Positions 1 through 64,000 of a stretch of 64,000 nucleotides of DNA are shown here, one piece after another (within the stretch, counting starts at the first letter, position 1; each line of letters opens with the position of its first letter). The position numbers were made by a program, and so were the translations under genes. This stretch comes from Scleroderma bovista. Taxonomy: Eukaryota; Basidiomycota; Agaricomycetes; Boletales; Sclerodermataceae. The notes below the pieces were generated by a model. It worked only from the letters and a program-made list of their open reading frames with translations, did no database searches and was not told the origin of the DNA. The stretch is taken from the NCBI GenBank assembly GCA_037178675.1, contig JAYMGJ010000227.1, positions 28,260-92,259 on the forward strand, written 5' to 3'.

Positions 1-1691
1 TAGTCCGACCACCTACTAAGCGGGTCTGCAACATGCATCTGGGTTCCTTTCTTATAAATTAACGAGTAGTTGAAGTGCGTCATCCACATCTGCCAGTGCG
101 CTTGGCGCTTGGAGAGATTCTGCAACTTCATGAAGTACGTTAAGTTATGATGGTCTGTGTAGATCTCAAAGGCATAAGGAGTGGCTTCGAGATAATGGCG
201 CCAGGCCTCTGTTGCTTTTATAATGGCCAGCATTTCTTTGTTGTGAATAGGATAGTTGCATTCTGGCGGTGTCATAGAGTGCAACATGTACGCTACTGGT
301 CTGAATTCGCCGTCCTCGCACTTAACGGATATCACTCCCCTGATGGTGAACTCAGATGCATCAGTTTCGAGGCGGAATTCGCGGTCCTGGTCAGGGTACT
401 GAAGTACTGGTGCACGAGTAAATGCAGCCTTCAAGGCTTCAAACGCTGCGCATTCCTTATTACCAAAGTGGAACACAACATCTTTGCATGTTAAGTCTGT
501 CAATGGCCTAGCCATGATTGCGTAATCTTTAATAAAGCATCTATAGAAGTTGCCGAGGCCTAAGAATGCTCGAACCTGTTTGACATTCGTTGGCTCAGGC
601 CACTTCAAAATAGCGTTAACTTTTTCAGGGTCCATCTTTATTCTGTCACATGAGACTATCATTCCAAGGAAGTCAACTTCGGTAACGCGGAAGCGACACT
701 TCTCGGGTTTGACAAACAAGTCATTATCACGTAAATGTTTTAAGACTTCAAGCACGATTCTGTCATGCTTTTCCTGATTGTCCGTGTTTGTAAATATCAT
801 GAGGTCGTCAATATACACCACGCAGACATCCGACATATCATGGAAGATCTCGTTCATCATCTTCTGGAATGTTGCGGGTGAATTACATAGACCAAAATAC
901 ATAACAACCGGCTCAAAAGCCCCTTTGTGCATTACAAACGTGGCTTTCCACTCATCACCTTCCTTGATATGGACATTATTATATCCCCAGCAAAGATCCA
1001 TCTTCGTGAAGAGTTTACATCCTTTCAGCTTGTCGACAAGCTGACTGATCAAGGGCAGCGGGTAGTTATTTTTAATGGTCCACTCATTTAAATAACGATA
1101 GTCCTGAACCATGCGCTTCTTGCCGTCTTTTTTGGGAACAAAGAAGACAGGGGAAGTCTGAGGGGAAATGGACAGGCCAATATATCCTTTCGCAAGCTGA
1201 TCGTCAACAAAGTCCTCAACTTCCTTCTGTTCATCCACCGACAGGGGTATCAAACGCCCTTTCCTAGGTGGGAAGTCTTTCCTGAGATGTATACCATGAT
1301 CCCATGGCTTTCTAAGTGGCATGCGTTCTGACGACTTCTTCGAGAAGATGTCTAAATACTCCCAGTACTCTCGGGGTACAAGCTTCTGGGCCTCTTCAAG
1401 GGTTGTCTCATTGATAGCAACCTTTGACTCGTGAGCCTTTAAAGCCTGAATCCAAGTTTCCTGAGATTCATTCTGACGTAATAATTTAGCGAAGCCTGTT
1501 TCCAAGAGTGTCTTGCACTCAGGGGGGCACCTAGTTAAATTAACTTGTCCAGTTACCCAATCAATATCAGGGTTATGCTTTCTAAGCCAGGTGTGGCCGA
1601 GGATAAGGGGGACCTTTCCAAGGCAAGTGACTGCACACCAAAGCTTTTCGGCGTGTTTCCCAATACCGACTGTAAGTAATACATAGTGCGT
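1..1691 (-). pseudogene. Ty3/gypsy pol fragment: protease C-terminus, reverse transcriptase, RNase H (open at window edge)
   Basis: Read on the minus strand, the frame is open from about 1691 to base 1 and runs off the window. Seen in order: a LILGHTWLRKHNPDIDW block after the protease, an RT core with FVPKKDGKKRMVQDYRYLNEW, the catalytic YIDD at about 804-815, and an RNase H start with TDAS near 350. An H-N-L block (TDHHNLTYF) and DPLSRWSD follow at the edge. This order is diagnostic of Ty3/gypsy pol. The protease active site and gag are missing, because the gypsy homology stops where the LTR-like repeat at 1692 begins. Integrase would lie outside the window. It would make a polyprotein for reverse transcription; this copy is 5'-truncated and should be inactive by itself. 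Confidence 0.9.
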
Positions 1692-3700
1692 TGTCACGCA
1701 CCAAACATGTTTGGTACTGTGGACATGGAGAAAGTTAGCTGATGAAACTAATGCAAAGAATGCACACCCAAGATCTGTTGAAAGATTGTTCTGACTTGAG
1801 GGATACAGACAGCCCTTGCTATCCATATCATGCAAAGTCAAGACTATCCTTATGCGAAGAATGAATACAAGCTTGTCATAGCCATCTATCACACAAGAAT
1901 GACTATCCTGGAGCAAGAGATGAATGCCATTGTCTGGCAGTCATCCCTCGCACGAGAACCACCAAGAAGCAGAAGAATCTGAGGATTGATGATCATTTCA
2001 GTATGAGAGAGGAATGCAACCTACTGCAGTCCAACTCCCATACCAGAACAACCAAAGAAGCAGAAGAAACGATAGAGAAACAAAGGAGAAAAGGAAGAAT
2101 CATTTTTAGCGCCCAAATGTCAAATTTAGGTGCCCAGTGCCGGCATTCCGATATTTTGAATAGCTCCGCCATTTTTAAAGCTATCAATCATGTGTTTATT
2201 TCCCACGGAGATATTCCACCCGCAATCCAGACACCCGCTTCATCACTCACTATGGAGTCCGCATTTTCTCTGCAACGTTTCTCCACTATTGCAGCAAACC
2301 TCAACTATGTCCTGCTCTTGGGACAGCCTCTCCCTGAGCTCCTGTGTACTGTCTGGTACATATCTTCCCAGCCTGCTCCCTCAGTCCCTCTTGTTCTCGG
2401 TCAGCGCGTTCTCCTCGTCAGTCCTGCGTCGCACACATACTTTGGTCATCTCAAGTCTATCGTTAGACTTGAAAATTCATACCTGGTCGTCTCTGTGTCT
2501 CCTGAGTCCTCTGCATATGGTCCTTTCATCCCAGAGTCCTGTCACATCCATCTCCCTCTATCATTCATCTTGCTTCCCTGGACATGTCAAATCCGCTACT
2601 TGCGATTCTCTTCCCTGCTATCCCGCAACAAACACAAATGAAACAGTGCTCTAGAACCCTTCTTAGGAGCCCTAATAGAGTACAGAACCTTCCCCTTACT
2701 ACTCAAGGGAAGACTGCACTTCGGGAGCACCAAATTTCGTGTTTTTGCTCTACAGAAGCTCAATCCAAGGGATTTGTGACACTCTGTGATCAGCTGTGAC
2801 TCTACTTGTCATTCCAGGCCCCCTGACACTGCTCTTCTGGTCGGATCAATTCTTTTATTATCCCCCAGCCACTCCCATCAGTGGCACTGCTTCAGAAGCT
2901 CATCTCCAGATCTAAAGTTCAATCAATCACAGGTTGTGCTTCCCTTCTGTCTGAGTCACACAGAGTCACTCTGGCTCACTCTGGCTCACTCTGCTGCGCA
3001 TTATTCACCCCCTCTTGGCATTACTAATCCCCATTACTCCCCTTACCAATCACTTACCAATCATCCTTCAAATCATGCTTATCATGCTGCTTATCAATTC
3101 ATGACTCATGCCCCTATGATTCATATGCATTATGTCATTGCATATGCTCATTTAGCTTCGATCTACTCATCCCCTGCTTTCCCCCCCTCTCTTTTGGGCC
3201 CCATGCAATGATTTTTCCATATTCTTGATTATACACCCCTTTTTACCTATGTTTTTGCTCTTTCCCTTGGCTCAGCAGCTTGTTCAGGCTCTCCCCATCG
3301 ATGACTCAGCCTGATTACACTGCTTATCAATTGCTTACCAATTTCTTACCAATCTCTTACCAAGCACTTAGTCATTTGTGCTTACAGGGCCACAGCCCCT
3401 CCTGTATATAAACCAGCAGCCAAAGGCTGCAAGGAAGTGTCTGCTTCCCCCTCAATAAAGCGACCACATTCACTCTCCCTCACTGTCTATAAGCTCTATC
3501 TCTGTCTTTGGACTTGTAGGTCACTCAGTGCTGGCCTAAAGCTCCTATATTGTTGTTTATCAGATATATCTTGTATCTGATCATTTCTCTAGGCTCAAGC
3601 GCAGTCTAGCTTCTCTGTCCACTCCATCCCATCACTGTCCATCGCATTCTTGAAGCAGGAACTGTCCCCTTGCTTCCCTGTTGCTCCATCACTGCTGTTA
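1692..3700 (+). repeat. LTR-like dispersed repeat, copy A
   Basis: The sequence starts TGTCACGCACCAAACATG. About the first 600 bp match a second copy beginning at 47062, including the landmark TTTTTAGCGCCCAAATGTCA and a stretch around TGAATAGCTCC. Near the far end there is a TATA-like TATATAAA at 3405-3412 and an AATAAA at 3454-3459, the promoter and poly(A) layout of an LTR read on the plus strand. The right border is a guess: a TGTTACA at about 3697 could be the terminal CA. I found no target-site duplication or convincing primer-binding site. The forward ORFs inside are Ser/Pro/Leu-rich low-complexity readings and are not called genes. It interrupts the gypsy fragment on its left. Confidence 0.5.
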
Positions 3701-4328
3701 CACCCCTGTCATCAATCTATCATTGCTCTTCAATCCCAGGACTCTTCCTAACCACTGTGGTAGGCTGAAGAGGAGTCAATACCATCCCAAGTCACATTCC
3801 ATCCCCATCAGAAGCCCTTCCCTTCCCTCCTGCATCCTGCCTGAAGGTGTGCAGCACATCCCCCTGAGGAGATTAAATACCAGAAACGCAAAGGAAGACC
3901 ACCACTCGCATTTTGCTGTCATTTGGTGTTGGTTGTTGGTTGTTCTGACCTCTTCCCTCACTTAGGCGCACACCGCACTGTCTGTGGATGCTCTGAAAAT
4001 GCTAATTGTTATGTTTTAGCCATACTTTTCTGTCTTTCATATAATATGTTTTCATAGTCACCAATTCTATTTTTGTTCTCATTCTCGCAATGTTCAATCA
4101 ATGAGTATTTTAGGCTCAACAATGTCAATGATGCCACAATGGTCTACACAACGTACATCAGGTATCTATGTTTTTTCTTTTTCTTTCTTTTTCTTTTTTT
4201 TTTTTTTTTTTGGGGGGGGGGGGGGTTGGAACACAAATGTCAATTCAAACACAATCTAGAAGTGACATCAACGGACCGAGCACATGAGAGAAACAAGCGG
4301 ACGCACCGTGAGATATACATCAAACCTG
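3701..4328. other. No gene seen; T-run/G-run simple repeat at 4171-4226
   Basis: Nothing coding is recognisable. The striking feature is a pyrimidine stretch of mixed T and C that turns into a long T run and then directly into a G run of about 14. Such a junction is prone to slippage and to assembly error, so the exact length should not be trusted. Confidence 0.6.
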
Positions 4329-4650
4329 TCATGTGGCATCCTTTACATGCATATCCTTGTCGCTTCCAGAGTCAATTTGAGGCCGTTGTGTTCCAGGAGA
4401 GGGGTTTGCATTACCCTCTGGATGGGGAATGGGGCCAGCACGTGCCAGCAGGGGGTGTGGTGGATAGAAAGGATAGAATGTGGGCGCTGGAAGGGACAAA
4501 TGATATGGATCGTTTACACCATGATAGTAGGCATTGTGAAATCGAGGTGGTACATTGTGATCTGGGTGCTCCGACTGCAGAGGATGCGATGTTCGCATAG
4601 AGCTGTGAGCATTGGGCGGAGGGTATGCCAGGTGGTACTGTGGTGGAATA
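4329..4650 (-). pseudogene. Pro/His/Tyr-rich coding fragment cut by a gypsy LTR
   Basis: On the minus strand the reading frame is open and rich in P, H and Y, with stretches such as PPRFHNAYYHGVNDPYHL and TFYPFYPPHP. Its composition resembles the C-terminal third of the split gene at 34518-36683 (for example GAPYAYHGGWYNHPAAP). It may be a fragment of the same protein family in opposite orientation. The fragment ends at the LTR border at 4651. No domain is recognised. Homology to the split gene is only a compositional impression and needs an alignment. Confidence 0.35.
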
Positions 4651-5273
4651 TGTCAAGACCGGTTCTTCACCGATCTGATCTCTACGAGGGGTCAGGGGGT
4701 CAGGGGTTGGTCTAGCGGTAAGACCGAGATGCTACGTAGCATAGTCGCGCTTCCCAAGTAATAGGAAGGCCGACCGAGGGTCTAACAGAGAGTCCGAGGG
4801 TAAACGGTCTACGACCGAGTGCTTGCACGAGACAGAGACGGAGAGTGCGAAAGGAGAACAGAGGAGAAGTATCTTATTCGATATTCAAACTGAACTACAA
4901 CAGACCGAGTATCTAGGTATTTATACTGAGTGGAATGGATGAGGCGATGTACGGGAAGTTGGGATTACCGACGAATGACGAGCGCAGATGCGCTGCGCGC
5001 TGAGTAAGTACGGTAAGTGCGATAACCGGATTACCGATGAGTATCGTATTAGTAATGCAACGGGACGGGAACGTATAGTAACCGGAAACAAGAAAGGAAA
5101 CATATTAGGTAATCGTACAGGGAGACAGAATGGACAACACGCTCACCGATCGGTGGCGATACAGGACAGATAGAGAGAAACGGAAAAGGGAGTACATACA
5201 ATAAACGGATGGCGAATGCGTGGACGCGATCGGACAATAGGGTACAGGGTGATCAGATGTCACGGTTGTGACA
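4651..5273 (-). repeat. 3' LTR of gypsy element B (623 bp)
   Basis: In plus coordinates it runs TGTCAAGACCGG...GGTTGTGACA, giving TG...CA termini. The element reads on the minus strand, so this is its 3' LTR. Just inside (5274-5290) the minus strand shows a purine-rich tract ending AAGAGGGGGATAC, a good polypurine tract. A TATA-like TATAAATA occurs near 4917. A truncated second copy of the same LTR lies on the plus strand at 45034-45395. The solo LTR at 51330 shares the terminal TGTCAAGACCGGTTCT. Confidence 0.85.
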
Positions 5274-5369
5274 GTATCCCCCTCTTAGGGCCGAGCCCAC
5301 AAGGCTGCAATGCGTATTCCACACCGAGTGTGTGCGGCCATTGTCTGGGTTTGAAAATCGGTTAGGGCG

Positions 5370-5376
5370 TATATAA
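5370..5376 (+). promoter_or_regulatory. TATA box for the antisense ORF in gypsy B
   Basis: TATATAA lies about 63-69 bp before the ATG at 5439, on the strand opposite to pol. The 5' leader is pyrimidine-rich (TCTTCTTTC), as in many fungal core promoters. Confidence 0.5.
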
Positions 5377-5438
5377 GACTGGCCTTCGGTGACGGTAGCC
5401 CAACAAATCCTCTTCTTTCATATCTTACTTGATTAACC

Positions 5439-5834
5439 ATGTCCGCTGGCAACAACAACACCAATTGGAAGCGCGCCGCTTCGCCTGAGTTGGAAGGGAA
5501 ACCGACCGACTCGATACAAGTCCAGATCGCGAAGTTCGATGAGCAATCGTGGAGACGTCGGGAGCGATTGATGAAACAGGCAGCCGAGCAAGAGGCGAAG
5601 AGGTTGGCAGAAGAGGCTGCGAAGAAGAAGGCTGAGGAGGAGGCGAGGAGAGTCGCCGAGGAGAAGCGGAAGGCCAAGGAGCAGGCAAAGAAGGTCGCCG
5701 AGGCGAAAGCGCGGGCCGACTTCGAGGCAAGGCGCAAGGCCGAGGCGGAGGTGAGGGCGAAGGAGAAGTCGGATGAGACGGACGGGGAAGGCGGAGAGTC
5801 GGGAGACGAAGACGGAGAGGGCGAGTCCAAGTAG
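5439..5834 (+). CDS. Antisense accessory ORF of gypsy element B, charged coiled-coil protein (131 aa)
   Basis: The ORF starts MSAGNNNTNWKRAASPELEG and ends in an acidic tail. Residues 45-110 are almost only K, E, A and R (for example AEEKRKAKEQAKKVAEAKAR), predicting a long single helix or coiled coil. It lies between the pol 3' end and the 3' LTR but on the opposite strand from pol, with its own TATA box at 5370. Antisense ORFs at this position are known in some plant gypsy elements; I do not recognise this protein. The reverse strand is also open (Ser/Ala-rich), but that frame is a mirror of GC-rich codons. Function unknown; it could be a structural or regulatory product of the element. The ATG was chosen because it is the first after the TATA box. 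Confidence 0.6.
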   Translation: MSAGNNNTNWKRAASPELEGKPTDSIQVQIAKFDEQSWRRRERLMKQAAEQEAKRLAEEAAKKKAEEEARRVAEEKRKAKEQAKKVAEAKARADFEARRKAEAEVRAKEKSDETDGEGGESGDEDGEGESK

Positions 5835-5926
5835 TCGGACTGTACATGTAATTGTATTTAGTTTTCTTTTTTCTTTTACTTTGTTTTGTACACTTTGAAT
5901 AGACTTTGTTCGGTGACTTGAACGAC

Positions 5927-7807
5927 TTAGCGTGAGAGGCTTTCTAAGGGGCCTGGCTTAGTCGGGTAGGCTTTGTGGTAGTCGGCCACGAGTTCTGATG
6001 CGTGTCCTAGCTCAGTCGCGATCAACCAAGATGTTTCTTCGTTGGTACCTTCGTAACCAGCCCATCTAACTAGGTAGAGGAGTGGGCATTGGCGTCGACG
6101 TCGGTCGAACTTTGAGTCGAGGATCTCGGTGATCTCGAACTCGGGTTCGCCGTCGACTTCGATGGGAGGTGGTGGAGGTTGTGACCGATTCGGTATTGTA
6201 TTCGGTGTCGCTGGTTCGAGCTGTGAGACGTGGAAGACGGGATGGACAGCACGCATAGAGTCGGGGAGATGGATTGTGAATGATAAAGTGCTGACTTGGG
6301 CGATGATTGGGTAGGGGCCGAGATTCTTCTCGGAGAGTTTCTTTGATGGTTGGGTAGACCTAAAGTACTTGGCTTTGACGAATACTTGATCACCGACTTT
6401 GAAATCGGGTGCGGGTGATCTTCTGGCGTCAGCAGGGCCTTGGTACCTTTTCTGGGCAGCAGCCATTTCTTCACGTAGGTACTCATGCAATGATTCTAAG
6501 TCAATTGCGTATTCCCTTGCCCGAGCCGATGAGAGATCGCGCTCGGGGTGCACAGTGAGGTTCGGGTGGTATCCTTTGTTCGCGAAGAACGGTGATACAC
6601 CAGTCGTGGCGCTAGGGGCATTGTTGTAGGCGAACTCGGCGAGAGGTAGTAAGTCCGACCAGTTGTCCTGCTGGTAATTGCAGTACATCCTGAGGTATTG
6701 CTCGAGTGTTTGATTAGCTCGCTCGGTCTGTCCGTCACCTTCTGGGTGATAGCCCAAAGTGAAATGTAATTTCATATCTAAGGCCTTACCGAGTGAATGG
6801 AAGAAATGGGAAACAAACTCTGAGCCTCGGTCAGACGTTACATGCGCGGGGACGCCGTGCTTAGTGAAGACGTGGAGTAGGAAGAGCTGTGCGAGCTCAG
6901 GGGAGGTTATTGTGTCGTGAGTCGGGATGAATATGGCTTGCTTTGATAGTCGGTCAATGACTACCAGTATGGCTGTGAAGCCGGATGAGGACGGGAGTTG
7001 CTCGATGAAATCCATTGAGATGGAATTCCATGGTCGGTCGGGGACCGGTAATTGCTTGAGCATCCCATAGGGTCGGTGACGTGGCGTCTTGGCTCGGGCG
7101 CAGGCCGTGCAGGACTTAACGTAGTCCTTTACGTAGGTACGAATGCCTGGCCATGTGTATTCGCGACGAATGAGCTCTAGGGTGCGGTTCTGACCGAAGT
7201 GTCCCGATAGGGGATGGTCATGCTTGTATCTGAGGACACGAAGACGTAAGTCATCGGCCTCGGGGACGTACATGCGGCCATCGAGACGTAGGTAACCAGT
7301 CTCATCGGTCGACCATCGGGGATTCGAGGTGTCCGAGAGGTGGGCTTTAGCAATGGGATCGGTCGGGAGGTTGGCTAGGATATCGGCATGGAGACGCTCG
7401 ACGTCCATGAGTGCACTAGCTCTGAGTACTGGAGCGTGTAAGTATGCTGCGCGAAGGGAATTGGTGAGCTGTTCAGCCGTGAACACCAGTTGGAGGTTCT
7501 GTGGATTGACTCGGGTGAAGCCCCTATCCCCCTCTTTGGGGTAGACGTCCCAGCGTCTAGTCAAGGCGTCGGGCTTTGCACCAAGTTTACCAGGTCGGAA
7601 ACAAATGATCAGGTTAAAAGAAGAAATATATTCTGACCATCGGGCTTGCCGACGGGTGAGAACCTTAGAGGTAGAGAAGTACTCCAAGTTTTTGTGGTCG
7701 GTCACGACGTCAATCGGGAAGGCAGGGCCCTCTAGGTAATGACGCCAGGTTCTGAAGGCTTCGAAAATAGCGAGGAGCTCCTTGTCGTGTGTATCGTAGT
7801 TCAGCTC
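5927..7807 (-). pseudogene. Ty3/gypsy pol, 5'-truncated: RNase H C-terminus, integrase, chromodomain
   Basis: The frame is uninterrupted from a stop-bounded edge at 7807 to the stop at 5927. Seen in order: end of RNase H (ELNYDTHDKELLAIFEAF, then TDHKNLEYF and KPDALTRRWD), an H2C2 integrase zinc finger (HDHPLSGH ... CTAC), and the DDE core (SMDFIEQLP, TSDRGSEF, GQTERANQ). A C-terminal chromodomain follows (EITEILDSK ... YLVRWAGYE ... TSW). Integrase inserts the cDNA, and the chromodomain places this element among chromoviruses. The body of the copy is well preserved, but RT, protease, gag and the 5' LTR are absent beyond 7807, where coding sequence of an unrelated gene begins. Truncation is therefore a deletion or incomplete integration rather than slow decay. 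Confidence 0.92.
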
Positions 7808-7808
7808 G

Positions 7809-8192
7809 GGCTCTCCCTAGTCAACTGGTGAGTAGTGCGTCAGTCTTGGTGAACTGGCCAGCGGATGTCATCTTTCCAGGTGAGGAACACCACGGTAAGG
7901 GAAGTGGCAAGGGTATTTCAGACCTTACTCGTCCAGAGTGCGTCAAGCTGGTGGCTGCTCTGACGGACACCAGTGACAACAGGATTTATGTTTGGCATGT
8001 CCCAAACATGAAAGGTAAATTCTCATCTTCTCGCTGTGAATGGATGTTGATGTAGTTTTAGCAGCTCTCATCACCTCAAAAACCCCAGTCATCATCAGTG
8101 CCCCGCCCGTGCACGATTCTCAACTTTCGAAGGGCAAACAAATGTATTGTAACCTTGCCGTTGACTATCTTGGACCTAACCGGTTGCCTAAT
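7809..8192 (+). pseudogene. Split gene, upstream half (interrupted by the KDZ transposon)
   Basis: A forward frame encodes ...VLVNWPADVIFPGEEHHG and ...IYVWHVPNMK, followed by a plausible intron (GTAAAT from about 8014). A final in-frame stretch reads KGKQMYCNLAVDYLGPNR and ends Leu-Pro-Asn inside the 8-bp target-site duplication at 8185-8192. The downstream half resumes in the same frame at 34518 with Pro-Asn-Leu-Ser-Ala-Thr. The 5' end is lost at the junction with gypsy element B at about 7808. No named domain is recognised. The part seen is short but has the codon texture of a real exon. Confidence 0.6.
8185..8192. repeat. 8-bp target-site duplication, left copy
   Basis: TGCCTAAT, identical to 34518-34525. 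Both copies read Pro-Asn in the frame of the split gene. Confidence 0.8.
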
Positions 8193-8275
8193 TGACCCCA
8201 TGCACCTACTTAGGCCATCTTACACGGCCACCCAAAGGTGAAAATCGGCCGAGTGTCACAGACCAGCGGATGGTA
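8193..8275 (+). repeat. Left terminal inverted repeat of the KDZ element
   Basis: The sequence begins TGACCCCATGCACCTACTTA. The best-matching core (8218-8272) contains TTACACGGCCACCC, GGTGAAAATCGGCCGAGTG and CAGACCAGCGG. Against the reverse complement of the right end, the mismatches are mostly C/T or G/A. Confidence 0.8.
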
Positions 8276-8559
8276 GCCCAGGAATAATTTGTTATCGATT
8301 GCCACGGATGGGCTACCTACTTAGATATTATCACAATGTAATATGGGTGGGCTAGATTGTCAATTAAGGGGAGGGTGAATGGGTCAAATTAAATATTGTC
8401 ATGGAAATTAATGGGAGCACATAATTTGTGCTCACTATATCATTCAGGTGGGCCCAGGCCTGCCTTTCATTCATGTCATTGGACAAGCACATATTGTATT
8501 ATCATGTAGGTGTATAGGTGAGCTAAACCAAATCAGAGTAGCAGGGGGCACCAATACAC

Positions 8560-9440
8560 AAATGGCACCGCGGTAATTACCCCGGGATTATTGTCAATAA
8601 TCAGGGGTGTTCCTACCGCAGGTAAAGTGTCACTACCGCGGGGTGGTAATTACTACCGCGGTTAATAATCACTAGGTTGGTAATCACTATGAGGGGTTGG
8701 TCATCACTACCGCTGGTTAATAATCACTACGTTGGTAATCACTGAGGGGTTGGTCATCACTACCACGGGGTATGGGTCACTACCGCAGGTTTGTAATCAC
8801 TACCGTGGGTTAATAATCACTAGGTTGGTAATCACTATGAGGGGTTGGTCATCACATCCATGGGGTATGGGTCACTACCACGGGTTGGTAATCACTACCG
8901 TGGGTTAATAATCACTAGGTTGATAATCACTACGAGGGGTTGGTCATCACTACTGTGGCTTGGTCATCACTACCGCGGCTTGCTCGTTACTACCACGGGT
9001 TGGTTGTCACTACCCTTGGTATGTGGAATGATTGCAGGCAGGTATAATTCCATATTGTGTGATAATGTAAACCACATGCACCTCCTTAGGCTGATGCATA
9101 CAACCACACCAGAATAAAAATCGGCTAATCAGTACAACACAGAACAGGACTATGCTAGAACCATGGTCAGTTATAATAATGGTGCAGTAGGTATGACCCA
9201 TGATTTTATAATATAGGTATATAGGTGAGCATGTTCAAATCAGTCCAACACAAGGGACACCACTACACTAATGGCACCGCGGTAATAGCTATTTCAAATA
9301 AGCAGTCACTACCGCGGGTGAAGTGTGACTACCACGGGGGGTGTAATAACTACAATAGGTAAGGGGAACTGCTGCAGGGATGTAATTACAATAGGTAATG
9401 GAAACTGCCGCAGGATTAATTCAACTACCGGGGGTTAGGT
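8560..9440 (+). repeat. Left subterminal array of CCGCGG-type units
   Basis: Units of roughly 20-35 bp of the form AATCACTACCGCGGGTTGGT or GGTTAATAATCACTAGGTTG repeat many times. Exact CCGCGG cores occur with decayed forms CCACGG, CCGTGG and CCGCAG. A block near 9065-9130 repeats the terminal inverted repeat in degraded form, and the text around 8509-8580 recurs at 9215-9290. The array is thus part of a larger direct duplication of about 0.7-0.9 kb. No gene is seen here. Confidence 0.8.
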
Positions 9441-9747
9441 TTAGGGACCACTAGCATATGAAACAGGATGGAACCAATGTTTGGAAAGAGGACATGCTGC
9501 AGCATATAGGCGACTTATTGGTATTTGATGTCAGTAACACACCTATTACTGTGGGAACAAAAATACATAGTGACCACAGGTATATTAAATGATGACTGGT
9601 ATATAGGTTTATCCTATATAAAGGAAGTATTAAATAAAAACTAACACTAGGGTTGTTGGATCGCTCTGTGCATGGCAATTATTCAAGGACTATGAATGGT
9701 GACATAGTATCAAGTGGAAAAGTATTAACCGCGGCAACATTTCCACC

Positions 9748-10368
9748 TGTTACGACCATGTCCAACTCCGGATCATACCCGGTTACTCCGGTCGCATCGC
9801 AGCACTACAGCTCAACTCCGGACCTCTGCGCGTCACTCCGGTCCCGGACGCGCACATACTCTTCCGCTAAGTGCGACCCTTTGCATTAATCCCTATCCAG
9901 TCGTTACTTCACTTCTCCGTCAACCCTGTAGTACCGTGAGTTCTCCGTGCTCTGTTTATATCTCATACCTTGTAGTATTTTCACCGGACCTGCTTTATTT
10001 TCATCGGACCTGACCTAGTCCTAACTCCGGTCGTTCCTTGTCCGCTATTAGGTTGTTTACTTGTCACCGTATATACTCGACCCTAGTTTCTACTTAGTAT
10101 AAGTACTCCGTAGTTTATTCTGTATAGTCAGTCTGAAATCAACCATAGTCTCTACTCCTGATCTTGCCCGTCTCTGTCTCTGTCTCTGTCTCCCCTTCTT
10201 GACCGGAACCTACGCAAGGGATCAACGCTCGTTGTCCTTAGTCGTTGAATCCAAGCGGTCACCAACTCTGGCCGGACTAATCTCTTGTCCAGCCCTCTGC
10301 TCTCCCCCTTCGTCCGCTTCTGTCCGGACTTGACCGGACCCCCTACCGGAGTAGACCCGGACTTGACA
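9748..10368 (+). mobile_element. Solo LTR (621 bp) inside the KDZ element
   Basis: It starts TGTTACGACCATGTCC and ends CGGACTTGACA, flanked on both sides by the 5-bp duplication CCACC (9743-9747 and 10369-10373). It is rich in TCCGG-type words, has a TATA-like GTATATAC near 10070 and a CT-rich stretch of repeated CTGTCT near 10170. Related sequences are the fragment at 47642 and the reverse-oriented LTR at 51330. No internal retroelement region remains. Confidence 0.9.
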
Positions 10369-10373
10369 CCACC

Positions 10374-11077
10374 GGAACAAAAGTATCAACTGCAGTGACC
10401 ACCATGGGAGGCATATATTAACATGAAATGGAAAATATAATTTGATTGCATTGTTGGGGTCATAGATGGGTTATGCAGTACACCAATGCAACCGCGGTAG
10501 CTACTGTTGGGTAGTAGAATGACACCGCAAAAGTGGCACAATCCACGGTGGTGACAGCTCATGCAGGGTAGATAGTACCACACACAATTCAGTGAAATGT
10601 ACCATTCAAATGAAATTATTTATGACGAATTACTGGACCCCTGGTGATAAGTGGGCGGGACTCAGTTGGCATACCAGGGCTGCTAAATAATTAACAGCAT
10701 CTGTGCACAATCGGGGGTAGAATATTTTTTGGGTGAAACAAACAAATTGCATTCATAAAGTAAAGGACAAAAAAGAATTTAATACATGTGAACCGAAAAA
10801 ACAATGTCTGGTGGCAAAAAGAAATGTTGTAAAAAAGAAAGTACAAAGATGTATGAATAAAGCAAATAGTCTGTGCAAAGACAATGTATGAATGGAGATA
10901 AAAAAAATATTAAGTGTCTATTTTATTCCCTTCCACAGCACCTACACATCCCTCATCTGAAACTGTGGGTGCGGGAACTGAGTTATCGGGGACATTGGCA
11001 GGACTTATGATGATGATGGGGGGAGGAATCACTTGGGGATCCAGAGGCATTCCATCACCTTCTGTAACGTTGGGAGA
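10374..11077. other. Non-coding spacer of the KDZ element
   Basis: AT-rich with one CCGCGG (near 10492). No gene is seen. It lies downstream of the minus-strand gene that ends at 11078. Confidence 0.6.
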
Positions 11078-12901
11078 CTACAGGGGATGTAAGTAGCGAA
11101 CCATGGGTGAATCAATAGGACTTACCATGGTGGTGGGGACAGAATCCCTGGCTTCATCCACAGCCATTGCATCGTCTGTGGAGATGATGAAGGGAGGGGG
11201 GCGTGATGGAGGCACATGGTCATCACCAGCAGGGCTGGGAGACCGAGGCGGATGTCTGTCTTCTACCGCGGTTGGACCCCAGAGAGTGTTCAAGAGGTCG
11301 GGGGCAATGGATCCCACATGGATCGCGATGGTGGTGGACACATCAGGCAAAGATGATGCAGGCGGCTGTGGGGGCGATTCCATGCTTGCAACCGCGGGCG
11401 GTGTGGGATCCGGTCCATGGTCTGCAGGAGGGACGTCGGGGGAGCATGCAGCAGGCGAGGGCGCACGGAAAATCGATGCAGGACTTCCAAGTGGGGTGGA
11501 AGTCTGCATGGAAGGGGGAGGGGGCAGTTCTGGATGGACAATCAGTGTACCTGACCTCAGACTCTCCATGAGCTGGTGAAGAGTGTCCATTTGAACCTCT
11601 TGCGCCTCCAGCCTACGTGTCACATCGCCCAGCTTCTCCTTCAAGTCCGAACATTCGCTGCAGGCACTTGTAGTCGTCGCCGTGGTCGTATGTTCGCTGT
11701 GTTCGGTGCTTGTACCGCGGTCCCTTGATTTTGAAAGCCATCGCGGTTGCACTATCAGCACTCCATCAAATTCTGTTTAGATTTTCAGCAGAACGGAGCG
11801 AAGGAAATATTTAACCTACTTTCACGTCTGCCCCTTGATGGGCCAAGTGTGGAAGGTCCAGCTGTGGCTGCTGGACGTGGAGAGGGGACATCCATGGGCG
11901 CGGGACTTTTGGCTTTGCGTTTGTGAGCGGAACGGGGAGGGTTGGTACGGGTTGGGGCAGCAGTAAGTGCTGGTGATGGGGCGGGGTCGGGTTGGCTTGT
12001 CCGTGTAGCTGGTGCACGGGACTGCGATCGTGACCTGATGTGCTTGAGTGACAAGCTGCACCCATGCTTCCCCTTGTTGCATTGGAAGCATGCACGATCC
12101 TCCTTCCTGGCACAGGGTAACATCCGACGGGCGCAGTGGTCACATCGATCGGCGGCGGGAAGGATTGGGAAGTCGGGAGGGGGATGGTGAAGGTCGTAGG
12201 TCTTGGTTACACCGCGGTGGGTAGGCTTCGCAGTGTCTTCGTCATCGCTGTCGACAATGGGGGCGGACTTGACGCGTTTACGAGGGCGACGGGATTGGCT
12301 ACGTCCCCGAGTCTGCTCACGTCCACGGCGACGACTTCTTGCCTCCTCTGCACCAACTGGCTCAGATGGGCTGACCTCATAGCTACTCACCTCATATGCC
12401 CTTTGCTTTCCCTTATCAATCCTCTGCATCTCTGCCTGCTCACCATCCACCCTGCCTTTGTTGCTCAGTTCTGGAATATTTTCACCACAGTTGCACCATG
12501 GATGGTCGGAGACACTGTCTGCAGGGGATTGGAGCATTTGGGGCCACTTTGGCCATGTTGTAATACCCTCGGATGGATCTTCCAGGTCGCGATCAAGGGC
12601 CATGAGCATGGGGGGAATGCTGAAACCGCGGGGTAAGTTCCCCACCACCTCTCTGACGCGGTTCTGACGGTTGTTAGTGGCATTGAACTATGTTGAATAT
12701 TGGACTCACCAGTTGGGCCCAGACATCGCGATGGACCTCCAGCCATGAGGCAGTATCCTTCGTTTTCTTAATAGCTGCTACTCTGCCGGTAATAATGCTG
12801 GTGGCATCCGCGATAACTTCTCCAGGGGTCATGGGTGTTCCGAAGTCTTCGGGAACGTTGGATGGGGATGGGACTTGGATTTCGGATTGTTGGGTGGACA
12901 T
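11078..12901 (-). CDS. KDZ-element accessory gene: Cys-cluster, Arg/Ser-rich and coiled-coil protein
   Basis: Three exons fit on the minus strand. Exon 1 starts MSTQQSEIQVPSPSNV at 12901 and ends ..DVWAQL, before a 46-bp intron (GTGAGT..TCAG). Exon 2 runs to ..SRGRRE, and exon 3 resumes KFDGVLIVQPRWLSKS to the stop at 11078. Exon 2 has an SR-rich basic tract (RGREQTRGRSQSRRPRKRV), likely nuclear. It also has a cysteine cluster CDHCARRMLPC then ACFQCNKGKHGC (C-x2-C-x6-C ... C-x2-C-x6-C), which could bind zinc in the manner of fungal binuclear clusters. Exon 3 opens with a short predicted coiled coil (CSDLKEKLGDVTRRLEAQEV) and then a Pro-rich low-complexity tail. I recall similar proteins only as uncharacterised agaricomycete families. 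A DNA-binding role for the element is inference. The exons contain CCGCGG sites. Confidence 0.7.
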
Positions 12902-13757
12902 AGTTTTGTAGGAGTGAGATGAGTGAGAGAGGAAAACAAGTTTGCGGTGTGGAAGCCATGCAGTATGTTGAACATTTATTATGATTAGGTCAGCAGATGT
13001 CACACACCCAGACTGACCATTGGTATGTCATCAGGCGCCAAGCCACGTGCTAATAATCTCCGTTTAGCTAGTCAGGCACCAACATCAACATGTAAATTTA
13101 ATCACCGAGGTATAAATGGAATTGAAGGTCTCATAGGATTTTTGAAGGGAACCCACCGCGGTAACATACAGTATTTTAGATTTAACAGTATAATGGGTGC
13201 AGTATTAGTATCAAATAGACCACACACAGCAATGCTTGTACAATTGTGATTGCATATTGTGATTGCATAGCTAGTGCAAGCGACATTATTCACACTAACC
13301 CTTATTGGATAAAATAGCCGCGGAAGGTAAACACAATCGGAAGGCATTTTCGTCGGGTAAATGTTGAAATGTAGGCTGGACACCTGAAGTCCACTACAAA
13401 TATAATGTGTGAAATTTCTCTGCTTTCTTGGAAAGCATAGAAAAGTATACCCGCAATGTCTAGTGACGGAACAATGACCGCGGGTGTGCTAAACCTGTTT
13501 CATTGTCTATTGTTATCAGCAAATACTGACCTACAGCGCTACAATTAGGCTTGTTCATACCTAAACATTTCTACAAAAAGATAGAACAATTGCAATCCAT
13601 TGAGAGTGATATATAGTACCCGAATTCCACCCTAGATTCCAGATGTCTTAATGGTGGGAAATATCTTATGTAAGCATTCGACCCGAACATATATGATCGC
13701 GGCCTGTGAACACCAAGCCCTTGCCAGCCTTCTTTATTTCATACACAACCACCAACC
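12902..13757. promoter_or_regulatory. Divergent intergenic region of the KDZ element
   Basis: It separates the minus-strand gene starting at 12901 from the plus-strand gene starting at 13758, so both promoters must lie here. It contains CCGCGG near 13156, 13318 and 13479. No TATA box can be assigned with confidence. Confidence 0.5.
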
Positions 13758-15168
13758 ATGACCGGACCAGCTAGGAATGTTAGATTTATCGATGATGGAG
13801 CAGCCAACCCTGGTAAATTGTTATATTGGAACTGTCTTTGGCATTTGAGATTGATTTTGGGCAGGTTTATTTGGTAGCCCAGGGTGGACACCTCCAAAAA
13901 GACGGTCTCTGAGCAGAACATGTATGTATCCTTCATGTACACTTTAACAGTACTCATTTTATGTTTACAGCAAGTGATAATAGCACTGGGTGGTGTCCAC
14001 CCGATGAACCTCCCCCTCCACCCGCGGCAGACCCGATGTCTATTGAAGTGGATGAAGGTTCGTTCCCCATGCTTGAATCACCTGTGGGTGCGAGGTCTGA
14101 CATCTGGGCTGAACCAGGGGTGTTGCCAAGTCCCGAGTGGGACCCTCCTGCATTTCCACCCACATCAACACCCGACCGCGGGGATGTAGCCAGCACACCC
14201 ATGCCTCAAACATCGTCTGACTCATCATCCGACACCGACACCTCAGAGGATAGCCAGGGATGGATCCCTCCCCCTCTACCGCCATCACAAACCTTTCCCG
14301 AAGTGTCCCCAAGCCCTACCTCCGATGGAAACTCATCACCCCGGCCGATCACACCCATCCGCGCAACATCACCTGACTCCTCCGATACTGACGCGTCGAA
14401 GGACAATGAAGGATGGACTCCACCTGCACAGCCAGCATTATACATACCACTGACATCGCCAATGTCAGTTTCGTCCGTTCAGTCCACCCCTTCAAAGTCA
14501 CCCCACGGATCACCATCGATGGCTGGGTCCCCACTCTTCTCAGGGACAGGTGAGCCAACTGAGAGCGGATCTAACCCAGAGGAAAGATTCTTTGAGAATT
14601 CCTTGCCAAGGGTAGTTGGTACGAGCCCCATTGCACATCGTAGGTTAGTGGATAAGGGAAAGGGAAGGGAAGCGGAATCGGGCCCGGTGAGCGGATTCCC
14701 TGCAACATGTCCCAAGGATATGGAAGGTTAGTTAGGCCTTGGTTGGAGTTTCCTACACTGACACCATCGTAGGGGAATGGTGGCACTTGCTGAGAATGAT
14801 GGCCGACCTGGAAATTTACAAAGGTAAATTCAATTGCCCGCGGCATGAATGTGAGTGCATTGACATCTCTATTAAATTGATATTGACAATCAATAGTAAG
14901 CACAGCGCGACAGATTGCAGCCCGCTTCCACCCCAAGGACGGCAAAATTACCCGCCTGGACAACTCCTACGACAAACCGCTTATTGCGATGTACATGCAA
15001 TACGCGGACAAGTTGGTGGAAGAAACTCGGGAGTGGAGGAGGCTCATTGCATTGAGGGCACATTATGCTGACATCATAGATAAGTTGGAGCAAATTGATA
15101 AGGGTGAGATGGAGGGCACACAGATTGCCATGGATCAATTAGAAGATTTACACCCATCAATGTTGTAA
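13758..15168 (+). CDS. KDZ-element accessory gene: acidic Pro/Ser-rich protein with helical C-terminus
   Basis: Five exons can be joined with GT..AG introns of about 45-75 bp. The first is MTGPARNVRFIDDGAANPG from ATG 13758, the second LFGSPGWTPPKRRSLSRT. A long third exon (about 13971-14728) is rich in P, S, D and T and repeats a motif, SSDTDTSEDSQGWIPP and SSDTDASKDNEGWTPP. The fourth is GEWWHLLRMMADLEIYK. The last begins STARQIAARFHPKDGK and ends DQLEDLHPSML before the TAA at 15166-15168. The C-terminus (VEETREWRRLIALRAHYADI) should be helical. No named domain; the long middle part looks disordered. The repeated S-D-x-D/G-W motif may be a short protein-binding element (inference). Confidence 0.7.
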
Positions 15169-15806
15169 TTACAATTGGTTGTCTGTTTTTATCTTGAACA
15201 AAAAACATTCAGTTTGTACAGGGATAAGCACTAGCATGGTGAGTATGATGGGCACCATGGAGTGATTGATTTTGGATCCACACATTGTGCTTGTGATAGT
15301 CCCCGCAGTAGCGATGGTCACCATGGCTGTAATCCACACCTTTTGTTCTAAATGGTTCTAAACATCATGGTACCACGTGAATCATATATACCGCAGCTCT
15401 CATATATACCGCGGCTATTACAGACATATGTGCTTGCGACTGTCACCCCAGTTATAATTCAAACCTTTGGCTGAGGTCAATAGTTGTAAATACCGCGGCT
15501 ATCATACATATTGTGGATATGGTACATGATGCCACTGTGCTGAGACGCCTTGGTTGTTACTACCCCGGGCATTATCCATACCGCGGCCTTACGTACAACT
15601 CCTATATACATGCTGTGGCTATTATACACATACCGCGGTCGTGATCATCACCTTGTTTTGACCCACCCAGTGGTCCCATATTTGATGTATGTACTTTACA
15701 ATACATATGAAATAAACCTACGTTCGGCGCCTCTTTTGTATATGGGCGTCATCATAATCCTCCAGCCTGGGCGGGAGCCTTTTTGGCCGGACCGACTGCC
15801 GCCTTA
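15169..15806. repeat. Internal CCGCGG array between two convergent genes
   Basis: Four exact CCGCGG cores occur between about 15410 and 15635 in a repeated context ATACCGCGGCTATTAYACATA. Decayed variants ACCGCAG and ATTGTGGATATGG also occur. No gene is seen. The region lies between the 3' end of the plus gene (15168) and the 3' end of the minus gene (15807), so it is not a promoter of either. Confidence 0.65.
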
Positions 15807-18414
15807 CTACATTCTTTTCCCCGCCATCGCATTTGTGTTGGAGTTGGAGTGATGAATCTCCTGCATCTTCTTTTGAGCCTTATGAGTAATTTGCTTGATG
15901 GGGCCACAATGCATACCTTGTGTAATGGCGGCCCTCGAAAGACCCGCGGCGGGCACTTGAACTGACGGACCACTCCGTTTGGCAACTTCGGAGGGCTGGG
16001 CTGGACGTATATCAAATTTGTAAGAATAAATTTATTTGTGATGCAATACGAAGCACTCTTACCTTTTGTCTTCAACCTTGGTTGAGCCGCGGTGGAGGAA
16101 GGGCCGGCACTTGTCACCTGCATGGAGTGAGTGCTGTTATCAGTGACTCCCTGATGTTTGTCTGCATGTAGATATTACATATATTAGCGTCAGGATATAT
16201 TCAGTCCATCCGAAGATCATTACCTTTGGGCTTAAGCAGTGAGTCAGAGCGGGGTATGTCCGCGGCAGACACATCCACCGCGGGTTTACTCTTTCCTGCC
16301 ACTGCACTTTGTTTACCTGGATATTGTAACATATCAATTGTCCTAATTGCATGTATTACTTGATAGGAACACTCTCACCTTTGCTCTTTGTCAATGGCTG
16401 AGCAACAGAAGCACCCGTGGTCACTATCTGATCTCCGGCGGTCTTTTGTTTCTCTGCATATAAATATTATATATAAGGTGAGTTCTATGTGGGACTTCAT
16501 AAGAACACTCCCACCTTTTGTCTTTACCCGTGGCTTGGGTTTGACACACACTGCGGTACCCGCGGTCGGAGGATTCCCGGACCCAGCAGGCATAAAATAT
16601 GCTGTGTTTGGGGGGCCCACTTTAATACTGTGATGCCCTGTGGAGTCACCGTCGTACAGATCCGAACTGGAATCTATGAAAACATATCAATGTATGTTCC
16701 TATAGTAATCCAACCTACCCTCTATATTTTTTCCAGCATGCTTCCGCTTTGATCTTTTTTCGCGGCCATTCTCAGCATTCCCTGCAACACATCAACAATA
16801 TCCCATTGCATGAATAGATATTCTTACCTTGCATATGTTCTTGGCCGTGGCTATCCCTCACCACCCCCGCATCCTTAGCAGGACCCATGGCATTTCCATG
16901 AGGCGGCACCGCGGGCTGAGTGTCCTCTTTGTCCTCATCATTTGACGTGTCTATCAATGGCTCTGAGTGTTTGCAAATTTAATAAGATAATATTTACCTT
17001 CCCTGCGCTTTTTGCCTGTTCTCTTTGCCGCACTCTTGTGGTTGGTGTTTGCAACCGCGGCCTGTAGCGACCCATCCGACTCTAACCACCTCTTAACCTT
17101 GAAGGTATTCGTGGGATCACTCAGTTGCCTATCTCGCCACCACTCCAATATTTCTGTCGCCTCCTTATTCGTAAGCCTGGATGGTTCCTTGAATGCGACA
17201 TTGGTGGGCCAATATCTGCCCGATATATATGTGCCGCGGTCAAGCACAATTGCTGCCCATGGGACAGCAACATCGGACCGGCCACAAGCCTGTCCTGTTG
17301 TGACACGGTGAGTGTTTGATCCATGGAAATTATTTACATACCATAGTGAAAACTGATGAATGCGCGTACTACATCCTTTTTGTCCTGGGTGTTCATATTC
17401 AGGATGACCGGGATGTAGGGGATGCCATCTGCATCTGTTGGAAGGTCGAACCGCGGGCGCCTTTTACATTTGACAATCTTTCTTGGAACCGCATCCTCGG
17501 TATCTTCACCACTTTCCTCCTCCACACCAAAGACCTGGTGAGCATATCGCTCCCACTTGTTCTCCACGCTGTCCCAGCCCTCAAAGAGTTTCCCATCGCC
17601 CAATTCGTCATTGAAGTCGTGCCTATGTGTTTCAGTAATAATATATGCAGTCATTAACCACGCTCACAGGCCATACATAACATCCCCCGTGGCACCTTTC
17701 CAAGCAGCCATCACAACCACTCTGGCACCGCATTGTTTCCACATTTCCTTTGAAAATTCGCGGGCAAACTTCCGACCTTTTCCTTCCGCGGTTCTATCTG
17801 AAGTTTCAGTACCATGCTGCCACGGGATAAGAGTCTCACCTTGCTTGGATCTCTGGGGGGGGGTGGGTATCATTCCATTCCTTGGCTGTCTTTTCTGCCC
17901 GCTCGATGTTCTCCGTGGTCAGTCTCTTTATCACTTTGCCCACCGCCCTCTGATAATTTTTAATATACCCGCTGGAACCCGGTGCATGTCCTGCTCTGGC
18001 AAGCACATCATCTATTTTTGCCTTCTCTTGGTCCGCTATTACCATGCGGGCGGTCCACCTGCGGCCATATTTGATGAGCTGTTTTTTCTTCCGAGTGCGA
18101 GAGTGATTATACAGCCAATTCTGAATGGCCTATGAAAATACAAAATAAGCCAACCTCTCCATAAGTGAGGGATCACTCACCTTCTTCTTTATCACCCATT
18201 GGTGACTCTTGAGTGTCCTGTTGGCCTCCAGCCTTTGAACACTGCTTGCAATGTCCTTGAAAATGGACTTCCTTTTTGTTGCATCAGCCGCCATCCACTG
18301 TTCCAGTTTCTCCTGGACAATGACGACCTCATCTTTGCGAAGGGGGGTCTTGCCTTGCCCAGTGGCATCAGACCTCTCACCGCTATCGCTCTCACTGTAC
18401 TCAGATTCGGACAT
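15807..18414 (-). CDS. KDZ-element accessory gene: large multi-exon protein of unknown function
   Basis: Exon 1 starts MSESEYSESDSGERSDATGQ at 18414 and is joined by a clean 50-bp intron (18131-18180) to AIQNWLYNHSRTRKKK. Later exons carry GRKFAREFSKEMWKQCGARV, GIPYIPVILNMN and VPWAAIVLDRGTYISGRYW; the block LTNKEATEILEWWRDRQ follows. Short Lys/Pro-rich exons lead to the stop at 15807. I recall this order (A-I-x-N/T-W basic segment, acidic linker, then V-P-W) from uncharacterised agaricomycete proteins near KDZ elements, with no named domain. The frame upstream and downstream of a run of nine G (about 17855-17863) agree only if one base is removed, so the copy has a homopolymer frameshift or a sequencing error. 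An upstream in-frame ATG at 18456 is an alternative start. A role alongside the transposase is inference. Confidence 0.65.
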
Positions 18415-18840
18415 GGGTGAGGTGGAATCTTTGCAGCGAGTTCCCAATTCCGGCACACATACCGGCCTGTTGATTGAAGTTCACGTGGTCACTTGCTTCC
18501 CATGTCACAGGGACCCTTGATCTTACTTTACCATGTATGGGCAGATGTAATACGGCGCCCGAGGAATATTTGGTAAGGTTCCCTGGGTATCTGCAAAGGT
18601 CTTACCATACATGGAAAGGTCCATGTTGCTCAGGGTCCATTTTGACAACGCTTGTGTGCCAATCTCAAGATCTCAGGCCGTAATTGGTAAGGTTCCATTT
18701 GTGCCTGATCGTGGTCCCGACCGAGTGGATTGACACCGGAGGATCCCAATCCGATGCAGTTGGTCGAGTTCAAGGTATTGCAATGAGGCATTTCAAGGTT
18801 AAAAGTGGTTGTTTTGTGAGCTTCACATCCAGAGACAGTC
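18415..18840. promoter_or_regulatory. Divergent promoter region of the KDZ transposase and the large accessory gene
   Basis: This 426-bp gap separates two divergent starts (18414 minus, 18841 plus). It carries near-direct repeats around GGTAAGGTTCC (about 18570 and 18688) and TTACCATACATGG-like words on both strands, which are candidate operators. It has no exact CCGCGG, unlike most spacers of the element. Confidence 0.45.
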
Positions 18841-21800
18841 ATGGGGAAGTCCAAGGTAGTAAAAGTAGGCCCCTCTACACCTGTAACACAGGTGACATGG
18901 AAGACAGTAAGATCTGGTAGACAGTCCAAGGACAAGATTGTCAAGGCTCCACCCCGGAAAAAGGCACGCATTGAAAGAGCTGATGATCAGTCTCCCACTC
19001 GCGCTGGTTCATCGGCATTGGAGCACACCAGTTTCCTTCCAGATGAGCCTGTAGAGGCATATTCTATGACAGATGATCCACCCCTGCGAGCATGTAAATT
19101 GCCAAGGAACCAGGTCTGATGCACCTTCCACACTCTTAATATATATCTCATCGAATCATAGGACCACTATCTGCGAGACTGGCTGCCCTGGAAAGGCAAA
19201 TATTTGTCAGTGCTCCTGGAAATGGAGGCACCCCCTGCATCAAGGATCTGTATGCGGTGTGGAAAGGATGGGGCAATTAGGTGCACTGAATGTGCTCATA
19301 GGCCAATCTTCTGCACAAACTGTTGCCTTGATACACACGAGGTCGGTCCCTTCCATCGGATTCAGAGGTGGACTGGAAGCTTCTTTGAGGACTTCTCTCT
19401 TCGCCTGGTGGGTCAGTTCTTTCACCATATCCACATGTTAATTAATAAAGCAGATTGGATTTGTAATGCACTTGGGCCACGGTGGAAAACCATGTCCTAG
19501 TGGAGGGTATAGCCGCGGGAATAATGCAAGTGATGATGAAGATGCTTGGGAAGATGTGGAGGACGATGGGAGCCCACCTCATCTAGCTAGACCACGGGAC
19601 CGAAGTTTCCTAACTTTGGTGCACACTAATGGGGTGCACTTTTGCGACATTCGGTACTGCAGCTGTGATGGTTCAGAGGATTCACATCTGCAACTTATGA
19701 TGGCTGGCCTTTTCCCTGCGACAACAAAAAGTCCCAGGACTGCATTTACCTTCCAGGTGCTGGATGATTTTATCCGGGACAATGTGGAATGTGGCACCAC
19801 TGCGATGAACTACTATAGTAAATTGCAGAGACTAACATCCAATGCATTCCCACATGCGGTGCCAGTAAGTGAAGTAACCTTTTGTTTACCGCGGCACTGA
19901 CACCGCGGATGAAATAGAATAGGTACAGAGATCTGCTGAGGTTGTCAAGGGCATGGAGATTGTTGAAGCTTCTCAAGTGGCAAGGATTCCACGGAATCTC
20001 GGAGGAACCTGGGCCAGGGGAGCTGGTCCTCTTTTGCCCCGCATGTCCCCAACCTGGGGTAAATTTACCGCCCGCGGGAGGGGTCGATCTCACACAGTGA
20101 GTATAGGTTGTAATTATTCTATTATTTGCAAATACAACTGATTTGTACAGCTGGAAATATTCGAGGATCATTGCTATGGATGGAAATTTCAAAGCCGAAC
20201 ATATGTTGCTCAAACAAGCTCCAAACGAAGTCTGGTTGATGGATGGAAAAGGGTTCATGGTAACATCGCAGCCTTATAAGTCCTATTTAGCAGGAAGCAC
20301 AAATCGAGTGGAGGTATGACCTCTTTTACTTGAGCAGCGGTAATTCCTCATGTTGCCATTAGAAATCGGACTGTAGCAATCATTGTGCGGTCAATCAGGC
20401 CAATACTAGTCGAAGTCAGTTGGCATCAACTGGAATTGGTGGATGTGCCTGTGCTAGACATGGGTGCTTTGTTCCGCATGCCATGGTTGATTTCCAAAAA
20501 GGAGAGCAGTATGTCCGCGGCTCCCATATAAAATCGCTTCATTGACCCGCGGATAGGCAAGTCAACATGGATTATTCCTTGGTGCATGCAGTGCATCACA
20601 GAATGGACCACCAACAGCGGGTGGTAAACTTCTATGACATCAATTGTCAATACAGCAAAAACCTGTATCGGCGTATAGAAGAGAACCGGTTTTTGTCTCT
20701 CCCACCCAGACTGAAGATTCAACCCGGCATTGGTATATGGCATGTCCATGGACATCAATCGGAATGTTTCATGAGGTATTCCCCTAATTTCATTCCTGGA
20801 GTAGGCAATGTGGACGGGGAAATAATGGAGACTCTCTGGTCGTCCTTAAATATTATTTCCCCCTCCACCCGGGGAATGGCTGCCCCTCATCGGCAGGAAA
20901 TGCTGGACTTCCAAATGAATGACAGTAATTTCTTGAAGATGGTCCGCATGCGTGAGTGATCCTTAATTGCGGGTATTGCACCGGTATTCAAATATTCCAG
21001 CTTTGTCATTGAAGAGGAAACTAACTGCCGCCCAACGGAATCTTTCATCATCTCGTTATGCCTTTGCTACTTTGGATACAACTGTGCCTGAAGACATTCG
21101 TGATATTTGGAAGGCCCAAGAGTCGAAGGCACTTGTGGAGAGGCTATCCAATCCAACGGCCATGGATATATTTGAAGTTCGGTTAGAAAAGGGTATGTCC
21201 TCGTGTAATACATACAGAACAAGGCTGAAATCCCATGGCAAGCACCAAGTATTAAATCCATGGAGATTAGCCTCATAGAAATGCAAGCCGCGGCAGGGGC
21301 ACTGCGAGGATCCGCCACATGGATGGCAAGGGCCTTGAAGGTGGAGGAGTCTCAGATAGTGCTCTTATTGGATGCACGCAGGATCGATTCAAGAACTACC
21401 GAAAGCCAAAGGCTTGACATTTCCCGCCGTCACAACAGGCTACAGTCTCAAATCAATAGCTTGTTGCAGACCATGGCACCATTTGTTGGGGCCGACTGGG
21501 ACAGTGGACTTGATAGCCGTGACAATGGTGACCCAGGGAGTGATGAAGATGGTATTTTCGTTACTGTATCCCCAGGGAATGCAGAACATGCCATACTGCC
21601 GCTGCCTTCCTATATGGGATTGCCGCGGTGCAGTGAATTGGAGCTGAATGGCCTGGTGGAGCAAGAACTTCAGCTCAGACAAGGCCAGGCCAATGATGCT
21701 CTGCATGAAATACGGCTTGCTCTCGCAGACAAGGCAATTTTATTTCACACAGAGGTCCAACATGGGAAAAACTATGCTGTGACAACCCGCGCTTGGAAAA

Positions 21801-22326
21801 AGGTATTGACCTGGACACCTTGGTCAAAAGATATTCTGCGGTCTATAATCAGTGTGAAAAGCAAATGGTTGCTTTGGGAGCTGACCAAAGCATTCTTGAC
21901 TGGTATCAAATACTGAACAAGAAGGATCTCACAGTGAGTACCGCGGTGTCCGATCCCAATGCAAGGGGCCATCGCCATGACTCCTTGGCATGGTTCTGGA
22001 CTATGGACATTCCAAAGGACACTGATAAAAATGATTGGATGTCAGAGTGTAAGCTTTGAAATCTTCGGTCATATATACCTACTTAACAATTTCAAATAGT
22101 TTACCGGGTTCATTGGTTACGGGCGAAGGCAAGACAAGATCGATGGACTGAGGAGGTGGACCTCATAATTTCAGAACAGGGTTGGACACATAACTTCTTC
22201 AGAAAGCGGGCAAACTTCTGGGAGGAAAAAGCAGCGAAAGCAGCATTGGACTGTGACCGCAGCATGGCATGTTATTCAGCAAGGCAATATGACATGTACA
22301 ACAAATTGAGTAAACTTTGCCAATAG
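18841..22326 (+). CDS. KDZ transposase with CxC2-type cysteine cluster (apparent frameshift near 21795)
   Basis: Exon 1 starts MGKSKVVKVGPSTPVT. Exon 2 holds the cysteine cluster, CMRCGKDGAIRCTEC ... FCTNC ... H, then GPFHRIQRWTGSFF, typical of the CxC2 cluster of KDZ transposases. Next come LGHGGKPCP, a QLMMAGLFPATTKSPRTAFTF block and the core: AMDGNFKAEHM, a GFMVTSQPYKSYL block, STGIGGCACARHGCFVPHAM, VNFYDINCQYSKNL and DGEIMETLWSSLN. The D, D and E in these motifs fit an RNase H-fold DDE transposase. The C-terminus carries LAWFWTMDIPKDTDKNDW and ends ..YNKLSKLCQ at 22326. Introns are about 50 bp. Between TTRAWKK and GIDLDTLVKRYSAVYNQC the frame changes by one base at a run of five A (about 21796-21800); no splice can repair it. 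Either the gene is newly broken or the read is wrong. It should bind and cut the element ends. Confidence 0.92.
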
Positions 22327-22636
22327 ATGATTGTTTGTATTATTTTTACATCCTGGGAATTGGAGATGATGAGTTGTGGCCGCGGTGTGCAAAGCTATGG
22401 TTGGCAAACATGCTGTGCCAATATTGGTGAATAGCACTTACCCTACCATGTCACCTAAGCCCATTACCATCCAAGGCCATCCAAAATATCTCACAGGATA
22501 CTTGAGTTACTATACCTTTATGCAGCCGTGGTGTTAATGGCTTCCCCAATAAGTATTCTTTTGATTGTTCAGAAGCCACCCATTGAACACCACATGCATA
22601 ATAATTCTACATTTTATGTGTCATTATGGAATACAT
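22327..22636. other. Short spacer between convergent genes in the KDZ element
   Basis: Contains CCGCGG near 22380; no gene is seen. Confidence 0.5.
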
Positions 22637-23435
22637 TCAATGGTCTGTTCCCCTCCAAAGTTTGTCCGTGGACACCGCCCACTTCTCCTCCAGCTCATCG
22701 GGAGAATCTGTTAGGTATTCCACCATGCTCATGCGGTCGACGAGATGATGTAATCGTGCATTTTGACAAAAGATCTTCTCATCCACTTCGTTCAAGAGAT
22801 GCTGGGTTTGTAATTTGATATCCTCGATCCCCAACCCCGCGGTTTCATTGACTTTGAATAGGCTCGGAATGCCATAATCCCCTGGCTGCAATGAATGATG
22901 ATTAGCAATGTGTTTTCATATCGTTGTGAACTCACCTGGTTCTGCGGAAAGAATTGCTGTGCCTCTCTGACTAGCTGGCTGAGTGTTTGCCGCAGTACCG
23001 CATTGCCAGGGATACCCCATACCCACCATTCTCCCGGTGTGGCCCATGGACTGTGGACTCTGGCTTCCGCGGGATATGCCTTGAAGACCTCGATGGTTTT
23101 GATCTGGCGCATCAATGTTGGTGCATCTGGGTCCCCAATAGACACCCATTCCATGACTTGAGCTGCAACCGCGGGAACCTGCATCACCAGCCCATGCTTG
23201 TTGCACACCACAAGTAATCGCTCCAAAATTGCCTGCAGGATTGGTCATCCCATTTGATGTGATTGGAATTCAAGCATCGCACCACTTCCGCCAATACATG
23301 GGCATGCCAATCGATCTTCTCCCACAGCGAATCTTCCCCTCTCTGCTGCAAAGCATGTATGAACCGACGGAATCTGATACCCGCATATTGTAAAGTAGCC
23401 GAGAGTGTGCGTGCGTGAATACTGGAGGAATCCAT
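22637..23435 (-). CDS. KDZ-element accessory gene: small three-exon protein of unknown function
   Basis: Exon 1 starts MDSSSIHARTLSATLQYAG at 23435 and ends ..HVLAEV, joined by a 50-bp intron (GTGCGA..TGCAG) to AILERLLVVCNKHGLVMQ. A second intron (GTGAGT..TGCAG) leads to PGDYGIPSLFKVNETAGLG and a helical end, ..DSPDELEEKWAVSTDKLW, with the stop at 22637. The product is about 230 residues, mostly helical in appearance, with no signal peptide, membrane span or known motif. Its neighbours are the transposase (convergent) and the dioxygenase (divergent), so it is probably part of the element's own gene set. Confidence 0.6.
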
Positions 23436-24306
23436 GGGTGTAGAATGGGGAGTAATGATTGATATTTATAATTGATCCACCAACATTCCCACGTACGGCC
23501 TACCATTGTTTATCAAACAATGACCCCCCACCCAGTTGGCATTGATCAATATCACCCATTGCTCCCGCGGATATATAATTAGTTCATCCCTTTTCTCCTA
23601 TCTATATGTGATTAGTATGTCTGGATTTCAATTAGATATCTAATCTCCCCACGATGACATATAACCGTGGTCGCAATATAAGTAATCCGCTGTGAATGCC
23701 AAATGTAAAGACAGAATTGGTCGGGGAATTGACACCTCATTATTGCCTTTTTCTAATATGAATTGGCGATCTATTTTGTGAATCTCTCGCCGTGCCTAAT
23801 GGCCGCGGCAAGTTGACCCATCGATAACAAATATCCTGCGAGATAACAATCATTCCAATGTTGGTATTATCCTCTCTTCTTTGTCAGATAATTTCTCTCC
23901 TCCTGCATTTGATATCAGCAATCAATCATATGTACTGATACATCACCATTGTCCGATCGGTCACCGCGGCTGGGAGCAACCTCTCCCATGGACTTTATAC
24001 CAACCTGTGACATTTCAAATTGTATCAATTGCTCACCTTCTTATGTATTATTTACAGGTTTGGCCAATCAATGCTTACTGATGTGGGTTCCACCCACGGC
24101 TGATCTTCTAACATGATTTGTATCTACATGTTGGCACCACTCCAAAACAGTAAATTCCATTTCCTGTCTTTATTTTTCCTATATAATTTATTGATAGGTT
24201 TGAATTTCGTTGATTATCCAGCTATCACCCCTCAATCTACCCATGGTTGCCACATAAATATTCTACAATATCCCGGCTTTGCTTGTGTCCTATTTAGCTC
24301 CCCTTC
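23436..24306. promoter_or_regulatory. Divergent intergenic region before the dioxygenase gene
   Basis: About 870 bp, AT-rich, with CCGCGG near 23565, 23802 and 23964. It must hold the promoters of the small minus-strand gene and of the dioxygenase. No clear TATA box is assigned. Confidence 0.45.
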
Positions 24307-25566
24307 ATGGCTGCTCCTGTGTCTTACCCCACTGATTATCATCTTTCCAACCAAGTTGCTGGTTATATGCGACACCGCTTTTGTTCCTTGGCATTCCTGG
24401 ACTCCAGCACCGCGGCACCGCCTGTTCCCCTTGACCTCCCAGTTGACCTTTCCGTTGGGATGCACCAGATGGTTGCAACTTTAGTGACCGCATATAATCA
24501 TTGCAGTATGCCTCGTTCATGTCTCTTCCTCCAGTGCTCATCTGTGTCCAGTTGACTCTGGTGTTGACCTCATCCGGCTTGCTGAATCATTGGCATCCAT
24601 GGAGCCTGGGACCACTGCGGATAGGGAGCAAGCCTTCCTTACCAAGTTCCCTGCTACTATTTCAGGTCTTATCGATGAACCAGCGATGATTTTTGGGGAG
24701 GGGGGAATTGTAGCTTTGTGGTATCTTCCTGGTGCCCTGGCACGCCCAACACAGGTATGATCCGATACCTCTTCTGTTCATCATTTTCTATAATACCTGT
24801 AGACAAATATTCTGCAGGCATTAAGTCCACTCCATACACAACTATCCGCCAGTATAACTGGCCGGACATGGTGCTCTGACCCACGGTACTTTCATCCGGC
24901 ACAGGCCTTTGTGACTGGTTGTTTGGAGCTTTCTCCTGCAAGGCATCAAATGGGTCATTATGTGAGTGCTTACCATTCCTGCCATACATTCGTTAATGAA
25001 AATATATTCAGCATGAAAATGCTTCCATGTCCAGGGACCTTAATACCGCCACGGGATTCCTGTGGTTACAAGCTATGGTTCAGCCGACCTCAATTATATC
25101 GGGTGCATTGTCAATCATGCATCCACAGCTGTATGACGATGGAATGCAAGGAATTAAACTATCGGGAGATTGGTCTTCCACAAACAACCCCGGCATGAAC
25201 AGGGCCTTATCCCTCTGGCCCACCCCATTTACCAATATTTCCCTTATTGCAAACTGGTCCACCCCCCTCCACCGTGATCCCCAATCCCGTGCCAGTTGGT
25301 ACGATGTCATAGTAAACATGGGTGAATACACTGACTGTGTCATGGCCATCCCTACCCTTGGCATCGAGCTGGTGTACAAGCCAGGTACCACGGTTGCATT
25401 CTCCAGGAGGCTTCTTAGGCACGGGGTAAATGCTGTAGAAGGAAACCGGCACTGTTTGACCTACTATATGAGGGATAACATTCACCATTGGGTAAGGGTT
25501 CCAAGGTGTGCGGATTGGATGAGGATTGATAGTGTGGAGAGGTTGTTGAGGCCTACCATACTGTAA
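24307..25566 (+). CDS. TET/JBP-type 2-oxoglutarate/Fe(II) dioxygenase (5-methylcytosine oxidase family)
   Basis: The N-terminal exon (MAAPVSYPTDYHLSNQVAG) joins after one or two uncertain introns to CPVDSGVDLIRLAESLA and GLIDEPAMIFGEGGIVALW. A clean intron at 24962-25011 leads to HENASMSRDLNTATGFLWLQ, and the last exon runs to the stop at 25566. The last exon has the dioxygenase core. ANWSTPLHRDPQSRASWYD gives the HxD iron ligands (25270-25278). PTLGIELVYKPGTTVAF follows, then RRLLRHGV with the distal His (about 25420), and an Arg in GNRHCLTYYMR (about 25447) that would bind 2-oxoglutarate. This order and spacing match fungal TET/JBP proteins, which oxidise 5-methylcytosine in DNA. All four ligands are present, so activity is possible. 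Linkage of such genes to KDZ transposons in basidiomycetes is established; the 5' exon structure here is uncertain. Confidence 0.85.
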
Positions 25567-26603
25567 ATACTGGAAAGGAATTTGTAGAGCTGGGATGTAT
25601 ATTACTATTGATATCTCTTCATAGGAGAATTAGCAAATGCACATGGAGTGGAATTTTAGAAATGATATTGTGTGCTACAGGTGTCTGGCAACATTGCCGC
25701 GGCTACTCAGGGTTGCTTATTGGAGAAACAACACTTATTTCACCACGGGTTATCCATATGATACATGGCTGTATGTATACCTGGTACATCAGTGGTGTCC
25801 CGCGGGTATGTCTAGGGCAATCATTGTTGTCTTGATTCTGCCGCGGATTCATTTTGTTGGGACTACTTTGTGCATTTATTCTACTACTGTGGCTTCTTTC
25901 AGGTGCGGCATGTTGCTGCGGCCATTTTGACATACCTTACGCCCAGATATCAGTCTCTGTGAGCCCAACTATTACTGTCGGCCAGTCATATATGGGCCTA
26001 TCCACGTTCAATAGAAACACCATATGTCAGCCTAGCCATGTCAATGCGGGTTAGAAATTATGTGCCCTCCGTTGGGTCCGAGGCCAATGTTATTTTGGCC
26101 AACTGGTATTCCAGGTCACAACAAATCTATAGCCCACCCTTGACACACCGGATGATGCAGGTATCCACTGGCTCACCATATCTCATTGGACCCATCACAC
26201 CTCAGCCCACCCGTACTACTCGGCATCACGAAATATGGGCTCACCTATACCTTAGTGACAGTTTTACCTTGGCTGGCCCATATGCTACGGCGCCGGGTAA
26301 TAATAGCCTGTCCATCTCAAATGAGAACATCATAGTGTAAGCTCACTCGTGGTATACGACCTTAATAGATATGGGCTACCCTTGGTTCAGGGGACATTGC
26401 TATTTTGGCTGATGTACATGATGAGGGACAGTATATTCAAAGCCCACCTGTGCTACATGGGATAATGATAATGGCATCATATATGGGCTAGCCCGTATCA
26501 CATTGCAATCATCCATTCTCAGCCCACTCATGCTACTCGTGATGATAGAATATGGGCTCATTGGTATCTTAGGGACTATGCTATTTCAGCTCACTCATAT
26601 TAC
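25567..26603. repeat. Start of right subterminal region of the KDZ element
   Basis: CCGCGG occurs near 25697, 25799 and 25842. After about 25980 the sequence repeats GCCCACCCGTGCTACTCGG and ATATGGGCTCACCTATACCTT-like units, which recur after the copia insertion at about 32790-33000 and at 34385. No gene is supported. Confidence 0.6.
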
Positions 26604-26892
26604 TGTTGAAGTTGCACATGCACCCAGCGTAAACCGTCGACGAAGTGCGCACAAGACTGCGACCCATATTAGTGTAGACTTAGTAATAGTCCTCTTTAGA
26701 GTAGATGTTACATGTCACACGTCACACATCACAGTCATGCGTCACACTATTTGTTGTATATAAACAGTGTTCATCGCTTATATAATATAACAGCTCTTAA
26801 CCAGCTACTGCTACCATCTCTGGTTGTGCACTCCACCCAAACAGGTGAGTTGGAGTAGCAGTTCCTCTACGTATATAGGTATTGCTTCAACA
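26604..26892 (+). repeat. Copia 5' LTR
   Basis: It begins TGTTGAAG and ends TTCAACA, an 8-bp inverted terminal match less one base. It has a TATA box in TTGTATATAAACAG near 26755. It differs from the 3' LTR at 12 of 289 positions, every one a transition at an existing or inferred CpG. Confidence 0.95.
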
Positions 26893-26904
26893 GGTTATGA
26901 GCCC
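26893..26904 (+). promoter_or_regulatory. Copia primer-binding site (initiator tRNA-Met half-molecule type)
   Basis: GGTTATGAGCCC lies immediately after the LTR. Its complement, GGGCTCATAACC, is the anticodon stem-loop of eukaryotic initiator tRNA-Met with the CAT anticodon. Priming from an internal fragment of that tRNA is known for several copia elements. Confidence 0.75.
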
Positions 26905-27276
26905 TGTGAGTGCACTGTGTGTAGCAATGCACCAGGCAGCGCTCCAGCTCCCTGAGCGTCGCTTTAACTAGCTTGACACTGTGGACCACAGTGAGCTCCC
27001 AGCTGAGCCCCTGCACAGCCACAAGGCGAAGTCGGTCGACGACTTGTGCCAGACAGTGAGCTCCTAGATTGAGCACCTGTACTGCCACAGGCGAAGTTCG
27101 TCGATGACTTGCGCCAACCATGGTGAACATCATCGACGACTTGCGCTGGCATGACCTAGTCTTGAGTTAGCTGTTGACAGAAGTGCTTTCACTAGCACTC
27201 AGGTGTTTCTTCTTTTCTTGCTTGTCCATTGTTGCATTCACTTGCTGACTCCATTGACTCCCAACAGAATATCACC

Positions 27277-28404
27277 ATGTCCAGTGCTCTTGACAAGATG
27301 GTTCCTGTGTTCACTGGCTCCAACTGGCAGCAGTGGCACACTTCTATGCAGGCCTACCTCCGGGCACAAGGCCAATGGTATGTTTACTCGACAATGCAAC
27401 CCGCTGACGGTCACGATGACTGTAAGGAATGGGACGACAACACCAAGAGAGCACTCGGTAACATCACCTTGTGCCTTGCCCCCTCGATCCAGGTCGCCGT
27501 CTCCAGCCTCGACAGCGTTAAGGAAGTCTGGGACCACCTGAAGAAGAACTTCGGTGCCCCCAGTATCGGCTCTGCCTATGCCGAGCTTAGCAAGCTCCTG
27601 GCGACTACCATTCCCGCTGGCTCCCATCCTGCTCCTGCCATCACCAAAGTGCTTAGCCATTTCGCTTATCTCAAAGACGCCGGCTTCGAGTTCCCTGCCC
27701 CTGTGCAGGCGATGATTATTCTCTGCAAGCTCCCTCCTACTATGGAGGTTGTAGCTCAAATCCTCAGCCAGACGTCGCTGGACGAGATTAAGAACCTCAA
27801 GCCCAATGGGATCGTCAAGGCCGCTACTCTCTCCTTCGAGCAGAAAGGCACCTCTTCACGTGGCGGTGGTAAGGGCCCCCAGGCCAACAAGCTTAGCGCT
27901 GTGAAGCGCAAGCTGGCTGACCCAAAGTTCGCCCAGCAGCAGCAGCAGCCTCACAGGCAGCAGCAGCAGCAAGGCGGGTCCAACGGCGGTACGAGCGGAA
28001 ACGCTCCTGCCCAAGGACAGGGAGGCCACACACGCCGTGGCGGCAAGAAGGCTCGCGCTCGCCACGAGAACACCCAACAGGCAGCCTTTGCCACTTATGT
28101 CCACTACGATGGACCAGAACCCACTGTCGACCCTCGCGCCTTGGCTCACACTCCCGGTGCTGCCCACTACGCCCCCCCCGCATTTGAAAATACCATCAAG
28201 GCCTTCGACTTGGCACACCATCTGGGGGTAGAGCCCTCCTGCCAAACCATCCGCACCCTCGACCAAGTTGTGTCGTTGGCGAGTGCAAACCTCGTCTTGA
28301 GGAGCGCATCACAATGTATGAGGAGGATGCCATCTCCTTGGGGGATGATGAACCCTTCACCCATGAGCCTTTCGCCAACAACGAGTTCGACAAAATCGAC
28401 GTGA
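27277..28404 (+). CDS. Copia gag-like region
   Basis: It starts MSSALDKMVPVFTGSNWQQW, the usual opening of copia gag (F-x-G-x-N-W-x-x-W). Next come SLDSVKEVWDHLKKNFG and a Gln-rich basic tract (QQQQQPHRQQQQQGG) that may bind RNA. No CCHC knuckle is seen. Pol lies in another frame (one base back), and the homologous reading appears to pass from one frame to the other between about 28250 and 28300. I cannot tell a programmed shift from a lesion. The last residues of this frame after that point are probably not real protein. Confidence 0.8.
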   Translation: MSSALDKMVPVFTGSNWQQWHTSMQAYLRAQGQWYVYSTMQPADGHDDCKEWDDNTKRALGNITLCLAPSIQVAVSSLDSVKEVWDHLKKNFGAPSIGSAYAELSKLLATTIPAGSHPAPAITKVLSHFAYLKDAGFEFPAPVQAMIILCKLPPTMEVVAQILSQTSLDEIKNLKPNGIVKAATLSFEQKGTSSRGGGKGPQANKLSAVKRKLADPKFAQQQQQPHRQQQQQGGSNGGTSGNAPAQGQGGHTRRGGKKARARHENTQQAAFATYVHYDGPEPTVDPRALAHTPGAAHYAPPAFENTIKAFDLAHHLGVEPSCQTIRTLDQVVSLASANLVLRSASQCMRRMPSPWGMMNPSPMSLSPTTSSTKST

Positions 28405-31400
28405 TGGTCCTCGACCGCTACAACGCAACGTCGATGGCAATGGGCATGGAGGCCAGCCTCTTCAGGCAAGTACCTTCTGCACGCGTGCTGACCAACACTG
28501 ACACGCTCCCTTTACATGTGCGCTTTACGCCATCACTGTATATAGCGAGTAGTAACTACAATTTGTCATGTTGTGTCTCCTCGAGTAATGCATATATTTG
28601 TTCGTGTTCGAATAATGCGCGTTGTGCTGGCTGTAAGGGAAAAATGGTTGACAATAGTGAACTTTCTGGTGCCTTCTGGCTACTAGACTCTGGCGCATCA
28701 CACCACTTTACTGGTGACATAGGCAATTTCGCCTCCTACAACGCGCTAAAGCGAGCGCACTACGCCAAAATGGCTAATGGTGTAGCACTGATTGCTGGCA
28801 TTAGCACGGTATTACTCCAGTGCCTAGACCACAACTCAGGGGATGAGAAAGTTATTACACTCACCCAAGTGCTCCATATGCCAGGCGCTACTGCACGCCT
28901 TATTTCTATGGGTGAAATGCTCCAGCGTAATTACAAAGTCACTGGTGATAAGAGAGGCATTAGCCTCACTCAGAAAGCTGAACGCCTATGGTTTGGGCCA
29001 GACCCAGAAGACGATCACAATGTCATTTTTGGGATTAGATCTATCCTGATAATTAGATCTAACTACATCGCCTCCGTGAGCAAAGTCGATTACAACATTA
29101 TGCACCGGAGATTCGGGCACCCCTCTAAGGAAGTACTCCGACGCGTGCAAAAGCATACGCAGCACTTCCCGGAGATCCACTTTCCTACTGAGGATTGTGT
29201 TTGCCCTGGATGTGCTCTTGGCAAGATGCCCAATCGAGCTTTCCCAGAAAATGAAAGACGTGCTTCCAAGCCCTTTGAGCTGGTGCACTCTGATCTCAAA
29301 TCCTTCCCGGTTACGTCGTACCGGAAGTTTAAATACGTTATCACCTTCTACGACGACTATACTTCTCATGCCTGGACTATGCCTCTTTGCTCCAAAGCTG
29401 CAGCGATTACAGCTGCCAAAGATTTCCTCGAAATGGTGCGCGTCCAACATGATATGCACGTCGTTGGATGGATGTCCGATGCCGGCAGAGAGTATAAATC
29501 CGATCTATTTGATTGAGCACTCCTTGAAAAAGGAATTAAAATTTACCAAAGTGCTCCTAGAACCCCCATGCAGAATGGCCGCGCCGAGCGTTGAAAAGAT
29601 AACAATGTGTTTGGGTGGCTGCTCCCTCAGATGAGGTGCATTCGACCCAGGGACTTCTGGAGGTCTGGCAAGGCTCCCAAGGACTAAGGAGACTAAGAAA
29701 CTAGAGAGTGGAAGGGTGGTTCAGTCACTCCAAGACTGAGCTCAAAGATATACACTGAAGAGAAGGATATTTGCTTAGTAAGCTAAGTACAAGCCTACAT
29801 AGCTAAGGTAAGAGTCCAGTATCAGTACTACCAATCTACACACCCAGAGACAGGACTGTCTCTACAGCGTTTAGGGCGCACTCTCATGGATAAAGTTGAG
29901 TCTATGCGGCATCAAGCCTGCATTCCTGACTCCTGGTGGGAATTTGCATTCGCTCACGCAACCCACATTTACAACCGTACTCCGGTAGCTCGCCTGCGAT
30001 GGCGCACCCCCCATGAAATGCTTAAGGGGGAGATGCCTAATATCGACCACCTACATGTGTTTGGCTGTGGAGCATTTGTATACCTCCCAGCAATGGCTCG
30101 AGCAAATAAGATGGCTCCCAAGTTGGAGCTTATGACCTATGTCGGTGTTGCCCCTGGCAATGAGTGCAACTTTTTGTTTATGCGCTCCACCAATGCAGTG
30201 TTCACCGCTGCTCACGCCGTCTTTGACGAGCATCATTTCCCTCGCTGCCCCAAAAACAGGCGCGAACCTCTCGAGAACCCTTTTGGAAGGGCAAATCCAA
30301 AACCAGCCACTGATCGACCAGGAAATTCCCCTGATGATACCGACAGTGATGACGATGTGGAACACGACCATGGCTACCCACATCCCCAAGCACAGGATGA
30401 CGATCCAAAGCGCGAGGAACCCGAGGCTCCTGAGGAAGAGCCTAATCAAATAAATCCTCCCTGTACGCCATCTCCAGTGCCTCCACCGGCACTGAGAACG
30501 CCTTCACCAGCAAGAAATCCGCCACCTCAGGCACCGCAGCGCCCTGGCCGAGCTGAACGCCGCCAGAATGCGCCACGACCCCCTGCAGTGAATATCCCTG
30601 CCTGCCCCCAACGTGAACGTAGAGCGCCATTGTGCCCCGGTAACGTGTATGGTGAGCAGTGACATCCCGTCGAGCAACTCCGGGATATCGAAAGTGCCTC
30701 TCGATGGCGAGAAACAGTGGGTACCTCTGCAACGCCCAGTGAGGAAGATGTGCAAAAGATGTGCGAGGAAGGGGGAGCAAACCTAGTCCGTTATCTGATG
30801 GGCAAAGCCCTCGAAACCCGCGACCCTCAATACGAGAGTGTCCGCAATTGGTCCTACAAGGACATCGCTCGCTTACCCCAAGCTGAGCAGAAACTCTGGC
30901 GACTTGCTTGCCAAGAAGAGCTCGATGTGCTATGAAAGCGCAAGGTCTTTGAGCTAGTTGACCGTCCCCGAGACCGGAAGGTCATAAAGAATTGATGGGT
31001 CTTCGACGTGAAGTCGGATGGCCGCAAGAAAGCCCACTTAGTAGTGAAAGGCTTCTCCCAGGTCAAGGGATTAGATTTCAACCAGGTCTTCTCACCAGTC
31101 GTGCGCTTTGAAACAGTGCGCCTCATGCTTGTGCTTGCTGCACTTGAGAATTGGTATATCACTGGACTCGATGTTCGGAGTGCCTACTTGTATGGCAAGC
31201 TCGATGAAGAGATCTATATGGAACAACCCAAAGGGTTTGCAGTTCCCGGGCAAGAGCACAAAGTGCTCCGCCTCTGGCGTGCCCTCTATGGCCTCAAACA
31301 GGCCGGCCTAGCTTGGTGGTGCACACTCGATGAGTCTCTCAAGGAACTCGGGTTTGAGTGCCTTAAATCTGAAGCAGGCATTTTCTTCTACAAGAAGAAA

Positions 31401-32387
31401 GGCACCAACATCGTCATCGGGATTATCTACATTGACGACGCACTATTCTGCAGCCCTAACAAGGCTGTTGTTGATGCCATTAAAGTGCAGTTCATGTGCA
31501 AATGGGAGTGCAGAGACCTTGGAGAACCTAAGGAGTTCCTCCGAATGCGAATCACTCGCAAGGGTCGCGCTATCCACCTGGATCAATGTGTGTACCTCCA
31601 AAAGGTCATCGAACGCTGTGGCATGCTTAATGCAAAGTCTGCAAGCACCCCACTGCCGGCTGGCTACTATGCCACCAAAAATACAGAGCCTGTTGATGCA
31701 GAACTCCGCTCCCGTTTCCAGACGGTTATTGGGTCCCTTCTGTACCTTATGTTAGGCACTAGGCCCGACATTGCTTTTGCAGTCACCCATCTCTCGCACC
31801 ATGCCGCAAACCCATCCCAGGACCACCTGTCCAAAGCACTTTATATCTGTCGCTACTTGATTGGTACACCTAATTACTCCCTAGTGTACAATGGTGGATC
31901 CAGTGCTGGCCTGATTGCATGCACGGACTCAGATTGGGGATCAGACCCTACCTCTCGCCTCTCGCAGACAGGTTTTTACCTGAAACTTGCAGATGGCTTG
32001 ATCAGTTGGACTTCTCGTGTGCAGAAGACTATTGCGTACTCGTCCACTGAGGCTGAATACATGGCTTTGAGCGATTGCGCTCGCCAAGTTACCTGGATTC
32101 GGAGTCTACTCGGTGAGCTCGGCTATAAGCTGAAAGCTATCCCGATTTGCGGTGATAATCAGGGGTCCATATTCATGGCATCCAACCCTGTAATGGAGCC
32201 TCGCTCCAAGCACATCGACATCTGCTACCACGGAATCCGCGAGTCAGTCGCGAAAGGTAATGTGGAGCTATTCTTCATTGATGGTGCTGAGAATCCCGCT
32301 GATCTGCTCACCAAGAACTTACCCTGCAAGAAATTTGCGAAGTTCAGAGCTCAACTAGGCTTACAGTTTCCCTCTGGCAGCATCTAG
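28260..32387 (+). pseudogene. Copia pol: protease, integrase, reverse transcriptase, RNase H, with four TGA stops
   Basis: One frame carries protease (WLLDSGASHHFTG), GAG-pre-integrase (HRRFGHPS ... CPGCALGKM) and integrase (LVHSDLKSF, GWMSDAGREY, then QNGRAER after the first stop). RT follows (LVVKGFSQVKGLDF, DVRSAYLYGKLDEE, GIIYIDDALFC), then RNase H (ACTDSDWGSD, AYSSTEAEYMALSD) and the usual end (SKHIDICYHGIRE, NPADLLTKNL). The frame is broken by TGA at 29514, 30660, 30933 and 30993. In each case CGA (Arg) fits the context, for example KNxWVFDVK where R is expected. A 275-bp insertion sits in the integrase at 29592. Otherwise the whole pol is in frame, so inactivation looks recent. Confidence 0.93.
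29592..29866 (+). mobile_element. 275-bp solo-LTR-like insertion in copia integrase
   Basis: It starts TGAAAAGATAACAATG and ends CTGTCTCTACA. GCGT (or GCGTT if the first T is counted as target) flanks it at 29588-29591 and 29867-29870. Removing the insertion and one target copy rejoins ..GRAER with LGRTLMDKV, the expected integrase text. Termini TG...CA and a 4-5-bp duplication suggest a solo LTR; the family is not recognised. The net gain is 279 bp, a multiple of three, so the frame after it is kept. Confidence 0.7.
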
Positions 32388-32422
32388 CGCCTTATTCGCT
32401 GAAAGTGCTCTACGTGCAGCAC

Positions 32423-32434
32423 AGCGAGGGGGAG
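32423..32434 (+). promoter_or_regulatory. Copia polypurine tract
   Basis: GCGAGGGGGAG immediately precedes the 3' LTR, the place where plus-strand DNA synthesis is primed. Confidence 0.75.
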
Positions 32435-32723
32435 TGTTGAAGTCGCACGTGCACCCGGCGTAAACCGTCAACGAAGTGTGCACAAGACTGCGACCCATAT
32501 TAGTGTAGACTTAGTAATAGTCCTCTTTAGAGTAGATGTTACATGTCACACATCACGTGTCACAGTCACGCGTCACACTATTTGTTGTATATAAACAGTG
32601 TTCATCGCTTATATAATATAACAGCTCTTAACCAGCTACCGCTACCATCTCTGGTTGTGCACTCCACCCAAACAGGTGAGTTGGAGTAGCAGTTCCTCTA
32701 CATATATAGGTATTGCTTCAACA
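32435..32723 (+). repeat. Copia 3' LTR
   Basis: 289 bp, starting TGTTGAAGTCGCACGTG. It keeps several CpGs that are TpG or CpA in the 5' LTR, and the reverse holds at others. Confidence 0.95.
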
Positions 32724-32728
32724 ATTAC

Positions 32729-34440
32729 ATGGGCCCATATAATAACAGCCTGCCCATATGACATGGGATGGTATAATAGTGGCCCATCCATACCCCATGA
32801 GGAGGTCAATGTGTCAGCCCACTCGTGCTACTCGGGATGATGCAATATGGGCTCACCTATACCTTAGGTGAAGGTTATTTTGGCTCACTCATGTTACATG
32901 GGACCATATAATAGCAGCCTGCCCATGTGACATGGGATGGTATAATAGTGGCCCATCCATATCCCATGTCAGCCCAATATGGGCTCACCTGTACCTTTGG
33001 GGACAGACCCAGGGTGGCCCTATCCTCTGGTACTCAGCCCGCGGTGGGTACTCACTTGGGTAGTCAACCTGTGCTGTGTAATCAACACCAGTGGCTAGCT
33101 AACCTGCAGTGGGCAGCTAACCTGCAGTGGGTAGTCAACCCACCATGGGTGGTAGTGCGACCGCGGTTGGTAGTCAATCCGTGGTGGGGAATCACTCTAC
33201 TGGGTAGTTAGCTTTGGGTGCGTAGCCAAGGGCAGTGGCTAGGTAATGGGTGGTTGGCAGCTAACCCACGGTATGCATTGAACCCACGGTATAACCTGCA
33301 GTGGGTCGTCAAGCCTGGGTAGGTACTGGTTAGACCTGGGACCTTGGTTGGTGGCCAACCTGTGGTGGGTCAGCAGTAGCTAGCTAACCCATGGTGGGTA
33401 GCCAACCCGTGGTATGTATTGAACCTGCGGTGTCACCTGCATGGGATAATCAACCCACAATGGGCGGTCACCCCTGGGTAGGTACGTGGTTGGTAGTACG
33501 ACCACGGTTGGTAGTCAACCCGCGGTGGAGAGTCATCAGTGGGTAGCTAACCCATATTGGTCAGCTAACCCGCGGCATGTATTGAACCCGTGGTGTAACC
33601 TGCAGTAGGTGGTCAACCAGGGGTAGGTACATGGTTAAAGCTGGGACCACGGTTTGTGGCCAACCCATGGTGGGTACTCACTCCACTGGTTAGTAAACCT
33701 GAACTATGTAGTCAACAAGGCCAGCTAACCCATGGTGGGCAGCTAACCCGCAGTAAGTATTGAACCTGCGGTTTTTGCAGTGGGAGTCGACCCACAATGG
33801 GCAGTCACCCCTGGGTTGGTAGTGCGACCACGGTGTAGTCAACCCCCGCTGTGTAGTCAACAGTAGTGGGTGGATAACCGGTGTTGGGCAGCTAACCCGC
33901 GGTGTGACCTGCAGTGGATGGTCAACCCTGGGTAGGTACATGGTTGGAAATAGTTGCTGGCCAACCTAACCCGCACGAGTAGTTAACCCTGGTTAGTAGT
34001 GGGCCCGTAGTGGGACCGTGGTTTGTAGTAATCCCGCGGCGTGTAGTAATCCTGTGGTGTGTGATGCCTGTATATGTATAGTCAGCTGTAGTAGTCCATC
34101 AATGGTAAGTAGTCAACCTGCGGTAGTCAACCCCAGTAGTTCACCCACGGTAATGGACCCAGTTCTGCTGGTAGGTTGATTAGATTCATTCCTACTGTAT
34201 GCAGTAGTATCTATTTTTGCTAGCCCACCCCATACCTTTGCATTCCAGTAAATCTAGGCTCATCCATTAATGTGCACCCAGTAAGATTGTGGCCCACCAA
34301 GATGTCATGATGACAATTCCTATATCCCTACCACAACCCCTCCTTAACTACCACCATAGCCCACCCATATCACATGGTAAAAAAATCATAGTGTGTAAGC
34401 CCACCCGTATTACTCGGTGATACTCCATCCATGGGCTCCT
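32729..34440 (-). repeat. Right subterminal array of the KDZ element
   Basis: Tens of units of the type GGTAGTCAACCCGCGGTGG and GCAGCTAACCCGCGGTGTG fill about 33000-34170, with spacers such as GGGTAGGTACATGGTT. Read on the minus strand they become CCACCGCGGGTTGACTACC, close to the left-array unit ATCACTACCGCGGGTTGGT. The two arrays therefore face each other. About six exact CCGCGG cores remain among many CCATGG, CCACGG, CCGTGG and CTGCGG variants. No gene is seen. Confidence 0.8.
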
Positions 34441-34517
34441 GTCCACTGGCCCATGACACTCGGCCAATTTTCACCTTCGGGTGGCTGTGTAAGACAGGAC
34501 AAGGTAGGTACATTATG
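34441..34517 (-). repeat. Right terminal inverted repeat of the KDZ element
   Basis: Inverted match to 8193-8275 through blocks GACACTCGGCCAATTTTCAC, GGGTGGCTGTGTAAGACAGG and GTAGGTACATTATG at the edge. The outermost bases are less alike than the core. Confidence 0.8.
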
Positions 34518-34525
34518 TGCCTAAT
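34518..34525. repeat. 8-bp target-site duplication, right copy
   Basis: TGCCTAAT, identical to 8185-8192. Confidence 0.8.
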
Positions 34526-36683
34526 CTATCCGCTACCCGTGTTAAGAAGACTAAGGGCAAGAGCGCTCCTCCAATTGACGTCGACAAGGAAGAGTCAGGT
34601 ACCAATGATTCCAACAGTGTTGAAGAGGTTCCCAAGAACCACCACCCAAAATCCACTGCCACCTCTGAAACGAAGCCCATTGGTGTATACCCTCGCAGTC
34701 GGCCTTTCAGATTGGCAAAGACCACAATGACTTCCCAAGTCCTCGTCCTTTCAGATAGCCTGACACCCGAGCCCGAGTCATCCAAGAATGACTACCGTCC
34801 TGATCAAGAATCACAAGACATCGACACCGACGTGGATATGGAGGGTGACGAAGTTGCCAGTGAGAAAAGTGCTGCTGAGGATATTGACTCGGAATACGAG
34901 CAAGAATTGCTGTCGCGCAAACGCAAAGTGAAGGAGTCTCGAGTGCGTGACTCCAAACAAAAGGGTAATGTCCCGTCTTTAGACAGCAAGGCCCAGGTGT
35001 CCAAGCACAGCAAGACAGTGGCTTTCAATGTTCCAAAACCCCATGCTATTCGTCCCAAGGCTGGTCGCCACATTCCATCCTCACCAACATATGTTTCATC
35101 AGAAGATGACATGGGCAAAGTGGAATGTCCTGTGCAGAAGAGCACCAGGTCCAATGCTCCAGGTTCCTGTGAAGAGTCTGCCAATGCTGCGAAGGTGGTT
35201 GTCCCCCTCAATACTTCTGACACTGTCCATCGCACTGTCACCCCTGGCTCTATGCAGAAGACTGGACCTGACACGGACATTTCAAACCTTCGCCAGGCAC
35301 CCGCCAAGGCGCCCATCGCTCCAGTTCCATTGGTCTCTACTCAACCAGATGCTCACAAGGAGTCCACCCACTCTGCGAAGACACTCATTTCTACTCAGAC
35401 TCCAGACCCTACCACTGTCGCCTCTATTAATATTCACAAGCCGGTGCTCCCTGTTGTTCCTATTGGCGCAAGTAGCACCTGCATCTTTTCTGACTGCAAT
35501 GTTCCTGGAACCGCAATGCGCACCCCCACCCTTGTCGTTTCCACCAACCCTCATCACGGAGCAGCCCCCATTCCTACCACCTCTGAATACATTTTCTCTG
35601 ACTCTTCCACTGCTTGTCCTGCACATGGACCATCTGACAAACAGGATGGAGGTAAGTGTTGTCAATTTCATTACATGCACCTCTAATTATGGCCCGTGAA
35701 TCTCCAGCCTTGCGACCCATTCTGTCAGCGGCTGCCAGCAGTCCAGCAACTCGTCCAGCTTCTGACCTCTTTGTTGGCCAGAGTGATGGGCTAGCGACTT
35801 GCGCTGGTGCAGAGTTCTTTGGTGCCACTAACGATGCTGCAATGCAACCAGCAACACCTGCCTTACGTCCGTCCTCACTTGAACCTCCAATGCGTGTTGA
35901 CCCATTGACGGGTCAAGGAGAACTCCCCAAACCCTGTCTTGTGCACGTTAAAGTCAATCAGGCAATGAGAGTGAACCATTCAACCTTCAGGCCCGGGTCT
36001 TCCCCAACAACCCATCTAGGGAGGCTCCGTCATCTGCAAGGTTGCTGGCTGCCAAGGAAGGACGTCCACTCACAGCCAAACATGAAATTGATGGCCCACA
36101 GGAAACTGGCCCGCATTCAGCTCCTGGCATGCACTCGAATACGGTCGGTGGTGTCCATCAAAGCTATGAAGGTGCTCATCTGGCTCATCCTTACCAGGGT
36201 CTGCACCCTTTACCTCGTCAAGAATCATACATCCATCCATCTCAGCAACATGCATTCATCGACCAACTCGCTGGGCCAGGAGTGCCACAATGGCAGATAC
36301 CAGGTGCACCCTATGCATACCATGGAGGGTGGTACAATCACCCAGCAGCACCCTATCCCCCTCCTTATCTGCCATCCAACCATCCACCCTACCATGGGCC
36401 TTACGCGGAGGGCACTTCCAGTGTCCCATTGACTATGCTGCACCCACAGAACAATCATGCAGGACATCCAAATTACAGTGTGCAGCACACCGCTGTCACT
36501 CGTAGGCCCGATTATTATTTTAGCAGTACCGTTGCTGGAGGTTATGAAGAACTTCATGGCAACCCTCCCCTACTCGGATGAACCAGCACCCTCCCCAATG
36601 TTACTGTGGCAAATACAGCCCCGCAATTGCTTCCACCATCCTCTCGTCCCGGTGATACCTCAATGGAGGTGTCTCCTAGTGAG
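34518..36683 (+). pseudogene. Split gene, downstream half: Ser/Thr/Pro-rich protein with Pro/His/Tyr-rich C-terminus
   Basis: The frame resumes from the target duplication with PNLSATRVKKTKGKSAPPID. It runs about 375 codons (acidic/basic low complexity, for example DMEGDEVASEKSAAEDID) to a GTAAGT donor near 35652. A second part contains ARESPALRPILSAAASS and, after a frame change or intron near 35950, QARVFPNNPSREAPSSARLL. A third part, with GAPYAYHGGWYNHPAAPYPP, leads to NPPLLG. A TGA at 36579 follows, after which the same frame continues TSTLPNVTVANTAPQLLPPS to a final TAA at about 36683. CGA to TGA would explain the internal stop. No domain is recognised; the protein looks largely disordered. 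It lost its start to gypsy B and its continuity to the KDZ element. Confidence 0.6.
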
Positions 36684-37036
36684 TAACGGTTTCGCCGACT
36701 CAGCTTCCATCTGTCTGGGTGTCGATATGACTTCATCTCTGACCCGTATCTACTTGCTATACATTTGCTCTATGTTCTCAATGTCATGCTTTTGTTGCTT
36801 TTGAGTATTGGTGTCTGATCTCCATACCCCAATACATGTTGTCTTTGTGTGCAATATACCACTGCAAGTGAACTGGGATGCGTCCGACGATGTGTTGTAA
36901 AACGTGCAGAACCGAAGAAAAAAATCATAGTGTGAAAACCCTCTAAAATACCTCGATGACATACACAGTTGAGAACATAAGAAAAAGAGAAAAGAATATG
37001 TGCAGCCTCTTAGTAGGAGTGATGGAAAACCCTCCA

Positions 37037-37195
37037 TGGACCCTCCGCACGACACTGGACAGATGGGAAGGGAAGATGTAAAACTCTCAACACAACGCGC
37101 GATGGATCTCCATGGACCCTCTGCGCGACGCTGGACAGACGGACGGGAGGATTAGTCAACCCTCAACACGACACGCGACGGATCGACGGGACCTC
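37037..37195. repeat. Two-unit tandem repeat
   Basis: GGACCCTCCGCACGACACTG and GGACCCTCTGCGCGACGCTG begin two units of about 80 bp, each followed by ..TCAACAC.ACRCGCGA. The differences are largely C/T and G/A at CpG. The surrounding 36684-37430 holds no gene. Confidence 0.55.
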
Positions 37196-37429
37196 ACAAG
37201 ATGCTCAGCACACCTTCCCTGCAATGTTGATCGGGCCCAATAAACTGCCGTCAGGGGCACTCAACCGTTTCTGGCATTGGTAGGAACCTCCCCTGAAAAT
37301 GGCATCTATTAGGTACATTGTTAGGTACACAAAATATATATCTAAAGACCGTGGGAACACAAAAATGCTGCCAAGGGTGGCGCGTCATACCGATCGGTCA
37401 TACTTCATGATCTCGCAATTTACTTAAAT

Positions 37430-38180
37430 GACGGGTATGATAAACAGGGTACCGTACCAGGCTTGGAGGATGCCATCGCACTTGGTCGAGCTGTGTTAGC
37501 GTTCCGCCCTCCGGGCACTCTGGTCGTGCCTTTACTCTTAATAATTCTGTAAATGACATGAGGCGCAGGTTCCTGAAACTCGGTAGGAATGGTGATCTCA
37601 ACAAGGCGATTTCACTCCATCGATCCTCCGTGTTGCGGGGCAGCCCCATTGGCCAAGATTGTTCAATCAGCTGGTGAATCGCCTTAGCTTCCGACTTGAG
37701 GAACTGCAGGCAGCGACGGACTTGGGTGAGCTTATCACCCTCCCCCGTGTCGTATTGGACCTCCATCCACTGTGATATCCGTGATTGTGTTATGTCTATT
37801 GACAAACTTTTACTTTTTGTTTGAAAGCGGGTTCAGAGACGTGGCATGGTATTTGACTTGGACGGATGTATCTTGCTTGGGAGTTCTGCGAACCCCAGAA
37901 TCCTGACTGTGCTGCATATCTTCACGACTATATTACTGACTTTCACAGCAGGTTTCGCACACTAGAAAATACTCTGACCATTCAGGAGGTACATCTTGAT
38001 CACTCCGTATCCTCCCACGAACTTCTGATTTATGTCAAGGATCGCATTCAAAAGCTTTCCTTCTCAAATATGCGAGCAAAATCTACCAAGTGCTCTCTCA
38101 TATGCTGCCTACTCAATTTGTCGATGGCAGGCTATCCCTGCCGCCATGTATCGTCGACGCATCGCAAGTTCATGCTCTGA
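37430..38180 (+). pseudogene. TPR gene remnant, homologous to 60910-62270
   Basis: Forward frames hold broken pieces that match the TPR gene at the other end of the window: YDKQGTVPGLEDAIALGR, RRRFLKLGRNGDLNKAISLH, and SIDKLLLFV then KRVQRRGM. LLIYVKDRI also matches LLIYVKDLV in the 60.9-kb gene. Several stops and frame changes separate them. It is thus a decayed paralogue fragment in the same orientation. In the family these helical repeats act as protein-binding scaffolds; this copy cannot be expressed as such. Confidence 0.75.
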
Positions 38181-39869
38181 GTCGAGTGGATACCAGTATT
38201 GCAGTTCATGTCCACCGGATTCAGGCAATGGCCTAGAGCCCATCGAAATCACCTTGTCGCAGACGCTAGAAAGCATATCAAGGCAGTCCCATATGTCCCG
38301 ATTTGCCTATCGCACTTAAATTTACTTAACCCATCCGTCATGGCCGATGATGCTTCTGCTTACCAGTGGCCCACGCGGATGGAACACCCCTTCAGTGTAC
38401 TCCTATTAAAGGAATTCCCTAGAATGAATAACGGAGAATTGCTTCGTTTTGTCGCATCGTTACCCGTCCTACGGATTCATCTCGTTCGTGGAAAGCCGAA
38501 GTTAATACACTGACCATCGTATAGATCTATGGTGCATGTAATTCGATGTAGAGTCTGCGTGGAGCATATGTTCCATGATGTATGAGCTATCTCATTCCAT
38601 CTGTCAGCAATTCATTGGAGGTTTTGATTCCAGAGACTAGTAGTAAGTATTTCATCGCAAGTGATTGCAGATTACGAGGGCACCATACCTCTGATGTACA
38701 TATGCTTCAGTGGCACAGAAGGCCACGTTGTAAGTCAGCCATAGGTCGGGAGCCTCGGGTCCGTTTGGTAGGTTCGAAGTACAAAACTCTGGTCGTGATC
38801 TAACCAATTGATGCAAGAACCACTGATGCTCTCCATTGCGATATATCTCACTGGTATGCATACAATGTCGCTTACCCGATTCCTCGGTGTTGACATGTAA
38901 TTAGATACTTAAGGTGCTGAAAATGCACAGTATGGCTTGAAAACAATCGGCTGTGCCCACAGCTAGGAACTGAACCACTAGATATGTATTTGTTTGGAGG
39001 GTTACAGTAGCAAGGCTGCAGAATAGACCGTTGGAGTCAGTCCCGTTCCGATCTCCTCGCATAATACCGTCCCGAGGACTTCAGCTTAAGATAAGAAACA
39101 CATGGGCCTCGATTTGGTTCTGAGTACATAGTCCAGCTGCCAGAAAGACAAAGACCGGAGCCTGGAGTGCCGTAAAAGTTTACGTGCTTAAGTTTATCCT
39201 CGACGATACCGAGGAATCGACTGAACGGTAATGTGCCGTCGGCATCGATAGCTAGTGATCCGCCGAACACAACTGCTTCAACATGTCTTCACTTACCCGT
39301 GATTCAATTATTGCCTTGAATGGGTGCGAATGAGCGACTATAGTCCAGAAAGGTAAGGTTACCGATTGGAAAAGTCGGATTTTCTGAGACACGAAAGCTC
39401 CAAGCATATATACAGCGTGGATGGATGCCGATCAGCTGGCCATGTGCCTACCGAAACATACCGGACAAGATGCTTACATGGTAAGTCGGATGTCCGACAC
39501 ACGTTAAATACCACCTACTTCGTCCGAATTCAAACGAGCAAACCTCGAGGTCTTCCGCTCGCATTAATTCATCGCCGAGGGTCGAAAGTTGTCTGGATCT
39601 GGGAAGATCTCTGGATCGTCTGCTGTCTGTTCAATCACCCCTGACAATGACATTTAGCATCCTTCTCGGTGTGCTGGAAGAGGAGGCCAACCAAAGATTC
39701 TCAATGACACAAGTGCCATCATATAGCTGTTCAAAACCTCTGCGGCACGATGAGGGAGCGATGGTTTCCATCTCAAATATGCGAGTATAAACAATGTTGA
39801 TTGAGCAACGAAAGTTGAGAGGATTTCCCAGTCGGTGAATGTCGCCACTTGCATAGTAATCCCCGTTCT
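38181..39869. other. Non-coding or unrecognisable stretch
   Basis: Only short ORFs occur. A minus-strand frame at 39631-39903 (MSAAQAKPRYMKNGDYYASG) and its neighbour frame might be part of a gene, since one frame has a hydrophobic stretch (EILSTFVAQSTLFILAYL). They break after a few dozen codons and I do not recognise them. Confidence 0.4.
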
Positions 39870-39979
39870 TCATGTACCTTGGCTTGGCTTGGGCAGCAGA
39901 CATGATTGATCACACATAAATGTGATCGCGGCGGACGCAGTCGCAGCGCAGAGATAGAGGGCATCAGAATAGCGACCAG

Positions 39980-40240
39980 AATAGAGCACACGACGCATAT
40001 GTTGCAGCCGACCACCAGACTGCAAAAAACAGTGATACATCGTTGACGGTGCAACAAAGAATAAGGCACGCACCCAGCGGACAATCGTCCCCAAGCATCT
40101 TACACGATGGGCAGCAGCCCTCGTACAGTAACAGATCCCGCACACATCGCCCTCCTCAAGGTTGCCGGTGTTCCAGCGCCATTGGGCGACTGCACTCCAG
40201 TGCTTGATGTGGACTCCGATCAACTGCGTCGGGAGAAGGA
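39980..40240 (-). pseudogene. APC11-like RING-H2 remnant
   Basis: The minus strand encodes VHIKHWSAVAQWRWNTGN, then GDVCGIC. In a shifted frame it gives EGCCPSCKMLGDDCPL, followed by a credible intron (GTGCGTGCC..TTTGCAG) and VWW. That is the opening of APC11, the RING subunit of the anaphase-promoting complex (usual pattern: W..VA.W.W, C-x2-C, CCP.C..PGDDCPLVW). About four bases are missing between CGIC and EGCC, and after VWW the expected C-x-H-x-F-H-x-H-C block is not readable. The start codon is also not found. It is either a damaged copy or a badly sequenced gene. A 311-codon ORF covers the region in one frame but mixes the real exon with other frames. Confidence 0.5.
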
Positions 40241-41125
40241 AACGACGTCGTTGTTTGGTGTACGCGTCTTCAGCCTGCTGAAAGAGATGACACGCGTTGT
40301 TTGGCCATGTGTACGCGTCTTGAGTGAATTTCAAATTGCTGCCTGGTTGGGGAGCGGGGGATTCCGAAGTACAGGGCATGTCACCGACGATTCCGATGGA
40401 GAACCGGAAGATATGTACGACGGCCCAGTCATCACCGTGGACGCAATTGTTGAGCGTAGATACCGTGATGGCGACGAGGATGGGCAGGAACGAGGGTTGG
40501 CCATAGCAAGAGGAGGTAAGTGGAGACGGTGGAGTGCGACGTGTCTGGCCTGGTAACAAGGCGATGGTCCGCCTGACCGCGGTGACACCATCGTCGACTT
40601 CCTCTCCCCAGTCAGAGATACCAGCAATTTCCTCGAGTCCACCAGATATCCCGACTTTGGCCGTCGACCAGCGCTCTCGGAAGTGACAGGAATAGCACGT
40701 AGGTCGCCCGCAACGTTGCTTGTCTTGATTCAACCGTTCAATACCATTGTTCCGTCTCTCGCACAGCTCCAAACTCCCTGGTACGGGCTCAATTCTGGCC
40801 CACACGACGTGTAAGCACTGGCCGCAAAGTTACTGAACAGTCGAGAGTAGAGTTGTTGGTCTGGCACACACGATGCAGTACTCAAATAGAGTGCCCAACA
40901 ACACTACCCTGACGAGCCTGATTGCACGAATCGATTCCTTGTGCCGGACCAACCCACTCGCACCCACATCCAACGACCTGCGAGCCAGCCTCCCCGCTCA
41001 GACTCACAGGGCTTCTTGAGCTCCCCATCCCAGCACCATACCTTCCAGCCTAGGTGGATCCAACAGCTTACCGCCCTATTCCCCTACTTCCTCTCGAATG
41101 CACTCCTTCAATACCACTCCATTTA

Positions 41126-41320
41126 TAGTGCATTGAAAATGACAAATGATAATTTTAAATTTTACTTTCACATTTTAATGCCCTTAAAAATTGAATTATA
41201 ACAGTAGTTTGAGATTTTAATGGCAGTAAAATTTGAATCACAACAATAATTTTAAAATTTAATGCAAGTAAAATGTGAAAGTAAAATTTAAAACTATCAT
41301 TTGTCATTTTCAATGCACTA
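41126..41320. mobile_element. MITE, 195 bp, long inverted repeats, TA target
   Basis: Starts TAGTGCATTGAAAATGACA and ends with its inverse, TGTCATTTTCAATGCACTA. The inverted arms extend about 55 bp with few mismatches. TA flanks both sides (41124-41125 and 41321-41322), as for Tc1/mariner-type elements. It has an AT-rich centre and no coding capacity. It separates a forward open stretch ending near 41125 from another at 41330-41744, so it may have hit an exon. Confidence 0.8.
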
Positions 41321-41329
41321 TAAACGGCC

Positions 41330-41744
41330 AGAAAATCTTGAAATCCCCAGTGTCAATATCCCCGGTTCTCGTTATGGTGACATCAAACCACCTGGCAGCA
41401 GCCGGTATGGCTCACTCAGAACTATAGGCAGATCACCCCTGAGTAATCACTATGATTCCTCCAGTGGAAACAGAAACACCTATTCCAGCAACAGGCAGCC
41501 AATTGATCCTTTGAATATGAGTCCGTTTGTCAGGGATATCGGCCAGATTCCCTTGGATGATGGCTCGACGCTCCGCAAGCTCTGGGCTGGCACTGTGAGA
41601 ACCAAATCAGGTTATTTTCACTTCATTGGCAGTGATATTCACTTTTCACCCATTTACCTGGGGCTTTGGGAATGGGTGAGAAAAGGAGGATTTGGGATCA
41701 CCTGGAGTCTGGGTGATCGAAATGGTGCAGGAAACGTCGAGTGA
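41330..41744 (+). CDS. Uncertain coding fragment after the MITE
   Basis: A forward frame reads ENLEIPSVNIPGSRYGDIKP ... HFIGSDIHFSPIYLGLWEW and ends at 41744. It is not recognised. The DNA also contains internal inverted words (TCACCCATTT / GAATGGGTGA), so it may be repeat sequence rather than a gene. Confidence 0.25.
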
Positions 41745-42651
41745 TTGAACTAGTTAAATTCACCCTGTACTCATCATGGCGAAAATCACTTCAACTGTTC
41801 TCTGGGTGATATGACAATAGTTAATTTCACACGACAAACTCATCCTCAAAATCACCCTTACTCCCAATGGATAAATTAGCCAGAATATCACCCACTTTGC
41901 AAATAGCATAATCTTAATGCAAGTACAATATGACCATAGATAAACAATTAGCTAGTATAGCATGATGAGTGATCAGATGACAACTGCTGCAACTCCAAGA
42001 GTTCCAGCTTGTGCTCCACTTCACACCTCTTTTCCTCGGCATCCCATTTGGCATTCACGAGGCATCTAAGAAATTTGGGATCAACCCAAACAAGTCGTCG
42101 CTTAAGCTTTCTGCTGTGCCAGTCAGTAATGAGCACCACAACTCCGAGACAGAGGCTACTCACCTGCGGCCAATGGAGGAATTGGTTGAAGAGGACATGC
42201 TCTCATTTGTTTGGTTATCAGTGGCAGACGCAGCAATATCGTGATCCTCTGTGAGCGATGTATTCGAGATTGATCTGGTGTGACTATGTAGTTAGTCATT
42301 GCTGCAACAATATGAATAGTACATACCGTTTCAGCATGGGCAAATCACTATTGTGTGTACCTCCTTCTGTGTCTGTCATGAAGTGCAGTGGTTTATCGAA
42401 AGACAGGCTGACCCGCGACAGCCAACTTATAGACATTGTACCTGTGAATTAGTCAGCGCCTGATCAACAAAACATGATCGGACATGAGTGCATGATGCAC
42501 CAAATGGGTGAAAATCACCTGTTCGCAGAATGTATTAGTACGTGTCAGTAAACGCCCAGTAGACCCCAAACTGCCGGACTTACCTGCCAGAGCTAAATCT
42601 ACTCCTTTCCTTGACAGGGGATACAAAGAATGGCCATGGGACGATCCATCC

Positions 42652-43822
42652 TCAATGATAGGTGAGAAGGCATGCTTGGGCATGGTGTGCAAAGCAAGTA
42701 AAGACTGGTGTGTGGGGGGGCAGTGGGGGTGCGGGAGACGTTGGCATGGCAGGGACTGAGCCCAAATGTAGGGATACTGGACAGGTCTTGGTCAGCTTTC
42801 GCTTTCGCTGCTGCTCCTGTGGATGCAGTGGTTGGTGCGGTTGTGCATGGACAGACATTGGCATGCTCTGTCGATGATATCTATTGACCTCTTCTGTGGA
42901 TCGGCATTCCCCACATATATGCGAATGATCATTTGTGGGTGCATCATAAGCACTCACAGTAGGATCCACAGTTGCATTAGGACCACTTCCTCGTGTTGAG
43001 GCCTCAGCAACTCCAGACGTACCACCCATCCGCTCTACTTGCACTGAGGGCATCGCAGGCGGTGGGGAGGGAGATCTAGGAGAGGAAGAGCGGAAACCGT
43101 CTAAGCTCCTCGCACGTGGAAGCACGCTCCGGTCACCCTCACCATCGCCATCCTCTCTGACTGTCTTTTTCTCGTCTCCAGACACACCACTGCTGCCATC
43201 CGATGTTCCCGAGTGGGCAGTGACAAATGAACCAATAGATCCCACTGAGAGACGCATCATCATGTCAACAAAGCTCAGCCTTGAACCAGCTCCACTCTGG
43301 GGAGTCGACTGGTGTCGCTTTGTTTGTGCTAGTCCTTGATCTCTGGTGAGTGGTGGGAGTGGGGTTGGCACTGGACTTGCGAGATGCAGGTGGGGAGACC
43401 AAGGTTGAACTTTGAGATCTGGCGACAGAAATAGGCCTGTTTAACTCCGAGGGTGCACCCATCGCTGAGGATGATGCAGTTCCAGCAAAAGACACAGGTC
43501 GAGAACCTGGAAGAGACATGACACATGAGTGTACATGTGCGGGAGGGGGAAGAGGGAGGGAGTCGGAGGGACACAAGGAGTTGGAGTATTGGGTCAGCTG
43601 CGTGCTGGTAGAGGCATTGGTCAATATGCTAGAATGAGTTGTTGCACTTGAGGTGGAATGGGAGGCAGTTGAATGACCAATGGAAAAGTGACCGACTGTG
43701 GAAGGTGGATGGTGGAAAAAGTGGAGCGCAGATACAGCATGGCCTGGGGCACAGCGAGGAGGGGAATGCGAAAGCAGAGTTGAGTTAGAGTGGATTCGAA
43801 GCAAACAATCATGGGTACTCAC
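42652..43822 (-). CDS. Ser/Pro-rich low-complexity protein, two or more exons
   Basis: Exon 1 begins MSTHDCLLRIHSNSTLLSHS and includes SLPGSRPVSFAGTASSSAMG, GAPSELNRPISVARSQSST and a Ser/Thr-rich tail. A frame change at about 43330-43370, near a GT..AG-like pair, leads to GAGSRLSFVDMMMRLSVGSI, then PRARSLDGFRSSSPRSPSPP and a His/Gln/Pro stretch ending at 42652. No known domain. A second, partly duplicated copy of its middle lies at 43985-44762. It is probably disordered; expression and exon borders are uncertain. Confidence 0.4.
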
Positions 43823-43984
43823 TTTTGTCTTTGGTTGGTTCGATCGCCGTCGCTTGACTTAGGACGCCTTGAGATGGGGAGAAGGGAGGACGAGCTCAAC
43901 TGTGGGAGGGGAGGGGATGTCTGAGAACGAGTGTGTCAATGAAGCACGGTCTATGGCGTCGTCATCATTGCCGTCATCTTGCAG

Positions 43985-44762
43985 TGGTCATGAACCAATA
44001 GATCCCACTGAGAGGTGCATCATCACGTCGACAAAGCTCAGCCTTGAACCAGCTCCACTCTGGGGGGTCGACTGGTGTCGCTCCCTAGGACAGGGACAGG
44101 CCGGTGGCACCTGTAGCTTGTCTCCAGACGTGTCTGTGGATGTTAACACAGAAGATGGGGCAGGTGAAGGAGGGAGGGTGAAAGTTGTGCAGGCAGGAGA
44201 GGCAGAGCTCGGCAGGGATGCAGATGATGTGCATGAGGGAAGGCTTTATTGTTGGTGTTTGTGCTAGTCCCTGATCCCTGGTGAGTGGCAGCAGTGGGGT
44301 TGACACTGGACTTGTGAGAAGTGGATGCCAGGAGACGAAGGTTAAACTTTGAGACCTAGCGACAGAAATAGTCCTATTTAACTCTGAGGGTGCACCCATC
44401 GCTGAGGATGATGCAGTTCCAGTAAAAGATACAGGTCTAGAACCCGGAAGAGACATGACATGTGAGTGTACATGTGTGGGAAGGGGAAGAGGGAGGGAGT
44501 TGAAGGAGGAAGCACGAGAGTGGGTGTGGTCTATAGTGTCGTTGTCATTGCCATCATCTTGCAATGGTCTAGAAGCCGCAGATGGGGCTCTGGAGAGTAC
44601 CAGGCCTGCAAGCGGGGAGGAGCGAACAGGCCGTGAAGAGGAAGAGGGTAGCAGGGGTGCATCATTCATCGCCAGTCTCTGGAACATAGAATGCGTGTGC
44701 AAGGTCTCCACTTCGGTCGATGATGGCCCAACTGTTGTTAGCACATGAGATACGACCGACAA
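43985..44762 (-). pseudogene. Partial duplication of the Ser/Pro-rich gene
   Basis: Plus-strand 43985-44085 matches 43225-43320, and 44260-44510 matches 43325-43560. The shared text includes a GACAGAAATAG..CTATTTAACTC block and the coding motif SLPGSRPVSF. Many mismatches are C/T or G/A at CpG. About 175 bp without a counterpart lies between the two blocks. The ORF here opens MSVVSHVLTTVGPSSTEVET. Confidence 0.55.
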
Positions 44763-45033
44763 CGCACTGTATGCACGTTATGTCAAGAATGTCCAACCCT
44801 CCGAGCTTCGAGTAGTAATGAATATCAAGGGCAGCATTGGAACGCTCCACCTTGCAGGTCTTGATTGAAGCGAGTATATGGACAGTTGGTTCAGAGATAC
44901 AGAGGTCAGTATCTAAGGGTAGTGAGACAACAAATATGTGCTGAAGCTGGCCATAGAATGTCTTCATTTCATATTCTGGCTGTCGTTTCTTCTGGTGTGC
45001 ATACTTGTCCACTAAAGTCTCATACTGTACCAC
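44663..45033 (-). pseudogene. C-terminal fragment of a transposon-associated agaricomycete protein, cut by an LTR
   Basis: The minus-strand frame reads VVQYETLVDKYAHQKKRQ, FYGQLQHIFVVSLP, LDILDITCIQCVVGRI and WAIIDRSGDLAHAFYV to its stop. I recall this ending (Y-G-x-L/V ... D-x-x-x-x-Q-C-V-G-R ... W-x-I-I-D-R-S-G) from proteins commonly near DNA transposons in agaricomycetes, without a named function. The N-terminal part is lost where the LTR at 45034 begins. Confidence 0.5.
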
Positions 45034-45395
45034 TGTCATGACCGTGACACCCGATTACCCTGTACCCTATTGTCCGATTGCGTCCACGTGTTCGCCGTCT
45101 GTTTCTATTGTATGTACTCCCTTTTCCGTTTCTCTCTATCTGTCCTGTATCGCCACCGATTGGTGAGCATGTTGTCCGTTCTGTCTCTCTGTACGATTAC
45201 CTAATATGTTTCCTTTCTTGTTTCCGGTTACTATATGTTCCCGTCCCATTGCATTACTAATACGATACCTATAGGTAATCTGGTTATCGCACTTACCATA
45301 CTTACTCAGCGCGCAGCACGTCTGCGCTCATTGTTCGTCAGTAATCCTGACTTCCCATACATTGCCTCATCCGTTCCATTCAGTATAAATACTTG
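45034..45395 (+). repeat. Truncated LTR of the gypsy B family
   Basis: Begins TGTCATGACCGTGACACCC and follows the reverse complement of 4651-5273, through the TATA-like GTATAAATACT near 45383. The match is then lost. The rest of the LTR and any internal region are missing. Confidence 0.8.
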
Positions 45396-47061
45396 CAATA
45401 TGAGCAATACAACTGAGGGCACGAGAAATATAGCTGGGCAAGCTTAGACACACAAGAAGTAGGGCGAGGAGATTCAGGCTTCAAGTTGCAGGCTACTCTG
45501 AATATATACTACTCATAGGTTCGGGATGATTGTATCTGTGGCTGCAGCATGTGCCCACAATGGCATCCACCATCTGCCATCCGCCTTTGGCATCAACTTG
45601 CCATTGGAGTCAGTCTCAACACCTGGCTGCCAGTCTACATTGCTGTTGTCTGTGGTGGTGGTGGCACTGGCTGCATGCTCCACATCGTCATTGCCTGCAA
45701 TTGTGCTGGCTGGCTGGCCTTGTCATTGTCCCCAGGTCCCTTGCTAGGCTCGAAGTGTGACATGACACAAAAAATTCAATATAAAGTGTCTATTTTTCAG
45801 TATTTGATCAGATTAGATTCGGGGGTGACCGGTGCAGCACAGCTTTGAGCGGTGGAATGGCAGCACAGAGCAAAAATGGGTGCTTATGTCATCTTTTTAT
45901 TAGCCGAGTTAGACCCATCAAAGGATCCCTCCAGCAAATCATGCATTTACTTGACAGCGCTTGAACTACTTAACAGAAACTGTCAAGCACATAAGTAACA
46001 TAAGCATGTGAAGCAAACAAAGGGCCAAGCATGCCAAGTACCATCAGCTTACCAAGTAACTTCAGGAGTCGAGCAAAATGCAAAGCAAGTTATAAGTAGA
46101 TAAAGTGAGCTAAGTACATCAGCAAAACCCTAAGCCCCTGTGCTGAGCTGTATGGCCAGCTACAGTTGGCTACAGTTGCTACAGTGGTACAGATGGGTCC
46201 CCATTTGTACAAGTCTGTACAGTTACAGTACAGTGCTGTGCAGACTATTTACCCGATGTCACACACTGTACGAACCATACCTAATATAGATAAATCTGTT
46301 CTCTGTGTCCACTGTATTGCACTGTCGCACTGTCACTGATCTGTACTAACTCTTCTGGGGTCATTCTGTAGCCAAACTGTAGTAGTTCTGTATTGCAAAT
46401 TGTAGCTACATTGTAATATACTCATGCTAATCAATGCCATCCCCACTCGTTGCCATCATCATCTTTGTCGCACCTCCATAGCTAGTGGTCATTGTTGTTG
46501 TTGTCTGTCCCTGTGGCGGTGGCACTTGCTGCTCAGGAATGGCATTGTCGTTGTCATTGCCATCCATCCATGTGGTTGCCCGGATTGTCATCGTTGTCGC
46601 CATCTGTCCCTGTAGCTCCCCAGATCGCCATTGTCATGTTGTGGGGAGGGTCATGGCACTGGGGTTGTTGTTGTCACTGGTCATGGTCATGGTCGCATCG
46701 CAACATGCGAGTGTGCTGGTGCTGAAGTTGTCGCCAGTTGTCGCCATGGTCAGTCACATCACAGTGTGCATGCATGCATGGTGAGACTGGGGCCATTGTC
46801 ATCATGTCAGTGCTGGTGCTGGTCCTGTCGCAGCATGTGTGCATGTGTGCTGATGCTGGGGTGTCGTTGTTGTCATCACGCTGGTAATGGTGGTCACATC
46901 ACAGCTTGTGTGAGTGTGTGCTGGCATTCATCTGTTTGGGTGTGTGGTTGTAGGTGTGTAGAAAGCATGTATGTAGTAGTAATAATTAGTTAATGAAAAG
47001 TGAAAAAAAATACATATGGGTCACGCTTGAGTGTCATGCTGTGCAGGTGACACAGGTGCGG
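45396..47061. repeat. Low-complexity region without genes
   Basis: Dominated by short reiterations: TACAGT/TGTACA words at 46150-46400 and GTCATTGTTGTTG / CATTGTCGTTGTC words at 46420-46900. Open frames inside encode Val/Cys/His repeats that follow from the simple sequence. No gene is supported. Confidence 0.6.
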
Positions 47062-47641
47062 TGTCACGCACCAAACAGGTTTGGTACAGTGAACATGGAA
47101 AATAACACCTATATTGAATGATCCTTATGTGAAGGATAAGCATGATGGACCCTCATTGTAGCCATCTATCGCACAAGAAGACTATCCTGATGCAAGAGAT
47201 GAATGCCGATGCTGACAGTCATCCCTCGCACAAGAACCACCAAGAAGCAGAAGAAACTGAAGGAATAACATCAATTATGGTATGAGAAAGGAATGCACAC
47301 ATCTGCAGTCCAACTCCCATACCAGAATGATCAAAGAAGCCGAAGAATTGATGGAGAAACGAAGGAGAAAGAGATGAAATGATTTTTAGCGCCCAAATGT
47401 CATTTTTAGGCGCCCAGTGCCAGCATTCCGATATTTTGAATAGCTCCATCATTTCTGAAGCTATCAGGCATGTGACTATACTGTCAGAGAGCCTAGAACG
47501 TGGTCTATCTGCCTGTCAAGTTCCGATGCAAATCTGTTCATTTCCCACAGAGATAATCCCCCCACACTCCGGACATTTGCTTCATCGCTCACTATGGAGT
47601 CCATATTTTCTCTGGATCATTTCTCCACTATTGCTGCAGAT
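47062..47641 (+). repeat. LTR-like dispersed repeat, copy B
   Basis: Begins TGTCACGCACCAAACAGG and aligns to 1692-2290 through TCATCCCTCGCACAAGAACC and TTTTTAGCGCCCAAATGTCA, up to TTCTCCACTATTGC. It carries an extra stretch near 47475-47540. At 47642 the match stops and a piece of another LTR begins. Confidence 0.6.
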
Positions 47642-47845
47642 TGTTATGACCATGTCCAAGTCTGGATCTCATCCCACTACTCCGGTCACATCACAGCCCT
47701 ACAGCTCAACTCTGGTTGCTCGTCACTTACTCCGGTCACGGTTGCGCAGATATGCTTCCGCTAACTACAACCCTTGGTCTAGTCTGCATCCAGTCCTTAC
47801 CACACTTCCCCGTCTACCCTGCCTGTTCGTGAGTCTGGACATGTT
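47642..47845 (+). repeat. Fragment of the solo-LTR family of 9748
   Basis: TGTTATGACCATGTCCAAG follows 9748-9960 closely for about 200 bp, with CACTACAGCTCAACTCC-like text and CTTCCGCTAA, then stops at coding sequence. Confidence 0.7.
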
Positions 47846-47904
47846 TACAATTCATCTCAGCCTTTCTGGTATGGAACGGATAATGTGATGGACTTCTGGG
47901 AGGA

Positions 47905-48537
47905 TGTGATGGATCTTGAGGCGGATGAGATCATCTGCAAACTGGAACAGTGGGCATGCATGCACGGAAAGAGTAAGTTGAATGTATTTTGTGATGGCCA
48001 CTAATAATTGATTATACCACTTCTGCAGACATCAAGGAGCGCAACTCAGTGGAAGGCATGCAACGGATGTGTGTCCGTATTCTTAATTCTGGTCTTTGTG
48101 CGTATTGCTTGACAACATCTAATGGTATCTGACGCAGGCGTACAGGTGTTGTTGCTAAGAAGAAAATTCAAATCAACTTTGCAAACTTTGAGGTGGCTAT
48201 CAAGGAGAAATATAGTATTGATCTACTTGGTTGGCTGGAAGGTGTCCCTTTCCAGTCTCCCAGTGCCATTACAAGTGTTGAACACCTCCGGACCCTTCGC
48301 GACACATTGAAAGAAGGTACATGCCGTTGGGCATACATGACTAGGCAGCAACACGTTCAGTATCAAGACCAACTTACGCAGCAGCGAAATGCTGGGGAAG
48401 TAGTTGGAAAGGCTCACAAGAGGTGCTCTGACATGGGCAGGAAACAACGACGTACAGATCCAGCCAAGGGGAAAGCTTCGAAGAGTGCTGCATTCATTGA
48501 CTTGTCTGACAAGCAAAGTGACGAAGATGACATGTGA
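47905..48537 (+). pseudogene. 5'-truncated agaricomycete accessory protein fragment
   Basis: Exons FWEDVMDLEADEIICKLEQW, IKERNSVEGMQRMCVRILN and a last exon are joined by ~50-bp introns. The last exon has KKKIQINFANFEVAIKEKYS, LLGWLEGVPFQSPSAITSVE and MTRQQHVQYQDQLTQQ, ending SDKQSDEDDM. I recall the L-x-G-W-x-x-x-x-x-F-x-x-P-S block and the basic, acidic-ended tail from abundant uncharacterised agaricomycete proteins near transposons. The 5' end is cut by the LTR fragment before it. Function unknown. Confidence 0.55.
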
Positions 48538-49030
48538 TCCTTTGTAAGTTTTATTCGTCTTACTTTGACCACACATTGCTTACCACAGCATCAGCAAACT
48601 ATCCTTTTCAGGCTACAGAGTTCCCAGGATCCTCAATCCTGTGTGGGCTTGTACAGACTACACAGATGGGGCTCATATTGTACAGAACTGGACACAGTAC
48701 TATAAAGACAGTGCTCCAATTCCAGCAGATATCACAACAGTATATAGAGAAAACAGAACACACAGATATGATGAAACATTTCAACATAACATTGTGACAT
48801 CATGGTGTACTAGTACCTACTATTGTTCCCTACATCAGTACTTGTGCTCCTAATACATTGTCACCAGCTGTACCATGAGCGCGATTTCCATCATACATAA
48901 CAATTGTTGTGGCCTGTACAACAACATTAGCAACTGGAGAATTTAAAAAGCTTGAAGTAATGATGACAAACCCAAATTAATTGCTCACAGAAAATTCCAA
49001 ACTCACATATCCACCCTTTCTAACAATCAA
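48538..49030. other. Spacer, no gene recognised
   Basis: Short forward frames such as VWACTDYTDGAHIVQNWTQY are open for about 70 codons but are not recognised. Confidence 0.4.
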
Positions 49031-49470
49031 TCAAATGCACCCAACATGAAGTTCTGCCGCCAAGACATTTCGATGGGCTTGTGCCACTTGCAATCGGCTA
49101 TACTGGAGTCGTAATATATCCCTCTGCATGACTTGATCTGCAAGGTCCCTTTCAGTGACCTGTATCCTACAGTCTGCACGAGCGGTCGCTAAGAGGAGGC
49201 CAGCTTCAGTAATATCATGTGGCACCAGGATCATATCAATTCCACTTTGCATACTAGCTGGCTATTGGCAGAGGATAAGAAACATTAGATGTAAAAGAGA
49301 AGAGGGGAAATCATACCTCTTCATGCTCGTAGCCTATTTCTGGCAGACCGAGTGTTGAAGTATCGTCGAAGTTCACTGAATTAGTTGGCTCTTGTTTCAG
49401 ATTTGGAATTCCTCTGAGTGCAATAGATGAGGAATCTATCATTTCTAGTAACAGTGAAGTGAAGACATGT
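49031..49470 (-). CDS. Fragment of a helical accessory protein
   Basis: Two minus-strand exons join across an intron (GTATGA..CAATAG): ..NFDDTSTLGLPEIGYEHEE and ASMQSGIDMILVPHDITEAG. A heptad-like helical end follows (ADQVMQRDILRLQYSRLQVA), with the stop at 49031. The upstream start is not found, so it is partial. No known domain. Confidence 0.4.
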
Positions 49471-49636
49471 GTTTGAGTTTGAAGGAAAACATACTACTGA
49501 GGTTTGGGTTTCACAGCATTGATCGAGTTAGACGAGTCCCTCACTCCTTTGGCAGATCCCGCAATTACCTTCGCATTTCTCTTCACTGACTCTTCGGCAG
49601 ATCCCATAATCACTTCGCATTTCTGTTCATTGACTC

Positions 49637-52600
49637 ATGCCCAAGGCAAAGAAGAGAATCTCTCGTGCACAGAAGACGTCTTTCTGTCCCGACTGTGGAA
49701 AGCGCTTCACCAACTCGACGAATGTCCTTCGACACATGAATCAGCCTTCTAACACTTGCGGTTCTGTCATGAATGGGGTCTCTTATCGGCCCCATGCCTC
49801 ACAATCAGTCCAAGAACTTCATCAATCGCATGCCCGGGTACCTGTCCTGTTCAATGAACCTCTCGATGGGTGGGAGGAGATGTGGGAGCATGATTAGGAA
49901 GATTCTGCTATGTCAGAAGATGCGAACACTGATTCTGCCATCCCAGACACAGCTTCGGACATCCAAAATGTCGAGTACTATCCAGGCATGTCGACTACTT
50001 ATGGGCAAGGCACGACATTTATGGTGCAATTTTTTACCGACAAGTATGCAGACCTGCGACACGATAATCCATTCTATCCGTTCACATCCCAAGAAGATTG
50101 GCAGCTTGGCTCGTGGCTTCTACAGTCGGGGTTGAGCATGGCGGCAATCAACAGTTTCTTATCCTTGGACCTGGTGAGTACATTAAACCGTCTCCTTTCG
50201 CCACTTTCTTGTTAAGATAGGATCTTGATCCGCTAGATTAAACGAATCCCGCTCTCATTTCAGACTGCCAGAGAACTTTGTCACCACGTGGAAATGCTGC
50301 CGTCCGGTCCTATTTGGAAATCTCAAACAATTGATTCACTAGCCCCCACGAAATGACCCATCACCCTCTTTTACTGGGATGCCGTTGACTGTATACAGTC
50401 CCTTCTCAGCCATCCGTTCTTCGAGCGTCATATCTCATTTATCCTGCGCAAGGTTTGGTCAACAGCCGCTCGAGTCGTGCGTGTCTACAATGAGTGGCTT
50501 ACTGGAGATCACACATGGGAACTCCAGGTCAATATATGATGTTAAGTATATTGTGCACACGCTTACTTCGTCACAGAGCCAGCTGCCTGAGGGGGCCACC
50601 TTGTTGGGTGTCATTCTGTCATCCGACAAGACAAACATTTCTGTCATGTCCGGCAACCGCATGGCCCACCCATTGCTACTCAGCCTCGCCAACATCGATG
50701 CAGATATCTGCAGCAAGGGCTCTCTTCACGGTTTCCTCCTCCTTGCACTCTTGCCAGTCGCCTCGTTCATCCACAAGAAGTCCCGTGTCTGGAGTCTCCT
50801 CTCCGACCACTTGATTCACCAATGTCTTGATCTCATCTTGAAGCCCTTGAAGGTCGCTGCTGCCATTGGGGTCATGATGAGTGATCCCATTGGCAACCTC
50901 CGCCGTTGTCACACTCCCCTTGTTGCATACATCGCCGATATGCCAGAACAAAGCTTGATAGCTTGCACAAGTCCCAAAGCGTCGCTGGTATCTACCGCCA
51001 TCTACAAAGAATTCGGAGATGGCATCCACCATCCTCCTCGCACGGCCACCGATACCCTAGGTGTCATAAAAACCATGTGCGCTAAATCACCTCCGATGGA
51101 CCTCCTTGAATTCCTTAAAGCTGCGAAGACCCACCAACTTAATGGTGTCTTTGAACCGTTCTGGAGAAACCACTTTGGCTCAGAACCATCCAGATTTCTC
51201 TTGCCTGAAATGCTACACCACTTTCACCGTTTTTTCTTCAATCATGACCTGCAATGGTGCATAGGAGCTGTGGGCAGCAAAGAACTCAACTACCGCTTCA
51301 CTCTAATACGGACACTTGTCGGGTATTGCTGTCAAGACCGGTTCTCCTCGACGATCTTACTAGGAGGTCCAGAGGTGCAGGGAACTAATGAGGAGGTAAG
51401 TCCAGACACTAGTAGGTGCTAGTTAGTGCGGAGAGTCAAGTCCGGGTCAAACGAACGAAGTCCGGGCACTAGAGGAGCACAGGGAGTAAGTCCGGGTTTT
51501 TGCAGAGTAAGTCCGGACCGCGGGAAAGTGGTCCGGAGTTGAGTGCAGCTTGTCCGGAGCAAAGGACATCCCAGAGGTGGGATAAGTCCTGAGAGGTCTA
51601 GCGTCAAGTCTGGGACAGAGGTGGCTTTTGCCCTTGTGCAAGTAGGAGACTTGCTAGGATCGGACATAGGACCAAGGGGACAAGATAGGACGGAGGCCGG
51701 AATTGGCCGGAGTTCAGGAGAACAAGATGGGATTAAGAGAGCATGGTGGATAGTACAGAGTGGGGAGTATCTTAGTCGAGATTTGATCTAAGGATCTACT
51801 AGGCCGGAGTATGGTAGTTTATATAGTAATGAGAACTAGGGTGAGTACATACGGTGACAAGTAAACACCTTAGTCGGGACAAGGGATGGAGCAGAAGCAG
51901 ACAGGAAAATAAACCAGGTACAAGAAAATAAAGCAGGGACAGGAAAATAAACCGGAGCGGAAGCAGAAACGGGGAACTAGGATTACAGGGACGACGGAGC
52001 AGATGCAGGGACAAGTAGGTAAAGGGAACTAGGTCGGAAGAGGACAAGTAAGGGTTGGAGGTGGACTTAACTAATGTTAAGTCTGGAGCGATGTCCAGGA
52101 CCGGAGGAAGTGGAACCGGAGGAAGTGGGACTGGAGGAAGTGCAAGAGCGGAGGGAGTGTATGACTGGAGGAAGGGCGGAGTAGCCAGAGGAAGGTCCGG
52201 AGTTGGACATGGAAATGTCCAAGGCCATTGGTGGACCTATCAGGGGAAGTGGAGCAGAACAGGAGCAGACCTGAGCTGGAGCTGGATGTACCAGCCGGAG
52301 TTGGGCTATGTTGCAGACAAGACCAAGGGAGTGGCCGGACTGAAACCGGAGTAGCGACAAGTGGTAGGTACAGGTTCAACATGGCGGAGTTAGACTGCAG
52401 ATGTGTCTAGAGAAAGACAGGGGTTAGTCCCAAGGTGGAGATGGACGTAGTGACCGGGGTTGGGCTGGAGTGCAGTTAGACCGGAGTTGTGACTGGGAAA
52501 AGTATGGATATGACAATCGCTCGTTTTCCGAAGGTGTATCAAAGCTGAAGCAGGTCACAGGCCGTGACCATTGCGCCATCCAACATTACATCATTGGCAT

Positions 52601-53934
52601 TGTCGCTGGCGCCGTCCCTCCTCGATTTCTTACCACGATTCGTAGCCTCATGGATTTTCGTTACCTGGCTCAAATGCCTTCATTCGATGAAGGTGTTCTG
52701 ATCAAAATTACTGCTGCAATGCAATCATTTCACGACAACAAGGAAGCTATCATCTCTGCAGGGGGGCGTAGCCATTTCGAGATACCCAAATTAGAACTCC
52801 TACAACACGTCGTCCCTTCCATTCGGGCGTCGGGTGCACTATTACAGTGGTCAGCAGATGTAACAGAGCATGCGCATGTTACTGAAATCAAGAAACCAGC
52901 ACGCGCCGGGAATAACCAGAACTATTATTCACAAATTGCTTGCCATTTAGATCGCACAGAGAAATGCATTCGTTTTGACCTTGCAATGTGCATTCTATCA
53001 TTGCATACGGATGTTGGTGATGTTGGTGAAGAGGGCGAGGACCACGAGCATGAACCCGAACCCAAAGAAGAAATGGACAATCTCCACCCCTCCCCGACTC
53101 ATAAAGTCATCAACTATTTCGATATTGCATCCAGCCTCAGTAACGGTGATGTTCCCGACTCTCCCAGACCCTTTAGGTCATTTTCTTCTTCAACCACTGC
53201 AATTAATTTGGCGATAAAGCTGTCTTTCAGGATGTCCATTGACAAAGCATCCAAGCTCTTTCAAATTCCCGACCTGCAGCCCACAATTCGTGAATATTTT
53301 TACCGTTCTGCAAAAGGTGAAGCACATGAGATCTCAGGACGTAGGCAATCCACAACTTGCTGTGAGGTTCCAGCTACAGGGCTCCAAATCTGGTCAAAAA
53401 TTTGGGTGCAACAGCAAACCTTCCATGATCCAGGCACAGTAGAGCCTCCTCAGACGCTCGTCATCTCTCCTCCCTCACAGCACAACACCAGTGGAACCTA
53501 CAACTTTGCTATTGTTAGCCCAACAGCTAACAGTGACTGGCCCTTGAATGGCCTGACTGGTATGTTCAGAGTTCGCTGTCTGATTCAATTTACTCATGTC
53601 AATGATACAAGGTCATTTGGTCGTCCAACTACGTCTGGTGTTTTGTATTCTTTCCACCGATATATTCCTGGCATATGTTCAACGTTTCAACGTCACCCCT
53701 CCCAACGCTGCTTCTGGCCTCCATGGACTTAAGTGTGCAGTTAGAGCGAATGGCATGCCCATTGGCGATGTGATTCCCTTGGCTCATATTTGTTTGCCCG
53801 CTCACACCATTCCACACTTTGGCAGAGCAGCCAATCCTCGTCTCACTTCCCACACCAGTTATGAGCTGTCATCGGAGTTTTGGCTGAACAGATACTGGAA
53901 CAAACAGTTTTATTACAGCCTTTGTCCATCTTAA
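49637..53934 (+). pseudogene. Plavaka-type transposase, split by a solo LTR
   Basis: The N-terminus MPKAKKRISRAQKTSFCPDC contains a C2H2 finger (C-x2-C ... H-x-N-x5-C). Characteristic blocks follow: FYPFTSQEDWQLGSWLL, FYWDAVDCIQSLLSHPFF, LPEGATLLGVILSSDKTNIS, LLPVASF and FNHDLQWCIGAVGSKELNYR. After the LTR come GVSKLKQVTGRDHCAIQHYI, GAVPPRFLTTIRSLMDFRYL and LLQWSADVTEHAHVTEIKKP, then NQNYYSQIACHLDRTEKC and the tail CAVRANGMPIGDVIPLAHI. This is the Plavaka family, domesticated or mobile DNA transposases of basidiomycetes. Lesions: TAG at about 49895 (after WEHD), TGA at about 50356 where CGA fits, and the 1186-bp LTR at 51330-52515. Introns are about 50-60 bp. Not functional as it stands. Confidence 0.88.
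51330..52515 (-). mobile_element. Solo LTR (1186 bp) inside the Plavaka transposase
   Basis: It starts TGTCAAGACCGGTTCTCC and ends GGATATGACA. The flanks are ATTGC (51325-51329) and ATCGC (52516-52520), a 5-bp duplication with one C/T difference at a CpG. Joining the flanks restores ..LVGY-RSFSEGVSKLKQ, the expected transposase text. Orientation is inferred from the terminal TGTCAAGACCGGTTCT shared with the minus-strand LTR at 4651. It is rich in GTCCGG and ACCGGA words. Confidence 0.85.
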
Positions 53935-54037
53935 GTATTGTAGCAAGCGTATTACTTTACGAACTTCGTGCGCAATTGATGTGGCGGGTGATTTGAACCA
54001 CGACATGTCGCTACACGTTTCCCCTCCTCTGGGACCC

Positions 54038-54095
54038 AAGTAGGAGACTTGCTAGGATCGGACATAGGACCAAGGGGACGAGATAGGATCGGAGT
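54038..54095. repeat. 58-bp LTR fragment
   Basis: AAGTAGGAGACTTGCTAGGA and the text after it repeat 51639-51696 almost exactly. It sits directly before the kinase-like frame. Confidence 0.7.
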
Positions 54096-56421
54096 TGGCA
54101 GCACTCTTTTCCTGCAATCGACGCCTTTTCATTTCAAATCCTCCTCCATCCCTTCCAATGCTAAAGTCTTCAAAGCAACGGAGATCGGTGCAGACCTTGT
54201 CGTCAAACTAGAAAATGCCACCATTTATGAATCAGACTTGGTCGAACGGCCGGCTTACATTCCAGCCTTGTTGGATTCTTCCACAGCTTTACAAAAAGTA
54301 TCTCATCGGTTAAGTGGCTTGAAGGATCTTGCTGGAACACTTCTCTACAAGAATGGGGCTTGGTCGCCCTACAAGATCCCTTTCTTTCTTCGGTGCCAAG
54401 CTGATTTAGGTGCTGGCTCTAGCAGTCGTGCTGCGAAGCCTAAACCCACCAAGAAAAGCACCAGCGATCCCCTCAGCAATACGGCGACTCAGAAGGCGCG
54501 CTCATCAGGGTCTCGTGCCATGAAAGACGCACATCTTGCCCCAAAGGCTCCTCGCACATTGTCTCACAGCTTGAGATGGCAAGTCATCCAGAGGAGGGTT
54601 AGTTCGGGATCAGAGACAGAACAGGTTGAAGGGACCTTCATACCCGCTGCTGGTGAAGAAGAGAAAGGCACTGCTGTATGGCTTAACAGTGTTGCTAATT
54701 CCTTTCAACCCATTGCCACTGGGCCCATTCAGGCCCCCATGGACAGCGATCGACCTCACACTTGTGGATATGTCAAGCGTGCATCGTTAGTGCTTGCAGA
54801 CGTTACACTGAGGCGCCTCTGGTCTGCACAATTTGCTACTAAACCCATTGTGGGAGCGATAAAAATCAAACCAGATCTCGTTCTCTGTGCTAGTGATCCA
54901 CTCAGCAAAACAACTCAGATGTGGGTGCATGTCATATCTGTCATGGAGGTCACATCCAAACCAAATGACCAGGATATGCTCATCAACTTGGCGCAAAAGG
55001 TGTATGCGGTCTTCGTGAATCAGCCTGGGTGCCGTTTCCTGATACTTGTCTCAATTGCTGCCCAGATATTTCGCATTCATCTTTACGATCAGTCTGGTGT
55101 CATTCACTCATGCGGTTATAACATCCACACCGATGCGGACCTATTTACCTCTGTCCTTCGTTTCCTGACTTCTGCACCACCCGAAGACCTCCGGTACAAC
55201 CCAACATTCACCTACTCTGGCATCGTTCCCCAATCACCGTCATCACCCCCTGTAACCATCTGTGTTGGTACCAAAAAATATTTCATCATCCACATCATTT
55301 TTTTTAGCCAGTTGATTCATGGACGTGCAACACTGTGTCTGCACGTCAGAGATGAGCATGGCGAGGACTTTGTTGTCAAGGACTGTTGGACTCACCAGGG
55401 CAGGAAGGTGACCGAAGAACAAGTTTTACTGAAGTTGAAGGAACATGGTATTAATGGGCTCCCTATCCTCAAGGAAGCCTGGACAGTTCAGATAGGCAGG
55501 CGGGATGATACCACAGATCTTCGCCGACCTGCTTTTCTGGAGTCTAGTGATAACTCAATGTGTGAGCCCCGAGTCCACCGTCGATACCTTCTCCAGCCTT
55601 TTGGGTCACCTGTCATGGAATTTTCCTGCATTCAAGAGTTCATCAGTATTTTCATCAACATTATTCATGGTGAGTATATTCATAGTTTTTGTGATGCATT
55701 GATGATTTTTTCACCCCAGTTCACGAACTTCTTGTCACAGTCTGTTGCACCTTGCATCGCAATGTTAGTCTCAACAATATTCTCAAATACGCCTGCATTA
55801 TCCCTTGGCCTGCCACTACAGAAGACAAGAAAAAGCGTGAATGTATCATCTCAATGCGTAACTTCCATCGCGGACTACTTATCGACTTTGATTATGCTTT
55901 GCTGCTGGATTCAGAGCGCAATGAAGTGTCGCCTGGCAAACAAATGGTTTGTTTTTTTCGCTCACACTTCTGTCTATCAATTCTGACCATGACAACTTCA
56001 GGGGACTGTCCCCTTCATGGCAATTGACATGCTGATCCAGTACATGAATGGTTCCAGAAACACTCCCCCATCTCCCGCTCATGATTTGGAATCACTCATT
56101 TACATGTTTACCTGGATCTGTGTTGTCTACTCTCACCCGGGCCAAGTCCGTTCTGACATGTCTCTCCAAGAAACCTGTGTGAAGGGTTGGACTTCCACCA
56201 AGACATTGCAGGATGTGGAGACCCTTTGTAATGCCAGAACTGGGGAGCTCAGCACCAGATTTTTCCTGAATTACTTCACTCCCTACTTTGAACAGCTGAA
56301 AGGCACTGTGAGCGCCCTCTACAATCTCCTTTGTACTAGTCGTTCCTCCAAGCCTTCCTTGCTGCACAAGAACCCTCTTTTGATGTTACAACTGATGATG
56401 TTCCAGCAAAGCGCCCAGTAA
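54096..56421 (+). pseudogene. FunK1-type protein kinase, 5'-truncated, catalytic Asp replaced
   Basis: The long frame opens in the LTR fragment without an ATG, so the true start is lost. Residues typical of fungal FunK1 kinases follow: KPDLVLCASDPLSKTTQMWV, a GCRFLILVS block, HGRATLCLHVRDEHGEDFVV with the Lys in VVKDCW, and HRRYLLQPFGSPV. After a 50-bp intron the catalytic loop reads TLHRNVSLNNIL, where HRD is the rule. LLIDFDYALLLD keeps the metal-binding Asp, and a second intron leads to GTVPFMAIDMLIQYM and HDLESLIYMFTWICVVYS. The frame ends at 56421. The HRD to HRN change is GAT/GAC to AAT in a CGC-GAT context, a CpG transition, so it could be decay. It would abolish or strongly reduce phosphotransfer. 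Confidence 0.85.
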
Positions 56422-56739
56422 ATATGCATGTCACTGAGGGTAATAATAGTAGACCTTCTCATTGACACTGTATTGGTTAATGTTGAACCTTTATTCAGAT
56501 TGTTTGGTATATGTACTTAGATGTATGATATCTGCATGCGATGTTTGTGTTTGCAGTTGACTTCACCATGTTTGACTAAATTGGGCATTAGCCGTCTCAT
56601 CCAGTTCGCCTCCGACTGCAACATGCTGCCTTGTTCACGATTGACGGCTACTCCTTCAAAACGTGGAGTACGCCTATAAGAACTCGAAGAGACCCCATCA
56701 GGTGCGTCTTTCTTCCCCTCCCTCTCTCCGTTCACCGAG

Positions 56740-59186
56740 TTGCAATGCCACCAAAAGGTACAAGGCAGAAGCGCTCGCATCAAGACGCTGGGGTTGTTGA
56801 TACCCTTGAGTCGGGTCTGCTGGCGTCTGCCCAAAGCAGTGCAGACACCCGCAAGAAGGCAAAGACGGGTGTCGAAAATATTGGTGTCGTCTGCTTTGAA
56901 TCCCACAATAGATGCATTACTGACCTTGTGATCTCAAGCGCACCGTTCTTCAAGAGAAAACAAAGGGAATGGGGGTCAGATAGCTCAACTTCAAAATCTC
57001 AAGCGCATCCAAACCCAAACCTCTCACAAGGTGTCAAAGATGGATCTCGCTACTGCCAACGAACCTTTGAATCCCATGGCGCCATCAATCCGAAATCTGA
57101 AATCTCGTGGATCAAAGACTTCTGGTAGTGCTGTAAGCGATTTTTCTCCTTTTCGTAGGTTATATATTTATTCACAGATGAACAGCCTGTTTCTGAACTT
57201 CGTCTGGATGCTGGTCAAACACTACCTCCTACTTATCAAATCGCCACAGCTGGTACTCGTTCTGGCTTCCACCCCCCGATAAACGGGAAACTGTCGTCTG
57301 CTCAACACCGGCCTACTCCCTCATCTCGTGCGCCTAGTATTGCTAGCTTCCATAGTGGTGCCTCTGTTCCTCGCACCACTTCCGCAGCGCCTACCTCTCG
57401 CAGTGGTTCTGCTGTTTCCTTTCGTCCGTCTCCTTCATTTGAAAATTCTCACATGCCTAGGAGGTCTTCCCAGGTGCCCTGACCTGTGTCACGAACATAC
57501 TCTGTTCATAATTTAGAAGATTGTATGCCACTCCCAAATGATTCTACTCACAATTCCTGGCCACAGTATCAGTTTTCTCAGCCTCTCAATGGTGGTGATG
57601 ATCAAAGCGATGACTATCCACTTTCCGACGGTCATCAGGAAGGTGTTGGGAATGAACATCGCACATGCGATGAACTTACCATCGATGAGATCTCACCTGA
57701 TGAGGACGATAGGTTGGCAAGAAAGGCTCTTCAAGGTACTGACAAGCGTAACAATGATCTCCTACTGACACATTAACAGATCCAACACCTGGACGCGAAT
57801 CGGAATATCATGGCTTGAATTTGGAGGGAGCACGCCAAATACCTACTGATGACAATATAGGTGTGTAATTCGCAAGTCAGCAGTGCGATACTAATAGTAC
57901 ACTTAGATCCACACCTCCTTGCCGAAGAACAACTCTCCAACGATCACAACGTGGTGAATGATCACCATCAACGTAACCGCCAACCGCGTCCCCCGGACTG
58001 TGAAGACCTCATGGAAATTTGTCGCCAGCAGCGACACTCCAGAATACCGGCCCAGCCCAATCCACCTGACATCCTGCAAGTTCCCCTTAGCGCTCAGTCT
58101 ACAGTAGCCCCCGGCTTCCTTACAGGACCTGCGCACAAGCTCTGATCCTTCCCCAATAAATTCCGTGAAGTCATCGAGCGGGCGAAGCTGATCTCACAGT
58201 GTGAATGTGCAACGAAGTGCCCTTTCCCAGATTGTGCCACATTCCTCAATGTCATGAGTGTTGAATGCTTCAGTGAAGCTCTTTTGGAATGCAAGGGTGT
58301 CCCTCCCGGTGAGCTAAAATCTTATTGACATTGACATTGATCTTAGAAGCTTCGCAGGCTATTGGCCGCAATATCGCAAACACCTCTGTGTGCTGGCAAG
58401 TGCTTTCCTTTTTATCTTTACCTGGTTCTCAAATTTACTTTTTCTTGACTGCTGGTCATTACCTCCATTACCGTAGCTTTGGGAGGCTCTGGTGATGTGG
58501 CGCTCAACATTGAAATCAAGGGCTCGTGACGTTGTTCGCCGCTTTTACGAACTAGGTGACCAGTTTCCTGCTGAAGTGAACTTGGCCACTGTGCAAGACC
58601 TGATCAAAGGCTCTGCATTTCTGTGGGGTGGCATTGATGAAGAGGTCAGTTGTGCCCAAAAACAATTGTTGTGCTAACTTCATTATTACAGGGATCCACA
58701 AATAACTTTGCCGCTCCTGCGTTGGCTGCCCTTGTTTGCGAGTTTTTTTATACTGGCCCTGCAGCTCTTGGCCCTGTCTTCCCTGAGGTCTTTGGACGTG
58801 AGGTTCCGAAGGTCGCTGTCTGCTTGGCAGCAACTGCGGTAACATTTTTGTCTTATCATTGTCTTTGTGTCTGATTCTTGTTATCTTCCTGTAGTTGAGA
58901 GCTGCAATTGATGAATACAACGTGAATGGGACTTGGCAGGATCGCAACTTCGAATACACGGGCTACTCCAAGGTCTTCAACGGTTTTGTTGACATGCATC
59001 AAATCATCGACTCCAATGCGAAGCATGCTGCCAAAACGAAGGCACTGCGAGTTGCATGGGCAACTTCCGCCGGGTATGTTTCAGTTATTTCCGACGTTTC
59101 ATTGCTCATTGTCTCACCCCAGCACGATGACGGGCAAGCCTTCTGTGGTGGCATACTCTGATGAATTTGTTCCTATTCTAGATTGA
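56740..59186 (+). CDS. DUF6532-like protein, multi-exon
   Basis: It starts MPPKGTRQKRSHQDAGVVDT with a basic, nuclear-looking N-terminus and a long low-complexity middle. The middle includes a Ser/Pro-rich part near 57310-57470 and an acidic part with DDEDNRLARKALQG-like text near 57700. The C-terminal part carries AKLISQCECATKCPFPDCAT, NIEIKGSRDVVRRFYELGDQ-like text, NFAAPALAALVCEFFYTGPA and VPKVAVCLAATA. Next is LRAAIDEYNVNGTWQDRNFE and YSKVFNGFVDMHQIID, ending DEFVPILD. That succession fits the DUF6532 domain of agaricomycetes, whose function is unknown. Introns are about 50 bp and start GT; some middle exon joins are not resolved, so intactness is unproven. Neighbouring transposase genes suggest an association with mobile elements, but this is inference. 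Confidence 0.65.
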
Positions 59187-59325
59187 TTTGTATCTGTGGT
59201 CGTTTTGATTGTGCATTAGCTACAAAAATATAGCCTGATTTGACGTTCCTCCAAGTTACTATACAAACCTACAGAGGGAGCACAGTGGATGTAGATGTAT
59301 ATACAATCATGCACAGATGTCTGTA

Positions 59326-59364
59326 CAGTGGTGTACACTTTAGAGCCTGAAGTGTACACCACTG
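59326..59364. repeat. Perfect 15-bp inverted repeat (hairpin)
   Basis: CAGTGGTGTACACTT, a 9-base loop, then AAGTGTACACCACTG. It lies in a gene-free stretch (59187-60016) rich in TGTACA words. It is too short to be called an element. Confidence 0.7.
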
Positions 59365-60016
59365 TGAGTCTCTGTGAATCTTTGTATTGGTAGGTACCTG
59401 TCTGTAATACCTGTGGTGCTATACACATCTGTAGAGCTCTGTACAGCCTTAGGCTTGTTTGCTGATGAGGATTTGCCCGTCACCATCAATTCTGAAGGGT
59501 GAACACTACCAGTGCAGTTGTAATAGCTACATTGTTTATATCAATTGATTTTTACCCCCTATGTTGTGTGATCATATAATGCAGTACCCTAAGGTGATAT
59601 CAACATTGAATTCCGTGACGTCCGTCGTTTTACAATGCCTGTGTAGGCAGGTGCGGCTGTGCATTGACCACCACACAATGTCCTCTGGCAGAGATTGCCG
59701 AACATTGCCACATGCATGCAAATTGGGGGGAATGGTAGCATTTGTCTCTGTACCAAAAATACTACGTTTTATGCTACAGAACGCTTTCTAGATATGAGTA
59801 CTACATGTACCTGAAAGTCCGACGTAAAAATGTTGTGTAGTTGTTGAGATACACGAGCTTGCTGTTGGCAACGGCGATGAGAGGCGTCAGAGACGACGCG
59901 CGGGCATTGCCGAACAGCTAGACGTGCATGAGAAGTATTCCCCAGCAGGCGGGAGAGACCAATGACAAATCCCTGCTGTGCGGGAGCTCCAAATCTCTCT
60001 AAGTACCCTACTTTTA

Positions 60017-60301
60017 GTGTTGCTGCGAGGTAAGGTCACAAAAAGGTGAGGTTGAGGTAAGGTACACCTCATTTCCATATTGGTTAAATGAGGTGGCGTA
60101 ACCTCACCTCAATGGAACCTTCACCTTTCTACCTCAAGTTGACCGCTTCCATATCTGTCAAAATTGCTGTGCAACAAGAGCCAAATATGTTTATGAGGTT
60201 TGTTCACCTCAAGTGGCTATGTACCTCAACCTCACCTTAGATTATGAGGTGCATCGCCACTTTTACCTCAAGGTAACCTCAACCTCACCTCATGGCAACA
60301 C
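60017..60301. mobile_element. MITE-like palindromic element packed with AGGT/ACCT words
   Basis: It starts GTGTTGCTGCGAGGTAAGG and ends CTCACCTCATGGCAACAC, whose inverse begins GTGTTGCCATGAGGTGAGG. TA lies on each side (60015-60016, 60302-60303); a longer imperfect flank CTACTTT is also shared. The left half is dense in GAGGT and the right half in ACCTC. No coding capacity. Confidence 0.65.
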
Positions 60302-60873
60302 TACCTACTTTATTCAATAATTATTCATTAAGGCGAGAGATGCCTCAAACGCCTTGTCTTAGACACACATCAAAACAGTAATATAGTGTCTAATTAGGGT
60401 ATTTATGTGGGAGTATCAGGTGGACCACAATGATTCCGCGAGGCGATTCCACTGATCACATGCAAGCAGCCCACAGCCCACAGCTGTGGGTGGTCCCATC
60501 TCAAGTAGAGTCGTATCCACCATAACCCATCCCTTTCCCCATCATCCTCGCTGCTCTCAGAGTCTCGGGACGCTACCTTGAATCACTTGTACAACAGGTG
60601 CGAAGTCCGTCTCATCCAATTTCTTCCCTCACCGCACTTGTAGGCTTGCATTTAATTACATATCACCAATCCCATCTCAGGTCATTGACTCATCAGTATG
60701 GCCCATTCCCTCTGTTAATGTTCTAGCTGACCTGAGTGAAGGCCCACCTCCTCATCGTCTAACCACGATTGTCCTATTGTTTCGCGAAGGGAACCTTTGG
60801 TGAGTTTGTTTTAGCCTTCTCTTTCAAACATCTCACTCTAGTCCCTCAAAAGACCAGACGCCCGTGATTTTCG
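60302..60873. other. Spacer and probable promoter of the TPR gene
   Basis: No gene is seen. A CT-rich stretch with CCTTTCCCCATCATCC near 60530 may be part of a core promoter. Confidence 0.35.
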
Positions 60874-62280
60874 GTGATTTTCAACACCGTGTGCAATAGC
60901 CAAAGAACAATGACGGAGTTGGATGACCAGATCTCCCGAGAACGAAAAGAATTGGAACGTCATCCCCCAGGAGATAGTGGTTGGGCTATGGCATTCTCCA
61001 ATCTCGCAGTGTCCCTAGGTAACAAATTTTTGGAGACAGATGACATTGCAGAGATAGAGGAGGCCTTTGCGCTGCATCAGTCAGCATTGGACCTTTGTCC
61101 GGCGGGTCATTCCAATCGGTCAGACTCACTCCATGGGCTTGCATTTTGCTTCAGCTGCCGGTATGACAAACAGGGTACCATAGCAGACTTGGAGCAGGCT
61201 ATCACCCTGGGTCAAGCTGCTCTAGAGCTCCACTCCCCAGGTCACTCTGGTCATGCCACCACACTTTACAACCTGGCAGATGACCTGAGAAAGAGGTTCC
61301 TGAAACTCGGTGCGAATAGTGATCTTGATGAGGCAATTTCGTTGCATCAATCAGCGTTGGACCTCCGTCCGCCGGGTCATTCCAAGCGGTCAGACTCACT
61401 CCATGAACTTGCACTTTGCTTCAGCGACCGGTATGATGAACAGGGTACCATAGCAGACTTGGAGCAGGCCATTACACTCGGTCAAGCTGCGTTAGAGCTC
61501 TATTCCCCAGGACACTCTGGTCGTGCCAACGCTCTCAACAGCCTTGCATGTTACCTGAGGAGGAGGTTCCTGAAACTCGGTGCGAATGGTGATCTCGATG
61601 AGGCAATTTCACTGCATCGATCAGCTTTGGACCTCTGTCCACCGGGTCATTCTGATCGGCTACCATTGCTCAACCAATTGGTGATCTGTCTTAACTCCCG
61701 ATTTGAGAAGCTATTGGACCTCCACCCACAGGGCCATCATAATCGCGCTAAGTCTATTGACAAGCTGCTTCTTCTGGTCCGAAAGCGAGTTCAGAGACAT
61801 GACATGGCAGTTGCGTTGGATGAATATCCTGATCATGCCGTACCCCTCCACACACTTCTGATTTATGTTAAAGATCTGGTTGATGATGGAGATGTTGCCC
61901 CAGTTCTGGATAAGATTGTGGCCATTGCACGAGCTGCATTGAAGCTCTGCCCCGCTGGTCATCCTGATCATGTAATGTTGCTTACCACTCTGGCTGCTTC
62001 CCTTCGGCGCAGGTTCCAACACCAGGGCGCCGTTGCTGATGTAGATGAAGCCGTTATACTGTATCAGGAAGCGTTAGAGGTCTGTCCATCGGGGAGTCAG
62101 GCCAGTGCACCACATTTGCACGACCTTGCACAGTGTCTATCGGAGAGGTTCACCATGCTAGCCATGTCGACTGATTTTGACGATGCCATCAAATTCGAAC
62201 AAGCGGCATTGGCGCTGTGCCCCCAAGGTCATCCGGACCATCAGAGTCTCTCCATAGTCTCTACCATTATTGTCAGTTGA
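60874..62280 (+). CDS. Tetratricopeptide-repeat protein (468 codons)
   Basis: An uninterrupted frame runs from ATG 60874; a second ATG at 60910 (MTELDDQISRERKELERHPP) may be the true start. It has about seven or eight 40-45-residue TPR-like units with a strong consensus, such as RYDKQGTIADLEQAITLGQA, RFLKLGANSDLDEAISLHQS and ALDLCPPGHSDR. Tandem units at about 61140-61320 and 61390-61600 are nearly identical, showing recent duplication. TPRs form a helical binding scaffold. After CPQGHPDHQSLS the related families continue SLHSLYHYCQ in what is here another frame, so the protein ends early with IVSTIIVS. A decayed paralogue lies at 37430. Confidence 0.8.
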   Translation: MIFNTVCNSQRTMTELDDQISRERKELERHPPGDSGWAMAFSNLAVSLGNKFLETDDIAEIEEAFALHQSALDLCPAGHSNRSDSLHGLAFCFSCRYDKQGTIADLEQAITLGQAALELHSPGHSGHATTLYNLADDLRKRFLKLGANSDLDEAISLHQSALDLRPPGHSKRSDSLHELALCFSDRYDEQGTIADLEQAITLGQAALELYSPGHSGRANALNSLACYLRRRFLKLGANGDLDEAISLHRSALDLCPPGHSDRLPLLNQLVICLNSRFEKLLDLHPQGHHNRAKSIDKLLLLVRKRVQRHDMAVALDEYPDHAVPLHTLLIYVKDLVDDGDVAPVLDKIVAIARAALKLCPAGHPDHVMLLTTLAASLRRRFQHQGAVADVDEAVILYQEALEVCPSGSQASAPHLHDLAQCLSERFTMLAMSTDFDDAIKFEQAALALCPQGHPDHQSLSIVSTIIVS

Positions 62281-62624
62281 AAATCAAAAGGCGTGGTGCA
62301 AGTACTCAGTCAGCAGGTCCCGCTGGCATAACTTCTGGTTCACGGTTCAAATCCTTGATTGGAGACATTGTTTTCGATGTTCTGAAGGGATTTTCCCCTT
62401 GTTTGCTGGACACCCGTACTGGAAGGCTATGTGACAGAGACTCACAGATCACATGGTTTACGCAGAGCGGAGAATACAATCAGCTACTGTCATCGGCCTC
62501 GGTTATGGGTGCCCTCACCCAAGTCAGTCATATCCGCGAAGTAGTGTCTACTTATTTCCGGTATGTCACGCTGTCCCATCGGTGGGGAAAATTTGAACCA
62601 CTGTTGCGTGACATCCATGGGTGA
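62245..62624 (+). pseudogene. HET-like segment downstream of the TPR frame, out of frame and truncated
   Basis: Frame +1 relative to the TPR reads ESLHSLYHYCQLKIKRRGAS, a linker LLDTRTGRLCDRDSQITWFT and then STYFRYVTLSHRWGKFEPLL. The last resembles the start of a HET domain (Y-x-x-L-S-H-x-W-G ... EPLL). It ends after DIHG at a GTGAGT that could be a splice donor, but no continuation of HET is seen beyond 62640. A one-base shift near 62245 separates it from the TPR. I infer that it was one TPR-HET protein, a class seen in agaricomycetes and linked in other fungi to self/non-self responses. Confidence 0.6.
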
Positions 62625-62639
62625 GTCATCTATGACATC

Positions 62640-63535
62640 AGGAATTCGACAGTTTCCTTTTCCATGCTTATTTAAACTTTTTGTGCCAAATAAGCATAAA
62701 AAAAGGTTGACATTGCAAAAGTTGAAAAAGCATGAAACAAGCTAACCCTTCCTCTTGTCCAGACTTATTTCCCACTTTTTTGCCCTTGCAAAATTTAATT
62801 CTTGCTTTTCACACAGATCAAAAGTTGACCAAGGAGACACACAGTTTTGAATATACCAAGCCATTAGATATAAGTAAAACAAGTATGATAAGCCAATAAG
62901 ACGAGAAAATGGGTCAAGGAGAACCAGTAAATGAATGCCAAAGCAGCGACATGGCGGTAATGATATGATTGTGGGCGAAGCGATTACGGACAAAGCAGAA
63001 AGCGACACGGGCAAAACAGTGGACAACACAGGCAAAATGGCAAATGATGAGTCCAAGGCGCAGATTCTATAAAGAACAATTAGAACCGCCAAAAACGAGT
63101 AAATTTAGATATAAAAGTTGAAGGAGAACCAGTAATTGAAAATCAAAAAGTATCTCACAAAGAAAGGAGCATGGGTTGGGGACACCAGCGAGCTCGTTCG
63201 CATCAGCCTCACTATTCCCGCTCTTGGTGCCAGCAGGCTTGTATGCTTGCACAGCTGTAAACGTAGCTTGCACGAATGCCTGTCCTCACTTGTGGATCGA
63301 TTCTTGGTATGCTGCGGTGTCGCCATTCCAATTCACGGCCGAGAACTGAAAGGCCGATGATGTTACACGGCCCATTGCTTTGTTAAGCACCTTCGGCAGT
63401 TTGACCTTTGGGAGTGACGCAGAGGAGGTGACGCAGATGATGCGGGTGGCGCAAAGGAGGTGACGCAGAGGAGGCGGGTGATGATGTAGAGTAGGTCGGA
63501 TGTTTCTGGGGGCGAACTGAATGAGGGCAGAGAAG
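62640..63535. other. Spacer, no gene supported
   Basis: AT-rich up to about 63130. Short frames on both strands (for example MKIKKYLTKKGAWVGDTSEL) are unrecognised. At 63415-63480 there is a short purine-rich reiteration of GACGCAGAGGAGG. Confidence 0.45.
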
Positions 63536-63539
63536 GCAG

Positions 63540-63950
63540 ATATTGTTGAGGAGGGTGGCGACTCCAGGCAGGCGAAGAGGGGGGTGACGAACTTGGGAAC
63601 GGGTCAGATTGCCGCGAAACAGATGCTGCCGATGTACTTACCCATCAGATATAAGTGTGAGGGATAAGACTGTGCGCCAGATATGATTGGGGGGAGGGGG
63701 GGGGGAATAGAATTCTGGGCAGGCGAAGAGGGAGGCGACAAACTTGGGAATGGGTCAGGTTGTCACGAAACAGACGCTGCCGATGCTTACCATCAGGTAT
63801 GAGTGTGAGGGATACTAAGACTGTGCACCAGATACGATTGGGGGGAGCGGGGGGGATAGAATTCCGGGTAAGTGAAGAGGGAGGTGATGAACTCAGGTTG
63901 CCACGAAACAGATGCTGCTGATGTGCTTATCCATCAGAATAGTCTATGTG
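63540..63950. repeat. Minisatellite, about 2.5 units of 140-160 bp
   Basis: Units begin GGCAGGCGAAGAGG (63569, 63718) and GTAAGTGAAGAGG (63869). They continue GACGAACTTGGGAA, GAAACAGATGCTGCCGATG and CATCAGATATAAGTGTGAGG, and close with a G run and AATAGAATTC. Variation is mainly C/T and G/A. Confidence 0.75.
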
Positions 63951-64000
63951 TGGGGGAAACGCACCTTCTGAGACAAAGATGGCGGCAGTTATCTTAAAGA

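Follow-up and report, generated by a model that had tools for sequence, protein, structure and literature searches.

The hexamer CCGCGG was found to be concentrated in a single mobile element of the window, the 64,000-nucleotide stretch of Scleroderma bovista contig JAYMGJ010000227.1 that was analysed here. Of its 61 exact copies, 59 lay in a KDZ-superfamily DNA transposon, two outside it (40577 and 51518) and none in the copia retrotransposon nested within it, in agreement with the approximate count by eye in the original prediction. The probability of at least 59 of the 61 landing in the element by chance is 2e-25. With a probability of roughly 0.55, we propose that these copies are binding sites of the element's own predicted Zn2Cys6-type protein, which would label the element as self and direct its TET/JBP dioxygenase there to act against methylation.

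The limits of the element were set by its target-site duplication and by alignment to C202, a complete relative located elsewhere in this genome, and the features are collected in the table. The borders first proposed, 8193 and 34517, were nearly right, being one and two bases away from the 8194 and 34519 given by the duplications. In C202 the duplication is a perfect 7-bp pair (CAGATAG, 7/7, versus 6/7 in the window); its length may be 8 bp rather than 7 bp, as the preceding G is common to both copies. The KDZ assignment follows from a PF18758 transposase domain at 20552-20929 (E 3.5e-29, above the cut-off). The KDZ transposase, the TET/JBP gene and the 7-bp duplication of C202 resemble Kyakuja and other TET-bearing mushroom KDZ elements in the accessible text of Kojima 2025 (PMC12730594). 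However, two Laccaria Kyakuja families are described there with CA..TG ends and no terminal inverted repeats (TIRs), while the window element has degenerate TIRs and ends in GACCCC on the left and ..TGTG on the right, and for this reason it was classed only as KDZ. A search of viral contigs with one KDZ query gave no homologue.

Features of the KDZ element in the window (window coordinates)
Feature	Position	Strand	Remarks
Left target-site duplication CCTAATT	8187..8193		6/7 bases equal to right copy
KDZ-superfamily DNA transposon	8194..34519	+	19.6 kb own DNA plus nested copia
Left degenerate TIR	8200..8376		pairs with 34336-34513, 74% identity (blastn)
59 CCGCGG palindromes	8568..34039		first start 8568, last start 34034
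Zinc-cluster gene, 576 aa	11079..12901	-	predicted; exons 12901-12710, 12663-11820, 11772-11079
Cys6 cluster CDHCARRMLPCARKEDRACFQCNKGKHGC	12058..12144	-	pattern scan
Pro/Ser-rich ORF	13961..14731	+	counterpart in same position in C324 element
Accessory gene, several exons	16957..18480	-	function not assigned; one homeodomain-recognition-helix-like helix (by eye)
KDZ transposase gene, exon pieces	18841..22320	+	PF18758; conserved pieces
Cysteine-rich exon upstream in KDZ transposase gene	19162-19410	+	
TET/JBP dioxygenase exon	25027..25566	+	PF12851, E 5.6e-16
Nested copia retrotransposon	26202..32968	+	approximate limits; repeats 26604-26892 and 32435-32723; zero CCGCGG
Right degenerate TIR	34336..34513		partner of 8200-8376
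Right target-site duplication CCTAATC	34520..34526		

Counting all hexamers against the flanks and against dinucleotide-preserving shuffles, the check suggested at the outset, placed CCGCGG first of 4096 in the element without copia (19,457 bp; 59 copies versus 1.80 expected from dinucleotides, z 37.7) and only at rank 2691 in the flanks (37,675 bp; 2 versus 3.1). The maximum in 300 shuffles of the element was 6, with a mean of 1.70. The spacing first noted, about 330 bp, was borne out by a mean gap of 332 bp up to the copia, and the gaps are random-like (CV 0.94). The whole genome carries 7400 copies in 51.8 Mb, or one per 7.0 kb, and in the genome, other KDZ loci and flanks the density is about 20 to 57 times below that of the element. 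The flanking context [A/T/C]ACCGCGG[G/C/T] stood only as some preference, weaker than claimed, with A at 44% and T at 8% of the -1 positions. Tolerance of centre variants (CCRYGG) was hinted at by CCACGG/CCGTGG in the window (38 versus 9.2) and was rejected, as it was not repeated in C202 (23 versus 26 of the CTGCGG type).

The word runs through coding sequence as well, as had been noticed: 13 copies occupy all three codon phases of 6549 bp of coding pieces and 46 lie in the remaining 12,908 bp. Synonymous-codon shuffling gave 2.0 copies in the coding pieces and reached 13 in 0 of 2000 rounds, which rules out an origin in codon use and upholds the earlier view on this point. Only 5 of the 59 copies lie within tandem arrays, 8 to 11 overlap repeats of whatever kind within the element and 48 to 51 stand in unique sequence, so that for most of them an origin in tandem repeats, as for the targets of VANC, is also ruled out.

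The density of CCGCGG is maintained in two relatives although individual sites turn over. C202, 82% identical where aligned, has 67 copies in 19,441 bp, and the 16.8 kb of C343 that were examined hold 47 versus 1.2 expected. C202 keeps 21 of the 41 window sites that could be aligned and has 48 within the same columns; in two comparisons with C343 the kept fractions were 6/13 and 8/15, versus 24-29% for two-CpG hexamers. With C343 as outgroup, 7 apparent gains and 8 losses were counted among 27 sites, every loss being a C-to-T or G-to-A change at a CpG.

Sisters within the same TET/JBP-bearing KDZ clade favour CCGG instead (2.3 to 4.5-fold enrichment), and about half of the clade uses this second word in place of CCGCGG. 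Among palindromic 4-mers CCGG ranks first in C324 (93 versus 33.4 expected), C463 (53 versus 16.4) and C203 (51 versus 11.4), and 4-kb pieces of these three and of C157 contained no CCGCGG, that of C340 three. The C324 element, whose TET/JBP piece is 55% identical to that of the window, has 44 CCGG in its coding pieces versus 27.4 expected (reached in 0 of 1000 shuffles) and one CGCG versus 10. Without preselecting a word, the top palindrome was CCGCGG or CCGG at 9 of 12 clade loci and at 3 of 36 other KDZ loci. Repetition on other KDZ elements of the genome, as first advised, thus found the enrichment in the clade members C202 and C343 but not in 35 of the 36 loci outside the clade (z <=2.5), and the word is ruled out as a trait of all KDZ. 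These 35 loci together hold 8 copies in 122.8 kb, one per 15 kb; the one left out, L043, has 13 in 5 kb, and its family carries the word in 168-bp and 14-bp arrays near a KDZ domain, with no cluster gene detected. The clade was defined by a tree of the 33 of 48 loci with a long enough match, the remaining 15 (L030 and L052 being without any match) being assigned outside it by low similarity.

The candidate reader is encoded by the zinc-cluster gene, modelled from open reading frames and consensus splice sites, with the cluster located by pattern scan. By eye, the predicted protein combines a Zn2Cys6-type cluster, a basic stretch and a coiled-coil-like stretch. Zn2Cys6 (Gal4-type) domains follow the pattern C-x2-C-x6-C-x5..12-C-x2-C-x6..8-C, and this spacing is found in the cluster proteins of the window and its relatives. 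A gene with it lies near 9 of the 12 clade loci, and at the other three its expected position falls at or beyond the contig end. The six cysteines are invariant across 18 aligned sequences, which were themselves selected by cysteine pattern and so provide no independent test. Of 17 small cluster pieces, 15 had a cluster-like stretch and 13 entered these 18-row alignments, from which L066 (third cysteine lost), L069 and L071 (no output) and L074 (spacing) were excluded. Pfam Zn_clus (PF00172) matched two of eight cluster sequences weakly (best E 0.012) and not that of the window. Foldseek searches with two predicted cluster models gave weak matches, nearly all of them (19/20 and 9/9) to Zn2Cys6 chains (Gal4, Ppr1, Put3, Leu3, Hap1, Pho7 and 1cld), the sole other being a CBF3 chain. 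Beyond the S. bovista genome one homologous protein was found, P0001, over the C-terminal part only.

The loop after the second cysteine differs between the word classes: it reads CARRMLPC, CARRQLPC or CIRRALPC (RRxLP) in CCGCGG elements and CKRAGRAC, CRKGDKMC or CIQRDRWC in CCGG elements. Loci with a cluster gene within 20 kb had a word at z >=2.5 in 10 of 12 cases, and those without in 4 of 36; the Fisher value of 8e-6 is indicative only, since both thresholds were picked after the data were seen and several of the loci belong to a single family as its copies, and the correlation is that of one clade in one genome. The earlier suggestion of a reader encoded by the element itself is consistent with the predicted protein and the TET/JBP gene, though the word is not KDZ-wide.

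Zn2Cys6 loops usually carry lysines, which the window loop lacks. The yeast factors Pdr1/Pdr3 have the Zn2Cys6 fold, and the flanking-base preference of Pdr elements is opposite to that of the window sites. The predicted protein shares with them and with fungal Zn2Cys6 factors the cysteine spacing and, by weak match, the predicted fold; as in Pdr1/Pdr3, a coiled-coil-like stretch follows the cluster, and the word they read is also CCGCGG (accessible text of PMC3091778). In contrast to them, the cluster protein is predicted to be encoded by the element, with dozens of candidate sites over one mobile element. By analogy, the protein would read CCGCGG as a dimer, binding across exons, introns and spacers and so marking the whole element as self. 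Proposed specificities are ACCGCGGT for the window cluster domain and a CCGG-type site for that of C324. The bound protein may then recruit the TET/JBP dioxygenase, countering DNA methylation and lifting silencing; this step, by which TET/JBP or another activation is steered onto the element, is the less supported of the two. Spread over 19 kb, so many sites would label the element as a whole, which isolated sites in the host could not do because of the much lower density elsewhere.

The KDZ transposase, through its N-terminal part, could instead bind the word for synapsis, titration or transposition immunity. The word does occur in repeated DNA near both ends (8630-9014 among it), the L043 arrays lie near a KDZ domain where no cluster gene was detected, and window and C324 share only 48% identity in the first exon piece of the transposase, whose specificity could therefore have shifted. 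Transposase sites are usually near element ends, however, and the preponderance of sites in unique sequence, the 13 in coding pieces and the 78% (KDZ domain) and 64% (cysteine-rich exon) identity between elements with different words make this reading unlikely. The accessory protein is conserved, basic and encoded by the element: three of its four pieces are kept at 39-98% in four relatives (piece Acc1 only in C202 and C343), and these three diverge between word classes as much as the cluster gene (39-45%). However, homeodomains favour AT-rich sites over CCGCGG and a Pfam search of the protein gave no family above its cut-off, leaving no recognised DNA-binding family; we regard it as an improbable reader. 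Fungi own many Zn2Cys6 genes, and a host zinc-cluster or CpG-binding factor might read sites collected by the element for transcription or opening. A yeast host factor does have CCGCGG as its site (PMC3091778, accessible text), but sisters in the same genome that use CCGG and almost lack CCGCGG ill fit one shared factor, and sites also lie in exons, so that this too has little probability. A mutational effect, by sparing from CpG decay or by biased repair or conversion, is very improbable: CpG observed/expected outside the word is indeed lower in the element (0.49) than in the flanks (0.66), and in six elements the word accounts for 18-33% of the CpGs, but composition alone predicts 3.8 copies rather than 59, which rules out mere sparing, GCGC, TCGA and ACGT are each under expectation in the window element, and all inferred losses were CpG transitions.

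Binding by the element's own cluster protein would have a parallel in Arabidopsis, where, in the accessible parts of two papers (PMC5735166, PMC10398659), copies of VANDAL DNA transposons show an excess of a short word bound by their own anti-silencing protein, VANC, sister families carry other words and self copies lose methylation; no mention of TET/JBP was found there. The likeness lies in a short word enriched in own copies, rare elsewhere and replaced by another in sisters. VANC words, as far as those accounts go, are for the most part arranged in tandem repeats of non-coding DNA and share one orientation, whereas the window has mostly single sites running through exons. The few window sites in arrays and the 13 in coding pieces do not follow the tandem-repeat pattern. 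To our knowledge, VANC is not a zinc-cluster protein. A broader reading, in which the TET/JBP transposon clade spreads a family palindrome (CCGCGG or CCGG) throughout its elements, exons as well, and coevolves with its own Zn2Cys6 reader to aim 5-methylcytosine oxidation at self, independently of VANC, is possible but doubtful, as Kojima 2025 (PMC12730594) describes oxidised methylcytosine as widely distributed, which argues against self-only action; the accessible text speculates that TET/JBP oxidation is non-targeted, and 'zinc' and 'CCGCGG' do not occur in its main text. In the accessible part of PMC8889193, on oxidised methylcytosine, the four 'motif' passages contain no sequence-motif analysis and 'CCGG' is absent, and none of the papers listed in a literature search was about the CCGCGG word or a cluster gene in TET-bearing elements.

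The candidate reader and its code word make the targeting of mushroom TET/JBP transposons directly testable, with two natural specificities for comparison. If true, sequence-specific anti-silencing would have arisen a second time, independently of VANC, and the code word would mean that selection for a short DNA word acts over the exons of a mobile element.

The CCGCGG palindrome was found to be concentrated in the KDZ transposon and nearly absent outside it, as in the original prediction: the element holds 59 of the 61 sites in the window and the flanks 2 (37,675 bp, 3.1 expected from dinucleotides). With the nested copia removed (19,457 bp remaining), the 59 sites stood against 1.80 expected, and the proposed comparison of all hexamers with the flanks under dinucleotide control placed the word first of 4096. 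In 300 shuffles of the element the word occurred 1.70 times on average and never more than 6 times; over the whole window 5.82 were expected, with at most 16 in 100 shuffles. The 51.8 Mb genome has 7400 copies of the word and 7239 of the reversed pattern, an ordinary frequency. The base at -1 in the element is A at 44% and T at 8% of sites. Codon use, already thought an unlikely cause, is ruled out: conserved coding pieces (6549 bp) carry 13 sites against 2.04 (sd 1.36) after synonymous-codon shuffling, 0 of 2000 shuffles reached 13, all three codon phases are used (6, 5 and 2), and a further 46 sites lie in the remaining 12,908 bp. Repeats are also ruled out as the source of most sites, since 48 to 51 lie in unique sequence (about 1.6 expected); 8 to 11 of the 59 touch any repeat within the element, tandem arrays contain 5, and gaps between sites vary as in random placement. 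Two repeat pairs astride the element (86-90% identity) are other mobile DNA in the flanks.

Coordinates of the features discussed (window positions unless a contig is named)
Feature	Position	Strand	Remark
KDZ transposon	8194-34519
Nested copia	26202-32968 (approximate)
Predicted cluster gene	12901-11079	minus	576 aa; coiled-coil-like stretch after cluster
Accessory gene	16957-18480	minus
Repeat pair	4917-5275 / 45032-45392
Repeat pair	1879-2194 / 47159-47474
L043	C140:37356-42355		distant KDZ family
L055	C203:14121-15120		adjoins CCGG-class locus
L057	C590:16500-17499		adjoins CCGG-class locus

Two related elements were used to follow single sites. A complete copy lies on contig C202: it is 19,441 bp long, holds 67 CCGCGG and is bordered by a perfect 7-bp target duplication, CAGATAG. 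In C343, 16.8 kb were examined and gave 47 sites. The window and C202 elements align over 16.2 kb at 82% identity and have 41 and 48 sites there, of which 21 (51%) are common to both, against 43% for all other hexamers and 38% for two-CpG hexamers. Relative to C343 (77% identity), 6 of 13 sites were kept for the window and 8 of 15 for C202, compared with 24-29% of two-CpG hexamers. With C343 as outgroup, the 27 sites alignable three ways (58 others could not be so aligned) comprised 8 common to all, 4 shared by window and C202 alone, and a further 8 that were losses and 7 that were apparent gains. All eight losses were C-to-T or G-to-A changes at CpG. Single sites thus decay and are replaced while density is kept. 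The old copy L050 has lost both word and cluster: CCGCGG remains 3 times, its doubly decayed form CTGCAG occurs 8 times, and the cluster, at a distance of 11.7 kb on that contig, reads CNYCACCQLPC instead of CDYCARRQLPC.

Extending the count to the other KDZ elements of the genome, as the original prediction had proposed, did not generalize the signal, as most of these loci have no such word. An unbiased scan of all 4- and 6-base palindromes put CCGCGG or CCGG first in 9 of the 12 loci of the TET/JBP-bearing clade that includes the window element, against 3 of the 36 KDZ loci outside it (L006, L043, L052); in the remaining clade loci, CTGCAG led in L050, followed by CCGCGG, while L045 is decayed and L048 lies at a contig end. 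Clade members share 74-96% identity with the window element in the KDZ piece and form two word groups, CCGCGG (window, C202, C343, C766) and CCGG (C324, C463, C203, C157, C340). CCGG is the strongest palindromic 4-mer in C324 (93 observed, 33.4 expected, 10.5 kb), C463 (53, 16.4, 10 kb) and C203 (51, 11.4, 6.9 kb); the excess is weaker in C157 (13, 5.7) and C340 (20, 8.6), each in 4 kb. Coding pieces of C324 (4935 bp) contain 44 CCGG against 27.4 expected (0 of 1000 shuffles) and 1 CGCG against 10, and in the CCGCGG elements CCGG is at expectation or lower. Since the CCGCGG elements group together in the KDZ tree (support 0.96), a single word switch suffices.

Several other loci showed features of their own. 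L043 has CCGCGG in 168-bp and 14-bp tandem arrays and many TGTACA; L001 and L002 (C43) have the same CCGCGG-containing words, and L018, a near relative of L043, has no CCGCGG near its KDZ domain. Words resembling GGAGTAA/CTTACTCCG are frequent in the KDZ loci L020 (C403), L044 (C373) and L048 (C457) and may represent either subterminal repeats or a further word family. L055 and L057 contain 0 and 1 CpG per kb at ordinary G+C content, as if CpG had been exhausted by methylation and deamination.

When the window and a set of loci were scanned for the cysteine spacing of Zn2Cys6 proteins, four matches came up, those of the window, C202 and C324 lying in homologous genes; C343 and C463 have it as well. 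Genome searches gave 143 and 139 matches, with one within 20 kb in 9 of the 12 clade loci. In C766, C203 and C457 the gene would be expected roughly 8.6 kb upstream of the KDZ domain, a position that falls at or beyond a contig end, judging from positions and lengths; a sister of C766, on C306, has the gene. Among all 48 KDZ loci, 12 have such a match (three outside the clade: L026, L034, L052), and 10 of these carry a word at z 2.5 or more, as do 4 of the 36 without one (L006, L040, L043, L046). No cluster gene was present in the expected stretches of L043 and L006, whose sequence was retrieved. Elements with CCGCGG carry ARRMLP, ARRQLP or IRRALP in the loop that follows the second cysteine, and those with CCGG carry KRAGRA, RKGDKM or IQRDRW, a correlation drawn from one clade, about six cluster types and one genome. 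The CCGCGG sister (C766/C306 family) and C324 stand about equally far from the window element in KDZ (78-79%); the former keeps the loop, and in C324 a different one has taken its place. In AlphaFold2 models of the cluster domain a short helix lies at each CxxC (block-mean pLDDT 84-91, residues 11-50). The solved chains listed by Foldseek numbered 20 and 9; with the exception of one CBF3 chain they are Zn2Cys6 factors, and the E-values are weak. Sequence profiles were weak or negative. That the word is read by the N-terminal part of the transposase seems unlikely, and reading by the accessory gene product less likely still. The accessory gene is conserved in KDZ elements and no Pfam family exceeded the cut-off for it; its stretch AIQNWLYNHSRTRKKK resembles a homeodomain recognition helix.

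The enrichment, its maintenance, the existence of two words and the loop difference are observations. We infer that the words are read by the element's own predicted zinc-cluster protein. Pdr1 and Pdr3 are described as recognising CGG triplets in opposite directions, as CCGCGG (PMC3091778); CCGG likewise consists of two opposite CGG triplets, but overlapping. TET/JBP is also encoded by the window and C324 elements. According to PMC5735166 and PMC10398659, VANC proteins of VANDAL transposons bind short words specific to their family and relieve their own copies of methylation. Taken together, the Pdr1/Pdr3 word, the TET/JBP genes and the VANC precedent suggest that the words would form an element-wide address of self. 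Oxidised methylcytosine, reported as widespread over other repeats in two mushrooms (Kojima 2025, PMC12730594), counts against strict targeting. We infer further that binding of the zinc-cluster protein to this address would most likely bring TET/JBP, or another form of activation, to the element itself.
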